A stretch of DNA of 64,000 bases from Liopterus haemorrhoidalis (lineage: Eukaryota > Arthropoda > Insecta > Coleoptera > Dytiscidae): assembly GCA_963971575.1 (NCBI GenBank), contig OZ020611.1:6460882-6524881 (forward strand), in the 5' to 3' direction. Under the pieces are notes generated by a model that was not told where the DNA came from, did no database searches, and saw only the letters and a program-made list of their open reading frames with translations. Numbering within the stretch: the first letter of the stretch is position 1; each line of letters opens with the position of its first letter. Below, in pieces: positions 1 to 64,000 of this stretch. Both the position numbers and the translations under genes were made by a program.

Positions 1-922
1 TTGATCCGCACATAGGAAAAATACTAAAACATCTAAAAAACATATCCCCCTTAAAATATAAACAAATATGTGCTCAACGAAAAAAAAAAATATTTTTTTT
101 AAATTCTGCGTAGTGTATCAAATGAAAGTCCTTGGTACGTGGATTAACGATAAAAATTTTATTTTTGCAAAATAAATTATTTTGAGGCGATTTTTGCCAA
201 AATTGTGCAAAAAAAATTTTGTCCCACACCCTGTAGCCCAGATGGTTTAAACTAAAAATCTGAAAAAATTCTCAGTAATGTACATTGGTGTGAACCGGAA
301 TAGTACAACAGGAATTTTTGATCAGATTATTTTTTCGGAAAATAATGCATTTAATGTGTTTTTAACCAAAATATGTTAAATATTTAATTTGCTATGTAAC
401 CCAGTGGATAAGCCAGTGCTCATAGTGATATGCGTTTCGTCATTGGTTTTCTAATTTGCTAAACAGGTAACTTGCGAACTAGAGTTCGAATCCTGTCAGT
501 TTTAAATTTTTGTTTTTTTTTTTGCAGTTTTCTTTTGTTTAAATTATTTTGTCAAAATTCTAGTTATATTTTGGTTGCATTTAATTTTTAAAAGCGTAAA
601 TTTAATAACCAGTGGGAAGTGTTGAAATTATAATTTAATGCTATGTTTGATGTATACGAAATCAGAGGGCGGGGCTAATGATGTAAGCAACCAATAGAAG
701 CCATAGGCGCAATTTTCAAAATCTTAATGAACCTTGCTATGTAAAAAAAATACTGCACATATTTAGAAACTTAAATAATGGTATTAGGCATTCGAATTAA
801 AATTCATAAAAAAATATTTTGACATAAAATTTGTTTTGGCATCCCAAATAACCATCATTCAGTTACTAAATACCTGCAAAACCCTGAAATGTGTGAAAAT
901 TCACACTTCACATCAATTTTTT
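1..922 (+). mobile_element. HINE-A copy A1, cut by the window edge
   Basis: This is the 3' part of the 1.0-1.2 kb HINE-A family, entering mid-element at the segment just 3' of the family's (GTCT)n tract. It ends with the subterminal inverted repeat TACCTGCAAAACCCT (near 871) and the hairpin GTGTGAAAATTCACAC (about 891-906), then CACATCAATTTTTT. The same order recurs in the copies starting at 15538, 24868, 50331, 56268 and 59549. The architecture resembles non-autonomous Helentrons (DINE-1/HINE); no coding capacity is seen. Confidence 0.8.
412..500 (+). promoter_or_regulatory. tRNA-like internal module, variant 1 (in A1)
   Basis: A B-box-like motif GAGTTCGAATCC lies at 482-493 (Pol III B-box consensus GGTTCGANTCC). 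About 50 bases upstream is a weak A-box-like stretch around a conserved TGCGTTTCGTC. The same module sits at the same relative place in the copies starting at 15538, 32981 and 56268. I see no intact cloverleaf, so this is a tRNA-derived or Pol III promoter-like cassette and not a tRNA gene. Whether it is transcribed is unknown. Confidence 0.45.
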
Positions 923-1149
923 CACGTACCCCAGTGCTCCTCCCCTCCTGAATACGCCCTTGAGACAGAGAGATACATAAATACTGGTATAAGGGTTGTT
1001 TGATTATAACTACCAAATTCTAAAAATTTCAAAACTGTTTTTGAAACTAATAAAATATTCGCTGTTAATAAATGTGAAAGTTAAAACAGTAGTTAATTTA
1101 AATATGCAATAATTCCATTGAAAATATTGAATATTTCGCGTAGGCATTG

Positions 1150-1340
1150 TTAAGCCTTTCACAAATATTCAAATGGTGTCAACTATGAGGTCTATTGTTT
1201 CAATATTAGCACAGATATAAAAGAGGTCAAGGGCCCTCTTACCTAGAGTGCGCTCGGAAACAAAACACACAGTTGATGGGGGAATTGAATCCACGACCCC
1301 GCTGAAAGCCGATACCACAGAGCAATGCCGTGATCCCCAC
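1150..1340 (-). mobile_element. tRNA-derived SINE-like element
   Basis: Read on the minus strand, a GCTCTGTGGTATCGG A-box-like motif is followed about 30 bases later by GTGGATTCAATTCCC, close to a Pol III B box. A tRNA-unrelated body follows. This spacing and order is the head structure of tRNA-derived SINEs. The 3' end is unclear and no target duplication was found, so the boundaries are approximate. Confidence 0.45.
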
Positions 1341-1507
1341 GGGTTCAACTATTAATAACAGGGGTTGGAAATGCATTTAACATTTATACGCACCGTTTAA
1401 GGTATTATAATATAATTAAAATTTTATACATTATAATTTAAATCACTAAATTTTTGAACTTCGCCGTTGTTGGCGCACCAAAAATATAACTTTGCAAATC
1501 TCTATAC

Positions 1508-1751
1508 CAGGGCTTCTTAAACTTTTTCATATAGCGACCCCCTTCAAGCCTAGGAAATTTTAAACGACCCACCATGTAATTAAATTAATATTGACCGTAG
1601 ATGTAGGTGTAATATCGCGACATTGTAGAATCTACCTTGTAGATTCTAAATTTTTTTTTATTATTACCCAAAAGTAGCAGATCTTTGCGACTCCCCTTCA
1701 GTAGCCTCGCGACCCCCCGGGGGGTCGGGACCCACAGTTTAAGAAGACCTG
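1508..1751. mobile_element. hAT MITE, 244 bp, exact 8-bp TSD
   Basis: The ends are inverted repeats: CAGGGCTTCTTAAAC on the left and GTTTAAGAAGACCTG on the right. They are flanked by a perfect 8-bp duplication CTCTATAC at 1500-1507 and 1752-1759. CAG...CTG ends plus an 8-bp TSD are diagnostic of hAT. There is no transposase. A small internal palindrome, TAGAATCTACCTTGTAGATTCTA, lies near 1627-1649. Confidence 0.9.
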
Positions 1752-2045
1752 CTCTATACAGGGTAAGGGTACGAACACGTAGAAAGTTCTTGTTCGGCGC
1801 TTGTTGATGTGCGGTTAGTGCAGTGTTTCTCAACCCAAAACGTATCGCGGACCAGTAAAATATATAATTTTCGAACGCGGACCACTAATAATAATTGTTA
1901 GTTCATTTTTTGCTAGAAAACAAATTTATTTAATGTGTTACTAAATACATTTATTTTATTTGTAAAAAATCATAGAAAGTTTACAGAAAATATACAAAAT
2001 ATAAATTATTTACGTAAAAAATGTGCGTAAAAATAACAAAAAAAA

Positions 2046-3034
2046 TGATATGATGTGTGAATTTTCACACATTTCAGGGTTTCGCAGGTATTTAGTAAGT
2101 GAATAATGATTATTTGGGATGCCAAAACAAATTTTATGTTAAAATATTTTTTGTGTTAATTCTAATTCGAATGCCTTATACCATTATTTAGGTTTCTAAA
2201 TATGTGCAGTATTTTTTCTATATAGCAAGGTTCATTAATATTTTGAAAATTGCGCCTATGGCTTCCATTGGTTGCCCCTCTGATTTCGTCTACATTGAAA
2301 CAGAATTAAATTATAATTTCAACAATTTCCACTGGTTATTAAATTTACGCTTTTAAAAATTAAATGCATTTGCCAAAATATAACTAGAATTTAGAAAAAA
2401 TAATTTAAACAAAATAAAAATGCAAAAAAAAAACAAACAAAAAATTGTCTCCTCTCGCAGGGATCGAACTGATTTAGTTGGGTAAGAAGCTAGCGCCATA
2501 ACCACTACACCAGGATATACCTTCTAGTCTAATGTGTTACATACTTATAACTTGTGTACATTATTAGCAAAAAAACACAAAAAATGCGTTTTTTCCAAAA
2601 ACATAATGTGATCAAAAATTCCTGTTGTACTATTCCGGTTCACATCAATGTACATTACTTAGATTTTTTTCAGATTTTTAGTTTAAACCATCTGGGCTAC
2701 AGGGTGTGAGGCAATTTGCACTATTTTGGCTAAAATCACTTCAAAATAATTTATTTTGCAAAAATAAAATTTGATCGTTAATCCACGTACCAAGGGCTTT
2801 CATTTGATACCCTACTCAGAATTTTAAAAAAATATTTTTTTTTTTCGATGAGCACATATTTGTTTATATTTTTAGGGGGATATGTTTTTTAGATGTTTTA
2901 GTATTTTTCCTATGTGCAGGTCAAAGAGTTGTAAGAGCATGTCAAATTTCAACTCTCTAGGTTTAGCCGTTTGGCTACAATTTTTACCGAACAGACGTCT
3001 GTCTGACAGACAGACAGACAGGCAGACAGACGCA
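2046..3034 (-). mobile_element. HINE-A copy A2, 5' end truncated in the microsatellite
   Basis: Minus orientation: the 3' hairpin is near 2054-2072, with the inverted subterminal repeat just after it. The body runs to a short (GACA)n tract at 3006-3032 and stops there, so the 5' subterminal repeat is missing. The copy interrupts the hAT at 1821-3080 and is therefore younger than that hAT. It carries tRNA-like variant 2, unlike A1. Confidence 0.8.
2446..2520 (-). promoter_or_regulatory. tRNA-like internal module, variant 2 (in A2)
   Basis: On the minus strand TGGTGTAGTGGTTATGG matches the tRNA A-box region very well (2496-2512). AGTTCGATCCC (2459-2469) matches the B box. Spacing is tRNA-like. 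Variant 2 recurs at 59980-60060. It shares position in HINE-A with variants 1 and 3 but no obvious sequence beyond the Pol III boxes. Confidence 0.6.
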
Positions 3035-3088
3035 AAAAATACATACAAAACTTTCGCGGACCACCTGTTGAGAAACTCTGGGTTAGTG

Positions 3089-4123
3089 CACATATACAAG
3101 GGTTACCTTTTATCGTTTTACCCAAAGATTTTAAATATTAAAAATGTCTCTCGTCGTGTTCCCAACTTAATGTAATGCAATTACAGCGATACAATTGTCT
3201 TTATCATTCCACTCCATGTTTACTGCTCAACGTTCAGTGACTAATTGATTATAACAATACCACATAGGAGTGGGGATTACCCAAAAAAAAGTTCCAGGTG
3301 TTTTTCAGAATTGTTTAGATTTTATGATTCTCCGAATTTAAGTAACATCAAAAGTTAATGGGAAATCTGAGCAAAATGGCTCCAGTGAATTATAATTCAT
3401 ACCGTATATTTTTTAATTATATTTCATTGACACTTGTGTAGAATAATAAAGTCTCTTCGTCATTTCAAATGGGTTTCTTTAATATTTAATAAACATCGGT
3501 TTTATTTACAAACAAGTTAAAATAATTTTTTAAATAATTTTAACTTTACTAAAATTTTTACCATGAAACTAAATTATATTTAATTACAAAATAATCTTCA
3601 CTATCAGACAATTTTAAAGTTCAAGCACCTGTCTATTAACATGCTTCAAAATTTTCTCAAAAAAATTTACATAAAATGATAATAAACATCACCCTTAAAT
3701 CCCTAAACACAACCACCTGAATTTTTTTATAAATAATAAGAAAAAAATTTGATAAAATCATTCTTTGTTTTAAGTCATCGTTAATTTCTTTGATTTTTTA
3801 TTACTTAATACCTTCAGGGATACTTGGGATTTGGAGACACCGGTTTGTCGGGTTTAAAAGCGCATTCGGCCCTTTTATAGTTGGGTTTAAAACTGAGAAT
3901 GTGTGTGTGCATTCCGCTTAGCAACCTGTAGCTGCAACGCTCGCTCTTGTTGGTAATTAATATTGAAAATTTTATTGCTGTATTAAAACTATTTTCGTTT
4001 TGTTAAAGGCCTAATGATACATGTATTCTTTACCCAATAAAGTCTATAGTGACTAAAAAAAACACAAAATATTGAAATATCGGATGTTATTACTATAGCA
4101 AGTATTGGTATATAAAAAAATTC
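3089..4123. other. no recognisable feature
   Basis: AT-rich sequence with only short chance ORFs. I could not match any part of it to an element family or gene. Confidence 0.4.
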
Positions 4124-4256
4124 CATGTGAAGTGTGAATTTTCACATATTTCAGGGTTTTGTAGGAATTTAATAAGTGTAAGAAGCATATATAATTCTGA
4201 ACGCTTAGGAATATTTGCTCTATAATCACCACAAAATCAATAGTGTTCTGTTAATT
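4124..4256 (-). mobile_element. HINE-A subfamily 2, 3'-end fragment
   Basis: Reads TGTGAAGTGTGAATTTTCACATATTTCAG (split here only for description: hairpin then repeat) followed by GGGTTTTGTAGGAATTTA. Its inner part, containing GAGCAAATATTCCTA on the minus strand, matches the 3' ends at 17490-17636 and 60990-61154. It therefore belongs to the second HINE-A subfamily. It abuts the next HINE-B copy. Confidence 0.6.
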
Positions 4257-4257
4257 A

Positions 4258-4897
4258 TTTTTACCGACCGCCAACATATATAAGGGAGGTATTTTGATCA
4301 TACCGATTTTGACATTTCGAGATTTCGATGGATCTCCACGAATTAAGCTCCCTACATAACGTTTTGACTATTTTTAGCATGATGTCTGTCGGTCTGTCTG
4401 TCCGTCTGTCCGTCCGTCCGTCTGTCCGTCTGTCTGTCTGTCCGTATGCCCGTCTGTTCATCTGTCCGTCTGTCCGTCTGTCCGTCTGTCCGTCTGTCCG
4501 TCTGTCCGTCTGTCCGTCTGTCCGCCTGTCCGTCTGTCCGTCTGTCCGTCCGTCTGTCTGTCTGTGTACACGTGCAGAGCAAATTCGGCTAAAAGGATTT
4601 TTATGAAACTGCATATTTAAGCTTTGGAGATCAATATGCCATTGAGTTGAACAGCTTTTGGTAAAAATCGGTTGACTAAAAATGGGAGTTTACTCGTGTC
4701 GATTTTAAGATTTTTGCGAATATTTAACAAAAGAAAAATATTTCGAAAAAATTTATTTAACAAAAGTTGCTATAAATGCTATAACTAACAACTTTTATTT
4801 GAGACATTTTTTGATAAAACGAAAAAATTTTGAAACATTTATTTTATACAAGTACTTTTTGATGGCGGTCGGTCCTGTGGTAGCCACAGCTGATTTT
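4258..4897 (+). mobile_element. HINE-B copy B1
   Basis: Near-complete copy. It starts TTTTTACCGACCGCC, has a GTCY tetranucleotide tract at about 4386-4566, and ends GGCGGTCGGT followed by the hairpin CTGTGG-tag-CCACAG and TGATTTTT. The 10-bp ends are exact inverted repeats. Subterminal repeats, a 3' hairpin and a T-run are the DINE-1/HINE (Helentron-related) layout. ORFs spanning the tract are artefacts of a period-4 repeat. Confidence 0.85.
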
Positions 4898-4985
4898 TAT
4901 TCATTATTTGGGTACTAAGAGCTTCCATTTAAATTTTTTAAACAATAATTTACAATAATAAAAAGGGGCCAGAAGTAAAAGTATT

Positions 4986-5265
4986 TTAGATTAGATTAGA
5001 TTAGATTAGACTTTATTTAGCGAATTCTGCTGAAATAATATTTACGGCATTGGTCCATCAGACCTATCGTGCAAGGTACTACGATTGACAAATAAGTATA
5101 AGTTCTGTAATATCTTTGAAATTATTTTGCAATGATCCAATATTAATGCGGACACCGTTATTTTGGACGTTTACCATTGCTGATAGTTCTGTGATGCATT
5201 CGTCAAAATGATATGCGGTATGGGATTTATCGACGATGTAACAACGTGCCCCCGTAACAACTAGA
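4986..5265 (-). mobile_element. 3' end of a non-LTR retrotransposon with pentanucleotide tail
   Basis: On the minus strand an AATAAAGTCTAATC context leads into several copies of the pentamer TAATC (4986-5010). A polyadenylation-like hexamer next to a short tandem tail is typical of 3' ends of CR1/Jockey-type elements. No RT coding is left, and I can place no clear 5' boundary. Confidence 0.55.
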
Positions 5266-5460
5266 GTTGTATAAGCATGCCAAATTTCAACTTTCTATGT
5301 GTTCAGTTTGGCTACAATTTCTATCGTACAGACGGACACATGAGTGACGTTATAAGGTTTTTTTGGTGGTCATACCAACAAAACTGTAAATATGATGTAA
5401 ACTGTGAATTTTTACACATTTCAGAAGTTCATAATTATTAGTACGTAAATAATATTAGAG
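5266..5460 (-). mobile_element. degenerate HINE-A, internally deleted
   Basis: Contains GTATAAGCATGCCAAATTTC and TTTGGCTACAATTT, which flank the microsatellite in HINE-A. A corrupted 5' end (GTTATAAGGTTTTTTTGG) and a corrupted 3' hairpin (CTGTGAATTTTTACACATTT) follow. The tetranucleotide tract and the body are gone. Divergence suggests an older insertion than the full copies. Confidence 0.6.
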
Positions 5461-6252
5461 CTATCCTTTATAGAGAATACCTGAGCTATCAGAGAAAGAC
5501 TAATTTATTCTGATATTTAAAATTAAGATATGTTTACTGTATCGTAATAACTGTGAATCAGAGTTAAAGTTAGCAACCCTTCTAGCGAGCAGTATAAAGA
5601 AAACAATGCACAAACACAGAAAATTCCAGCTAAAGAGACAGAGATAGCAGTAACAGAGGTGTTGTAAAAAATTCCGAAAGAAGTGTTTGTATGTTTGAAG
5701 AGCTGGTTCCCCGTTGAAGATATCCGCTATTCTCCTAGCAGCAGTCACACATGCGGAGAGTCTCGAAATACACGCATCATGCAGCTTGGAAGGTCATCGC
5801 CCGGAGCAAACCAAAGTCACGTTGGCCTAACCCACTCGGCATAGCTTGGCCCTGGCCACTCGCCGCAGCCGCTTTCCTAAATTATTATCACAATCTGCCA
5901 GTGCCTGTGCCTGGTGCGCGGTGTGGTGCCTGCCTGCATGCATTAGACCCGCTAGAACCGCGTCTCAAGAACAGCCAACATACATAGTCGCGACTATAAA
6001 GCTTGTAGCGGACAGTGTATTTAAACACCCGCATCCTATGCACTATTTAGGGGAATTAAATGAGTCAATTGATGTCTGCCTTGGGAATTTTTCACCAGTG
6101 CTCACTAGGAATTTTTTACAGCTAAAATGAATGTCATTGCCAACTGAAATTATTAAATAAAAATAATTGTAGCAGAGATGACAACTGAAACAGTAAAAAT
6201 AAACATCATCTCCGGTGTATTCTGTAAGAGATGCGTTAAAATTAGCGTCACC
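5461..6252. other. unassigned sequence with a GC-richer block
   Basis: The stretch 5700-5990 is visibly richer in G+C than its surroundings and holds two overlapping ORFs (5751-5987 and 5846-6130). Neither protein resembles a family I know. There is no splice or promoter evidence for a host exon, so it is left unassigned. Confidence 0.35.
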
Positions 6253-6315
6253 TTACAGTGTTTTCTGATGGTGCTTCATTAGAGTCGATTCAAATAGAGT
6301 TGAGTACATCAATAA

Positions 6316-6349
6316 AAGTGTGCAGAAACCATTTTTCTGCACACTTTAT
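6316..6349. repeat. short perfect hairpin inside the IS630-type element
   Basis: AAAGTGTGCAGAAA and its complement TTTCTGCACACTTT are separated by only about 5 bases. It may be part of the element's subterminal structure. Confidence 0.7.
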
Positions 6350-6509
6350 GCATTAGGAGCTTCCAACGTGTTTATATAAAATATCTATATTATTAGAATA
6401 CATCTACAATCCAAAATCGTATTTTTTAATACAAATTATTTATTAGTGAAAGACGACGTAAGTAGAAAAATACATATTTGGTAATAGAACAGTAGGATAA
6501 GTTGAGATT

Positions 6510-6755
6510 ATGAAATTAATTTATGTTTTTATTTTAAAAACAGTGTTTTACAAAATACAGAAGCAATTAGTGGGACGTAAAGGACAAGTTCTTCATAGCC
6601 AGAGCCGCGAAATTATTAATAATGTTATGCAGTTCATGAAGGAGGAAGTTAATCTGAAAAACTTCAAAATTCCTGTAACAAATTTCCGGAAACGAGTGAG
6701 TGCTGCAACTGGCATCTCTAAGAGTACATATGACCGATATAAATTTAATAATAAA
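6510..6755 (+). pseudogene. IS630-type transposase N-terminal HTH fragment
   Basis: The readable stretch begins around GRKGQVLHSQSREIINNVMQ and ends near GISKSTYDRYK. This is a helix-turn-helix N-terminus like those of insect DDE_3/IS630-related transposases. The equivalent part of the element at 47235-49136 reads TVEAKEILANVYLYL then TKVAMTTVWNIV. Only about 80 residues remain and the catalytic DDE domain is absent. The upstream ATG at 6510 adds residues with no resemblance, so the true start is unclear. The fragment lies wholly inside the TIR-bounded element at 6282-7042. Confidence 0.65.
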
Positions 6756-7275
6756 ATTAATTTTACTGCAATATATATATTTTTCCCCGTCTGGTCGGCA
6801 TATTAATTTTTTTATTCATAATTAATTTGCCTTCTGTCATTTACGACTGACATATTTATATTAAACAGCATTTTATTTATATTTTAATATATAGCTTTTA
6901 AATCGTTCCTTAACTAATTCAATAAAAAATATTATTTAATTGTCCCATTTGGTTTCAAAATTTTATTTGTCTCCGCCACTGGCGTTATCTTGTTTGCGCA
7001 ATTTTGTAACGGTCGTGTATCCTTCTCTATTTGAATCTATTCTACCAAAAGTTGAACGAAATGAATCTATGAATTGTTGTTGAGTTAGGCCTTTACTAAA
7101 ATCGAAAAAAATCATCCAACGAAAACCTTCACGAGTAATATCCTTTTTTTCACAAACTTTTAAACGCTCTTTAAACGCTTGCTGTCAACAAACTACTCGG
7201 TCAGTTTATAAGCTGCCACTGATTTCGCAAAAACAAATGTCAAATTTTACGAATATAGTAATGACACATTTCAAT

Positions 7276-8515
7276 ATTGTTATCTAGTGGTCGTTGGTGT
7301 ATCGCACTATTAATTGGTTCAAGGATACTCAAGGTATTGTAAATCAGCAAAGAAGTGGTCGCTCGCGAACTGTATGCACTCCAGCATTGAGCCAAGCCTT
7401 GAGTAATAAAATTCTGAGAAATCCACTCCGTAAAAAAAAATCAGCTGTGGCCACCCCAGGACCGGCCGCCATCATAAAGTACTTGTATAAAATACATTCT
7501 AGCAGCAGAGTAGAAATATTTGGCTTAATATTTTCTAACAGAGATATTATTTATCATGACCATGGAAACGTTACGTATAAGTATGAAAAATTGAGATTTC
7601 TAAAAATTTTTAAAAAAATTACAAATTTTTTTCGAAATTTTTCGTTTTATCAAGAAGTTATTAGTTATTGCATTTATAGCAACTTTTCTTCAATAAATTT
7701 TTTCGAAATATTTTTCTGTTACTAAATATTCGCAAAAATCTTAAAATTCGCAAACTCCCATTTCTAGTCAACCGATTTTTACCAAAAGTTGATCATCTCC
7801 TGCCATTGATGCCAAAAGTTTAAATATTCAGTTTCATAAACATCCTTTTAGGCGAATTTCTTCTGCACGTGTACACAGACAGACAGACAGACAGACGGAC
7901 GGACGGACAGACGGACAGACAGACCGACGGACATCATGCTAAAAATCGTCAAAACGTTATGTAGGGACCTTAATTCGTGGAGATCCATCGAAATCTCGAA
8001 ATGTCAAAATCGGTATGATCACAATACCTCCCTTATATATGTTGGCGGTCGGTAAAAATCATCCCGCATTATCAAATCAGATCTTAAGACCCACAAGTCT
8101 TAAGGTCCCCGGTCGTCTTCGGTAAGCGTCTTCATAAACCCCCAGGCTTACCGAAGAAGCACTGGACACTTGCTTACTCCATCTGTAAGGGACATCAGCA
8201 AGACCAGAACTGAACAATTGATTTACCGGTACGCAGACAACATGCATTGCAAAATTCTATTTTCCAATGAAAAAAATATCTACATCGAAGAATATTTTAC
8301 TAAACAAAATGATTGGGGTGTATGCCCTTAGCTTCAAAAGGCGGTTCAAGTCATTCACAGAGTTCAGAGATGACATCCAAATTTGGAGAGTCTACAACAA
8401 TCGTTGAAGAAAGCAGTGGTCAATTTTGCAATGGATGTCGTGCGTACTGCCATTGTTGATTGGCCGTCTCGTTTAAAGGCCTGTGTGAAGGCGAAGGAAG
8501 GGCATTTTGAATAAG
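7276..8515 (+). pseudogene. Tc1-like transposase relic interrupted by HINE-B
   Basis: Part 1 (7276-7431) encodes VYRTINWFKDT, RSGRSRTVCTPAL and NKILRNPLRK, a paired HTH of Tc1/mariner-superfamily transposases. HINE-B (7432-8058) then interrupts it. Part 2 (from about 8059) resumes with broken frames: RSTGHLLTPSVRDI, RTEQLIYRYADN, CKILFSNEKNIY (the DEK-like first catalytic motif reads NEK here) and FTKQNDW. After a deletion it ends VDWPSRLKACVKAKEGHFE then a stop. The central and third catalytic regions are missing. Frameshifts and stops are present throughout, so it is certainly inactive. The order matches a Tc1-like or closely related protein; the exact lineage is uncertain. Confidence 0.7.
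7432..8058 (-). mobile_element. HINE-B copy B2
   Basis: Minus-oriented copy with both subterminal repeats (ACCGGCCGCC near 7461 and GGCGGTCGGT at 8044-8053). The 3' hairpin is CTGTGGCCACCCCAG and a GACA/GACG tract lies at about 7876-7926. It inserted in an A-run within the transposase relic, consistent with the T/A-run preference of Helentron-type elements. Confidence 0.85.
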
Positions 8516-8587
8516 ACATTTATTTTCATTTAATAATGATATATGTGTAAATGCAACAATATAAAAAATCATTTGTAACTTGCGCTG

Positions 8588-9334
8588 TTTTACCGACCGC
8601 CAACATATATTACAACATATATAAGGGAGGTATTATGATCATACCGATTTTGACATTTCGATATTTCGATGGATCTCCACGAATTGAGCTCCCTACATAA
8701 CGTTTTGACTATTTTTAGCATGATGTCTGTCCGTCCGTCCGTCTGTCTATCCGTCCATCTGTCTGTCTGTCCGTCTGTCTGTCCGTTTGTCCGTCTGTCC
8801 GTTTGTCCGTCTGTCCGTTTGTCCGTCTGTCTGTCCGTCTGTCCGTCTATCCGTCTGTCTGTGTACACGTGCAGAGAAAATTAGGCTGAAAGGATTTTTA
8901 TGAAACTTCATATTTAAGCTTCTGCCATCAATGGCACGAGTAGATCAACTTTTGGTAAAAATCGGTTGACTAAAAACCGGGGAGTTTACTCGTGGCGGTT
9001 TTTAGATTTTTGCGAATATTTCACAACAGAAAAATATCTCGAAAAAATTTATTAAACAAAAGTTGCTATAAAAGCAATAACTAATAACTTTTATTTGAGA
9101 CGTTTTTTGATAAAACGAAAAATTTAGAATAATTTCTGTAAAATTTTTCGAAATTTTTTCCTAGTTTCAATTTTTTCATATTTATATGTAACGTTTCCAT
9201 GGTCATGATAAATAATATCTCTGTTAGAAAATATTACGTCAAGTTATTTCTACTCTGCTGCTAGAATGTAATTTATATAAGTACTTTATGATGGCGGTCG
9301 GTCCTGTGGTGGCCATAGCTGATTTTTTTTTTTT
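8588..9334 (+). mobile_element. HINE-B copy B3
   Basis: Complete copy from TTTTACCGACCGCC to GGCGGTCGGTCCTGTGG and TGATTTTTTT. It contains a local duplication of ACATATAT near its start and a mixed GTCT/GTCC/GTTT tract at about 8727-8860. It lies just 3' of the transposase relic that holds B2, in opposite orientation. Confidence 0.85.
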
Positions 9335-10016
9335 TATCATAATCCAAACACTTAACAACTGTATTACCAACTGTAACAGTATTTATGGCAGGGCTAGGTA
9401 CATTATAAATTTTAAAAGCTGGCATAAAATGACAGCAATTTCCTATTATGTAATTATAATTTATATTTTAAAATCGACCTGTAAATTATCGCATTTATTT
9501 TATTGGCCATATTGTTGTAATATCCAATAGAATTAATTAAAAGTATTATTGTGTTACTAAGATACTAATTATTTATTTTAGGCAGATATAATTCAATATT
9601 TGATGGTGTACGTGGGCGCCTAGGTTGATAAATCAAAATTTTTCCATTCATTACTTCTCAGGCATTGTTATGATAATGCAGTACTCGATACTGTTTGCAT
9701 CAAAACATACCAGTCTCTCTGAATGAATACACAACTACCATACACCATACCTAATCATTATTTCAATCTTCATGCTGTATTTCAGATTTAAATACCGACT
9801 AATTCAGTTATTTACTATAATGTACTGAACGTACATTGGGAAAGCTGTCGAGGTTTTCGATAGTGGGGATGATAATTCAAGAACTCAATTTGAATCATGG
9901 TGCTATGCAAAGATTGTTACAAACTTTTTGTTAATGACGTGATTTGTTTTTAACTTTTCTAAAATATAGTGATATAATATGATATAGTGATATAGTAATA
10001 TAATACAGTGTACGTG
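9335..10016. other. no recognisable feature
   Basis: AT-rich; no family resemblance, RNA gene or extended ORF found. Confidence 0.35.
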
Positions 10017-10610
10017 AAGCGTGAATTTTCACATTTCAAGATTTCGCAGCAGTGGCGTAGCCAGGATTGGCGTAGCCCATTTTGTCTTGGGGAGGGTCGA
10101 ATCCAATTTCGAGGGCATACGGGCCGCATACGGCCCTCAACCTCATTTTTGTGGCCCCTGAAGCGGTAATCAAAATCACTTGAGCTTATTTAGGGGAAAA
10201 ATATATTTAAAAATGTAAAATGTACTCTCTTCCCCTTTTCTGTTTATAAAAAAATGTTAAGAAACTCTACGGGATATTTAATGTTCCGTCACTGCTTATC
10301 ATTTTGTATGTAAAATAGACTGCGACCCAAATAAGTTCGACACCCCTGCTGTTGGATATTGATGAATAATTCCATTATTTATTGATAAAAAAAATGTAAT
10401 TGTTAATCCATGTATCAAAAACTACACTTGATTTTTTCTTCGATGAATACATATTTATTTATATTTTTCGCGGGATATATTTTTAAGTCTCAATATTTCT
10501 CTTACTTATGTTCAGTTCTCTAAATCAGTCGCTTGGCCACAATTTGTAGCGAACGAACAGACTCATGTGAAGGAATAAGGGTTTCTTGATTATACCTACG
10601 AAAACATAAA
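10017..10610 (-). mobile_element. old HINE-A with an internal foreign insert
   Basis: The 3' hairpin end (GTGAAGCGTGAATTTTCAC) is followed at about 10052 by an unrelated GC-richer block up to about 10345. The element resumes with TTGTTAATCCATGTATC, CGATGAATACATATTT and GGCCACAATTTGTAGCGAAC, ending at TTATACCTACGAAAACAT. The microsatellite is lost and divergence is high. The insert begins CAGTGGCGTAGCCAGGATT and ends GTTCGACACCCCTG, both hAT-like. I found no matching TSD, so its class is tentative. Confidence 0.55.
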
Positions 10611-12054
10611 AATAACATGTAAATATGCATTTTCTGTTAATTTCAACACTAATCATAATAAAATATAGCTTCTTATTATTATTGTAAAATACATAAGTTA
10701 TTTTGCTGTACGATTATGATAAATTTGTTAAATTTTCATTTCATCGGACCTTCAGAGAGAGGGGGGGAGTCACAAGCCCCTCTGTTGTTCTCCACTGTTG
10801 TTTAGTACAACTTATCTGTCAGTCCTTTACACTTATCAGTCCTTTTTGTGTGTAAAACATCATAATTTTAAGAATACCTAAGAAGATATTGATATTCACA
10901 TTTATCTATAAAATAAAACCAAATACCGATTTTAAGAGCGCGATTGTCTCCAAAACTACTCTCTTTATTATATTTGTACTATTTCTACTCTATTTCATGT
11001 TTGAGGTGTCATTTTAAAATTATATTCTGAAGGTTATACCGAAATCGAATTTCCACTTTATCTTATCTGAATCGAGTAATTAGTTGTTTAAAACAGTTTT
11101 ATCATTTGACCGAATGTTTTAGTCGATGCGTCAGGGGGAAAAAGGATCAACGCTCCCCTTCATATAATTCGTTGGAGCATATTTGGAAAGTGATGTATTT
11201 TCACTTGAACAATAATTATGTCACTTTATCAAGAGTAGGCAACCTTAAAAAAATGTTTATTTGTACGAAAAAAAAAAAAAAAATTAAGTGCCAATATTGT
11301 TAACAATGAAGTAATTTAAAAATTAACTACTGTTGTGGTTAACAAATTTTATCTTCAATTCCCCGAGCAGCGCCGTGTAATCTGCTGGTGCTGGGAGGAG
11401 CTCAGGCCCCCCTTGTCAAAAACAGAATTGTTTTTGACAATATTTGAATTTTGGCACAGTTCGTATATTAGTGACTTTATGTTTCACTTTAACACAATCA
11501 GCGTATGGCGAATCTATTGCTTGATGAAAGTATATAGTGTAAAATATACATGAGCCATTATCATTTATAGTTGATGTTGTGAAATTTGTTTTCTCGGAAT
11601 AATCATAGTATTATTTAGGTCAGGTCGGCCAACAAAATCAATTAAATCTGTATTATTGACAATCGCACTGGCGCTCGTTTCCTGTCCCGCGAATCACATT
11701 CACCTCCCACCTCCCACCTCCCACCATCCTATCACCACTTTTTATCGCTTTATTAATGACAGAATTAATTTTCCACGATGTTTATCAAACATTTTCCATA
11801 AAATGCCCGTAATTTGTAGTGCGCATTTTATGATCATTAATTACTTTATATAAGGTGTTCCTAAATTACTCCCAAATGTTGCAATCCATACCTATTTATT
11901 AAATATAGATTTACAAAAGTAATACGTACACAAATTGTTGAATTTGACTAACACTACCGTTCATCCGATTTTGATAATGCGTCTTGTTACACAGCAATTT
12001 CAATAAACGAGGTTTTGGCCAGTAAAAACATTCCTGTGGCTCCTCAGCCTCTTT
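10611..12054. other. no confident feature
   Basis: AT-rich sequence with scattered short GC-rich words (for example near 10750-10790 and 11350-11410) that could be hAT end relics. No paired ends or TSD were found. Short ORFs (11106-11303, 11335-11553, 11656-11853) are unlike any known protein. Confidence 0.3.
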
Positions 12055-12169
12055 ATACTTCAGCTACAGAATTGTGACCTTGTTAGAGGCTAATTAAGTA
12101 ACGTTCAACTGAGCATTGTCTGTCTCTGTCTGTGCGTATTGAATAAAGAGAGAAAACAATAGTAAAGAC
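12055..12169. repeat. 115-bp direct repeat, left copy
   Basis: Begins ATACTTCAGCTACAGAATTG and ends AACAATAGTAAAGAC. A copy of identical length lies at 12772-12886 in the same orientation with about four substitutions. It contains GTCTGTCTCTGTCTGTGCG and AATAAAGAGAGAAA. The copies start and stop at the same bases, so this is a discrete unit of unknown type. Confidence 0.8.
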
Positions 12170-12440
12170 TGACTTGAGTCCTTGTAACTTTTTCCTCTTC
12201 CCAAGATTGAAAAATCAGCTCAAGGAACGTCATTTTGGGACACTCGAGAACATTCAAACGTCTCTAACCGACCAGCTGAAAGCTATTCCAGTATCCGAGT
12301 TCCAGCACTGCTCTGAGGATTGGAAGAACCGTCTCCAGCACTGTGTGGCTTCCCAAGGTAGTTATCTTGAATTGTAATTCTGTTGGAATAAAAAAATAAA
12401 TAAAAAATCAGTCCGGTTTCTTAATTTACACACCTCGTAT
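12170..12440 (+). pseudogene. mariner transposase C-terminal fragment with 3' end
   Basis: Encodes LSPCNFFLFPRLKNQLKERH, then GTLENIQTSLTDQLKAIP, then EDWKNRLQHCVASQGSYLEL and a stop at about 12377. This is the C-terminal end of a mariner transposase. The third catalytic aspartate of the D34D triad, normally in SPCD, reads SPCN. About 60 bases later GGTTTCTTAATTTACACACC followed by TCGTATA looks like the terminal repeat next to a TA. The 5' three quarters are absent. The fragment begins exactly where the 115-bp repeat ends. Confidence 0.75.
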
Positions 12441-12771
12441 ATTGGTTCTATCGGTTTGTCGTCGACTCGGTCCTGTTAATCTATTGGTTTGTCGATCTGT
12501 CACTCTGTCGGGGACAGATTGATCTACAGGTTGGGCGATCTGTCGATTTGCTAATCTATACTAAATATGACAGTTCGTCGATCTGTTTTTCAGTCAGTAA
12601 CTATCAGCCTATAAGCCGAATTGATGTTTTGTCGTTCAGTTGAATTTGTCGGTCTTTAATGGTGCGATTATGATCCAACATATAAATCTTACAGAGTTTA
12701 AGGCTAAATGAATCTTTAACTTCGACTGTTAAATTATTTAAAATTTTGCTATTATGGTCAACTAAAATTAA

Positions 12772-12886
12772 ATACTTCAGCTACAGAATTGTGACCTTGT
12801 CAGAGGCTAATTAAGTAACGTTCAATTGAGCATTGTCTGTCTCTGTCTGTGCGCATTGAATAAAGAGAGAAAGCAATAGTAAAGAC
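12772..12886. repeat. 115-bp direct repeat, right copy
   Basis: Same unit as 12055-12169 with four visible substitutions, all transitions. The copies are 602 bp apart and flank the mariner fragment and one end of the Harbinger-like candidate. Confidence 0.8.
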
Positions 12887-13109
12887 ATGTTAATTTAGTG
12901 TATTTAGTGCTGGCTGTCAGAACATATAACGTGATATAACCAAAAACTTAAAATCTTTATTTATTGAAGAAAAAACACAAAAATACATAGCAAAATGAAT
13001 TCAAAGTACATGATTTATTAAACCATGTTTACAATATTTACCCAAAAATAATAAATAGTAAAAGTATAATTTTAAGATAAAAATGTATGTTTATAGGTAA
13101 TTGTCATAC

Positions 13110-13445
13110 AAAATAACACACATGGCTTAAGCCATTCGTAATGAACCTGCAAACTTGGTTTATAGCTTTGCTTAAACTACTCTGGCTCATGCAAGTAAAA
13201 ATAGAGAACCAATTGCCAAAAAATTGATAGTTCCTAACACTTTAAGATGTAGTGGAAGTTCGTCTTGCCTTGCAGGTTGTCCATTATGTAGTGGTTGCAA
13301 AATTTCGTAGAAAATCATTTCTTTTGACAGCCGAAAAAAAAATTCTAAAACTCTCATTAGCAATTTCAAATGGATTTTCTGTGTCTCTTATAAATCTTCG
13401 TTCTATTCGAAGATTGTTCCTAAAAATACAAAGTACATATTTTTG
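13110..13445 (-). pseudogene. HARBI1-like (PIF/Harbinger) transposase N-terminal fragment
   Basis: Minus-strand pieces in order: NPFEIANESFRIFF, then FRLSKEMIFYEILQPLHNGQ, then LPLHLKVLGTINFLAIGSLF, then CMSQSSLSKAINQVCRFITN and GLSHV. They follow the N-terminal order of Harbinger nucleases: an F-RLSKE helix region, a P-hydrophobic-L-fFatGs segment, and an iSqstvSriI-rvc HTH. The first two pieces are separated by a frameshift in a run of T. A stop after GSLFLLA breaks the second from the third. The DDE catalytic core is not present. Confidence 0.6.
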
Positions 13446-14601
13446 ATAATTTATAATGTTTATAAATTTATCTTTTATTACTTGTTGTCATCCTCCTCGG
13501 CAATTAAATGAACTAAAACATGGATCAGTTCCATTTTGTTGTAGGTAAATAAAAATGTTTAACTTTAAATACAATTTCGGGAAACGTTACAATCTGATCC
13601 AGTGTCAAACATAACCTCAAATTTAGCGCTATAGGGGAAAAATTTTAAGATCGTAGCGCCACGCGGATTTTTTTGAAACCATTCTAAATCAGATACCACT
13701 TGACATTTACTAGTAAATAATAGCGAAAAGTGTATCAAAAAACGACAAAAAATAAATAATTGTTTGGGATTTTCTGATTTTGTGAAGTGACATTACTTGT
13801 AAACATCTAAAATACTACATTTTGTGATCTGGTTTTAAGTTATGGCGGTTTTCCATTGTCGATTATTTTAATTATATTGGGGGTTTAAATAATAATTCCC
13901 GTGTTGTTTACGAGGGGGTAGAAATCTACAATGCTGGGCATATAATATTGTGTGGGGTCACTGAGAAAAACAGAGAGTTCATAAAGATATATACAGACTT
14001 GTGCATTAGAATCAAACCCATACACAATAACAGGAATTTTCAAGATATGCGATAATAAATACAAAATTGAAAATATTTTTTGTAGTCACTATCATTAAAA
14101 TGTAATGAGCAAACTTTGATACAAGGGCTCACTTTTTTTCCAATTTTTAAATTGTTTAATTGTTTTTAACATCGCGACGATTCCTAACCTCTTGCTTTCC
14201 CAATTTTGTTTCGAACCATACGGTGTCTGATATTAGTGGAAACAAATGAAACGATATTTCCGGGTTTCTTCTTTTCAATGAATTGCACATAGGCACACAA
14301 CAATATGTATTATACATTTTTCAATGATTATAATAAAACTTTAAAAACAAACTTCATACAAAACAAATACACAGAACGAAATGTTATATGATGTACACAA
14401 GTTCATGAAACGCTCACCAGATGGTAGGGTGCTTAGCTGCAAATCCCTATAGAGAGATATATCTGGCTGTAGCTTAAAGAAAAATTTAAATATTTATTTA
14501 ACGTTAGATGGTGACCGTAATGGCACTTCACACTAAAGCCTTTGACCATCACAATTAAAGAGCTTAAATATTTAACTGAAATGATCATAATCGCACCATT
14601 A

Positions 14602-15537
14602 GTCTGTTATAAAAAAGAAAAAATCATAATCTTAAAATGAAGTAAAAATTAATTATAAACGGTGATGTTTTTGTGAAAAAATCAAAAGTATAAAAAAGAA
14701 GCATGTAAAAAGGAAGGAAGCAATTATTTCCAAATAATTGATAATTATCTACCAAATATAATTAGTATATTCGTAACATTTAGTACCTTCTTTTAATTAA
14801 ACAAATAGTCTACCCAATTATATTTCACATCTGTGCGCCACTTGGCTTAAATGGGTTAAGCACATAGAAAAGAAAAATGCGAACCCTTTTTTATGGTGAG
14901 AAAGTCTGAGAAATACAATTTATGGACCCGTTAGGTTAGTCCCGTTAGTTGGCCATTAGATGCAATTCCAGGCAATCTACCTAAGAGAGAAAGAACCCTT
15001 TGCTGAATCTCATAGCGGCGGTAGAATGCCCACAAAAAAATATATGCGAGAACACCGTTGCGATTTTAAAGGATTGGTAATATTATACTTTAGAACAGGT
15101 TGGTTTTACAGTTGTTTTCTAAAGAAATTTCTTGGAAATTAGGATAGATTAGCAGGAATTGTACCTGAGTTCATTTGACATAAGATCATATTTATTATCA
15201 TCGCCATAAGTAGCCTAACAGTAAATGCTTAAATTAATTATTTTACATGACAGATTAGAATTTTATTTATTTACAATCTGCTCAAACTTCGTACGGTTTT
15301 TTGTTACATACATTTTCAATCTCAAGTAGTACAGAAAATAATCGTTTCTTTATTAACAGAGACTTGAAGCTAAACCCGAAACCAAACCGAAAACCCGAAA
15401 AAAAACTGTATTTTTTGTGAAACTGAACCGTAACCTGTTCGGGTTCAGGTTCTATTATTATTAACCCGTAACCATGCATTTTTAACAGGTTCAAGAAATT
15501 ATTATATACTTAACATTTGACATTTACCTAAGACAAA
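14602..15537. other. no recognisable gene; low-complexity AACCCG-rich block
   Basis: Mostly featureless. Bases 15360-15475 are rich in AAACCCGAAACC / CCGTAACCTG words and resemble the inside of the hAT MITE at 56933-57443. They may be a relic of that family, but no ends or TSD were found. Confidence 0.35.
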
Positions 15538-16515
15538 AAAAATGAATGTGAAGTGTGAATTTTCACACATTTCAGGGTTTCTCAGGTATTTAGTAACTGA
15601 ATGATGATTATTTGGGATGCCAAAACAAATTTTATGTCAAAATATCTTTTTATGAATTTTAATTCGAATGCCTAATACCATTATTTAAGTTTCTAAATAT
15701 GTGCAGTATTTTTTTATATAGCAAGGTTCATTAAGATTTTGAAAATTGCGCCTATGGCTTCCATTGGTTACTTAAATCATAAGCTCCGCCCCTCTGATTT
15801 CGTATACATTCAAACATAGAATTAAATTATAATTTCAACACTTCCCACTGGTTATTAAATTTACGCTTTTAAAAATTAAATGCAACATTTACCATAATAT
15901 AACTAGAATTTTGACAAAATAATTTAAACAAAATAAAAATGCAAAATAAAACAAAAAAATTAAAATTGATAACAATCGAACTCTAGTTTGAAAATTACAA
16001 AGCAGCGACGAAACGCACAACGCTACGAGCGCTTACTAATGTACTGTGTTACATAGCGAATTAAATATTTAACATATTTTAGTTAAAAACACAAAAAATG
16101 CGTTATTTTCCGAAAACATAATATGGATAAAAATTCCTGTTGTACGATTCCGGTTCACACCAATGTACATTACTTGGAATTTTGTTCAGATTTTTAGTTT
16201 AAACCATCTGGGCTACAGGGTGTGGACAATTTTTTTTTTGCACACTTTTGTCAAAAATCGCTTCAAAATAATCTATTTTGCAAAAATAAAATTTGATCGT
16301 TAATCCACGTACCAAGGGCTTTCATTTGATACCCTACTTAGAATTATAAAAAATATTTTTTTTTTTCGATGAGCACATATTTGTTTATATTTTTATGGGG
16401 ATATGTTTTTTAGATGTTTTAGTATTTTTCTTATGTGCGGGTCAAAGATTTGTATAAGCATGCCAAATTTCAACTCTCTAGGTTTAGCCGTTTGGCTACA
16501 ATTTTTACCGAACAT

Positions 16516-16549
<34 letters not shown>

Positions 16550-16600
16550 GACAAAATGACGGTATAAGGGTTTTTTGGTCATACCTACAAAACCCTAAAA
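15538..16600 (-). mobile_element. HINE-A copy A6, complete
   Basis: Runs from the 3' hairpin (TGTGAAGTGTGAATTTTCAC near 15548) through the subterminal repeat to a (GACA)n tract at 16516-16548. It then ends with GACGGTATAAGGGTTTTTTG and TACCTACAAAACCCT. Both 15-bp subterminal repeats are present in inverted orientation, and it carries tRNA-like variant 1. It abuts the subfamily-2 copy that follows. Confidence 0.85.
15968..16040 (-). promoter_or_regulatory. tRNA-like internal module, variant 1 (in A6)
   Basis: The B-box-like AGAGTTCGATT (minus strand, about 15974-15984) is preceded by the conserved GTGCGTTTCGTCG block. The B box is partly decayed here (GATTGTTATC in place of GATTCCTGTC). Confidence 0.4.
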
Positions 16601-17636
16601 ATACTGAGAGTTCAAAAAAACACATCCCGAGATAAATATAAACAATTGAATGAAAAAATTATATTTTTTTAAAAATTTTGGGTGGCATATCAAATGAAGA
16701 AAATTTTTATTTTTGAAAAAAAGACTTTTTAATGGGATGTTTGCCAAAAATATGTCAAAAAACTTTTGTTTCTCCCCCTCCCCCCCAATCTCTCAGAGCG
16801 GTTGATCTAAAAATCTAACAAAAATCTCCATAATGAACAAAGAAAGGATTTTTTTTGTGACGTCGATAAAAAAAATATTTAAAAAAAATTATTGTATGGT
16901 AACAAAAGAAAGCTCTTAGGACCTAGATGAGGAACGAAAAGCAGAATTTTAAAATTAATTTTTTCAATACGATTTTAGCCAGAAATGTGCAAAAAAGTTC
17001 TTGTCCCGCCCCCTTTTACCCAAAGAGGTTAAACTAAAAATCTGAAAAAATTATAGATAATGTATATTGATATTGAGGAATTTTTGATCCAATTGCGTTT
17101 TTGAAAATAATTGCAGTTTTTGTGTTTTTGACAAAATTAATTATTGTTTTAATTCATGGCTAAATTATGGCTAATGATGTTATATATATATTTTTTTATT
17201 TATGGCTATTAAGATAATGGGTGTCTTTTTTTGAAAAGAAATGTATAATAAAAACAAATTAACAGTTGAGGACTGAGTTTTGAACACCACACTACACTCT
17301 ACACTGTACAATAAAATCATTTATATTAATAAAATACTTATAAAACAAATAACACATTGTTAATAGTGAGAAATACGTTTCTGAATTTAAAAAAAAAATA
17401 AGCCTTTTATCAATATATTTCTTATTATTCGAAATGCAGAAAAAAACGCTGGGGTTATTGGTAAATTGTTTAAATTTTGTTTGAATAAAATTATTAATTA
17501 ATCACATCAAAATCATTTAATGTGATTATAGAACAAATATTCCTGGACATCCAGTATTATGTTGGCTTCACTTATTAAATACCTACAAAACCTTGCAATG
17601 TGTGAAAATTGACACTTCACATAATTTTTTTAAACA
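16601..17636 (+). mobile_element. HINE-A subfamily 2 copy, 5' truncated
   Basis: Begins AATACTGAGAGTTCAAAAAA, the segment that follows the microsatellite in the copy at 59279. It continues with a body only loosely similar to subfamily 1 (for example GTGCAAAAAAGTTCTTGTCC, AACTAAAAATCTGAAAAAAT). It ends with TACCTACAAAACCTTGC and the hairpin region TGTGAAAATTGACACTTCAC. The 5' end and tetranucleotide tract are lacking. No tRNA-like module is visible. Confidence 0.65.
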
Positions 17637-18649
17637 GTTGTAGAAGAAAGTGAATACGAAACCCTAAAAATGAGAAGACAGGTAAAAATTGCAAACGTAA
17701 TTCCGTAATATTCTTTTTTAACACAAAACTGTCCCACTAAAGTATTTTTATTGTAAAATGCAAAATTCACGTCCAACAAAAAACACCTTTCCTTTGTGAC
17801 ATTATGTAGAATTAACCCTAAAAATACTCCAAGGATAGTGTGGCCATGAAAATAAACGCAAGGGTTGAATGTGCAATAACTTTGCTCAACAACCAATAAA
17901 ACTAAAACTTTTTACTGGCGAAACCTTTTTAAAGGGTTGCCTTCAGTCCTCAGAATTGCACTATAAAATTGCCCAACTATGTTGTAAAATTCCACCTTGC
18001 AGTTTTCAAATGTTTGCGGCTAACTTTTGCGTGTATTCATTGCACTTTTATGAGCTAAAAGGGTTTGTGCCTAATGGACAATGGTGCATGGTTACCAGAA
18101 TATTGCATTGATTTTTTTGGTTTCAAGGATTTTAGCTTTTAGCATTGAATATAGAGACTTGAGTTCTATATTCATTGCTTTTAGGAAATTTTGTCTTTAT
18201 TGTGTCAACATTATGGTATGCATCATTTTTGGCTTCACAGAGATCAATGGAAGGTAGAAGCCGCAAAAATTAGTTTAATAGAAGCTAAGTAACATACTAG
18301 TAATGAGAGGCACCTGATTACAGTTGGTGGGATATGTAATGAAGATGAAAGTGGACAGAATGATAAAGATGATCTGGAACTAATACTAAACAACCATGGC
18401 TGATAAAAGATTTCACAAAAGAGAGAGAGGTCAAGTACCATTCATAGCTCCAATTTAGTTTAGTGCATAAGCATAAAACACTATTTGAGCCGTTGAGTTT
18501 GAAAGTGAGATAAGTCCATTTTGTGAAAAATATGAGTTAATGTTACGTCTTATTACAAATTGAGATTAACTTCATGTTTTTAATTATTTACAATAAATAT
18601 CGACTCAATATCAGTACAAATTTGTTACTGTTAGGTCATGATTATGGGG
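17637..18649. other. unassigned; one small hairpin
   Basis: Contains ORFs 17630-17896 (minus) and 17869-18111 (plus) of no known type. A hairpin at 18142-18180 has arms GCATTGAATATAGA and TTCTATATTCATTGC. Confidence 0.35.
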
Positions 18650-20514
18650 CAAAAGTTGCATCAAGTGGGGGTAGTAAGTTTCGTCTTTTTTGCTTGTATG
18701 GGATATGCCTGAGATGCAAAATCCAAGTTTTCGACCTCGGCAGCCCTCCGGAACACTTTTGAATTTCTCAAAAACTACTAAATTTTCGAACCTTTTTCGG
18801 TTTCTTACCATTATGACCATAAAGAAACACGTTTTTGACAAACATTATTCAATGCATTTTTAAACTAGATTAAATTTGCTACAATTTAAGACCAGAATGG
18901 GTTCAGTAGCTTCAATAGTTTCTGAGATACAGCTTTTCAAAATTTGAAAAAATCTCCAAACTTGAAAATTTTATGCTAATTTTCATGTTTCATCATATAC
19001 AATTGCCTTTATTTCTTCAACAACCTGTCTAACATGAGTCAGTGAAGTAAACATTAATAAATAGAAGTAATGGTATCTATAGCATGTGGGTAAGAATTAA
19101 TTATTATAAATAATGGTAACTTTCAACTACAATACGAGTGTAACAGTTTTTCGACGAAAAAATCGATGTTTTTAAAAAGTTTTTTGCGAATAACTCGAAA
19201 AATATGCATTTTATCAAAAAAACTGTAGAAAGCAAAATTGTAGCTTTTAAAAAGACAAACAAAATTCTTTTTTTATTATTTTTTTACGACCAATACGAAC
19301 CGAGATACAGCATGTTAATGGTTAACTTTTTTTCGACAAATGCATAATTTGAAAGATTAAAAGTCAAATAACAGGAAAAATTTGCATTTTTCGAAGAAAA
19401 CTCATTGAATCTTTTTTAAAGTATTTTATTAGACCTTTCAAACAAAAAAAGTCTCTAGTATAAAAATTAAGCGACTTATGATCAAAATAAGGTCGGTACC
19501 TACTTTTTTCTACGAAAAAATCAGTGAAAACAACCCCCTATTTACCCCCCTAATTAAAATTGATCCTCACCCTTCTGTAGTTCTCTTCATATATGTATTT
19601 TCAGAACACTCAAGAAGTTTGACCAATTTAAAATGCCTAATTTTAGAAAAATTGGAGTTTAAAGAAATAACGATTTTTTGCGATTTCGTATTTTTCACCC
19701 TTTTCTTCAAAATATCTCCGAAATAACTGGAGATACGAAAAAAATGATAGAGCACTAAATTGTAGCTTTTTTAATGACTTAAATTTCCCTGCGCATATAT
19801 TTTCTGTACAGTGAATATTTGACGAGATATAGCCGTTTAAAACCTCTATTTACAAGCGAACACCACCTTATTCGAGCCCTTCAAACTCACCCCATTTAAA
19901 AACTAAGAGATTTTAAGGAATTTAATTTACACAGTCTTATAGCTCTTGAAAAGCCCTACAAAATCGTTTTTGAAAAAACTTTCTATCACTAAAAATGAAG
20001 GAGCTATGTTTAAAAAAGCAATAAATTTTTTTTGAAACATTCGAATAGCACGGTTCGGAGCGTAATAATCTACATAACCAGTATTTTCGGCAGCAATATA
20101 AGGTTTTGCAATGTTATTTTATAATTTTTGACAATAAGGAGTAGTTTTCACTTCTAAAAATAAACAGTGCCCATGAGCATGATATAGCATACAATTTTCA
20201 AGTTTGGAGATTTTTTCAAACTTTGAAAAGCTGTATCTCGGAAACCATTAAGACTACCGAGTCCATTTTGATCTCAAATTATAGAAAATTTAATCTAGTT
20301 TAAAAATGCATAGAATGGTGTTTGTCGAAAACGTGCTCCTTTATGGTCAAAATGGGCAGAAACCGAAAAGAGTGCGAAAATTTAGCAGTTTTTGCGAAAT
20401 TCAAAAGTGTTCCGGAAGGCTGCCGAGGTCGAAAACTTGGATTTTGCATCTCAGGCACAATCCATATAAGAAAAAAAAAACGAAACTAACTACCCCCACT
20501 TGATGCAACTTATG
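18650..20514. mobile_element. long-inverted-repeat (foldback-like) element
   Basis: About 340 bp at 18650-18990 is repeated in inverted orientation at 20190-20514. Landmarks are AGTTGCATCAAGTGGGGGTA, CTGAGATGCAAAATCCAAG, CGGCAGCCCTCCGGAACACT, and AAAGCTGTATCTC with its complement. Divergence is clear, so the element is not recent. The roughly 1.2 kb middle has no coding content I recognise. I found no convincing TSD, so the superfamily is undetermined. Confidence 0.7.
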
Positions 20515-20519
20515 ATGTA

Positions 20520-20957
20520 CTAGGTTACTGGACTATTTCAAATGCATTGATTTTGAAAGTGAGGCAAGTAAATTTTTATTGTCGGAACATTCATTCTTGC
20601 CCAACAATCTCGACTTTGATGTTGCAGAAATGGAAAATTCGAAAGACTAGTTTACTGTATTTACCCCACAATTATTATAAATTGATACAAAAACGTCGCA
20701 AGCATAATCCTTTTTTAGTACATGAAATGAAAAGTGAAGACTTTTTCTCTACCAAACCTCTCGAGGAGGCAATTTTAAGAAGAAGGAAAAATACTGATGG
20801 AGAATATTTCCTGGATAAGATTTTTGAGAAATCGCGATATAAAATGTTTTATAAAACGTCAATAGAAAAAGATTCACAATTTAAAACTCTTGATTTATCA
20901 CCAAAGCGCGGTAGGCCATGTAATATTTTATCTTGTAGTAACGTTACTACACAGTAA
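20520..20957 (+). pseudogene. unidentified repeat-associated protein fragment
   Basis: The best open stretch (20547-20957) includes LPHNYYKLIQKRRKHNPFLV, DFFSTKPLEEAILRRRKNTD and LDLSPKRGRPCNIL. I associate this pattern (DF-STK-LEEAI, then KIFYK, then L-kRGRP) with multicopy uncharacterised proteins of insect genomes, but I cannot name the family. The upstream part is shifted in frame and there is no downstream domain, so I treat it as a fragment. A TTGAAAGTGAGRYMAGT motif precedes it at about 20548 and recurs at 18494 and 21325. Confidence 0.4.
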
Positions 20958-21859
20958 ATTTTTATAGAATTGATCTGATTACCATCTTTATATGAAAAAA
21001 CTAGGGTTATTACAAAATAAAAATATAAAGATATGATGGATTTATTACTTTATATACCACCCATTCATCATGAATACTTTAAAAATCTTAAAAGTCTAAA
21101 CTAACAAAATATAATTTATATGTATACAACTTATAATTGAATATTTTTTCATATTTTTTGAATTTTTTCCTATAAAATTAAATGTTTGTTTTATTTTTAT
21201 TGTTATTTTTCTAACAAAGAATAAAATTATATTGAAATAAAATAAATAATTAAATAAAATTTTCGTTTGTTTGCTACTATAATTCCATTTCATTAGGAGA
21301 AATTAACATTTTCAGCAAATCATTGCCTTTGAAAGTGAGACCAGTCCATTGAGGTACACCAAAACCACGACTTTTTTCAAATAACGCCGATAACACTTAT
21401 CGCATAATAAAATTACATGCATTGAGAATACCAAAAATGTAAAATAAGTCTATTGCTCCTTACGAATATTTTTAATTATTTTTAATTTAATTTAAACGAC
21501 ATAATATGCTGGTGAACGACAAAACATGCACCATCTATAAACCTGTGCAGAAACTAACATCATATGGAATGGTTATATTGCCTCTCATGTTGAAGAATTC
21601 AAATAATATAATTTACCTTTTGGGCAGTCACACAGACAGAAAAATTATATGGGGGAGATCCATTCCAAAAAATATTTATTAAATAAAGCAGTAAGGGGGA
21701 TTCATTTAGGTTCACTTAGTAATTTGGTGGTCTTTTCAAATTTTTAGTAGATTTATTAAAATTTATAGACTATACTCTATGAGTTGTTCACTGTAGATTG
21801 TCATTAACAAGTTTGTCATATGGTAACGTAAGATACCGTTCACAGCTCTAAATTTAATA
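20958..21859. other. no recognisable feature
   Basis: AT-rich. The only repeat noticed is a third copy of the CATTG..TTTGAAAGTGAG motif near 21320. Confidence 0.35.
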
Positions 21860-22370
21860 GATTATGCCAGTGGCGGCTGAGACAGGGAGGCGCTGGGACA
21901 GTGACCTCCTAAAATTTTTAGTAAAAAAGCTAAATTTAATACTTTATTAATACTTCTTTAAAATTGCATTAAAGTAGCTAGATATATCTGCATATTTTTA
22001 TTTTTATTATTTCTTATTCAAAGATTTTTCATATAAATGTTAGATTTAAAAATTTAAATCAAGACAACTCTTCCGAGCGTTGTTGGACACTCCACGGAGT
22101 GTCCAAAGAAACAGCGTTGCCACATGCAATATCTAATGTTCTTATCTACATATGTAGCAAAAATTTCCTAGTAACGGCAACAGCGGCGAAGGTTAGTGTT
22201 GCATGTATTAGTGAATTACGGCCGGTGTCCCGTAGCTTAGTTCGGTCGTTGTGATTTGTGACAAGTACTTAAACGTGAAAATGAATCGAATGAAGCACGT
22301 TAGTTTTATTAAAATATACTGTATATTTTAATACAACTAACGTGCTTAACTATGAAACAAAATTATTAAT

Positions 22371-23012
22371 AAAAAATCAGTTGTGGCCACCACAGGACCG
22401 ACCGCCATTATAAAGTACTTGTATAAAATATATTCTAGCAGCAGAGTAGAAATAACTTGGCCTAATATTTTCTAACAGAGATATTATTTATCATGACCAT
22501 GGAAACGTTACATATAAGTATGAAAATTTGAGACTGAAAAAATTTTACAAAAATTTACGACAAATTTTTCGAAATTTTTCGTTTCATCAAAAAACATCTC
22601 AAATAAAAGTTATTAGTTATTGCATTTATAGCAACTTTTGTTAAATACATTTTTTCGAAATATTTTTCTGTTGCTAAATATTCGCAAAAATCTTAAAATC
22701 GACACAAGTAAACTTCCATTTTTAATCAACCGATTTTTACTAAAAGTTGATCAACTCGTGCCATTGATGGCAGAAGTTTAAATATGAAGTATCATAAAAA
22801 TCCTTTTAGCCGAATTTGCTCTACACGTGTACACAGACAGACAAGCGGACGGACGGACAGATGGACAGACGGACGGACAGACAGACCGACAGACATCGTG
22901 CTAAAAATAGTCAAAACGTTATGTAGGGACCTCAATTCGTGGAGATCCATCGAAATCTCGAAATCGGTATGATCAAAATACCTCCCTTATATATGTTGGC
23001 GGTCGGTAAAAA
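22371..23012 (-). mobile_element. HINE-B copy B4 nested in hAT
   Basis: Complete minus-oriented copy with the 3' hairpin TTGTGGCCACCACAG, both subterminal repeats (ACCGACCGCC and GGCGGTCGGT) and a short GACA/GACG tract at about 22837-22892. It entered at an A-run and is younger than the hAT. Confidence 0.85.
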
Positions 23013-23157
23013 TATGGGTCCTCATCGGCCAAAATTGAATACAGGATAAAAATGGAAATAGAACATTTAATAGAAAGTTTAGTGAAAAACAATATTTAAA
23101 TACAAGTTGGTTGTGTGGATGTGATAAATAAAATGTTTTTTTTTTTGTTTCCTGTGT

Positions 23158-23379
23158 TTGATTTGTTCATCAGACGCATATGAAATAAAGACAGTAAATA
23201 TTGTTAAAGATATTAAACATTTCAAAGATAAAGTTCTTAAACATAATGTGTCTCATAAACATATGCATTATTCGGTCAAATTTGCCATGCTGGGATCGGT
23301 AAATATACGATTTCAACTTGATACTGCGTATAAACTTTCAATTAAAGAACATAACGAAAAGGTTAAATCTAATATTTAA
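23158..23379 (+). pseudogene. hAT (ZMYM/TTF-type) transposase N-terminal fragment
   Basis: The 73-residue open stretch contains DIKHFKDKVLKHNVSHKHMH, LGSVNIRFQLDTAYKLSIKE and HNEKVKSNI. This corresponds to the TTF-type zinc-finger region and following helix of ZMYM1-like hAT transposases (W-hF--K---H--S--H, then L-sa-r--I--HNe-V). The paired cysteines upstream and the RNase H-like catalytic core are absent. It lies inside the TSD-bounded hAT and identifies that element's lineage. Confidence 0.6.
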
Positions 23380-23704
23380 ATACATGTGAATATGTGTAGG
23401 TATCTGCTTAATTAATAACCAAATATGTTATGTTTTTGACTACAAAGCATTGTCTTAATAATATTGCAATTTTAATAATAATAATAATAATAATAGAAGT
23501 AATAACTACAAAAATGATAATAATAATATTGACCATAAATCTTAATAAAAGTGCCAGATTTGTCAGTTTTTCTAGTTGCAGAACATATTTTCAGGTATTT
23601 TTTATTTATTTACTTTTTTCTCGTATAACTATCTTTTAATAGATATATATGGGAAAAAAAGTTTCCCCCAAATATTTTACTCACCAGCCGCTACTGGATT
23701 ATGC

Positions 23705-24344
23705 GTTATCGACTGTTTTCCAAACTTATAGTTAGTGCGCTGTTTTAATGAGACAGACATATACATTAGCTATTTCACTTTACATAACCTAAAAAATACT
23801 GTCATACAAATTTTAAAAAAATTCGGAAATCGTGAAACAAAAAAGTATTGCTGTAGTTGCGGTTTTAATTTTTATTAAATTTTAGAGTTCGTATAAAGTC
23901 ACATAAATGCATAAATAATGTATATTTGAACAGGTTATTTAAATGGAACAAGAAGCCAACATTTATAAATGAGTTAATAATTTTCATTTAGATAGTTAAC
24001 ATTACACAGTTTTTCATTGAACACAATACCTAATTACACGGAGTGAAGCAATCCAACATGCAAATTGTTCATACTACTTACCAATTAAAAATAATGTTGT
24101 AGCCTCAAGTGAACTTTCTACCACTTGATTCATTTACATAAATACTCATTAATTACAACTTGTCAATTTTTAATTCCACTACTCCGAGATATCCACCATC
24201 TCAAACAACATATGGCCTGTCAAAATATATGTCACATTTTATTCTATATTGAAATAGTCCAAATTTTAATTAACCACAATTTTTTGTTGCCATTTACAAA
24301 CTGTTATGAATTTTTTACTTTCATAAATATGTTAACTATATAAG
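23705..24344. other. no recognisable feature
   Basis: AT-rich, unassigned. An (ATA)n stretch lies just upstream, inside the hAT, at about 23474-23494. Confidence 0.35.
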
Positions 24345-24865
24345 AATTTAGTGAACTGCGTATCGGTGAATATTTTACGTATTTCTTATTACGCTCTATT
24401 CCAGTCCCAGATATTTTACGCTCTATCTGTATGGGGACACAGTCCATCAGCGGAACGTATTTTTAAATTGCAAAGACGCGTAATAAGGATAATCGCGGGA
24501 GTATCCTACAAAGTAGAATGCAGGGAACATTTTATTAGTCTAAATATAATGACTCTACCATCCCTTTATATTTATCAGTGTCTCCTCTACGGATTTAAAA
24601 ATGTTGGTTCCTACAGTACTGTCGAGCAGTTACATTCTTGCAACACAAGAAATAAAACAAAAATCTACCCTGTTTATACTAGATTATGAAAAACAAGAAA
24701 TTGTAGCAACTATTACTCAATTAAATTCTTAAATGTCTTACCAACAGAAGTCAAATCAAACTCCATAGAAATATGTAAAAATAAAATGAAACATTTTTTT
24801 ATACAGCATTCTTTTTATGAAGTGGAAGATTTTACTAATTTTTATTTTAAGACAGTAAAATGGTA
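24345..24865 (+). pseudogene. non-LTR retrotransposon RT C-terminal fragment
   Basis: Encodes ILRISYYALFQSQIFYALSV, WGHSPSAERIFKLQRRVIRI, then TLPSLYIYQCLLYG, then NTRNKTKIYPVYTRL. A TGA stop follows, and the same frame continues KTRNCSNYYSIKFLNVLP to about 24863. This is the region C-terminal to the RT catalytic core in Jockey/CR1/RTE-like ORF2 proteins (the W-G-S-----I--lQRr-iRii block). The catalytic YADD lies upstream and is missing. The 3' end is cut by insertion of HINE-A A8. Confidence 0.75.
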
Positions 24866-24867
24866 AT

Positions 24868-24915
24868 ACGGGTTTTGTAGGTATGACCAAAAAACCCTTA
24901 TACCGTCATTTTGTC

Positions 24916-24985
<70 letters not shown>

Positions 24986-26055
24986 TCGGTAAAAATTGTA
25001 GCCAAACGGCTAAACCTAGAGAGTTGAAATTTGGCATGCTTGTACAACTTTTTGACCCGCACATAGGAAAAATACTAAAACATCTAAAAAACATATCCCC
25101 CTAAAAATATAAACAAAAATATGCTCATCGAAAAAAGAAATATTTTTTTAGAATTCTGAGTAGGGTATCAAATGAAAGCCCTTAGTACGTGGATTAACGA
25201 TCAAAATTTTATTTTTGCAAAATAAATTATTTTGAGGCGAGTTTTGCTAAAATTGTGCAAACAATTTTTTGTCCCACACCCTGTAGCCCAGATGGTTTAA
25301 ACTAAAAATGTGAAAAAATTCTAAGTAATGTGTATTGGTGTGAACCCGAATAGTACAACAGGAATTTTTGATCAGATTATGTTTTCGGAAAATAACGCAT
25401 TTTTTGTGTTTTTTTGTTGACGATGCATACAAGTTATACTCTTATAACACACTAAGTTGATAAGCGTTTGGTGGTCTTGTGGCTCAGTTGCGCGACAACT
25501 ACACAGGATCGTTATTCACTACACAGGTTCGTTCCTGGCTTGTGGAGTCAATTTTATTTTTTGTTTTTTTTTTTCATATTTATTTTGTTTAAATTAATTT
25601 GTTAAAATTCTAGTTATATTTTAGCACATTTTGAATTTAATATTCAAGAGCGTAAATTTAATAACCAATTGAAATTATATTTTCATTCTATGTGTCATTT
25701 ATACGAAGCAAGAGGGGCGGAGCGTATGTTTTAAGACAACCAATGAAAGCCATAGGCCCAATTTTCAAAATCTTAATGAACCTTGTTATATAAAAAAAAT
25801 ACTGCACTTATTTAGAAACCTAAATAATGATATTAGGTATTCGAATTAAAATTAACAAAAAAATATTTTAACATAAAATTTGTTTTTAAAGCTCTGAGAT
25901 TAACAGACGATAAATTATTTTAAAAAGATCGTTCATTTTGCCGTGGTTACTACAAAGCAAAATTTGTCCTACACACTCAGCATGCCGCCTTCACTTATTA
26001 TATACCTGCGAAACCCTGCAATGTGTGAAAATTCACACTTCACATCAATTTTTTT
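24868..26055 (+). mobile_element. HINE-A copy A8, complete
   Basis: Starts GGGTTTTGTAGGTATGACC, then TTATACCGTCATTTTGTC and a long uninterrupted (GTCT)n tract at about 24916-24985. Body follows, then TACCTGCGAAACCCT and the hairpin to CACATCAATTTTTTT. It shares a body segment (ACACACTCAGCATGCCGCC) with A10 at 50331-51537, making a sub-subfamily. It carries tRNA-like variant 3. Confidence 0.9.
25469..25550 (+). promoter_or_regulatory. tRNA-like internal module, variant 3 (in A8)
   Basis: TGGCTCAGTTG (25480-25490) matches the Pol III A box. GGTTCGTTCC (25526-25535) matches the B box, at tRNA-like spacing. The same module is found in A10. It replaces the variant-1 module found at this spot in other copies. 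Confidence 0.6.
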
Positions 26056-26164
26056 TAACTTATAAATGTAAATGTGTTTTTGCAACGTGTTTTTATAAAT
26101 TTTATTATTGTATGACCTAAATATATATTTCTGACTGACTTAAAACACATTACGGGTCATTTTG

Positions 26165-26174
26165 TCAATAAATT

Positions 26175-26206
<32 letters not shown>

Positions 26207-26210
26207 TGTA
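26165..26210. repeat. (TTTA)n microsatellite
   Basis: Repeats of TTTA that form the insertion site of the next hAT. The hAT's TSD is TTTATGTA / TTTATTTA. Confidence 0.85.
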
Positions 26211-26280
26211 CAGGGCCGGATTTACATAACGCGAGGTCCTAGGCTACTCAAATTTTTAGGCCCCTTCAATAGACTACCTC

Positions 26281-26669
26281 TTTTTACCGACCGCCAACAT
26301 ATATAAGGGAGGTATTGTGATCGTAACGATTTTGACATTTCGAGTTAGAAAAATCGGTTAATTAGAAATGGGAGTTTACTCGTGTCGATTTAGCAACAGA
26401 AAAATATTTCTAAAAAATTTATTTAACAAAAATTGCTGTAAATGCAATAACTATTAACTTTTATTTGAGACATTTCTTGATAAAAAGAATTTTTCGAAAT
26501 TTTTTCTAAGGATCTATTTTTTCATACTTATATGTAACGTTTCCATGGCCATGATAAATCATATATCTGTTAGAATATATTAGGGCAAGTTATTTCTACT
26601 CTGCTGCTAGAATGTGTTTTATACAAGTACTTTGTGATGGCGGTCGGTCCTGTGGTGGCCACAGCTGAA
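26281..26669 (+). mobile_element. HINE-B copy B5, microsatellite deleted
   Basis: Both ends are intact (TTTTTACCGACCGCC and GGCGGTCGGTCCTGTGG-tgg-CCACAG). The segment from ATTTCGAG jumps directly to TTAGAAAAATCGG, so the tetranucleotide tract and its flanks are gone. The total is only about 390 bp. Confidence 0.85.
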
Positions 26670-26678
26670 GTTTATCAC

Positions 26679-26936
26679 CAGAGCCGCAGTACGGCAAACT
26701 TGCGCTAGGGGCAAAACTAAGTTTTGGCGCCCTTGGCAAATAAAAAAAAAGGTCCTCACCTCCCAAAATCCAAGTGAAGAAAAAAAAAAAGGTCCTCACC
26801 GCCCAAAATCCAAGTGAAGAGCAAAAAAAAGGTCCTCACTTTCGCAATGTGGCGCCCCTTAGTCAAGCTCATCGGCGCCCTTTTCCTTCGAGCGCTAGGG
26901 GCCATCGCCCCCTCCGCCCCCCTTACTGCGGCTCTG
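26679..26936. mobile_element. hAT MITE, 258 bp, exact TSD
   Basis: Ends CAGAGCCGCAGTACGG and CCTTACTGCGGCTCTG. The exact 8-bp duplication TTTATCAC lies at 26671-26678 and 26937-26944. It is GC-richer than its surroundings and contains the 40-bp tandem repeat. Confidence 0.92.
26742..26850. repeat. 40-bp tandem repeat within the hAT MITE
   Basis: GGTCCTCACC starts at 26751 and 26791, and GGTCCTCACT at 26831, giving period 40. Each unit carries CCCAAAATCCAAGTGAAGA and an A-run. The ORF across it is a by-product. Confidence 0.85.
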
Positions 26937-26962
26937 TTTATCACTTTCAATGCTCAGAATGC

Positions 26963-27214
26963 TCAATACGGATAACCTGTCTTTAGACATTGAGTTAATT
27001 TATTTTTAATTCTTAAGTTTGAAAAAGACCTCTCTTCAAAGCAGTTAGTGACCATTAAACTAAAAAGTAGTCGTAGGATTGCTTCTATGTTAGGTAAAGC
27101 CATATGTATTTTTTCTTTATGCATTATTTGGTAGAGGTCTGCATGAGACTGAGGGAGTTCTTCTAAAGGGGTGAAAAGCTTTTTTACGGATTCCTCAATA
27201 TCTCTTAGGCCCAA
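26963..27214 (-). pseudogene. hAT (ZMYM-type) C-terminal dimerisation fragment
   Basis: Minus-strand reading LPNIEAILRLLFSLMVTNCF then EERSFSNLRIKNKL. It aligns with the hAT dimerisation motif (P-v-ialRifL-lpvT-csaERsFS-Lk-IKn-lRs) and with the relic at 44090-44361. Upstream LEELPQSHADLYQI also fits the family. The open stretch is 83 residues from an internal ATG, with no catalytic domain. It lies inside the TIR-bounded hAT at 26211-27436. Confidence 0.75.
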
Positions 27215-27444
27215 TGAGATATCGACTTTTTGAGATATTGACTAGTTAACCTATAAGGGAAAAAAATAGATTTAGGATAAATTATAAAATCCTTCGTATG
27301 GTCTATGTTTCTTGAGTTATAGCATATTTTTTTTAATTTTTTTTAGAACATATGCATCTTTTTGTATATTGAGGCCCTCTGAACTTAGGAGGCCCTAGGC
27401 TTAAGCCTATTTAGCCTATAGGGAAATCCGGGCCTGTTTATTTA

Positions 27445-28068
27445 TTTATTCCTGACAGAGTATAGACACTTGAATGACGGTGTAAGGGTTTCCTGGTAGT
27501 GCCAATAAATAGTGTAGTGTGCGTTCTCCGTCACTGGCAGATATGATGCAATTTTGAAGGTGATCAGCATATGATTAACATGTATAAACGCGTTCTCATT
27601 TCCAAATATTTGTGTATTTCCACAAATGTTAACAGATAGTAACAGTATCGGCGGCTCAATGACCTGCGGATTTCGAAACAGGCTCACGAATCGCATTAGC
27701 CAATGCGACTGGCAACTGGCAGTCAGGCAGCCATAGGCAGCCACAGCCAAAGCGCGCTGTTCGCCGCTCCGACTGTGTAAACAAATGATAGCCTGGCGAT
27801 GTTTGGCAATTGTCATCATTGGGGGCATTCACCGATAACGATGCACACCATGTTCAAGGACATACACGCACAACAACATCACGTGTCCAAATTTACAGTT
27901 TCATACTTACGTACAAAACACTTTTTTAAAATTACGCATTAATAATACTGTAATTTTTTTAAATAATTATAACTACGGAAACAAACATGTAAACACAGTA
28001 AATTCCACAAGTTCAATCTTGAATATACTAATTAAACTGTCCATAACAGTTTACATACTGTCATGTAT
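27445..28068. other. unassigned; 128-residue ORF without resemblance
   Basis: A minus-strand ORF spans 27442-27828. Its upstream part is GC-richer (27640-27830) and reads AYGCLTASCQSHWLMRF, which I cannot place. Neither a promoter nor a splice pattern is visible. It may be chance or a degraded element. Confidence 0.3.
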
Positions 28069-28392
28069 GGCAAGCCGTTTTAACATTTAATAATAGGATC
28101 ATATGTCATAGAAAATATTTATAAAATGTTCCTATCTCAAATGTTCCTCTTCAAAATATTACCTATCTCATAGAATCTATACATAGAATTTCATTTACAA
28201 TGAAATAAATTTACAAACATTTTCATGACATACGTACATTTTTCAACTAATTTCTATGAGAGTGGAATAAATTTAGTATTAAATGTTAAAACGGCTAGCC
28301 GGGTAGCGCGCCGAATTAGTATTTATTACATGTTACACAAAATTAAATAATAAAAATCTTTCACTCTCATAGAAATTAGTTGAAAAATGTAC
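28069..28392. repeat. two overlapping inverted repeats
   Basis: Pair 1: AGCCGTTTTAACATTTAATA (28073 onward) with TATTAAATGTTAAAACGGCT (28277-28297). Pair 2: TACATTTTTCAACTAATTTC (28235 onward) with GAAATTAGTTGAAAAATGTA (28372-28391). Each spans 150-230 bp. MITE remnants are likely, but no TSD is found. Confidence 0.65.
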
Positions 28393-28773
28393 GGTATTCT
28401 CTTTTTCTGTAAAAAAAAAAAAAAATCTGGTTAGCCTACTACAAATCAGTTTAAAGTACATTTCGCTTTTATCTAGAAAAATTTTAGGGTCGTTTGCAGA
28501 AAATGCACGATTATAAATAAAACATTATTATAAAGGACGAGAACCAGTTCCTTTAGAGAAAGAATCATGTTGTTTTCACTCAGTATCTTGATTGTTTCCA
28601 CTCATTTTGTTTTGTTGAAAAATTTGCACAAATTGCCGCACGTTCTAAACTTAAGACGATTGTGCAGCACAAACTGCACTGAAAGATATTTGCCGAACGA
28701 TCTTCGTGCGGCACAGAGCATACAGAAACGCTTAACCGCTTACCGAATGTTTCTTGTGTAAATTATGCAGAAT
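28393..28773. other. unassigned
   Basis: Includes ORF 28567-28761, which resembles nothing I know, and a poly-A run near 28410. Confidence 0.3.
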
Positions 28774-28781
28774 GTGTAGAT

Positions 28782-29771
28782 CAGGGATTCCTAACGGGGT
28801 CCAGGTGGACTCCTTGGGGGCTATGGAAGTCTAAAAAGGGTCTATAGTATTCCAGGGGTCTAGTATTAAACTAGTGCGTATTCAGAGTTGGGCCAGAGCC
28901 AGCCACGGTTACTAAACCTAAAAAAAAAATATGCGAAAGTAATGATGAATTTTATAATAATTTATTTCTTCATACAGAAGTTCGTTGGTTGTCGAAAGGC
29001 AATTGTTTGCACCGTTTCACTGAAATCTTTAATTCTGTAATTGAGTTCCTTTTGGAAATTGATAAACCTACGGCAATAAAATTAATTGAATCAAAAAAGC
29101 ATATATTTTATTTAGCAGACATATTTTCTTTATTTAATAATATGCAAAATAAATTACAAGGAAAAAACGTGAATCTCATTCAAACTCGAACAGTATTTGG
29201 GTTTCGCTCCAAAATTGATTTGTTTATTTCCACTTTAAATCGCAATGATTTTCGATACTTTGAACTTTTGATGCAATTTTCTGTTGTTGAAAAAGATATG
29301 ATTAATGTTGATGACATTCAAATCTACACTGACCACTTGAAACAATTAAAAGAAGATATCAATGCCCGTTGCAAAGATTTGGGAAGTTTAGATATCCCGT
29401 CTTGGATTATAAATCCATTTGAAAGCGACACAAGCAATATTGTTTTTTCTCTACAAGAAGAATTGGTTGAATTAAAGGAGAATTTGGAAGATAAAATCTA
29501 TTTTCAAGCAAGTGGTTATGCCAAATTTTGGAATTGTAAAGAATTTCGAAAAAAATACGTCAAATTAATTCATATCACCGAACCATTAATTTTAGCTTTT
29601 CCTAGTTCTTACTTGGTTGAGGCAGTATTTAGTCACGTTAACAATTTATTAAGAAAAACTTGGATTACTGGTTACTGGATTGCCCTTACAACTTCAACTT
29701 GATATATGGTCTATTGAAAAAAAAAAAAGTTGCTAAGGGGGTTTAAGTAGAAAAATTGTTGGGAATCCATT
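28782..29771 (+). mobile_element. hAT element (ZBED-type) with exact TSD, internally deleted
   Basis: Left end CAGGGATTCCTAACGGGGTC, right end GTTGGGAATCCATT. The exact 8-bp duplication GTGTAGAT lies at 28774-28781 and 29772-29779. The right end has CATT where CCTG is expected, which would probably have impaired mobility. It encodes the transposase fragment below. Confidence 0.9.
28915..29702 (+). pseudogene. hAT transposase fragment, ZBED5/SCAND3-like
   Basis: One of the longest open frames in the window. Order: FLHTEVRWLSKGNCLHRFTE, a helical region (IEFLLEIDKPTA, LADIFSLFNNMQNKLQGKN), FWNCKEFRKKYVKL, then the dimerisation motif FPSSYLVEAVFSHVNNLLRK. LHTEVRWLS...L-r-fE is characteristic of ZBED5/FAM200/SCAND3-type hAT proteins. 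The zinc finger and first catalytic part are missing upstream, and the last 30 or so residues are out of frame after RKTW. About 260 residues remain, against 600 or more for intact relatives. The stop-free frame and exact TSD make it one of the younger insertions. Confidence 0.8.
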
Positions 29772-29779
29772 GTGTAGAT

Positions 29780-30063
29780 TATTAGCTTATGCCGAACGCA
29801 GATATGAAAATGTTAATAACGAGTTGTATCCCATAACACCATCTACACTTCTAGGAAGACTTATCATAAAATTTAGAATTGGATAATTATGTGAAAATAG
29901 GACGAGGTATGGGCTACATCAGGTGCGTATCCAGCTATTTTGTCTTGGGGGGCTCCATGAAGATTGTTTGACAAGGGATCGGGAAATTACTCGGCAACAA
30001 GTAAAAATATTGCAACAAATGCAAATATTGAACTAAAAAATGACGATATTAATTCATTCTCTC
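29780..30063. other. unassigned
   Basis: Contains TATTTTGTCTTGGGGGGCT near 29938, close to a phrase at 10081 in the hAT-like insert. It is possibly the end of a related element; no partner end was found. Confidence 0.35.
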
Positions 30064-30066
30064 TTA

Positions 30067-30237
30067 TACTGCATTCACAACATCGAAATTAGAAATTAGA
30101 ATTAGTACTTGGAATTAATGTAAATGTTTGTTATACGTAACTGTACGTTAGGTTGTGAACGCTAACGTATAGATACGTATAACAAACATTTACGTTAATT
30201 CTAAGTACTAATTCTAATTTATCTTGTGAATGCAGTA
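30067..30237. mobile_element. palindromic MITE, TTA-flanked (PIF/Harbinger-type)
   Basis: 171 bp that folds almost end to end. The arms begin TACTGCATTCACAA and contain GTAAATGTTTGTTATACGTA. TTA occurs directly on both sides (30064-30066 and 30238-30240), the usual Harbinger target. The loop is about 10 bases around GTTGTGAACG. Confidence 0.8.
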
Positions 30238-30744
30238 TTATAATTATAAATTGAAATAAGGTTGGGTGCGTATTTGGTAACCGAAAGACGAATATCAGTA
30301 AATAAAATAGATTCAATATTCAATTGTGAAACTAGTAGTAATAAACCTAAAAATTTTATTGCGTAAAACCTTTTATTTATTTTAGTGAAGGGTTAAAATC
30401 AGCAATAAAAGTCAGTTTATTTGTACCTTTTCTGTGGCTAATCTTTGCAACTTGTGAAAATAGTTTTACGAGGACCTTTGGCCAATAATAGGTCGTAAAA
30501 TGTCGGTAAAATTTTATTTGTACTTAGGTTTTTTGACCTTCAAAAAGTTTTTTTGCTATAAAAATCCTTCAATGATATGATCTTATTCGACCTCATTCAA
30601 CTGTTGCATAATAAGGACAATTTTTCACTTTCACAGCTTATATGGGAAAAAGATATAATTGTAATAATTTTTAATACTTAGTTTTCATCAGATGAGCATG
30701 CAAAAAGGCTCGAATTGTGCTTTTACAAGAGCTACCTTTTAAGT

Positions 30745-31250
30745 TTTTACAAAAACTAAGAAAGAACATTTTTTGGAACAAACTGTTTTATTGCTTTTCA
30801 AAATATTCGCCTTTAAGATTTATACACTTTTGTATGCGTTCAAATCAATTTTCCAAACATTTTTTCTGAAGTTGGTATCTAAAAAACATGATTTTCGAAG
30901 GCTGAAGCCGTAGCTTTACAACTTCTACAAACAAGGTTGGTATACAACTTCTTGAAGTGATGAAAATCGCAGTCCACACATTTTTTGTTTGACATTGGAG
31001 AGCAATAAAAAGTCGTTAGGGGATAAATCAGGTGAATACGGGCAATGAGACATTAATTTGATGTTTCTCTCCTTCAAATAATAAGAGCTTGCAATGTCAT
31101 GATGAAGAATGATGCGACGTTTTTGATTTTTTCCCCTGATTTTGTCGATGACTTCTGGCAAACAAATTGTTGTATACCATTCAGCATTAACTGTTCTCGA
31201 TTTTCTAATAATCTTTCCAATATTAATGGTACTTGTTGTGTTTCTGTCAC
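30745..31250 (-). pseudogene. mariner transposase C-terminal relic (copy 1)
   Basis: Minus-strand pieces: EVIDKIRGKNQKRRIILHHD, then LKERNIKLMSHCPYSPDLSP and NDFLLLSNVKQKMCG. These are the second and third catalytic blocks of a mariner transposase (HHD with the D, and YSPDLSPND). The C-terminus below 30925 is broken by several stops. The N-terminal half is absent. It is a paralogue of the next copy, about 350 bp away in the same orientation. Confidence 0.75.
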
Positions 31251-31467
31251 TACATTTTTAATATATAATTTTTGCAAATTTAAAATAAGTTTTAGTGATA
31301 TCATTTTTGGTGCATATTTGAGGATAATCAAAGAATATAATTTTTTTTTTAGAACATATAAAAAATTTTATGCAATTATTTCTTAGTCTGTCTATTTTTA
31401 TTGACCACTGCTTTTTTGACTTTCAGATCTCATCGGCATTCCTCTCAAATATTTACAAAACAATTTT

Positions 31468-31582
31468 TTCGATGAATTGACGATTCGATGAATTGATCAT
31501 TCGATGAATTTATTTTCGATGAATTTGCTTTCGATGAACTCGTTTTCGATGAACTCGTTTTCGATGAATTGATTTTCGATTT
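31468..31582. repeat. 15-bp minisatellite inside a mariner relic
   Basis: TTTTCGATGAACTCG and close variants repeat about seven times with period 11-16. In the minus-strand mariner frame this reads as HRKRV-type repeats, so the relic ends in an apparent basic tail. It replaces the normal C-terminus. Confidence 0.8.
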
Positions 31583-32460
31583 TTGTTTGACACGCATTTT
31601 TGTTTGACATTGGGGAACAAAAAAAAATCGTTAGGGGATAAATCAGATGAATACGGGCAATGAGATATTAATTCGATGTTTTTCTCCTTCAAATAAACAA
31701 TTGTTTGACGTACTGTGGGGGAGCTTGCATTGTCACGGTGAAGAATGATGCGACGTTTTTAGTTGTTTTCCTGATTTTGTCGATGACTTCTTGTAAACAA
31801 ATTGTTGTATACCATTCAGCATTAACTGTTCTCCGATCCTCTAAAAGAATGGTTGCGACATGTCCAGTACAACCGAAGAAACAACCGATTAATTTATTGG
31901 AAGTGCATCGTGAACGAACAACTTTTGTGAGTTTCGGTTCATCTTGGAAGACCCAAACAGTGGATAGTTGCTTAGTTTCCGGTTCATATGAATAAATCCA
32001 AGTTTTGTCACCTGTAACAATATTGTATATGGATTTTGCAGTGCCTAGGTTGAATTTTTTTAGCATTCCCTTACACCAATCAACACGAGTCTTTTTTTGA
32101 GCTTCGGTCAAATTATGCGGAATCCATCGGGAACAAATCTTTTTCACAGCTAAATGTTCATGCAAAATCGAATGTATTGCAGTCTGCGATATGCTAAAGG
32201 ATGCCTCTATCTCACAATAAGTCACATGCCGATATTCTTGAATCATTTTGCGCACAGCATCGATATTTTTTTGAATCACAACCGATTTTGGTCGACATTC
32301 ACGAGATTCATCACTGACGGACGCACGACCACGACGAAATTCCGCAAACCAATTGTAAACAGTCTTTTCTGATAGTGCTTCATTACCAAAACTTGAACGA
32401 AGCGAATCTATGCATTGTTGTTGAGTTGGGCCTTTACTAAAATACTGCTTTACTAGACAA
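31583..32460 (-). pseudogene. mariner transposase, nearly full N-terminal two thirds (copy 2)
   Basis: Order on the minus strand: SKGPTQQQCIDSLRSSFGNE and VYNWFAEFRRGRASVSDESR (paired HTH), RWIPHNLTEAQKKTRVDWCK (the WVPHxL motif), IVTGDKTWIYSYEPETKQLS (first catalytic D) and LEDRRTVNAEWYTTICLQEV. A frameshift near 31760 separates the second D block. Then comes KNIELISHCPYSSDLSPNDF (third D). The open frame 31689-32279 alone gives 196 residues against about 345 for intact mariners. The sequence after KQKCV is replaced by a minisatellite. No terminal repeat pair was identified. Confidence 0.85.
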
Positions 32461-32867
32461 GTTTGCTAGGAATGTCTTTCAATTAGTTCGTCGATTGTAT
32501 TCGGTGAAGCTGTATGTTGTAAGAATTGTATAGAATTGAAGAAGCCAAGATCCAATACAATAAAATCTGGACTATTTGCGGTTGTGATTTAAGTCGATTT
32601 GGAACTTCTTGCGATTCAACACAATTTTGATCAAAATTCGCAATTTTGTTAAAACAGTGGGTATAATTTTAATTTATCTAAAATACGCGTTTTTTTTTTT
32701 TTCTTTCTGTAAATTACTTTTGACACATCAAAACATTTGCGCACCATTTGTTTATTAGTTGCCTAGCAACCACTTATTTAAAAATAAAAACAAAAAAGAT
32801 CAAGATAATATTACTTTCGTTAATCCCACACTTTTTTAAGTAATGAATACCATATTTTCGGACTGAG

Positions 32868-32974
32868 GTAGTAGAAATGAATCAATCTCTAAGAGCATCC
32901 CCAGAAACACCATATTCATCCAATTTTTTTACTAAAATTTCTCTATTAATAGCTTCAAATGCCATTTTAAAATC
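32868..32974 (-). pseudogene. short RT fragment of a non-LTR element
   Basis: The minus strand reads DFKMAFEAINREILVKKLDE then YGVSGDALRD. This is the RT block D--kAFD-vnh-iLl-KL--yGi-g-al of Jockey/CR1-like RTs. It is only about 35 residues and is directly followed by the HINE-A insertion at 32981. Confidence 0.7.
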
Positions 32975-32980
32975 TTTTTT

Positions 32981-33907
32981 AGGGTTTTGTAGGTATGACC
33001 AAAAAACCCTTATACCGTCATTTTGTCGTCTGTCTGTCTGTCTGTCTGTTCGGTAAAAATTGTAGCCAAACAGCTAAACCTAGATATTAGGATTTTGTAA
33101 ATTGCGCCTATGGCTTCCATTGGTTGCTTAAATCATAAGCCCCGCCCTCTGATTTCGTATACATTCAAACATAGAATTAAATTATAATTTCAACACTTCC
33201 CACTGGTTATTAAATTTACGCATTTAAAAATTAATGCAACATTTACCAAAATATAACTAGAATTGTAACAAAATAAAAATGCAAAAAAAAAAAACAGAAA
33301 AAATAAAACTGACAGGAATCGAACTCTGGTTTGCAAATTACAAAGCAATGACAAAACGCACCACGCTACGAGAGCTTACTTATCTACTGTCTTACATAGC
33401 GAATTAATAATTTAACACATTTTAGTTAAAAACACAAAAATGCGTTATTTTAGAAAACATAATTTGATCAAAAATTCCTGTTGTACTATTCCGGTTCACA
33501 CCAATGTACATTACTTAGAATTTTTTCATATTTTTAATTTAAACCATCTGGGCTACAGGTGTGGGACAAAAAAAATTTTGCACAATTTTGGCAAAAATCG
33601 CGACAAAATAATTTATTTTGCAAAAATAAAATTTTGAACGTTAATCCACGTACTAAGGGCTTTCATTTGATACTCTACTCAGAATTTAAAATAGATATTT
33701 TTTTTTCGATGAGCACATATTTATTTATATTTTTAGGTGGATATGTTTTTTAGATGTTTTAGTATTTTTCCTATGTGCGGGTCAAAGAGTTATATAAGCA
33801 TGCCAAATTTCAACTCTCTAGGTTTAGCTACAATTTTTACCGAATAGACAGACAGACAGACGACAAAATGACGGTATAAGGGTTTTTTGGTCATACCTAC
33901 AAAACCC
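32981..33907. mobile_element. HINE-A copy A9 with two 5' ends
   Basis: The first 100 bp are a plus-oriented HINE-A 5' end (AGGGTTTTGTAGGTATGACC, (GTCT)n, CGGTAAAAATTGTAGCC). At about 33083 it switches to the minus-oriented body (AAATTGCGCCTATGGCTTCC). It then runs to a second 5' end at 33907 (GACGGTATAAGGG, TACCTACAAAACCC). The 3' hairpin and about 230 bp of 3' region are absent. Either strand therefore presents a 5' terminus at both ends. Confidence 0.85.
33311..33390 (-). promoter_or_regulatory. tRNA-like internal module, variant 1 (in A9)
   Basis: The best-preserved variant-1 module. Minus strand: CTCTCGTAGCGTGGTGCG, then about 35 bases, then AGAGTTCGATTCCTGTCAG (B box at 33315-33326). 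Confidence 0.5.
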
Positions 33908-34747
33908 AAATAAGAGAAAATTTAGAGCAAAAAAAAGCCCTATCGATGAACTGAACTTGATAGAGGTAATTCTTGAAGCATTTTGCTTCACTTGTTGAGT
34001 AACAAGATTTATTATTTTGCTCAATATTCAATTTTGTTTAAAATCGTTTGTTTAAAAAACTAGAAAAATTCGCTGTGTACTGTTGTGTACTATTGTGGAT
34101 TTTTAATTTTTATTGATCTGTTTTACTTTATTTATAAGTAAATATGAGGATATTTAATGTCGACTCCACTTTGTTTTATGATTTGTATATTAATTCACTC
34201 TATTTAATTAGTTTTTTCCCTGTGAGAAAAGTAAATATAGCCACCATCATCGATAAATTAAATCTCCATCATTATCATTATTTGTAATTTGAGAAAGTTC
34301 GTGAGTGAAAAGTGAAGAAAATTTCGTAGAAATCATATTTAAAAAGTGAGTTTATGAATAATAAATGTGTCATTTTAAGTGGTTAATGTCATTCTGTTCT
34401 GTATTCAACATTGAACAACCAAAACAGATCAATAATGGCAGGTTTTTTGCAACACGCTACTTTTGTTGCATAGCGACGGTCCAAACACACGCACCGTGGA
34501 CATTGCGTGAGGTTGCCCCCCCCCCCTCCTGTCTCCACGACTTCCTCGCTCACCTATTGCCTATCACCAGCGGCGGACACCGTGTCTATCATAATGTCAT
34601 TTCGTCCTTACACCCATTAGTTGTGATCAATAGAAATATCAAAGAATCAAATTGATTGCTATTCGTAATAAACGTCTCTCCTGCACTATAATACTCCGCA
34701 ATTCGTATTATAGCGCAGGAGAGATCTGATGCCGATTGTTCGACAAA
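33908..34747. other. unassigned; one strong short hairpin
   Basis: A hairpin at 34675-34724 pairs TCTCTCCTGCACTATAATAC with GTATTATAGCGCAGGAGAGA around a 10-base loop. Otherwise the stretch is featureless, apart from a C-run near 34518. A possible Tc1-like end TACAGGATGTCCCA starts near 34749. Confidence 0.5.
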
Positions 34748-35112
34748 TATACAGGATGTCCCAAATAACCTGTTAAGCATGGTGATCTCGAGAACGGTAA
34801 TAGACACGAGGTCGGTTAAATTAGACTAAAGTTGCCGCATTAAGGGACCATTTTAACGATGTCTTTGTTCTCCCAAAAAAATTAATAAGTTACTACGAGC
34901 CCTGTCAACTGTCAGTTGGCCCAGCTACGAAATTTTTACTTATTGGTGTTCAATTAACAGAATGCGAATAGCTTATGAAATCTAGGTAATATTTTATTTT
35001 CAATTAAACATTTTAGAGATTTATGATTAATATTTACTATTAAAGTAAATTAATAAGAAAAAAAATAATATTTCCATTGGAAAGCCATTAACTTGGCAAC
35101 CTATTTGAGAAG

Positions 35113-35580
35113 TTACCACTGGGTAACGTCACCTTTCATTTTTATAACAGCATTAATTCTTCTAGGCATAGTATTTACAAGGTCTTGACATTGTCGAGGA
35201 GTAAAATTATCCCATATTTCTTGAAACTTTAGTCTTAATTCTGGAATTGTTCTAGCCGGTGTTATACGCAATCGTTTTTTCATTTCGTGCCAAAGTGTCT
35301 CGATGGGGGATAAGTCTGGGCTACTTGAAACCCACTCTAAAAGTGGAATAGAATGATCACGGAACCATTTCAAAGATTTTTTTGACGTATGGCAAGCGGC
35401 TCCATCTTGTTGAAAAATAAAATCCTCCCCAGAGATTAATGCATGTTCCATAATTGGCAACAGAGACTCCTCTAAAATACTTAAATATTTGACTGTGTTA
35501 ACAATGCCATCGATAAAGTGAAGTTTTCCTACACCTCTTGCAGACATTGAACCCCACACCATTATCACATCATCGCTTAT
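35113..35580 (-). pseudogene. Tc1-like transposase C-terminal half
   Basis: Minus-strand reading DDVIMVWGSMSARGVGKLHF, then VKYLSILEESLLPIMEHALI, FIFQQDGAACHTSKKSLKWF (second catalytic D), LLEWVSSSPDLSPIETLWHE (E of the DD34E triad in PIETLW) and a C-terminus ending KMKGDVTQW. The frame is open for about 155 residues and ends at the natural stop. The N-terminal HTH and first catalytic D are missing; upstream the frame runs into an unrelated block rich in GGAGTTGGAAT. The flank down to about 34750 probably belongs to the element's 3' end. Confidence 0.85.
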
Positions 35581-35588
35581 ATTTTGGT

Positions 35589-35720
35589 GGAATCGGTTCA
35601 AAACCGAGTCGGTAGTCGGAGTTGGAATTGGGTGTCGAAGTTGGAATCGGGAGTCGGATACAAACAATTAAAATTCAGGAGTTGGAATTGGAGTAGAGAT
35701 ATTTTTGCTGACTCCACAGC
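35589..35720. repeat. GAGTCGGAGTTGG-type low-complexity block
   Basis: Imperfect repeats of AGTCGGAGTTGGAATCGG that break the Tc1-like frame. Words of this type occur in many insect repeats; no ends were found. Confidence 0.6.
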
Positions 35721-35986
35721 TGTGTCAAATAAAAGCAAAAAGCAAGGAGGAAGGAGTATCGTTATCGAAAAATATAAATTCCAAGTAGTCGACAAGTTCT
35801 TCTACTTTGTCTCACAAACATCCAAAAACATTTTCATTTCTCCATTTTCTTCTTATCTAGACGTTTGTATTCCAATATTGGACGTAGTTCTCCCCTTTCC
35901 TTCTTGTTATTAGCAGGTCAGAACCAGTTACTTGCCTCACGTCATCTGTCCAAAGTTTCGGTAAGCAACTTATTTCCAGGGGTATA

Positions 35987-37237
35987 CCAGGTCTACAAGT
36001 ATGAAATGCGGATTTTTTTTTAAATAAAACCCATTGAACTCAAAAGAACAGTAAAAGTTTATTTATTCAAAGTATGCTCCATTAGAAGTTATCTCGCCAG
36101 TAGAACTCTTCCCCTTTCCCCGCCAACCATTCATCTAGCAATTCTTTCACATTTTCATATGAACAAAAGTGCTGCTCGGCAAGTGCGTGACCCATCGATG
36201 CGAACAAGTGGTAATCTGAAGGGCCAAGTCTGGTGAGTAAGCGGCATGAGGTAGCACTGCCCACTTGAGTGCCTCCAATGTGTTGCAAACTGCTTTTGCC
36301 TTATGTGATGGAGCGTTATCGTGAAGAAAGATTACCTTGTGCTGTCTTCTTTCGTATTCTGGTCGTTTTATGAGCAGCGAATGGTTCAATTCGATCAGCT
36401 GTTGTTGGTAGCGTTGGGTATTAACTGTTTCACCAGGTTTTAACAATTCATAATAGACCACACCCTTTTGGTCCCACCAAGTACAGAGCATTGTCTTTTT
36501 GCCAAAGCGATTCGGTCTTGCAGTTGATGTGGATGGTGAGCCTGGGTTCACCCATGATTTTTTGCGTTTGGGATTTTCAAAATAAATCCAATTTTCATCG
36601 CCAGTAATGATACGATGCAAAAAAGACTTTCTTTTGTATCGTGCAAGCAAAATTTCACAAGTGTTTTTGCGTTTTTCCATCTGTCTCTCATTCAATGCAT
36701 GTGGAACCCATCTGCCGACTTTCTGGATCTTACCCATCTCTCGTAGGCGATTGGAAACAGCTTGTTGACTAACGCCTAACTGCTCCGCTAGTTGTTTTTG
36801 TGATTGACTATCGTCTTCCTGTAGCAATGTTTCCAATTTTGTATCTTCATATTTTTTTGGAGGTTTTCCATGTTCTTTGTCTGTAAGATCAAAGTCACCA
36901 CTTTTGAAACGCCGAAACCATCGTTCACACGTATCTTGTGATGGAGCATATTCACCATAAGCTTCTCGAAGCAGTCGGTATGACAGCAGCAGCAGTTTTT
37001 TTTCAAATGAAAACAAAACAGTAGTACTGTCCGCGAATGCTCTTTATTTGGCACAAAATTTGACATTTTTAACACAGTAAAACAAAACTATATGATCACT
37101 TTTCAAATTATAACCTATACGCATTTGACACTTAATGATAACTTAACAAAACGCCATATGTGTTGAAACTTTGAACTATACACTCTGTTTGCGCGGCAAG
37201 TTTGAAAAAAATCCGCATTTCATACTTGTAGACCTGG
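35987..37237 (-). mobile_element. complete mariner element, 1.25 kb, TA-flanked
   Basis: Terminal repeats are nearly perfect over 30 bp or more: CCAGGTCTACAAGTATGAAA at the left, with its complement at the right ending CTTGTAGACCTGG. TA lies on both sides (35985-35986 and 37238-37239). Length and organisation are those of a full mariner with one minus-strand ORF. Confidence 0.93.
36082..37063 (-). pseudogene. mariner transposase, decayed by few mutations
   Basis: The N-terminus MSNFVPNKEHSRTVLLFCFH starts near 37063. A frameshift near 36990 leads to LLREAYGEYAPSQDTCERWF, an HTH with QKQLAEQLGVSQQAVSNRLR, and GRWVPHALNERQ (WVPHxL). RIITGDENWIYF follows (first D), then FLHDNAPSHKAKAV (second D). 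After AAYSPDLA a one-base deletion shifts the frame to PSDYHLFASMGHALAEQHF (third D) near 36222. The main open frame (36147-37016) is 289 residues; intact relatives are about 345. Few lesions and well-kept TIRs suggest a relatively recent insertion, now inactive. Confidence 0.9.
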
Positions 37238-37239
37238 TA

Positions 37240-37746
37240 AATAAAAGTCATTTTAATGAAACTGTTCCAACAAGTTGCGGAAAAAATAAAATAGTGCGCC
37301 GCTGTGTCACACCTCCCCCAAAATATCGCGTTGGCCACACACCTGCCGATTGTAACACGAACATGGCACTGTTCTACTTTTGCAACGGACAATTCACACA
37401 TTTGCATGTTTCACTATACACTGTACATGGTAAACTCGCTCACCCACACACTTACAACGATCGATCTCTCAATGGCGAATTATTCGGAAACTTCGCATTG
37501 GAATTCCTTGCAAATGAAGGTTACTACTTGTTTGTATACACGCAAATTGGGTTAATGTTAATGTTAATCGCAAGCACGCACTTTATAAATAGATATTTTA
37601 TTGATGAATTTATACAATAGATATTATTGATGACTAATTATTGGTACAAAATTGGCTGCAATTAAGGAAATGTGGAACGATAGAGGGTCTTTCGTCCAAG
37701 AGATGGAAAAACTACAAATAATCTGACTATAATTGACAATACTCAC
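37240..37746. other. unassigned
   Basis: GC-moderate sequence containing overlapping ORFs (37171-37620 and 37304-37555) that partly read through the mariner end. No family was recognised. Confidence 0.3.
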
Positions 37747-37750
37747 TTAA

Positions 37751-38497
37751 GGGGGGGGGGTATGGTCAGAGCAGCACATTTTATACCCATTTTCAAGATT
37801 TTTTTTTAGAAAACTGTTAATAGTAACTTGATTGGGATAATACCTACAGTAAAGAACAACCTTTGAAGAGTATCCAAAAAAAATTTTATTGAAAAATATC
37901 GAAAATTAAGCTCGTGACATGAATTTGAAATTTTCGTTCAGGACAAAGAGTTGATTTGCGGTGAGACACATAACTAATGACTGGATCATCTTAAACAAAA
38001 AAAAACAAAAATATTTCGTTAGTTTATGAGTTTCTTAAGGTAACGCTGTCAAGATATTTTTTTTTTCTTGCTTATTTTTTTTTTTATGGAAGTTTTTACA
38101 ACTGAAAACAGAAATTTCGAAAAAAAAATTTCCGTTTTTTTCGTTTATTTGACTTCAAACTTATACAAAAAATTAAATAATCTAGATATTTGAAAAAACT
38201 CGACAGCGTTACCTCAAGAAACTCATAAACTAACGAAATATTTTTGGTTTTTTTGTTTTAGATGATCCAGTCATTAGTTATGTGTCTCACCGCAAATCAA
38301 CTCTTTGTCCTGAACGAAAATTTCAAATTCATGTCACGAGCTTAATTTTCGATATTTTTCAATAAAAAATTTTTTGGATACTCTTCATAGGTTGTTCTTT
38401 ACTGTAGGTATTATCCCAATCAAGTTACTATTAACAGTTTTCTAAAAAAAAATCTTGAAAATGGGTATAAAATGTGCTGCTCTGACCATACCCCCCC
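37751..38497. mobile_element. 747-bp palindromic MITE, TTAA-flanked
   Basis: Two arms of about 330 bp are near-perfect inverted copies. The left starts GGGGTATGGTCAGAGCAGCA and the right ends TGCTGCTCTGACCATACCCC. The middle is AT-rich. TTAA flanks both sides (37747-37750 and 38498-38501), as expected for piggyBac-type target duplication. No coding is seen. Very high arm identity implies recent formation or ongoing correction. Confidence 0.85.
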
Positions 38498-38501
38498 TTA
38501 A

Positions 38502-38670
38502 CCCATTAAGTCCCACTGTCGTCTTATGATTGAGCAAAATTAAGGGCCTGTAACTTTTCGCCGATGTGATATTTCAAAATAAATTTTGCAGGAAATGCAT
38601 CTTTATTATTTAGTTTTTGAGATTTGAAGTATTTTGAATAATTATTTATATTAAATTTTAAATAGTTAAT
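38502..38670 (+). mobile_element. piggyBac-like 5' terminal region
   Basis: Starts CCCATTAAGTCCCACTGTC directly after TTAA (38498-38501). A matching inverted motif GACAGTGGGACT lies at about 40489. With the HINE-B insertion (38671-40292) removed, this region leads to the piggyBac transposase remnant at 40652-41119. Confidence 0.6.
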
Positions 38671-38815
38671 TTTTACCGATCGCCAACATATATAAGGGAG
38701 GTATTGTGATTATATCAATTTTGACATTTCTAAATTTCGATAGATCTCCACGAATTGAGGTCCCTACATAACGTTTTGACTATTTTTAGCATGATGTCTG
38801 TCGGTCTGTCTGTCC

Positions 38816-38850
<35 letters not shown>

Positions 38851-40292
38851 CGACTGTCTGTTTGTGTACACGTGCAGAGCAAATTCGGCTGAAATGATTT
38901 TTATGAAACTTCATATTTAAGCTTTTGAGATCAATGGCACGAGTTGATCAACTTTTGGTAAAAATCGGTTGACTAGAAATGAGAATTTACTCGTGACGAT
39001 TTTAAGATTTTTGCGAATATTTCATAACGGAAAAATATTTCGAAAAAAATTATTTAACAAAAGTTGCTATAAAAGCAATAACTAACAACTTATTTCAGAC
39101 ATTTTTTGATAAAACGAAAAAATATAATATAACATTTATTTAATTTTTTGAAATAGGGCTCCCGCTAGGCTTTTTTTTGTATAGATATATAAACTTTGTC
39201 TCTCATATAAGGAGCAAAAACTAATTCTATCTCCATGTATAAAATTTTATCAAAATTGGCCCATAAACATTAAAAATATTGTAATTTTAAAAAAATTGGA
39301 CCCCCATTTAGGCTTTTTTTGTACAGATACATGAATTTTGAACACCTACATACCAGGAGATACTAATTCTAATATTCTGTGTCAAATCCCATCGAAATCG
39401 GTCCATAAATAAGCGAGTTATGGCCGTGCTCTATTTTTGGTCAAAACTGGAGCAAATTTTTTTACAACTTGCGAATTTGATGTTTTTAACTATACAGTCA
39501 AAAGCCTCATGCACTCCTAATTCTGTTGATTCTGGTGAGATTTTGAATAACTGTAAGTATATTCAAAATCCGTTCATAAATAAGCGAGCTACAGTCATTT
39601 GAACTAGTTTCCATTAATCTGCCCTAATTATTTGGTCTAATTCAGCAATTAGTTCAGATATTTGGTTTAGTTTAGGTGTATTCCCGGGTTAGCAGCACTT
39701 GCCATACATTTCTGAATCAAATCAAAATATAAATATACGTCATTAGGATTACAATGTAATTTACTGGAAAAACGTATGTTTTAATTGTAATTTATGCAGA
39801 TAAAATTTGATCAAGGACTTTTTAATTAGGCCTTTTGATTGGCCCTAGGGACGTGTCGTCAATTAACGGTAACAATCCCAAGATGGCTACCTATTTTTGT
39901 CTAATGATGACATTTGATATTTTTTAAGGAAATTAAATTGAAAATTTGTGCTGAAAAGTTGTAAAAAAAGAAATATTTTAAAATTTAATTAGAATTTATT
40001 ATTTATATTTCACAACAGAAAAATATTTCGAAAAAAATTATTTAACAAAAGTTGCTATAAAAGCAATAGCTAATAACTTTTATTTGAGACATTTTTTGAT
40101 AAAACGTAAAAAATTGAAAAAAGTATTTATTTTTTCATACTTATATGTAACGTTTCCATGGTCATGATAAATAATATCTCTTTTAGAAAATATTAGGCCA
40201 AATTATTTCTACTCTGCTGCTAGAATGTATTTTCTACAGTACTTTGTGACGGTCCTGTGAACCGACCGCCGTACAGCAGATTTTTTTTTAAA
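38671..40292 (+). mobile_element. HINE-B long form, left arm of inverted pair
   Basis: Starts TTTTTACCGATCGCC with a (GTCT)n tract near 38795-38870. At about 39126 it runs into an 880-bp segment not found in the short HINE-B copies. It then repeats the 110-bp stretch that precedes the segment (39014-39126 and 40004-40113) before finishing with the usual 3' part. The 3' end is altered: after GGTCCTGTG comes AACCGACCGCC, a 5'-type subterminal repeat. Confidence 0.8.
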
Positions 40293-40651
40293 AGTTGTTG
40301 CTAATGAAGGTTTTCAGTTTATACGTGTTTCTATTTATTATTTATGAAATATAAAGTGTCAATGAACAAAAAAAAACATATCAATTCTGCAAAGTACACA
40401 GAATAATATTTATTATTTGTTTTGCGCATTTTGCAACTTTTGTAACCTTGAAACTATGTCTAAATTAACTGTAGTCATATGACAGTGGGACTCACAGATA
40501 TAATAATGCTTAAGGGTTGTTTCACTTACTAGGTGGTTCTATTCTGCAAATGCGTGTATATTTGTAGTGATTATTTAGTAAATAAGATAATAAGTTTTTC
40601 AAGTATTTTAAAATTATTTCCATACTTAGGATAATTTATTTTTTTAGTAAA
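40293..40651 (+). mobile_element. piggyBac-like leader between HINE-B and the ORF
   Basis: Non-coding, with the inverted GACAGTGGGACT motif (about 40489-40500) and CTTAAGGGTT near 40509. It probably continues the piggyBac 5' region interrupted by HINE-B. Confidence 0.5.
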
Positions 40652-41119
40652 ATGTCTACGAAAATGGCTTTATCAGTTCGCGTATTAGAGGATTCGCGAT
40701 TCCTTTTGTGAAGAAGTAGATGAAAATGAAAAGGTGGATATTGTCGTTTTACTTCCACCGGTTGACGAACAGATAGATGAAGAAGTTATAGATGATGATG
40801 TTTTAATTCATGACGCACCTGAAGTGAAAGATACTGCAGATGAAGTGGAAGTTCATTTCAAGTCAAAAAATATTATTTCTGCGCCAAGTTCTATGCCCAG
40901 CAATTCTAAATCTAATAAGAAACGGAGATTATGTAATGAAGAACCTATGTGGAGCCGCCAAAAATATCATTACACAAAGTTACCTATCTTTGAAAAAAGA
41001 TTCGAAGAAGTTCTATTGAATATAAAGAGTAAAATCGGACATTTATCGCCTGTGCAATTATTTGAAACCATTTGGACTGATGAAATAAACTCTTATATTG
41101 TAAAAGAGAGTATCCGTTA
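40652..41119 (+). pseudogene. piggyBac transposase N-terminal fragment
   Basis: Starts MSTKMALSVRVLED. One extra base near 40693 shifts the frame; it continues EEVDENEKVDIVVLLPPVDE, an acidic stretch QIDEEVIDDDVL, then a basic SKSNKKRRLCNEEPMWSRQK. The start of the PGBD domain follows: LSPVQLFETIWTDEINSYIV then KESIRY. The acidic N-terminus followed by lsP-elFe-fw-dei---Iv--s--Ya is typical of piggyBac proteins. The coding sequence is cut exactly at the MITE at 41120, and the whole catalytic DDD core is missing downstream. Confidence 0.85.
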
Positions 41120-41722
41120 TACCCTTTTCACACTAGATCTTTAAGACGAGTGAACTTAAAGTTCACCGATGTTTAAGATCGGTATGCTTTCACACTTGAT
41201 GTTTAAATCTCTGGTGCTGTCATCAGCTACAGTAATTTTGTCCTTAAGTTACCGTCATGAAATTACCAGTTTTGAACTGTCTGCGCAGACGCACATTTTG
41301 AATTATTATAAACAATTAAGGATATTTCCTTTCATTCTACAATAAAGGCACTACAATAAAGAATATATTACACCTGTATTAACATGTAAGTCGATACATT
41401 TTATCTCAATTATTGTAGTTCTGTATTTTATTAAACACATTATTAAAATAAATAATTTTATTATAACAATAAGTATAAACTTCTTATAACATCGATATAT
41501 TACAGTGTTCTTGTTTATGATTATATAAAATGTTGACAGCACAAATTCAAGGAGTATTTTTTTATAATAGAAATTAAGTTGGCAATACGTACGAAGTTTA
41601 AGACGCAGATCTCTGTCTTAAACATCGGTCGTGTTTAGTCGAGGCCGTACGGTTTCACATTTCGCGTTTAAAGATACATTCACTTTAACATCCGATCTTA
41701 AAGATCTAGTGTGAAACGGGTA
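41120..41722. mobile_element. 603-bp MITE, TTA-flanked (PIF/Harbinger-type)
   Basis: Ends TACCCTTTTCACACTAGATC and GATCTAGTGTGAAACGGGTA are inverted repeats of at least 27 bp. TTA duplications lie at 41117-41119 and 41723-41725. The terminal motif (TACCC-TTTCACAC) is similar in style to the 30067 MITE (TACTGCATTCACAA). It truncates the piggyBac frame. Confidence 0.9.
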
Positions 41723-41734
41723 TTAATCTGCAAC

Positions 41735-43168
41735 AAAAAAAAAAAAAAAATCAGCTGTTGCCACCACAGGACCGACCTCCGTCACAAAGTACTTGTAGAA
41801 AATACATTCTAGCAGCAGAGTAGAAATAATTTGGCCTAAAATTTTCTAACAGAGATATTATTTATCATGACCACGGAAACGTTACATATAAGAATGAAAA
41901 AATAAATACTTTTTTCAATTTTTGTTTCGTTTTATCAAAAAATTTCTCAAATAAAAGTTATTAGCTATTGCTTTTATAGCAACTTTTGTTAAATAACTTT
42001 TTTCGAAATATTTTTCTGTTGTGAAATATAAATAATAAATTCTAATTAAATTTTAAAATATTTCTTACCTTTTTACAACTTTTCAGCACAAATTTTCAAT
42101 TTAATTTCCTTAAAAAATATCAAATGTCAAATATCATTAGACAAAAATAGGTAGCCATCTTGGGATTGTTACCGTTAGTTGACGACACGTGCTTAGAGCC
42201 AATCAAAAGGCCTAATTAAAAAGTCCTTGATCAAATTTTATCTTCATAAACTACAATTAAAACATACGTTTTTCCAGTAAATTACATTGTAATCCTAATG
42301 ACGTATATTTATATTTTGATTTGATTCAGAAATGTATGGCAAGTGCTGCTAACCCGGGATACACCTAAACTAAACCAAATATCTGATCTAATTACTGAAT
42401 TAGACCAAATAATTAGAGCGGATTAATGGAAACTAGTTCAAATGACTGTAGCTCGCTTATTTATGAACTGATTTTGAAAATACTTACAGTTTTAGAATTA
42501 GGAGTGTATGAGGCTTTTGACTGTATAGTCAAAAACATCAAATTCGCAAGTTGGTAAAAAAATTTGCGCCAGTTTTGACCAAAAATAGAGCACGGCCATA
42601 ACTCGCTTATTTATGGAGCGATTTCGATGGGATTTGACACAGAATATTAGAATTAGTGTCTCCTGGTATGTAGGTGTTCAAAATTCATGTATCTGTACAA
42701 AAAAGGCCTAAATGGGGGTCCAATTTTTTTAAAATTACAATATTTTTAATGTTTTTGGGCCAATTTTGATAAAATTTTATACATGGAGATAGAATTAGTT
42801 TCTGCTCCTTATATGAGAGACGAAGTTTATATATCTATACAAAAAAAAGCCTAACGGGGGACCTATTTCAAAAAATTATATAAATATTATATTATATTTT
42901 TTCGTTTTATCAAAAAATATCTGAAATAAGTTGTTAGTTATTGCTTTTATAGCAACTTTTGTTAAATAATTTTTTTCGAAATATTTTTCCCTTATGAAAT
43001 ATTCGCAAAAATCTTAAAATCGACACGAGTAAACTCCATTTCTAGTCAACCGATTTTTACCAAAAGTTGATCAACTTGTGCCATTGATCTCAAAAGCTTA
43101 AATATGAAGTTTCATAAAAATCTTTTCAGCCAAATTTGCTCTGCACGTGTACACAGACAGACGGACGA

Positions 43169-43210
<42 letters not shown>

Positions 43211-43345
43211 CGACAGACATCATGCTAAAAATAGTCAAAACGTTATATAGGGACCTCATTTCGTGGAGATCCATCGAAATCTCGAAATGTCAAAATCGGT
43301 ATGATCACAATACCTCCCTTATATATGTTGGCGGTCGGTAAAAAG
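41735..43345 (-). mobile_element. HINE-B long form, right arm of inverted pair
   Basis: Minus-oriented counterpart of 38671-40292, including the same 880-bp insert (for example GCAAGTGCTGCTAACCCGGG near 42340). The 3' hairpin CTGTTGCCACCACAG and both ends are intact, and a (GACA)n tract lies at about 43154-43220. The arms are separated by about 1.4 kb holding the piggyBac fragment and MITE. Confidence 0.85.
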
Positions 43346-44089
43346 AAATGGTTCGGCAAATACTTATAGCAGTTGTGTAGGAAGTTCCGTCTTTTCCATA
43401 AGGGCACAAAAGGCATGAGCCCAAGGCGCCCGGATTGATGGGGGCCTCAAAATGCCGAGGTCGTCGTTTACACGAAAAAAAGAGGAATTTGTAGTGCAAT
43501 TTTACTACAATTTTACTAGTTTTATTAAAAAACCTTGCAAATTAATCAGCGAACTTGAGTATCTCAGCCTTACATTATATATAAAAAAGCCCTAATTCCT
43601 GTGTGTCAGACCGTAACGCTAAGTTCCTGGGTGCTAGCGAGTCTTGCGGTATGCGGTGGGTCACGGACTGAGTGGTGGGGAACGACGTACTCCAACAGCA
43701 GCTCGGTTACCGAGACCAGAGCTCTGCAGTCAGTATCTTGGCTTAATTAAAGAATGTTGTGTCAATTGATGTTATGCCCGAGGGCCGTATCCGGCCCAAT
43801 ACTAATTTTTAAACGACACGCATGTGCGGCTTTTTAGAATTTCCTAGGATTAATCAGAAATAGCTTAACCATTGATATCCAGCATATAGCCCGCGGGCCG
43901 TGTCCAGCCCGATACTAATTTTTAAACAACACGCATTTAAGATTTCCTAGGCATAATCAAAAAATGTTTTTGTTACGTTAATATCCGCAGAAACTTGCAA
44001 ATTCTAATAATTGATTACTGCTTATATTGATTTTTATTCGTCATCAGTTTGCCAACATTGTTGGAAAGGAGTCTGCTAGTACTCTAATA

Positions 44090-44361
44090 AAAGCAGATAA
44101 ATTAGAAGAAAATTTCCCGAATGTGGAAGTTGCTACAAGGATATTCCTTTGCTTAATGGTCACCAACTGTAGTGGAGAGTGCTCATTTTCACGGCTAAAA
44201 GAATAAAAAAATTAATTACGAGCGACTATGTTACAAGAACAACTTATTAATTTGTCAATCATGTGCATAGAAAATGATATCCTTCAAAAATTAGACTTTG
44301 AGGACATAATAGAAGATTTTGCACAACAAAAATCCCGGAAGAAACCTTCATCATTAACGTA
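44090..44361 (+). pseudogene. hAT (ZMYM-type) C-terminal dimerisation fragment
   Basis: The plus-strand frame reads FPNVEVATRIFLCLMVTNCS, GECSFSRLKE, two stops (TAA, TAA), then RATMLQEQLINLSIMCIEND and ILQKLDFEDIIEDFAQQKSR before its own terminator. This is the conserved hAT dimerisation domain with the E-SFS-Lk core, here GECSFSRLK. It is a paralogue of the minus-strand fragment at 26963-27214. Only point-mutation stops interrupt it, with no frameshift. Confidence 0.8.
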
Positions 44362-44461
44362 AGTCGAATTCTCAAAATAGTACTCACTTCACTTATATTT
44401 GATTTGTATAAAGCTAACCACAATAACCAATAAAGTCACTAAATAAAAGTACATACTGATA

Positions 44462-44868
44462 CAGTCTGTTCCAAACGGTTAAGCGGAACTAAATGGGAAT
44501 TTAGTTCTTTTAGGTTGTCACGAGAAGGGACCTTGCTTGGTTTATATCATTTTTCACGTTGGGATGTCAAAATTTAAAATTCCAACAATGAAACCATGGA
44601 AACGAATGACATATGTCAAAATTAAATATTTTTTTTAGATATTTTAATGACAAAAAAATAAATAAATGGGAAATTTGTATTAAGAATGACACAAAAAATC
44701 AAAATATAAAGAAAATGACATTTTAAAATGATATTAACCTTAACCAAAAAATGTTTATTGTAAGTACGATTTACAAAGCTTAAACAAAACGGCCGAAAGG
44801 CACGATTTAAACGATGAAAGTAACTAGATTGCAAAATCTAGTTCCGCTTAACCGTTTGGAACAGACTG
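44462..44868. mobile_element. Tc1-type MITE, 407 bp, TA-flanked
   Basis: Ends CAGTCTGTTCCAAACGGTTA and TAACCGTTTGGAACAGACTG are perfect inverted repeats extending through GCGGAACTA. TA lies at 44460-44461 and 44869-44870. The CAGT start is typical of Tc1-like ends. There is no coding. It is inserted within the hAT remnant. Confidence 0.92.
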
Positions 44869-44969
44869 TACATATTGATGTTTTCATTCAATTTTTTTTT
44901 TACTTTCTAAAAGGGCTCCAAACTGTGTGCCCAAAGGCCCCTGCATGGCCTAAGACGACCTTGAGTGTA

Positions 44970-45719
44970 GGTCGATTTTCTGTCATTTAGAATTATCGAA
45001 TTACGCATAATTAAAAACGTTTTGGACACGTCAGTTTATTTTTATTGCGATAAAAAATGAGGTCAGGACTGCAACATGAAATTATGTACATTTTTAATAA
45101 TTGTGGAAAAATACAATGATTGATGTGCTAAATTCGCGTGTTCCTATTTAAACATTATTTTCTTATTAATTATATATTTGACGTCAAACGAACATTCGGT
45201 CTTATAATAATTATAAAATCATTTGTTTGTAAAATTTTTAAGGACATTTTTTTGTTTTACTGAATGTCAGAGCCGTAAATTTTAATTTCATTGAACATTA
45301 ACATAAGACGTGAGAAGCGTAACTTTCAAATTTGGCAATAGTATTGCCTGTTAACCTTCCATTTAGATGTATTTTCTCTTTCGCTTTATTACAATTTATC
45401 GGTTGTAAATGTCAGTTCACACTTTTTATAAAATTATGTGAAGTATGATTTTCACGCATTTCAATATTGCGTAGGTATTTAGCAAGTAAAAGAGAACAAC
45501 AGAGATATCGAATGTTGCATGCTTCCATTTTTGGGGATCTTTTTTTTTTAAATTAACCTAATCTTTGATTTGATGCCCCACACTGAACCTAAAAAATTGA
45601 TCTGATTAAAAATTACAAATCATTTAAAAACTCTGGCATTATTTATTTAAAATCCTGAAGTCATAATAACCTTACAGAACAAAAAAACAATTAGTACTCC
45701 CAGTAGATTTACAGATTTC
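44970..45719. other. unassigned, with a HINE-A end fragment at 45434-45490
   Basis: At 45434 TGTGAAGTATGATTTTCACG followed by GCGTAGGTATTTAGC is a degraded minus-oriented HINE-A 3' end. The remainder is featureless. Confidence 0.45.
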
Positions 45720-46095
45720 GGAGTATCAAAATTGTTTGCTTTTATTGTAAAAAGAATTTGTTGGGTTCCTGTTGAGGTTTAGGCAGAGTCGATTGATGTC
45801 GAACCAGTACTTTTACCATGCTTTTTGCATTGCGATATTATTAATAGTGATAACATTAACAAGTGATGATGATTGCAATTAATTTTGTGTCATCGGCGTA
45901 TAAAATACTAGTTCCACTAATGTACAAAGGGAAGTCATTGGCATAAATCAAGAGGAGGGAGGGTTGAGGATGGATCCTTGTGGAACGCCCGAGGTAACCA
46001 TTGAGGTATTTGACGATACGTTTGTAAATGAAACAATTTGTGTCCTGTTTTCTAAGTAGGATGGAAGTTGATACTGTTCTTGGCATATTCATATA
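45720..46095 (-). pseudogene. non-LTR RT fragment with YADD motif (copy 1)
   Basis: Minus-strand pieces: RKQDTNCFIYKRIVKYLN, then GVPQGSIL (partly out of frame), LIYANDFPLYISGTSILYAD and DTKLIAI. S-GVPQGSiL-P-LFLIY-ND and YADDtk are RT blocks of Jockey/CR1-type elements, including the catalytic YADD. A frameshift lies between the two blocks. Flanks down to about 45720 are shared with the copy at 46440. Confidence 0.8.
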
Positions 46096-46115
46096 AGAGT
46101 AGCTTTCCTAATATA

Positions 46116-46234
46116 CTAGCGTCGGCGAATCAGTGCAGTTACGTCACAATACGAATCAAACGAATGTATTGTTTGGAACAATGCAATTGTTTGTTACGTC
46201 GTGGGACGTAACTGCACTGATTCGCCGACGCTAG
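46116..46234. mobile_element. 119-bp palindromic MITE, TA-flanked (copy 1)
   Basis: CTAGCGTCGGCGAATCAGTG is inverted at the far end as CACTGATTCGCCGACGCTAG. The arms continue through GCAGTTACGTCACA. TA lies on both sides (46114-46115 and 46235-46236). A copy of identical length is at 53040-53158. The internal GTTACGTCACAA/GTCGTGGGACGTAAC is CRE-like by sequence only. Confidence 0.9.
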
Positions 46235-46439
46235 TATAGTATTTCATGGGATACACAATGAATTAAAAAATAATAATAATAATAATAAATAAAATAATTT
46301 AAATCTATTCTTGTTAAAAAATATTCATTGAAATAAGACTTTTTTCATGTTTCGTGTATTTTTAAACCAGCGATCCGGGAAATAATACGTGGAACAAAAC
46401 ACAATTAGTACCTCCAGTAGGTTCACAGATTATCAAAAT

Positions 46440-46740
46440 TTTTTGCTTTTAATGTTATAATAATTTGTTGGGTCTTGTTGAGGTTTAGGGAGAGTCGATT
46501 GGTGTCGAACCAGTACATTGTTGTGTCAATTGACGAAGGGAAGTCGGTGACATAAATCAAGAAGAGGAGAGGGCCGAGGATGGATCCATGCGGAACACCC
46601 GAGGTAATCGTTAAGGTATTTGACGAAAAAATTTTAAATAATATAATCTGTGTCTTGTTTTCTAAGTAGGATTGTCATCAAGTTGATACTGTTCTCGTCA
46701 AATCCATATAATGCTAGCTTTTGAATGACACAATGAGTAA
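46440..46740 (-). pseudogene. non-LTR RT fragment (copy 2)
   Basis: Minus-strand YLENKTQII, then TSGVPHGSILGPLLFLIY before the frame decays. It is the same element as 45720-46095, with shared flanking text (TTGTTGGGTC, TTGAGGTTTAGG, GAGTCGATTG). Here PQG reads PHG and the YADD block is absent. Confidence 0.75.
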
Positions 46741-47234
46741 ATAAAATAATTTAAAACTATTTGTTGTGACCTATAATTTACCAACTATAGATGGAATTAG
46801 TCCAGGGCGCTAGATTGTATACAGCCGAGATGGTCGTGCGGTTCAAAATCAAAATAACAGAGATAAAATATAATTAAAAAGACGCCAATTGGTCTGAAAT
46901 AAAATAATTGGGACCGAGCAATAGATCCCACGCACACATTGGATTTTAATAGTGACTAACAAATTAGTTTGACTAGGCGAAACCTAACCTAAAATGAGGT
47001 ATTTGAGACAACAGATAATGACAACAACTGAATAGGGTAAATACAAAAAAAAAAAAAAACAATTTATTTAATTATTGGAATAAAACGTATTGCCATGTCC
47101 GCAAAATATATAAATACCAAAAAAAAAAAAAAAAAAAGAATAATTAAATTAATAGAATATGCCAAAAATCGTATAATTTAAGTTAAATTTTTTCAAGACG
47201 ATTTTCAATCAGAATTCGCTATATTACAACGCTC
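46741..47234. other. no recognisable feature
   Basis: AT-rich, with A-runs at 47045 and 47120. Confidence 0.35.
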
Positions 47235-49136
47235 GGTATAGTTTGTTTCACGATAAGTTGAAGTGACTATCTACTTATGGTCCTAAACACAGTGGGTGGT
47301 AATTACAAATAACACTAATCCCTTGTTTGCACCCATAAACTAGTCAGTGATGTATCAGGTATAAATTGCAGATGTTTTAAATATCTTTTCACTTCGCTTT
47401 GAATTTTCTATCAGATAACTTGTGATTTGTGTTAAATAGTTCAGTACGTGTTAGAAAAATGTGGCGTCCTTGGAACGAACAATTAACTTCTGTGCAAACA
47501 AATGAAGCAGATGACTATGTGACCATGATAGAAGATGATGATGTAGTGCAAGATACAATAAAAAAAAAAAAAAAAAAAAAATCGGGAAAAAACTTGTATA
47601 TACTGTAGAAGCTAAAGAAATTTTGGCCAATGTGTATTTATATTTAAGGAACCGCAAAAACAAACAAGCGGCATTAGAAGAGACAAGCAAGGCAACGAAA
47701 GTAGCGATGACAACAGTATGGAATATTGTAAATAAATCCATTGATAGAAGAAAACGAAAGGATTCAGGCATATCAAAATATTTGGATGGTTTCCAGAAAG
47801 ATGTAATACGGCAAAAAATTTACCAAATGTACACCGAACAAAATGTGCCAACATTGGACATATTGCTCAAAAGATTAATCCAAGACCAGTGTGAAATTAA
47901 TTTTTCAAAGGTGACCTTATGACGTGCCCTTAAAAGTATAGGGTTTCAATTTAAAACTTTAAATAAAAAGCAGTTCCTTATGGAGTCAGTGCGATTAAAA
48001 CTTTTGAGACAAAATTATTTAAAAAACATTAAAAAATACAGAGAAGATAAAAGGTCAATAATTTATTTAGATGAAACTTGGTACGATACACACATGAAAG
48101 AAAATCAAAAGGTTGGGTGGATACGTCAAATAAATGTCAAACAAGAGCACCGTCTAATAAAGGTAAACGTATTGCGATACTTCATGCAGGTTCTGAAACT
48201 GGATGGATACCGAATGCACTCTTGCTTTCTACGAAAAATATCAAAGATTCTAGACTCGACTACCATGACGATACCACGGCGGAAATGTTCGAAAACTGGT
48301 TCGAAAATAAATTATTCCCGAATATACCGGCTAATAGTGTTATTGTTATGGATAATGCAAGTTAGCATAGTCGGCAACTAAATAAAGTACCGAATAGTGC
48401 AAACAGTAAGAAGGAAATCCAAGACTTTTTATATAAAAATGATATTTACTTTGAAGAAAGTTATAAAAAAAAATTGTTTAATTAAATTATTAAAAAGTTA
48501 TAGTTTTTCTAAAGAATATGTTTGCGATAATATTGCTCAATGCAAAGGACACACAGTTTTACGACTACCTCCGTATTATTGTATATTCAATCCTATTGAA
48601 CAAATGTGGAGTCAGTTAAAGGCGAGAATAAAACAGAATAATGTTTCTCCCACTTTAAACGGCACTGTGATAGAACTTAGAAGTGGAAAATATCCCTGTA
48701 GATAGTTGGAAAAATTGTGTAAATCATGTTATTGAGGACAGTTATATTCAAATAGAACGTACTATAATCATTAATTTAGAGACTGATTCAGAGAATTATT
48801 TGGACTTGGATTTTTTTTTATCTTAAACATTATTTAATTTAAAATTTATTTTATTGTAATGTAATTTTCAATACTAATTGTAATGTTTTAAATTTAATTA
48901 TAAGTTCTATAAATTAATTGTATTTATAATGAAAATAAAGTTTATTTTGATGATATCTTATGTTTATTTCTTGTTACAATTGTGTCATTACATGGTGTAA
49001 TGTAATTTATACCTGATACATCTCTGGCTAGTTTATGGGTACAAACAAGGGATTAGAGTTATTTGTAATTACCACCCACTGTGTTTAGGACCGTAAGTAG
49101 ATAGTCACTTCAGCTTATTGTGAAACAAACTATACC
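47235..49136 (+). mobile_element. complete IS630-type transposon with about 125-bp terminal inverted repeats
   Basis: The left end GGTATAGTTTGTTTCAC and right end GTGAAACAAACTATACC start inverted repeats that stay near-identical for about 125 bp (CTAAACACAGTGGGTGGTAA, CCCTTGTTTG, TGTATCAGGTATAAATT). If the target is TA, the element could begin at TAG within GGTATAG; the true boundary is ambiguous by four bases. It encodes a DDE transposase in one plus-strand ORF, now broken. Confidence 0.9.
47459..48826 (+). pseudogene. IS630/DDE_3-type transposase, full length but broken
   Basis: Starts MWRPWNEQLTSVQTNEADDY at 47459. A 20-base A-run near 47561-47580 shifts the frame to GKKLVYTVEAKEILANVYLY (HTH). 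A TGA at 47920 probably replaces CGA in the same frame. SIIYLDETWYDTH is the first catalytic block. A frameshift near 48115 leads to GKRIAILHAGSETGWIPNAL, DYHDDTTAEMFENWFENKLF and SVIVMDNAS (second D), then a TAG where Y is expected. A further shift leads to GHTVLRLPPYYCIFNPIEQM (E in NPIE). The C-terminus reads ESYIQ-like NHVIEDSYIQIER and ends near 48826. About 440 codons in total. All three catalytic positions remain recognisable. Confidence 0.85.
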
Positions 49137-49699
49137 TCCGTTCCCAAATTTTCCAGACCAGTCAACGCCAATGTCGTAAGCTGGCTCTGGATACTTCCTG
49201 CGACACTCAGAACTTGAAGTCTGTCAACTTACCAATAAATTTAACGAATAAAAAAAAAGAGTTTGTTACTTATTATGTATAGTATATAGTATATTATTGT
49301 TTAATCATGGTTACCGAAATTTATGCGATATTGACTTATTTTATCTTGTAGGCTGCTGTACATTAGCGTACAGTTGTATAATATATGCATAAAATAAAAA
49401 TTGTCTTTTAAAACGTTATATTTTGTTAAAAAATATTCATTGAAATAAGATTTTTTCCATGTTTCGTCTATTTAATTCATAATTTTTCCACCAAATTCAT
49501 CGCAAACTAAACAAAACGTGATCGATTTTTCGTATATTTACTGATTAAAATGAATTCAATGTTTTGAATCTTAAAAATAAATGGGCCAAAAAATTAGGTT
49601 CCCGACTACTGAATTTCACTGAATTAAAGTTCGCTAAACTTCTTATGCTAATTTATATAAAATGTAAGAATGTAATTTATGTATAATAAAGTAATAATT
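49137..49699. other. no recognisable feature
   Basis: AT-rich spacer; nothing identified with confidence. Confidence 0.35.
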
Positions 49700-49796
49700 G
49701 TATTTACACGATGAAAAAGGTTAAGTTGGAAGACCAGCCCTGGCTGAAACTCCGCCTACAATAAAGTTTATTATTATTATTATTATTATTACTTAT
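49700..49796 (+). mobile_element. 3' tail of a non-LTR retrotransposon
   Basis: CTGAAACTCCGCCTACAATA then AAGTTTATTATTATTATT: a polyadenylation-like AATAAA next to a (TTA)n tail, typical of the 3' ends of CR1/Jockey-like elements. The 5' limit is unknown. Confidence 0.55.
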
Positions 49797-50330
49797 TGCA
49801 AACAAGATTATAATGTTTTTTGTAATAATCTCAAAATTTCTTTACTCTGACATATCACGTTTTGATTCTTACGACTTCATATAACCTAACATGTGTGAAA
49901 ATTCCCTTCATATCAATTGTGTATTTGTTGTTCTGTAAAATGGTTGGTATTTAGTGAAAGTAGTTAGCATGCTTCTGTCGTTGTGTTTGGTTCTAGTTTA
50001 CGTGGTAAGTGGCACTTTAAAAAGTGTGAATCGACGTGAAATTTAGTGGATTACGTTTCGTTTCAGCATGATCCACGATCTGACCTTAATATTAAACACT
50101 TCTGATAAAACTGTTATTTCAACAATTTCATATCTGATTGACACAACACACACTACACGTACTTGCCTTGCATTCTACCGATAGTAAACAAAACAAAAAT
50201 ACACTGTTTACCACTTAACATTTATAACAACTACGAGCCCAAGCCCTTATGTATTCGTACTAAGCATTTGAAACTATTAAACATAATCTATATAATTGAT
50301 ATATCGTAAAGGAGACAGTATATAAAAAAA
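49797..50330. other. unassigned, with a degenerate HINE-A hairpin near 49889
   Basis: ACATGTGTGAAAATTCCCTTCATATC resembles the HINE-A 3' hairpin (described in two parts: ACATGTGTGAAAATTC and CCTTCATATC). No more of the element is present. Confidence 0.4.
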
Positions 50331-51391
50331 TTGATGTGAAGTGTGAATTTTCACACATTGCAGGGTTTCGCAGGTATATAATAAGTGAAGGCGGCATGCT
50401 GAGTGTGTAGGACAAATTTTGCTTTGTAGTAACCACGGCAAAATGAACGATCTTTTTAAAATAATTTATCGTCTGTTAATCTCAGCTTTAAAAACAAATT
50501 TTATGTTAAAATATTTTTTTGTTAATTTTAATTCGAATACCTAATATCATTATTTAGGTTTCTAAATAAGTGCAGTATTTTTTTTATATAACAAGGTACA
50601 TTAAGATTTTGAAAATTGGGCCTATGGCTTTCATTGGTTGTCTTAAATCATACGCTCCGCCCCTCTGGCTTCGTATAAATGACACAGAATGAAAATATAA
50701 TTCCAATTGGTTATTAAATTTACGCTCTTGAAAATTAAATTCAAAATGTGCTAAAATATAACTAGAATTTTAACAAATTAATTTAAACATAATAAATATG
50801 AAAAAAAAAAAACAAAAAATAAAATTGACTCCACAAGCCAGGAACGAACCTGTGTAGTGAATAACGATCCTGTGTGGTTGTCGAGCAACTGAGCCACTAG
50901 ACCACCAAACGCTTATCAACTTAGTGTCTTATAAGAGTATAACATGTATGCATCGTCAACCAAAATACACAAAAAATGCGTTATTTTCCGAAAACATAAT
51001 CTGATCAAAAATTCCTGTTGTACTATTCCGGTTCACACAATTATACATTACTTAGAATTTTTTCACATTTTTAGTTTAAACCATCTGGGCTACAGGGTGT
51101 GGGACAAAAATTTTTTTGCACAATTTTGGCAAAAATCGCCTCAAAATAATTTATTTTGCAAAAATTTTATTTTGATCGTTAATCCACGTACTAAGGGCTT
51201 TCATTTGATACCCTACTCAGAATTTTAAAAAAATATTTTTTTTTTTCGATGAGCACATATTTGTTTATATTTTTAGGGGGATATGTTTTTTAGATGTTTT
51301 AGTATTTTTCCTATGTGCGGGTCAAAAAGTTGTACAAGCATGCCAATTTTCAACTCTCTAGGTTTAGCCGTTTGGCTACAATTTTTACCGA

Positions 51392-51425
<34 letters not shown>

Positions 51426-51426
51426 C

Positions 51427-51489
<63 letters not shown>

Positions 51490-51537
51490 GACAAAATGAC
51501 GGTATAAGGGTTTTTTGGTCATACCTACAAAACCCTA
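50331..51537 (-). mobile_element. HINE-A copy A10, complete
   Basis: Runs from the hairpin (AAGTGTGAATTTTCACAC) to GACGGTATAAGGGTTTTTTG and TACCTACAAAACCC, with the longest (GACA)n tract in the window (about 51393-51488, one GACC interruption). It belongs to the same sub-subfamily as A8: both have the GGCGGCATGCTGAGTGTG segment and tRNA-like variant 3. Confidence 0.9.
50827..50910 (-). promoter_or_regulatory. tRNA-like internal module, variant 3 (in A10)
   Basis: On the minus strand AGTGGCTCAGTTG (A box, 50886-50898) and CAGGTTCGTTCC (B box, about 50841-50852) are kept. They agree with A8 in sequence and spacing. Confidence 0.6.
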
Positions 51538-51834
51538 AATATATATATTGTAAACTATAGTTAAATAGAATATATTTTACTAGGGGCCTCAGCCCGACCT
51601 AGCCGGGCTTTTTCCCCTACGTTGTTTACGGTATTTTGCCGCACTTGTCGATTATAAAACTCGTCACTTCGCGACTTGTTTTTTGTCTGTCACGTGGTTA
51701 TCGAAGTGCCGGATTCGGGCGCGCCCGCAGAACGTCCACGAAATGTCAAAAATTATTAGTATTATTATCATTAGCCTATAACAAACACGAAGTTCTGAGC
51801 AATTTAACGTTGAAATAATTTTTCAAATTGGTGG

Positions 51835-51877
51835 CACCCCGGTGAGAGTGTCGTGGTACCCCGGTTGAGAAACACTG
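51835..51877. mobile_element. hAT terminal fragment
   Basis: GGTACCCCGGTTGAGAAACACTG ends at 51877, described as GGTACCCC then GGTTGAGAAACACTG. It matches the CAGTGTTTCTCAACC end of the hAT family at 1821 and 61820. No partner end is seen; upstream (51580-51720) is GC-rich and unassigned. Confidence 0.6.
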
Positions 51878-53037
51878 ATATGCCAAGAACACTCGGGAAG
51901 TTCTAATCTATACATACACTGTTCAAAGGATTATCCAAATCGGTTAATTAATTTACGTTTGTACCATTTAAACGTAACAATAATATTTTATTTCACTATA
52001 AAGAATACATGGATTCTGAATAAAATAGAGAAAAATTAATAAAATTGTTAAATATTATTGCATAGGATTCACTATTAATTTTGTCACTTGGAAATTTAGA
52101 AAAACTTTTGAGTAACACTGATAGATGTGAAATTTGCAGATTTGCGTTGTAATATTCTTTGTAGTGATATTTTAGGTTATTAAATTTAGTTTGCCTGCTT
52201 TCATCCTATAATAATCACTTATATAAAGAAATAATATATTAAAATGACATCTGGGTATTTAATACTTCAAGATTTAACACAATTAAAATTACGCGATTAC
52301 TAAATATCGAATTTTATTGTCTTATCTATCCTCCTAATACATTGTACTTTATACTTTCGTTAAAATAGTTAATAACATACAGTTTCCAGAATTAAAATAA
52401 CAAAACTGCTTAACAGATCTATCCTCACCCTGTAAACTTATTTGAACGTATTCTACAGATAGGTTTAACATTTAAAACGTTCGAACGACCCTTAAAATAT
52501 ATTTTGATAACTCAAAACTGATTCTTACGTTCTTAATTTTTACTTTCTTTTCCGTTTAATAGCATTTTTAACTGAAGGCAATTTTATGGTCAGCAAAAAT
52601 TTTAAAAATTTATGAAAATATGTTAAAACCTTAAAAAACTAATTATCTTTATCAACTCTTATGTATTTTTTACACATTTCATCAATTTTATTAATAAAAT
52701 ACCTTCAACTATAGGTTTTTCAATTCAGTTTTGGTCTGAAATCGTCTTCTGAATAGAACAAACATAGAAATATGAATAAACATCTTTTATCGTCTGATAA
52801 AACCTATCCGTGCTGATCTATGGTGACTTTAATTCGACACGGATTCATGGAAAAGATGCTTTATCAATAAAAATTAGTCAGTACCCCCTGTCGAAATAAA
52901 ATTAAGCCTAAGCACTAAAAAAATATCACCCGGATAAGACGGCGGTTCATTTTCCTCTTTCCGCGTTACCGGAAAAATGAACATACACCAGAAGTTGAAT
53001 AGAACATACCAACACTTGTACAATATAATTGTAGATA
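51878..53037. other. no recognisable feature
   Basis: AT-rich sequence with no ORF of note and no known repeat. It may be among the few non-element stretches in the window. Confidence 0.35.
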
Positions 53038-53039
53038 TA

Positions 53040-53158
53040 CTAGCGTCGGCGAATCAACGCAGTTACGTCACACGACGTAAGAAACGACTGTCTTGTCTGG
53101 CACAATGCAATTGTTTGTTACGTTGTGTGACGTAACTGCGTTGATTCGCCGATGCTAG
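53040..53158. mobile_element. 119-bp palindromic MITE, TA-flanked (copy 2)
   Basis: The same family and length as 46116-46234. Arms CTAGCGTCGGCGAATCAACG and CGTTGATTCGCCGATGCTAG, TA at 53038-53039 and 53159-53160. Bases where the copies differ from each other (CAGTG versus CAACG) are compensated on the opposite arm, so each copy keeps its own palindrome. Confidence 0.9.
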
Positions 53159-53295
53159 TATAACAACCTATGTACAAATTTCACTAGCTGAAAATTGGCT
53201 TATAAAAAATATTATTAGATATTTTTTTCCGCGGAACGAAGATTATTGTAGGTCAAATATGGCGACAAATATAAAAAACTAATTGTCTTTTAAAA

Positions 53296-55421
53296 TCTTT
53301 ATATATAAAAGAGAATATTTGTGGCTATGTCCGGAAATTCTAACCCACTTCCAGATATGCCACCGAGTTGAAATTTTGCATACAGGTAGAAAATAATTTC
53401 ATCATAACTAGAAAAATCGAAAATCTCAAAAAAGTCCCATCAGAAACGAGAAATTAATAATTTTGTTTTTAATTATATTGGACCATCGAAGTATGTATGA
53501 TGCGTTCAGTGAGATCGCGGGAATTTCGTTTAAATGGTTGTTTGGACAACTATAGTAAGTTCGTGGAACATCGGCCAATATCGTTCGGCACGATTCATCA
53601 TTGTTCTGCTATGGGTGATTTTATTCAGTTATTTAGTAAAATTTATGCTTAGCATATGCAGAGCGAGATTTAAGTCGAGCAGCTGTTTTCTGGTTTTTTA
53701 TTTTTGCGCATTTTTAAGAATTTTGTTAATTTTATTTATTTATGTTTTATCTATTATTTTATATAAATATTTCAATATAATAGTAAAATCTTTTATATAC
53801 ATAAAACAGAAAATCTGTGTATACCGAGTTGAAATTTGGTATATAGGTAGGAAATGCAGTCAAAATAAGGAGGCAAATCGAAAATCAAAAGAAAAAAAAA
53901 TGAATCACTTAAGACGTAGACTTAAAGAAAGAAGAAGACGTAGAAAAATTGCTTATAAAAAGAAAACAAATTTTTTTTAATGTCTTTTTTTCAATTTGAT
54001 TGATATTACGGGAGTTACGAAGGGACAACCTAAAACTGAAGTTTTTAAATATCTCATTTACTATTGACTTACTAGCAAAAACGCACATGAGAAAAGTTGT
54101 TCAAAATAAAAAAAAAAACAAATATAATATGTTGACCTATAAATTATTCAATTGGTTGAGAAGCTGGGGAAGGGAGGAGGGGGGTGGGTGCTAAAACTAA
54201 AATACTCGAAATATCTAGCTTATTATTTACTTTACATCAACAATTTATAAAGACAATTTGTTTTGATTGAAGAACGATTATTTTCTGTTTAGTGTAGCTT
54301 TTGAATATTTAGGGGGACAGAGGGAGCGCTACTTATAAACTTGAAATTTCTCTCTTATTATTGACTTAACATTAAACATGTGCGTAACAAAAGTTATTAT
54401 AATATCACTAATATAAATAAATAAATAAACAAATCTTTCCTCAATATATCAGACCTATAATGACATATCGACTTAGTTTTTGCTTCCAAAGGTTACCCAT
54501 GCACATGTACAAAAACGCATTTTGCTCTGATCAACCCATAAACGGCAAATCTAGATTCAAGGTTAGTTATAAAACGCCTCGGATGTTTAGAATCTGTACA
54601 TGTATTAAAACTAAAAAACGGCTTAACCGATTTTAGTGCTATTTGCAACAGCGTATTGCAAATTTGTCTGGAAAGATTTTAAGCTATATATCATCGCTGT
54701 ATAACACCAGACTTCCGATCAATTAAGAAATATTAAGAAAAAAGTCGGAAAAATTTTCCGAATTATAAAAAACTATAAAAGATACACATATTCAAAATAT
54801 ATATTAACGAATTTTAGGGTTTAATATTGCTACAAAAATGTTCCCGAGAATATATATCACAATTTTTTTTATTTTCATTTTTGACAACAATTATAATATT
54901 AAATTCGCTGTTGAACATTATTGTAACCCCCTAAAGCAATACGAAGAAAAAAACTTCCTTGGGTGGCAAGAATATTTACTATCGAAAAAAAGTGCTCCGA
55001 CCTATATTGGTACGATTTATAAATCAGGAATTCTCACGGAGTAATTATAATAAATATCATAAAAATTATAATAAACAATTTCGTAAGGTGCAAGATAAAC
55101 TGTTTCACGTGATCCGCGCTGCTTTTGGCGATGAGTGATTCTCAAATGGGCATTTTATGTGGCATTTTCCTGGGTTAGCACAACGGGCCACTTATACGTG
55201 TTGTTACTAAATGTCTATGCTACCAATGTTTACAAAGAAGTTCGTACTTAAATTATTTGTATAAGAAGCACATATTAATGCAATGGTAGATTAAAACAAA
55301 TAAATATATTTGAATATAAAACGATTCGCGGCAACCAATCTTGAATCGATTTCGAAATGGGTCCGATCTAAGCCGGCTACGACAATTTTTTTCGGCAGCG
55401 AAGCAGCGGGTATACTGCTAG
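53296..55421 (+). mobile_element. non-autonomous Helitron, 2.1 kb
   Basis: The 5' end TCTTTATATATAAAAGAG follows a host A. The 3' end is AGCAGCGGGTATACTGCTAG followed by a host T. 5'-TC, 3'-CTAG, a 3' hairpin (AGCAG/CTGCT around CGGGTATA) and A^T insertion are the Helitron hallmarks. Near the 5' end GAGTTGAAATTTTGCATACA is typical of insect Helitrons. It recurs inside at 53826 as GAGTTGAAATTTGGTATATA, so the 5' region is duplicated. ORF 53534-53980 shows no Rep/helicase motif. Confidence 0.85.
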
Positions 55422-56267
55422 TTGTATATAAAAAAAAAAACAAATCATCCTCAACGTCTAACGTCCCAAAATTGTGAACCGTATAATTCCCTGAGCAATT
55501 TTGTGTAATTTCGTAAATTAGCTAAAAATTTAAAAGCTACCAGTCACTATAAATCTCCGTGGCAGTTCTCTCCCACGACCGAGAATTCATCCAGACAATC
55601 AGACAGATCAGATAATTTGTGATGGGGGTGAGGCACACCTGATGCAAAAGTCACTCAGTTCGCAAGTAACGGTACCTCGTCTCACTGAATAACGGGGCTT
55701 TTGGCATTCTACCTGCTCGACTATTTAACATCTTTTGTTATGTTTTTTGTGCTGATTTAGAACGCTGTGGGAAATCACAGAAATGGCCAGAGATATGCAT
55801 TAATCATTTTAGCAAACAAGCTTGGATTATGTCAGAAATTTGGTATATATGACAATATTTGTTGGCACGGCATGGGGCATGAAATATGATTTTGATATTT
55901 TTTGAAAAGAGGGTTTGATATTATTTCATATATTTTAGCTAATTAAGACATTTGAAACCGAAGATGTTTATCAATTTATGTTGAAATTATCTATAAAGTT
56001 AAAAATAGATTATCCCATGAGAATTTTTACCCCATGCAAATTTGAAACGTCTTATTGACATACTTTACGAGCATTTTTGCTACAAAAAAGAAAATAAAAA
56101 ATCTTCCAGTTGGTCTACAATATGTTTAAAATTTTAGCACTCGGGAATTTTGTGCACAGCGTTCAACAAAACAGTAGACAAACACAAACTATGTAATACC
56201 AAAAGGTGGAAAGCAGAATGACGCATGCAGTTATATGTGTTTACTTAAAATCCAGAAAATTTAAAAA
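55422..56267. other. no recognisable feature
   Basis: Some GC-moderate sequence at 55560-55730 remains unassigned. No ORF of interest. Confidence 0.35.
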
Positions 56268-56700
56268 AAATTGATGTGAAGTGTGAATATTCACATATTT
56301 CAGGGTTTCGCAGGTATTTAGTAACTGAATGATGATTATTTGGGATGCCAAAACTTATTTTACGCCAAAATATTTTTTTATGAATTTTAATTCGAATGCC
56401 TAATACCATTATTTAAGTTTTTAAATATGTGCAGTTTTTTTTTATATAGCAAGCAAGGTTCATTAAGATTTTGAAAATTGCGCCTATGGCTTCCATTGGT
56501 TGCTTAAATCATAAGCCCTGCCCTCTGATTTCGTATACATTCAAACATAGAATTAAATTATAATTTCAATACTTCCCACTGGTTACTAAATTTACGCTTT
56601 TAAAAATTAAATGCAACATTTACCAAAATATAACTAGAATTTTGACAAAATAATTTAAACAAAATAAAAATGCAAAAAAAAAAACAGAAAAATTAAAATT

Positions 56701-56775
56701 GACAGGAATCGAACTCTAGTTTACAAATTACAGAGCAACGACGAAACGCATTACGCTACGAGGGCTTACTTATCT
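56701..56775 (-). promoter_or_regulatory. tRNA-like internal module, variant 1 (in A11)
   Basis: B box AGAGTTCGATTCCTGTC on the minus strand (56703-56719) is well kept. The upstream part is CCCTCGTAGCGTAATGCGTT. Confidence 0.5.
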
Positions 56776-56932
56776 ACTGTGTTACATAGCGAATTAAATA
56801 TTTAACATATTTTAGTTAAAAACACAAAAAATGCGTTATTTTCCGAAAACATAATCTGATCAATAATTCCTGTTGTACTATTCCGGTTCACACCAATGTA
56901 CATTACAATTTTTTCAGATTTTTAGTTTAAAC

Positions 56933-57443
56933 CAGGGCTTCGAACCGTTATCATTTTCGTTTCGGTTTTCGTTCCGGTTCAATTAAAAAAATATACATCG
57001 GTTCGGTTCCGGTTTTGGTTCCGGCAAAAATAACGGTTTTTTTCGGTTTTCGGTTCAGGTCCGAGTGATAAATTTTTAAATGCTTTTATTTGTATTACAA
57101 ATTTATTTTGTACTATAATTTAGAAGAACATTTTATTCCTTATTCTGTGATAATCATACCAAGGTCGCTGACAGGGGGGGGTTCTGGGTGTTCAACCCCC
57201 CTTCCCCCGAAATAATAGAAGCGCTTTTTTTTACTTATCAGTTAAAAAATTACGAATTACGATTTTTTTCTGCTCATCAGTTTAAAAAATAATCTTAAAT
57301 AAAATGTATTTTATATTCACTCCCAAAAACATTATCTGAACCGAAATAAACCGATATTTTTTTTTCGGTTCAGTGTTCGGTTTTCGTTTCGACAAAAATA
57401 ACGGTTTTTTCGGTTTTCGGTTCAGTTCCGGTTCGAAGCCATG
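56933..57443. mobile_element. hAT MITE, 511 bp, exact palindromic TSD
   Basis: Ends CAGGGCTTCGAACCG and CGGTTCGAAGCCATG. The 8-bp duplication GTTTAAAC lies at 56925-56932 and 57444-57451. The interior is rich in CGGTTTTCGGTTC words near both ends. It inserted in a conserved GTTTAAAC site of HINE-A, which dates it after A11. Confidence 0.92.
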
Positions 57444-57759
57444 GTTTAAACCATCAGGGCTACAGGGTGTGGGACACAATTTTGGCACAATTTTGGCAAA
57501 AATCGCGTCAAAATAATTTATTTTGCAAAAATAAAATTTTGAACTTTAATCCACGTACTAAGGGCTTTCATTTGATACCCTACTCAGAATTTTAAAAAAA
57601 TATTTTTTTTTTTCGATGAGCACATACTTTTTTATATTTTAGGGGGATATGTTTTTTAGATATTTTAGTAATTTTCCTATGTGCGGGTCAAAGAGTTGTA
57701 TAAGCATGCCAAATTTCAACTCTCTAGGTTTATCCGTTTGGCTACAATTTTTACCGAGC

Positions 57760-58250
57760 AGACAGACAGACAGACAGACGGACAGACGACAAAATGACGG
57801 TATAAGGGTTTTTTGGTCATACCTACAAAACCCTAAAACAAAAAGTTTTGATAATACAAATTTCAAAATCATCAAGAATTGTTAGACAGGGACGCAGCAG
57901 TACGTATGGATTTTGTTTTGAAATGTTTGAAAAAATTAATTCCGACCCAACAATGTTTCAAAGAATTTTACAGACAGACAGACAGACAGACAGACGACAA
58001 AATGACGGTATAAGGGTTTTTTGGTCATACCTACAAAACCCTAAAAATAAAAGTTTTGATCATACAAATTTCAAAATCATCAAGAATTGTTAGACAGGGA
58101 CGCAGCAGTACGTATGGATTTTGTTTTGAAATGTTTGAAAAAATTAATTCCGACCCAACAATGTTTCAAAGAATTTTACAGACAGACAGACAGACAGACA
58201 GACGACAAAATGACGGTATAAGGGTTTTTTGGTCATACCTACAAAACCTA
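57760..58250. repeat. 208-bp tandem duplication of HINE-A 5' end plus flank
   Basis: The unit consists of (GACA)n, GACGGTATAAGGGTTTTTTG, TACCTACAAAACCC and then about 126 bp of flanking sequence (AAAGTTTTGAT to AAAGAATTTTACA). The flank occurs twice (about 57840-57970 and 58048-58178). The HINE-A 5' end occurs three times. Offsets are 208 bp with only one or two differences, so the duplication is recent. Confidence 0.9.
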
Positions 58251-58257
58251 AAAAGAA

Positions 58258-58308
58258 ATGTAAATAATTAACACGAAAAGCGAGGAACTACATGGTACAC
58301 TAAAAGTT
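58258..58308. repeat. 50-bp direct repeat, left copy
   Basis: AATTAACACGAAAAGCGAGG then ACATGGTACACTAAAAGTTT. A diverged copy at 59223-59272 lies immediately before another HINE-A 5' end. Confidence 0.7.
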
Positions 58309-59222
58309 TAATTTTTAGAGAGTATATTATTTCTTATATTTTCTTCCCGTTCAATACATAATTTCATGCATAACATATAATCACATAAGCAGATATACCC
58401 TACACCTTCCCTATTTTACCTCTTTTGTGTATAAAATTTTTCCCACCCATCTTAATATCTTTTCATGGCTGGTTTGATCAATTCTTGTATAAAACACCTT
58501 GAGGGATTTATATTCTATTCGCATCATTTATATAAAATGTTACCAAAAAAATGTTATAAAGGATTCAAGTGAAGGTTGCACCTGTACACAAGGCCCACAT
58601 ATTTCATATGAGCGGCCCTATAACCATACCGAGCCTATGTCTATGTCTATCCAGTCCCAGCCATTTTGTAGGGCTGACTTGCGATAATGTTGTGATATTT
58701 TTTATCTAGCCAGATCTGTTGGTTTCTTTATGTTTGGGTCGCTATTACGAACGGGTTAAATTTGATGAAGATGCATTTTATGGGGGTAGATTCAGGTTGC
58801 TAAGTCTGACCTTCAGATTTGTAGGGTAGTGGACGTAGAATTTTTGGGGCACATTTTAATATTTAAAATGATAAACTGAGAAATGCTATATGCACTTTTA
58901 ATTAAATTGTTCGTCTTGGTTTCTATTAAGAGAATATTTAGACAATTAAAAATATTAATCAGCTTAATGCACAGCAAAAAATTCATAAGTGTAAAAGTTC
59001 ATTTTTAGTTTGGTTAAAATTTTAGTGTTAGAATTTTTATTTAAAAAAAGTAAAAATTTCACTATTTTTAACCAAATCACCGTGCAAATCTTCATTTATT
59101 CAGAAAGTGTCATTTTTATGAAATATTACTTTTTCAGTGTTAAAATTAACACTATTTTCTAATACTATAATTTAACCAGTATGTAAGTGTAAACTTTGCA
59201 CTAAATTTAACCAAACAAGAAA
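58309..59222. other. unassigned, with a loose inverted repeat
   Basis: GTTTGGTTAAAATTTTAGTG (about 59010-59029) pairs with CACTAAATTTAACCAAAC (59199-59216). It is perhaps a 0.2 kb MITE. The rest (58490-58700) holds ORF 58499-58687 of no known type. Confidence 0.45.
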
Positions 59223-59272
59223 TGTTAATTATTAACACGAATAGCGAGGGATTTCATGGTACACTACAAGTT
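59223..59272. repeat. 50-bp direct repeat, right copy
   Basis: TATTAACACGAATAGCGAGG then TTCATGGTACACTACAAGTT. It mirrors 58258-58308 at about 85% by eye. Confidence 0.7.
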
Positions 59273-59278
59273 TCTTTT

Positions 59279-59475
59279 TAGGGTTTTGTAGGTATAACCA
59301 CCGAAAAAACCCTTGTAACGTCACTCTTGTGTCTGTCTGTCTGTCTGTACGGTAGAAATTGTAGCCAAACGGCTTAACATAGAAAGTTGAAATTTGGCAT
59401 GCTTATACAACTCTTTGACCCACATATAGGAAAAATACTGAGAGTTCAAAAAAATACAGCGCAAAAAATTCATGG
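59279..59475 (+). mobile_element. HINE-A subfamily 2, 5' end
   Basis: AGGGTTTTGTAGGTATAACC, a very short (GTCT)n, GTAGCCAAACGGCTTAACAT, GTTGAAATTTGGCATGCTTA, and AATACTGAGAGTTCAAAAAA, which also starts the subfamily-2 copy at 16601. The 3' end is probably 60949-61154, with A13 inserted between. Confidence 0.7.
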
Positions 59476-59548
59476 CTAAATTATTGCTAATAATTTTAGG
59501 TTTTTTTGTATTTATAGTGTAAGATAGTGCGTGTTTTCTTTTTAATAA

Positions 59549-60592
59549 AAAAAATTGATGTGAAGTGTGAATTTTCACACATTTCAGGGTTTTGCAGGTA
59601 TTTAGTAAGTGAATGATGATTATTTGGGATGCCAAAACAAATTTTATATTAAAATATTTTTTTTGTTAATTTTAATTCGAACGCCTAATACCATTATTTA
59701 GGTTTCTAAATATGTACAGTATTTTTTTTTATATATATGTCAAGGTTCATTAAGAATTTTAAAAATTGTGCCTATGACTTCCATTGGTTGTTATAAGTTC
59801 CACCCCTCTCATTTCGTGTACATTGAAACAGAATTAAATTATAATTTAAACAATTTCCACTGGTTATTAAATTTACGCTTTATTAAATTAAATGCAACAT
59901 TTGCCAAAATATAACTAGAATTTTGAAAAAATAATTTAAACAATATAAAAATTGAAAAAAAAAACAAAAAATAATATTGTCTCTTCTCGCAGGGTTCAAT
60001 CCCTTTCGGATCGAGTTACTTGGGTGAAACGCCAGCGTCAAAACCACTACACCAGCATACACGTTCTATTGTAGCGTGTTACAAAGCTATAACTTGTGTA
60101 CATTATTAGCAAAAAATCACAAAAAATGCGTTTTTTTCCAAAAACGTAATCTGATCAAAAATTCCTGTTGTGCTATTCCGGTTCACACCAATGTACATTA
60201 CTTAGAATTTTTAGTTTAAACCATCTGGGCTACAGGGTGTGGAAAATTTTTTTTTTACTCTATTTTGGAAAAAATCGCGTCAAAATAATTTATTTTGCAA
60301 AAATAAAATTTAGATCGTTAATCTACGTACTAAGGGCTTTCATTTGATATACTACTCAGAATTTAAAAAAATATATTTTTTTTTCGATGAGCACATATTT
60401 GTTTATATTTTTAGGGAGATATGTTTTTTAGATTTTTTAGTATTTTTCCTATGTGTGGGTCAAAGATTTGTATAAGCATGCCAAATTTCAACTCCCTAGG
60501 TTTAGCCGTTTGGCTACGAATAGACAGACAGACAGACAGACGACAAAATGACGGTATGAGGATTTTTGGTCATACCTACAAAACCCTAAAAA
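59549..60592 (-). mobile_element. HINE-A copy A13, complete
   Basis: Runs from the hairpin (AAGTGTGAATTTTCACAC) and GGGTTTTGCAGGTATTTAG to a minimal (GACA)4 tract, GACGGTATGAGG and TACCTACAAAACCCT. It carries tRNA-like variant 2, as does A2. It appears nested in the subfamily-2 copy. Confidence 0.85.
59980..60060 (-). promoter_or_regulatory. tRNA-like internal module, variant 2 (in A13)
   Basis: Minus strand: TGGTGTAGTGGTTTTGACGC (A-box region, 60035-60054). A B-box-like AACTCGATCC lies at about 60008-60017, with a second GGGATTGAACCCTGC closer to the end, so the 3' half is partly rearranged against A2. Confidence 0.5.
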
Positions 60593-60779
60593 TGGAAAAA
60601 ACCACAATTTTTTTTATGAATGAATTTTGTTTACTGAACATATATATCCTTCATAAAAGCCATTTCGGGCCCAAATGGGATTGAAAGTTGATATTATGGT
60701 GCACAGTGTGGGTCGAGAAATAAAAGAAATTCATAAAAAAATATTCATTTTCTCTCGTACCTTGTTTGAATCATCGTAA

Positions 60780-60944
60780 TTGTCTTTTGTCTCGGTTCCG
60801 CAAACCATGAATCGTATTTATTTTCGCCCGAGTACATTCGGGAGTGATCTTTTCTGCAGGTAAAGCTTGCCCGAGTTATCTCGGGTGTGGGAATTTCAGC
60901 ACATAATAGCCGCCCGAGTATACTCGGACATAGTCCTTAAGCGG
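60780..60944 (-). mobile_element. piggyBac-like terminus with repeated CCCGAGTAYWCTCGGG
   Basis: Three palindromic motifs: CCCGAGTACATTCGGG (about 60828), CCCGAGTTATCTCGGG (about 60871) and CCCGAGTATACTCGG (about 60913). The region ends GTCCTTAAGCGG directly before TTAA (60945-60948). TTAA plus a CCGCTTAAG-type end suggests a piggyBac-like terminus. The repeated 16-mers could be transposase sites. No ORF. Confidence 0.5.
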
Positions 60945-60948
60945 TTAA

Positions 60949-61154
60949 ATTTTGTTATAAAAAAATTAAATGGAAGCTCTTAGTTCTCAAATAACGAATA
61001 ACAGTGATTATCAAAAAACTGTTGATTTTGATATGATTATAGAACAAATATTCCTAGATATCCAATATTATGTTGGCTTCTTACACTTAAAAAGTAAATT
61101 AAATACCTACAAAACCCTGAAATGTGTGAAAATTCACACTTCACATCAATTTTT
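60949..61154 (+). mobile_element. HINE-A subfamily 2, 3' end
   Basis: GATTATAGAACAAATATTCC, TATTATGTTGGCTTC, TACCTACAAAACCCTGAAAT, then the hairpin and CACATCAATTTTTT. It matches 17515-17636. ORF 60970-61167 is read across it and has no independent support. Confidence 0.75.
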
Positions 61155-61251
61155 TCTATTTTTTTAGATCTTTGTATGAAATATGATGTTCTTAAATATA
61201 ATTTACTAAAAAACTTCGCAATAAGAAAAAACGTTAAAAAACTAACCCTTT

Positions 61252-61365
61252 TTAACCCCTTAAAACTCCGTCACTGGCATAAAAAACGTCCGCATAGCCT
61301 GGGAACCTCAGCGAATCTCAGAGTTCCCGCCTTCCTATCACATTTGTTATCTTGAAAAAAAAAAA
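61252..61365 (+). mobile_element. possible piggyBac-like end
   Basis: TTAA (61252-61255) is followed by CCCCTTAAAACTCCGTCACT and a GGGAACCTCAG-CTCAGAGTTCCC-like hairpin (61300-61327). The layout resembles the piggyBac-like end at 38502, but no transposase or partner end is seen. Confidence 0.35.
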
Positions 61366-61811
61366 CTTTTTTATGCACCACCGACAGTTTTACCCTTTGA
61401 ACAGCACTTGTCTGTCTGGCAATCAGGTGCAGGGGTGGGAGTAGCGGGGTGTATCGGGACGGGGGAGGGCGGTTAGCAACCCCGGGGAGGTAAGATACAG
61501 CAGACTTTGCTTCGAGACATGGCATAAAAAATATATTTGGCTAATATTACAGAGCGTGTAATTTTTTGCTGGTTTAGGGAAGACATGGATGAAATTCTTA
61601 CTATTAACAAATATTTGAAAGATTTTTTTGAATAAATAAAAAAAATTGGGATATTTTGATGTATTAGGTTACTGGGTAAATAATGTAACATGGCAGTTTT
61701 CAGTGATATTTTTATTTACACAGATTTTCAGGAATGACAAATAACTTTGACTGAAACTATATTCAAGTAGGGAAAAGTGTCCATGTTCAATATTTTTTAG
61801 ACATTTATGTA
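61366..61811. other. unassigned; GC-rich patch at 61425-61500
   Basis: GGGTGTATCGGGACGGGGG and neighbours stand out from the AT-rich context. This is possibly an element end; no partner was found. Confidence 0.35.
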
Positions 61812-61891
61812 TCCTAAAACAGTGTTTCTCAACCAAAAACGCACCGCGGGTCAGTATAATATATAATTTTCTAACGCGGACCACTAATAAT

Positions 61892-62514
61892 GTTAGTTAG
61901 TTAAAATTTTTGGCGCACAGCAACAAAGGCTATTTGTGGCTACCGCAGCCCATCTAAATGACTACACTACATATTAAAACAATAAATAAGACAATAAATA
62001 AATAAATAAAATCATTAAAAATACGCATACTCAATAAAAGAAATCTTGCACGGACAAATACAATTATATAATATAAAAGGTCTGTTTGAAAAAATGAACG
62101 GACGCAGGGTGATGGTAAGAGGCTGTAAAGGGGCCAATTACCATCGAATATCACAGGTTAATAATAAACACATTAAAATAAAGTGCAAGACTTCACACAT
62201 AAAACACTTAGTTCGATTCTCTCAGGAAGAGTATCAGCCTGTCCATGAGTACTCTGTCGTCACCTAAAGCAACTGACAGGTCATAGCACAGGCCTAGCCT
62301 CTCCCTGACATCCTTGAACTGTACACATTCAGTTAAAAAGTGTAAGACGGACAAATCTGTGTTACACGTCTCACAGATAGGGGACTCTTCACCTCGGAGG
62401 AGGTGTCTATGGGTCCACCAACAGTGACCTATACGGAGGCGTGTGATGGCGGTTTCCTCCCTGCGGTTAATCCTGCAGGAAGAACCCCATGGTTTAATGC
62501 CTCCCTTAATCTCT
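61892..62514 (-). mobile_element. 5'-truncated non-LTR retrotransposon, TSD GGACCACTAATAAT
   Basis: It is bounded by the 14-bp duplication GGACCACTAATAAT (61878-61891 and 62515-62528). On the minus strand an ORF2 C-terminus is followed by a 3' UTR containing TTTATTTATTTATTG and ending GCTGTGCGCCAAAAATTT-like sequence. The variable-length TSD and 5' truncation are typical of target-primed reverse transcription. Confidence 0.85.
62208..62498 (-). pseudogene. non-LTR ORF2 C-terminal domain
   Basis: The minus-strand open frame reads INRREETAITRLRIGHCWWT, HRHLLRGEESPICETCNTDL, SVLHFLTECVQFKDVRERLG and ends FLRESN then TAA at 62208. This is the segment after the RNase H domain in I/Jockey-like elements (RLRiGH--lTH--Ll-g--pP-C--C-----v-HiL--C). 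The CxxC-x7-H-x4-C metal-binding pattern is intact. The frame itself is undamaged over about 95 codons; the copy is 5' truncated, not eroded. Confidence 0.85.
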
Positions 62515-62778
62515 GGACCACTAATAATAATTGTTGGTTCATTATATACATGAAAACAAATATATTGAATGTGCTGCTAAATACATTTATTTTATTTGTA
62601 GAAAATCACAGAAAGTTTACAGTTAGTAAACAAATAATAAATTATTTACATAAAAAATGTGCATAAAATTTAAAAAGAAATGCAAAAAACACATACAAAA
62701 ACTTATGCGGACCACAAAATTTTTTCTGGGGACCACTGTTGGTCCGCGGACCACCTGTTGAGAAACACTGTCCTAAAC

Positions 62779-63269
62779 TATGTTTTTGACACCATTATTA
62801 TTATTGATATAACGTCCTATTATTCCAAATTTGGAATCAGTCGGTTTATATCTATTTTCTCTACCTCTCGTTTTCTACTAATTCCAATTGCCATGTCTCT
62901 TATTGTTTTCATTGTAAAATCGTTTGATTAATTTATTTACCTACGGCCATTAAATAATAATTGCATTATGTGTCCAACTGTAAATCCGTAAAGCTGCTCA
63001 TATTGCACGTCGTGTATAAAAATGCCCCTTAGCCCCTCAAATATGAATGTTACTAAAAGAATATATAGATGCAGAAATGGTTTGCTTATTTTAAACAACT
63101 TTCGTTCCATTCATTTCCTTTTCAGTAAATACTTTTCTAAAGAAATGTCTTTTTGTGGACTGTCTTTTTTTAACTCTTTTTTGCCTCAAATGTTAAAATT
63201 TTAAACCGTAACACAAAAGTGACCATATATATGTGATCTAAGGCTAAAAATTTATAAGTGTGAATTAAG
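62779..63269. other. no recognisable feature
   Basis: AT-rich, short ORFs only. Confidence 0.35.
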
Positions 63270-63416
63270 TTGCTTGGGGGCCTTGGTCGGTAAAATTTAA
63301 ATGGGCCCTCTATTATTTTAAATAGAATTGAAATATTTGTATATAGGCTTAGGTAGGCCCCCCGGCTTCGTGGGCTCGGGCAGTCGCCCATCCGCCCACC
63401 GCTTAATTCGCCTCTG
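63270..63416. mobile_element. possible hAT right end
   Basis: The GC-rich stretch GGCAGTCGCCCATCCGCCC ends CGCTTAATTCGCCTCTG at 63416. This CAGAGGCGAATTAAGCG-type terminus resembles hAT ends. No left partner or TSD was found in the window. Confidence 0.4.
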
Positions 63417-64000
63417 AGTATACAAAATAACCAGCAAAATTTAAAAAAAAAATCTCCTCAAATATTGAAATTTAAATCCAAATTCTTTTGACTTCGATTT
63501 TAGCCAAAATATAGTTTTAAGCTAATTTTGGACTGAGAATTATGAAAAAATCAAGCTTTCCTAGATTTCGAGTTAGAGCCGGTTTGGGTCAGTTCTTTGC
63601 CTATAATTCTAAAAGTTTTGCCCACACTTCAAAATGGACCTAATTTTGTTGGTCTACGACCAAAAATGCATATTTGTACCAATTTTAAATAAAATCGGAG
63701 ACTAAATTTTTTTGCTTAAAAATCACGATTTTTTAAGTTCTACCCCTTACGATTTTTACGATTACTGGCCATTTTCAAGGATTTTGGATTACTGGCTATA
63801 CAAAACTTAATAATTGGTTTATTAAAGTCCAATTTTTTTAGAATAATCAATGTAGGAAAATTTTTAAAATTCTAACTGCAGATTTCTATCCCGAAACATT
63901 TTTTAGTTTCGGGAGTAGTAGTTAACACTTGAATTTATCAGTATTTTCAAAAAAATAAAAATAAAATAAAAGTAAAAGAAAAATTTTAATCTCTTTATTT
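63417..64000. other. no recognisable feature
   Basis: AT-rich. I see no ORF or repeat that can be assigned. Confidence 0.35.

Follow-up and report, generated by a model that had tools for sequence, protein, structure and literature searches.

In a 64,000-nt stretch of the Liopterus haemorrhoidalis genome, here called the window, copies of a repeat family, HINE-A, carry tRNA-like cassettes at one internal slot. Repeats of the HINE/DINE-1 kind abound in certain animals, and the cause of the amplification of such small passive elements is unclear. Were the cassettes of HINE-A acquired separately, as a reading of the sequence alone had raised as one possibility, or are they forms of one unit, and could that unit matter for its carrier? 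Our comparisons of window and genomic copies indicate that the HINE-A centre is probably one ancestral tRNA-derived Pol III-type unit, which diverged in place.

HINE-A and its central block

HINE-A is a non-autonomous Helentron-like (HINE, DINE-1-like) element of ~1.05 kb without coding capacity, and it is very abundant in the 1.02-Gb source genome. Its subTIRs are inverted near both ends: in 67 of 78 full elements, and in 0 of 78 shuffles, the 60 nt preceding the 3' palindrome contain the reverse complement of the 15-nt 5' subTIR (≤2 mismatches). The palindrome itself, GTGTGAAAATTCACACTTCACAT, occurs 12 times in the window (≤3 mismatches; 0 expected), and 120 palindrome ends were counted over the window and the sampled loci. 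The element borders are sharp at T runs (98 five-prime and 120 three-prime ends). HINE-A thus shows the T-rich insertion sites of HINEs, and its left part has their GTCY-type microsatellite. Pattern scans of IMG/VR and one scan of genome contigs, from both of which the source genome and its close neighbours may be missing, returned no HINE-A relatives.

The eight slots described earlier are present within a few bases of their reported positions, and their grouping into three variants holds (Table 1). The arms on either side are colinear, as had been noted, with the exceptions of A1, A9, and A11. They flank one block of 118–137 nt, which consists of a neck, a tRNA-like unit with an A box and a B box, and then a T-run. 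Left-arm identity is 90.5–95.6% over all 28 window pairs, irrespective of the cassette. In A8, 595 nt separate the unit from the 5' element end, and this distance is generally several hundred nucleotides. The sequence comparisons support the view that a Pol III-like, tRNA-derived unit occupies a fixed internal place in this rolling-circle-type element. The homology of A7 to HINE-A extends only as far as the left block edge, beyond which the best A and B pair has 7 mismatches in 150 nt and 5 in 450 nt, not a good match.

Table 1. HINE-A copies, their central blocks, and a distant relative in the window (mm, mismatches)
Feature	Positions	Strand	Details	Basis and ends
Copy A1, variant 1	1..922	+	cut by window start	alignment; 3' palindrome 891-913
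A1 block	364..498	+	neck, then tRNA-like unit 416-498; A box 423-433 (2 mm); B box 483-493 (1 mm); T-run 513-523	
Copy A2, variant 2	2030..3037	-		alignment
A2 block	2446..2570	-	tRNA-like unit 2446-2519; A box 2502-2512 (0 mm); B box 2460-2470 (1 mm); T-run 2439-2444	
Copy A6, variant 1	15533..16602	-		alignment; subTIR 16577-16595
A6 block	15967..16084	-	unit 15967-16032; A box 16015-16025 (2 mm); B box 15972-15982 (3 mm, decayed)	
A7	16597..17640	+	distant HINE relative, ~68% identical in left arm	
Copy A8, variant 3	24870..26060	+		alignment; 5' subTIR 24870-24888, palindrome region 26023-26045
A8 block	25414..25550	+	unit 25465-25550; A box 25472-25482 (1 mm); B box 25526-25536 (2 mm, one base short); T-run 25557-25562	
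Copy A9, variant 1	32976..33920	-	inverted 5'-end fragment replaces missing outer right arm	alignment
A9 block	33310..33427	-	unit 33310-33375; A box 33358-33368 (2 mm); B box 33315-33325 (1 mm)	
Copy A10, variant 3	50324..51543	-		alignment
A10 block	50826..50962	-	unit 50826-50911; A box 50894-50904 (0 mm); B box 50840-50850 (2 mm, one base short)	
Copy A11, variant 1	56258..57838	-	nested insertion ~56935-57443	alignment
A11 block	56700..56817	-	unit 56700-56765; A box 56748-56758 (1 mm); B box 56705-56715 (1 mm); T-run 56674-56684	
Copy A13, variant 2	59545..60593	-		alignment
A13 block	59978..60112	-	unit 59978-60061; A box 60044-60054 (0 mm); B box 59992-60002 (2 mm, decayed)	

Promoter-like boxes and tRNA likeness

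A total of 127 slots were read, namely 94 pattern-sampled, 20 handpicked, 6 window, and 7 A8-like ones. The first 6.7 Mb of contig C1 supplied all of loci L009–L098, L099–L118 were handpicked for unusual or rarer heads in its first 11.1 Mb, and L002–L008 were selected by similarity to the A8 left arm; the type frequencies in this set are therefore not genome-wide. An A box plus a B box within 2 mismatches of 17 positions were present in 93 of the 127 slots (69/94 pattern-sampled, 15/20 handpicked, 5/6 window, and 4/7 A8-like), compared with 0/127 shuffled slots and 0/127 reverse strands. In all 24 types, the A box has no more than 2/7 mismatches and the B box no more than 2/10, each taken as the best match within a search range. 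The first TTTT follows the B box at 6–20 nt in 111/127 slots, and a T-run of 7 or more lies downstream in 123/127. The A box, the downstream B box, and the T-run terminator are on the same strand, as in Pol III type-2 sequences.

When only the window is considered, B-box matches with ≤2 mismatches do not exceed background (26; 20 Markov sequences gave 22.9 on average and 33 at most), which would suit the explanation that the boxes are chance matches in an AT-rich repeat. Matches with ≤1 mismatch number 8, including 3 in slots, versus 1.6 (maximum 4) in these Markov sequences. The shuffle and reverse-strand controls led us to reject chance, which is exceedingly improbable; a fall of the matches to background in a larger copy set, which the sequence-only reading had named as evidence against itself, did not occur.

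That reading had reported B boxes in all three variants and good A boxes in variants 2 and 3. Boxes do occur in all three, with several amendments. In variant 1, too, an A box is present (type consensus TAGCGTAGTGC, 1 mismatch). The variant 3 A box homologous to those of the other types is TGGTCTAGTGG; it lies 8 nt upstream of the previously named TGGCTCAGTTG, with which it overlaps. The variant 3 B box is one base short (GGTTCGTTCC). The B boxes of A6 and A13 are decayed. Counted by eye, the A box lies 26–27 nt from a common neck motif in all three window variants.

Variant 1 window blocks are weakly tRNA-like (shuffles as good: A1, 63/300; A6, 169/300; A9, 26/300; A11, 1/300), and those of variants 2 and 3 are more so (A2, 0/300; A13, 1/300; A8, 2/300; A10, 1/300). 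In comparisons with a set of 30 tRNAs, none of 200 shuffles was as good as the type sequence for 10 of the 24 types, and at most 3/200 were for 18. Full v2 units scored best against tRNA-Val or Glu of this set. Between the boxes, v4b resembles tRNA-Thr (0/300 shuffles as good), and the other 23 types fail to beat all 300 shuffles. No Rfam tRNA match was obtained at the gathering score, or at relaxed E-values of up to 10 (three slots) and up to 5 (18 loci). ARAGORN at default settings found no tRNA in the window; as a positive control, it found a host tRNA-Val in L003. The units fold no better than shuffles (mean z -0.26 versus -1.80 for tRNAs used as reference). They do not belong to the class of tRNA genes with a cloverleaf recognized by tRNA models. 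Inspection by eye showed changes that match each other in what looks like an acceptor stem of the v4 copies L022 and L030, as well as a perfect 7-bp pairing in type v8; neither was taken as general.

Kinship and divergence of the cassettes

The three cassettes had been taken as unrelated. The larger set comprises 13 graded groups with intermediates: in the alignment, judged by eye, L098 stands between v1 and v5, and L116 between v1b/v7 and the v2/v8 tail. The necks of v2 and v3 are similar (z 2.5–5.2), as are those of v1 and v2 (z 2.2–3.6 for A6, A9, and A11; 1.5 for A1–A2), with weak similarity between v1 and v3 (z 1.1–1.5). The v2 profile also recovers v3 slots (E 2.7e-5 and 1.2e-4). Descent of all cassettes from one ancestral unit is probable, and the three initially described would be three of many diverged lineages. 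Such descent had been named beforehand as the finding that would speak against unrelated cassettes, and the intermediates and the linkage largely bear it out.

The linkage was seen in 99 copies, where neck, cassette, and right-arm distances co-vary (Spearman 0.61–0.70, with 0.70 for neck and cassette; largest of 200 permutations 0.09), in agreement with the earlier remark that cassette type follows sub-subfamily. The left arm is nearly unlinked to the rest (rho 0.06–0.13); therefore, recombination at the left edge of the block, or left-arm constraint, must also act. The right arms of v4 differ by 17–24% from the others, with many gaps.

Exact anchors retrieved 12,008 slots of filled length from the 1.02-Gb genome (3743 + 3613 and 2369 + 2283), and reversed-pattern controls gave 0. 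Only 24 short slots were found, gap lengths of 91–164 and >226 being outside the search; their junctions differ in the 80 nt shown, and they look like deletions. Exact anchors favour well-preserved copies: they matched five of the eight window copies (A2 and A11 with one anchor set; A8, A10, and A13 with the other), and A1 and A9 were missed even at 2 mismatches per anchor. An empty acceptor site was rejected given the rarity and deletion-like appearance of the short slots. Repeated independent SINE insertion was rejected given the constant register, the homologous necks, and the lack of any clean empty site among those seen. The unit would have been in place before the present subfamilies split, rather than being an optional insert.

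Divergence is specific to the slot: among pairs with both flanks within 6%, 122/579 have blocks that differ by ≥15%, compared with 0/158 and 1/73 in mirror controls. This pattern was counted in favour of divergence in place, but it would also result if the resident unit had been replaced repeatedly, wholly or partially, via recombination at the boxes, whether by sequence of tRNA or SINE origin or by older HINE units. The test uses no block clusters and is hence free of circularity. It was run, like the distance comparison, on 99 of 107 anchored slots, with L002–L008 and short-flank copies dropped. The tRNA likenesses of v4b and v2 and the lack of a pooled excess of private changes in the unit (see below) also fit, and the between-box stretch of v4b may reflect some replacement by tRNA sequence. 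As a general explanation, however, replacement is improbable, and the idea of an exchangeable cassette is not sustained: the necks are homologous, the A-box register is constant, intermediates join the types, neck and cassette co-vary, and no unit is recognized as a tRNA. Of the 99 copies, 84 could be classed, and none of these combines a neck class with a foreign cassette, a circular result in that labels were defined on the whole block. Of 114 unit matches in 286,674 bases, all but one, which sits on the edge of a locus, have at least one HINE anchor, a count in which two-model places count twice and which is biased because the loci were chosen around HINE-A.

The fast-diverging stretch comprises the neck plus the unit and ends at the T-run. 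Type-consensus left arms differ by only 0.6–7.2%, and the unit-to-arm divergence ratio is ~4- to 14-fold in four sister pairs. Pooled private non-CpG-type changes are even: 57/3219 (1.77%) in the unit, 43/2723 (1.58%) in the neck, 261/14402 (1.81%) in the left arm, and 148/9455 (1.57%) in the right arm. The excess divergence therefore lies between amplifying lineages, and an overall increase of mutation across resident copies was rejected, with the exception of v4a, where private changes are raised in the unit (16/739 versus 29/3274 left and 18/2085 right). The contrast of fixed to private changes (block 33:161, flanks 18:522; p 3e-9) contains some circularity, the types having been defined on the block. 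Copies >15% different in an arm were dropped from both counts; the private-change count kept 12/17 v1, 4/7 v2a, and 3/6 v7 copies and all of v4a, v3, v6, v4b, and v5.

Pol III transcription is reported to make tRNA genes mutate faster. The coincidence of the fast stretch with neck and unit, its stop at the T-run, and the raised v4a rate would be consistent with the same effect in HINE-A. Private changes pooled over resident copies are not raised in unit or neck, however, so hypermutation could act mainly in a few active elements; we consider it very unlikely.

Possible role of the unit and comparison with known elements

If the in-place divergence of one unit is the correct reading, the T-run after the B box would terminate Pol III, and the unit would either yield a Pol III transcript of ~75–110 nt ending there or bind TFIIIC. 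Only the promoter skeleton would matter, and the spacer would be free to vary in amplifying lineages. Working Pol III transcription or TFIIIC binding has, in our judgement, slightly less than an even chance. A dependence of the family on the unit, with central transcription or TFIIIC binding aiding amplification through a short RNA, open chromatin, or exposure of a strand, is unlikely; in that case, lineages would succeed each other by diversifying the unit between fixed boxes.

Alternatively, a captured tRNA or SINE head without a role may drift as a tolerated spacer, the arms, needed for transposition, being kept near constant in a few amplifying elements. This is possible, though short of an even chance. 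Single-unit descent and the small left-arm differences between types agree with it, as does the lack of tRNA-like folding excess. Box changes between types are not more consensus-preserving than private changes in copies (MK-like test, Fisher p 0.54), and selection on the promoter is therefore unsupported by this test. A drifting relic is at odds with the boxes retained by all 24 types and the nearly constant T-run, and the arms would need ~4- to 14-fold constraint across several hundred non-coding bases. The probabilities of a relic and of the preferred Pol III-type unit overlap because both share single-unit descent and differ only in function. Counted against the preferred reading were the Rfam and ARAGORN results, the between-box shuffles beaten by v4b only, the null box test, the weak v1–v3 necks, the v4a unit excess, the unlinked left arm, and the gappy v4 right arms.

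Thousands of HINE-A copies with a tRNA-like promoter sequence at one place form a natural variant set. It could be used to ask whether Pol III signals aid rolling-circle spread, and why, between amplified lineages, the divergence of a 130-nt stretch is several times that of the sequence around it.

HINE/DINE-1 elements (PMC4067079, PMC2374699) share with HINE-A the subTIRs near both ends, the 3' palindrome, T-run insertion, a GTCY-type microsatellite near the 5' end, a variable centre between conserved terminal parts, and the lack of coding capacity. DINE-1 of D. melanogaster and recent D. yakuba copies are described in PMC2374699 as lacking Pol III promoter signals and tRNA likeness, whereas in HINE-A a putatively tRNA-derived Pol III-type unit occupies the centre of nearly all sampled copies. 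Our literature search returned no tRNA-derived Pol III-type unit inside a Helentron. Cg_HINE of the Pacific oyster, as covered by the main text of PMC7492417, is also a HINE with a GTCY-type microsatellite, subTIRs, a palindrome, and a changeable centre, but this centre is a satellite-like tandem array, and the word 'tRNA' is absent from that text. In Arabidopsis, tRNA genes are likewise tied to Helitron annotation, in a tRNA-Cys cluster overlapping annotated Helitrons; PMC10701932 describes one local cluster, which its authors' tools did not reliably predict as a Helitron.

The A and B boxes of tRNA-derived SINEs lie in a tRNA-like head that, like the HINE-A unit, is degenerate and has no cloverleaf, and the copy number is very high in both. 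The Pol III head of SINEs is at the 5' end, whereas the HINE-A unit lies in the middle of a 1.05-kb element with HINE ends, in which no SINE body was recognized.

Structure of HINE-A and its copies in the window

The eight HINE-A copies in the window were aligned together. They begin with TTTTTA-GGGTTTTGTAGGTAT, the latter being the subTIR, followed by a GTCY-type microsatellite, the left arm, the block at the internal slot (a neck and a tRNA-like unit), a T-run, and the right arm. The 3' side comprises an imperfect inverted subTIR, the palindrome GTGTGAAAATTCACAC, and then a T run. Exceptions are A1, which is truncated at the window start, A11, which has an insertion nested inside, and A9, which has no outer right arm. 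Since A9 has 5'-type ends on both sides, in opposite orientation, its outer right arm was replaced by an inverted 5' fragment. The insertion in A11 is the site of three of the eight B-box matches with at most one mismatch in the window.

According to PMC4067079 and PMC2374699, HINE/DINE-1 elements lack coding capacity, insert between T's, and are marked by a microsatellite, subTIRs, and a palindrome on the 3' side. In the window and the sampled loci elsewhere in the genome, 98 five-prime and 120 three-prime HINE-A ends have sharp borders at T runs. Measured from the subTIR through the palindrome motif, 78 full elements have a median length of 1,038 nt, and a 3' subTIR (at most 2/15 mismatches) is present in 67 of these versus 0/78 shuffles. 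These T-run borders, subTIRs, and palindromes place HINE-A in the HINE class on structure.

Slot content as a graded series

Left arms are 90.5-95.6% identical in all 28 pairs of window copies regardless of the cassette, while divergence between variants rises sharply at the left edge of the block and drops again at the T-run. The sequence-only reading had assigned these copies correctly to three cassette groups (v1: A1, A6, A9, and A11; v2: A2 and A13; v3: A8 and A10). Further copies were taken from the same genome (1.02 Gb, 91 contigs) using two exact anchors with a free gap between them, the slot content being ignored. HINE-A copies in this genome probably number tens of thousands. Counts cover gap lengths of 60-90, 165-195, and 196-226; they gave 24, 3743 + 3613, and 2369 + 2283 anchored slots, respectively, with zero matches to reversed-pattern controls for the two longer gaps. 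The breakpoints of the 24 short slots are scattered over the visible heads (80 nt). An empty acceptor site was considered for these slots and rejected, the differing breakpoints being read as later deletion.

The 127 slots examined included 107 found by anchors with at most two mismatches each (94 from the pattern sample, 7 A8-like loci, and 6 window copies) and 20 chosen because their heads were unusual or rarer. Clustered by single linkage at one threshold, the 107 slots fell into 13 groups, nine of them with at least two copies; finer labelling produced 10 groups, which were compared as consensus sequences. In an alignment of 30 representative slots, the types form a graded series. By eye, locus L098 is an intermediate of v1 and v5, and L116 combines a v1/v7 middle with a v2/v8-like tail. 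The necks do not belong to the tRNA-like part; they are homologous across variants, the v1-v3 likeness being the weakest. Accordingly, the idea of three unrelated cassettes does not survive in the larger slot set.

Divergence between type consensus sequences and private changes in resident copies, by part of HINE-A
Comparison	Left arm	Neck	Unit	T-run	Right arm
v4a-v4b, %	0.6	1.8	7.8		0.5
v1-v5, %	0.9	5.5	13.6		3.1
v6-v7, %	2.6	4.3	18.2		5.2
v2a-v2b, %	2.9	9.1	14.3		3.5
Private, non-CpG-type, eight groups pooled	261/14402	43/2723	57/3219	53/3175	148/9455
Private, CpG-type, eight groups pooled	136/5765	32/1186	58/2149	30/812	79/3515
Private, non-CpG-type, v4a	29/3274		16/739		

Right arms of v3 and v4 differ from those of other types by 11-14% and 17-24%, respectively. 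Because the types are defined on the block itself, an ungrouped pairwise test was added to the consensus comparison. Blocks were at least 15% different in 122 of the 579 pairs with both neighbouring flank pieces at most 6% different; in mirror tests, where the middle piece itself came from a flank and its two neighbours were similar, this was the case in 0/158 and 1/73 pairs. The pooled level of private changes in resident copies is alike over the whole element. As a rule, therefore, the excess block divergence sits between amplifying lineages and was not accrued after insertion; v4a is an exception to the even level. Distances in the neck, unit, and right arm correlate (rho 0.61-0.70), and these three parts have a single common history. 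The left arm shows almost no linkage to the other parts (rho 0.06-0.13), owing either to its near-invariance or to free recombination at the block edge.

Pol III-type boxes, tRNA likeness, and possible role

In all eight window copies, the block was located together with its A box, B box, and T-run. As a correction to the sequence-only reading, which named good A boxes for v2 and v3, v1 carries one too. Scored against consensus boxes (17 constrained positions), A+B pairs with at most two mismatches occur in 93/127 slots (69/94 in the pattern sample alone) versus 0/127 dinucleotide shuffles and 0/127 reverse strands. Flank controls gave 2/107 for the left arm and 0/106 for the right arm; another 72/107 left-arm pieces had three mismatches, which the A-box match in the A8 left arm might explain. 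The first TTTT lies 6-20 nt 3' of the B box in 111 of the 127 slots, and 123 have a downstream T-run of at least 7.

Compared with a set of 30 tRNAs, 10 of 24 type sequences scored better than all 200 shuffles, and 18 were equalled by at most 3/200. A genuine host tRNA-Val gene detected by ARAGORN in locus L003 agrees with the tRNA-Val of this set in 63 of 73 aligned columns, which speaks for the set as a yardstick. The likeness is mostly within the boxes; between them, v4b (tRNA-Thr) was the only type better than all 300 shuffles. RNA folding of units from the 24 types revealed no excess over shuffles (mean z -0.26 versus -1.80 for tRNAs), and neither Rfam nor ARAGORN (default) called a tRNA in the slots submitted to them. 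The HINE-A unit is a promoter-like tRNA remnant, not a tRNA. Among the 24 types, v8 folds with the lowest score (z -2.2; next x03, -1.9), and its unit is perhaps nearest the ancestral tRNA form.

Most likely, a HINE-A ancestor acquired one tRNA-derived unit, which was thereafter kept as a fixed component. Lineages would have amplified successively, each with its own unit version, the boxes and T-run being retained while the spacer and tRNA fold were lost. The cheapest functional reading would be a putative promoter or TFIIIC role at the DNA level. As a test of this role, the consensus-keeping share of box changes was compared between types (32 consensus-changing, 54 neutral) and among private changes in copies (15 and 19); the former were not detectably more consensus-preserving (p 0.54). 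For this reason, a working unit is only slightly more likely than a relic, that is, a tRNA-derived unit without function.

Judged by titles and the openings of abstracts, none of the open-licence papers found reports a Pol III unit inside a Helentron or HINE, which does not prove its absence in print. DINE-1 of D. melanogaster and recent D. yakuba copies are without Pol III signals or tRNA likeness according to a passage of PMC2374699, whereas the HINE-A unit has both. According to PMC10701932, a Helitron-borne tRNA would be without precedent.

Neighbouring features

Homology of A7 to HINE-A stops at the left edge of the block, and a good A+B pair sought 3' of this point was not found. Other elements with HINE-A-like ends look like further HINE families with shared ends; their interiors differ from that of HINE-A and belong partly to a second repeat family. 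The tandem array next to A11 contains HINE 5' ends with a microsatellite.

Features located in the window and in two sampled loci
Feature	Position	Strand	Remarks
A7	16597-17640		More distant HINE relative; left arm ~68% alike
A8 left arm	25284-25295		TAGCCCAGATGG, full match to A-box consensus
A9, 5'-type ends	32976-33097; 33846-33920	opposite	
A11, nested insertion	56935-57443		~500 nt; CGGTTC-type motifs abundant
HINE-A-like ends, other interiors	~4112-5394	-	5' subTIR-like and/or 3' palindrome
	61160 and below	+	same
	10000-10640	-	same
Tandem array	57762-58258		Period 208, 2.4 copies; adjoins A11
Transposase-like open frames, mariner/Tc1 and hAT-type	31689-32465	-	By eye
	36147-37043	-	By eye
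	35113-35667	-	By eye
	28875-29702	+	By eye
Host tRNA-Val(TAC) gene	L003:3292-3366	-	~1 kb from HINE-A copy
v8 unit	L030:1500 region		Ends pair perfectly over 7 bp (GTATCCT/AGGATAC)
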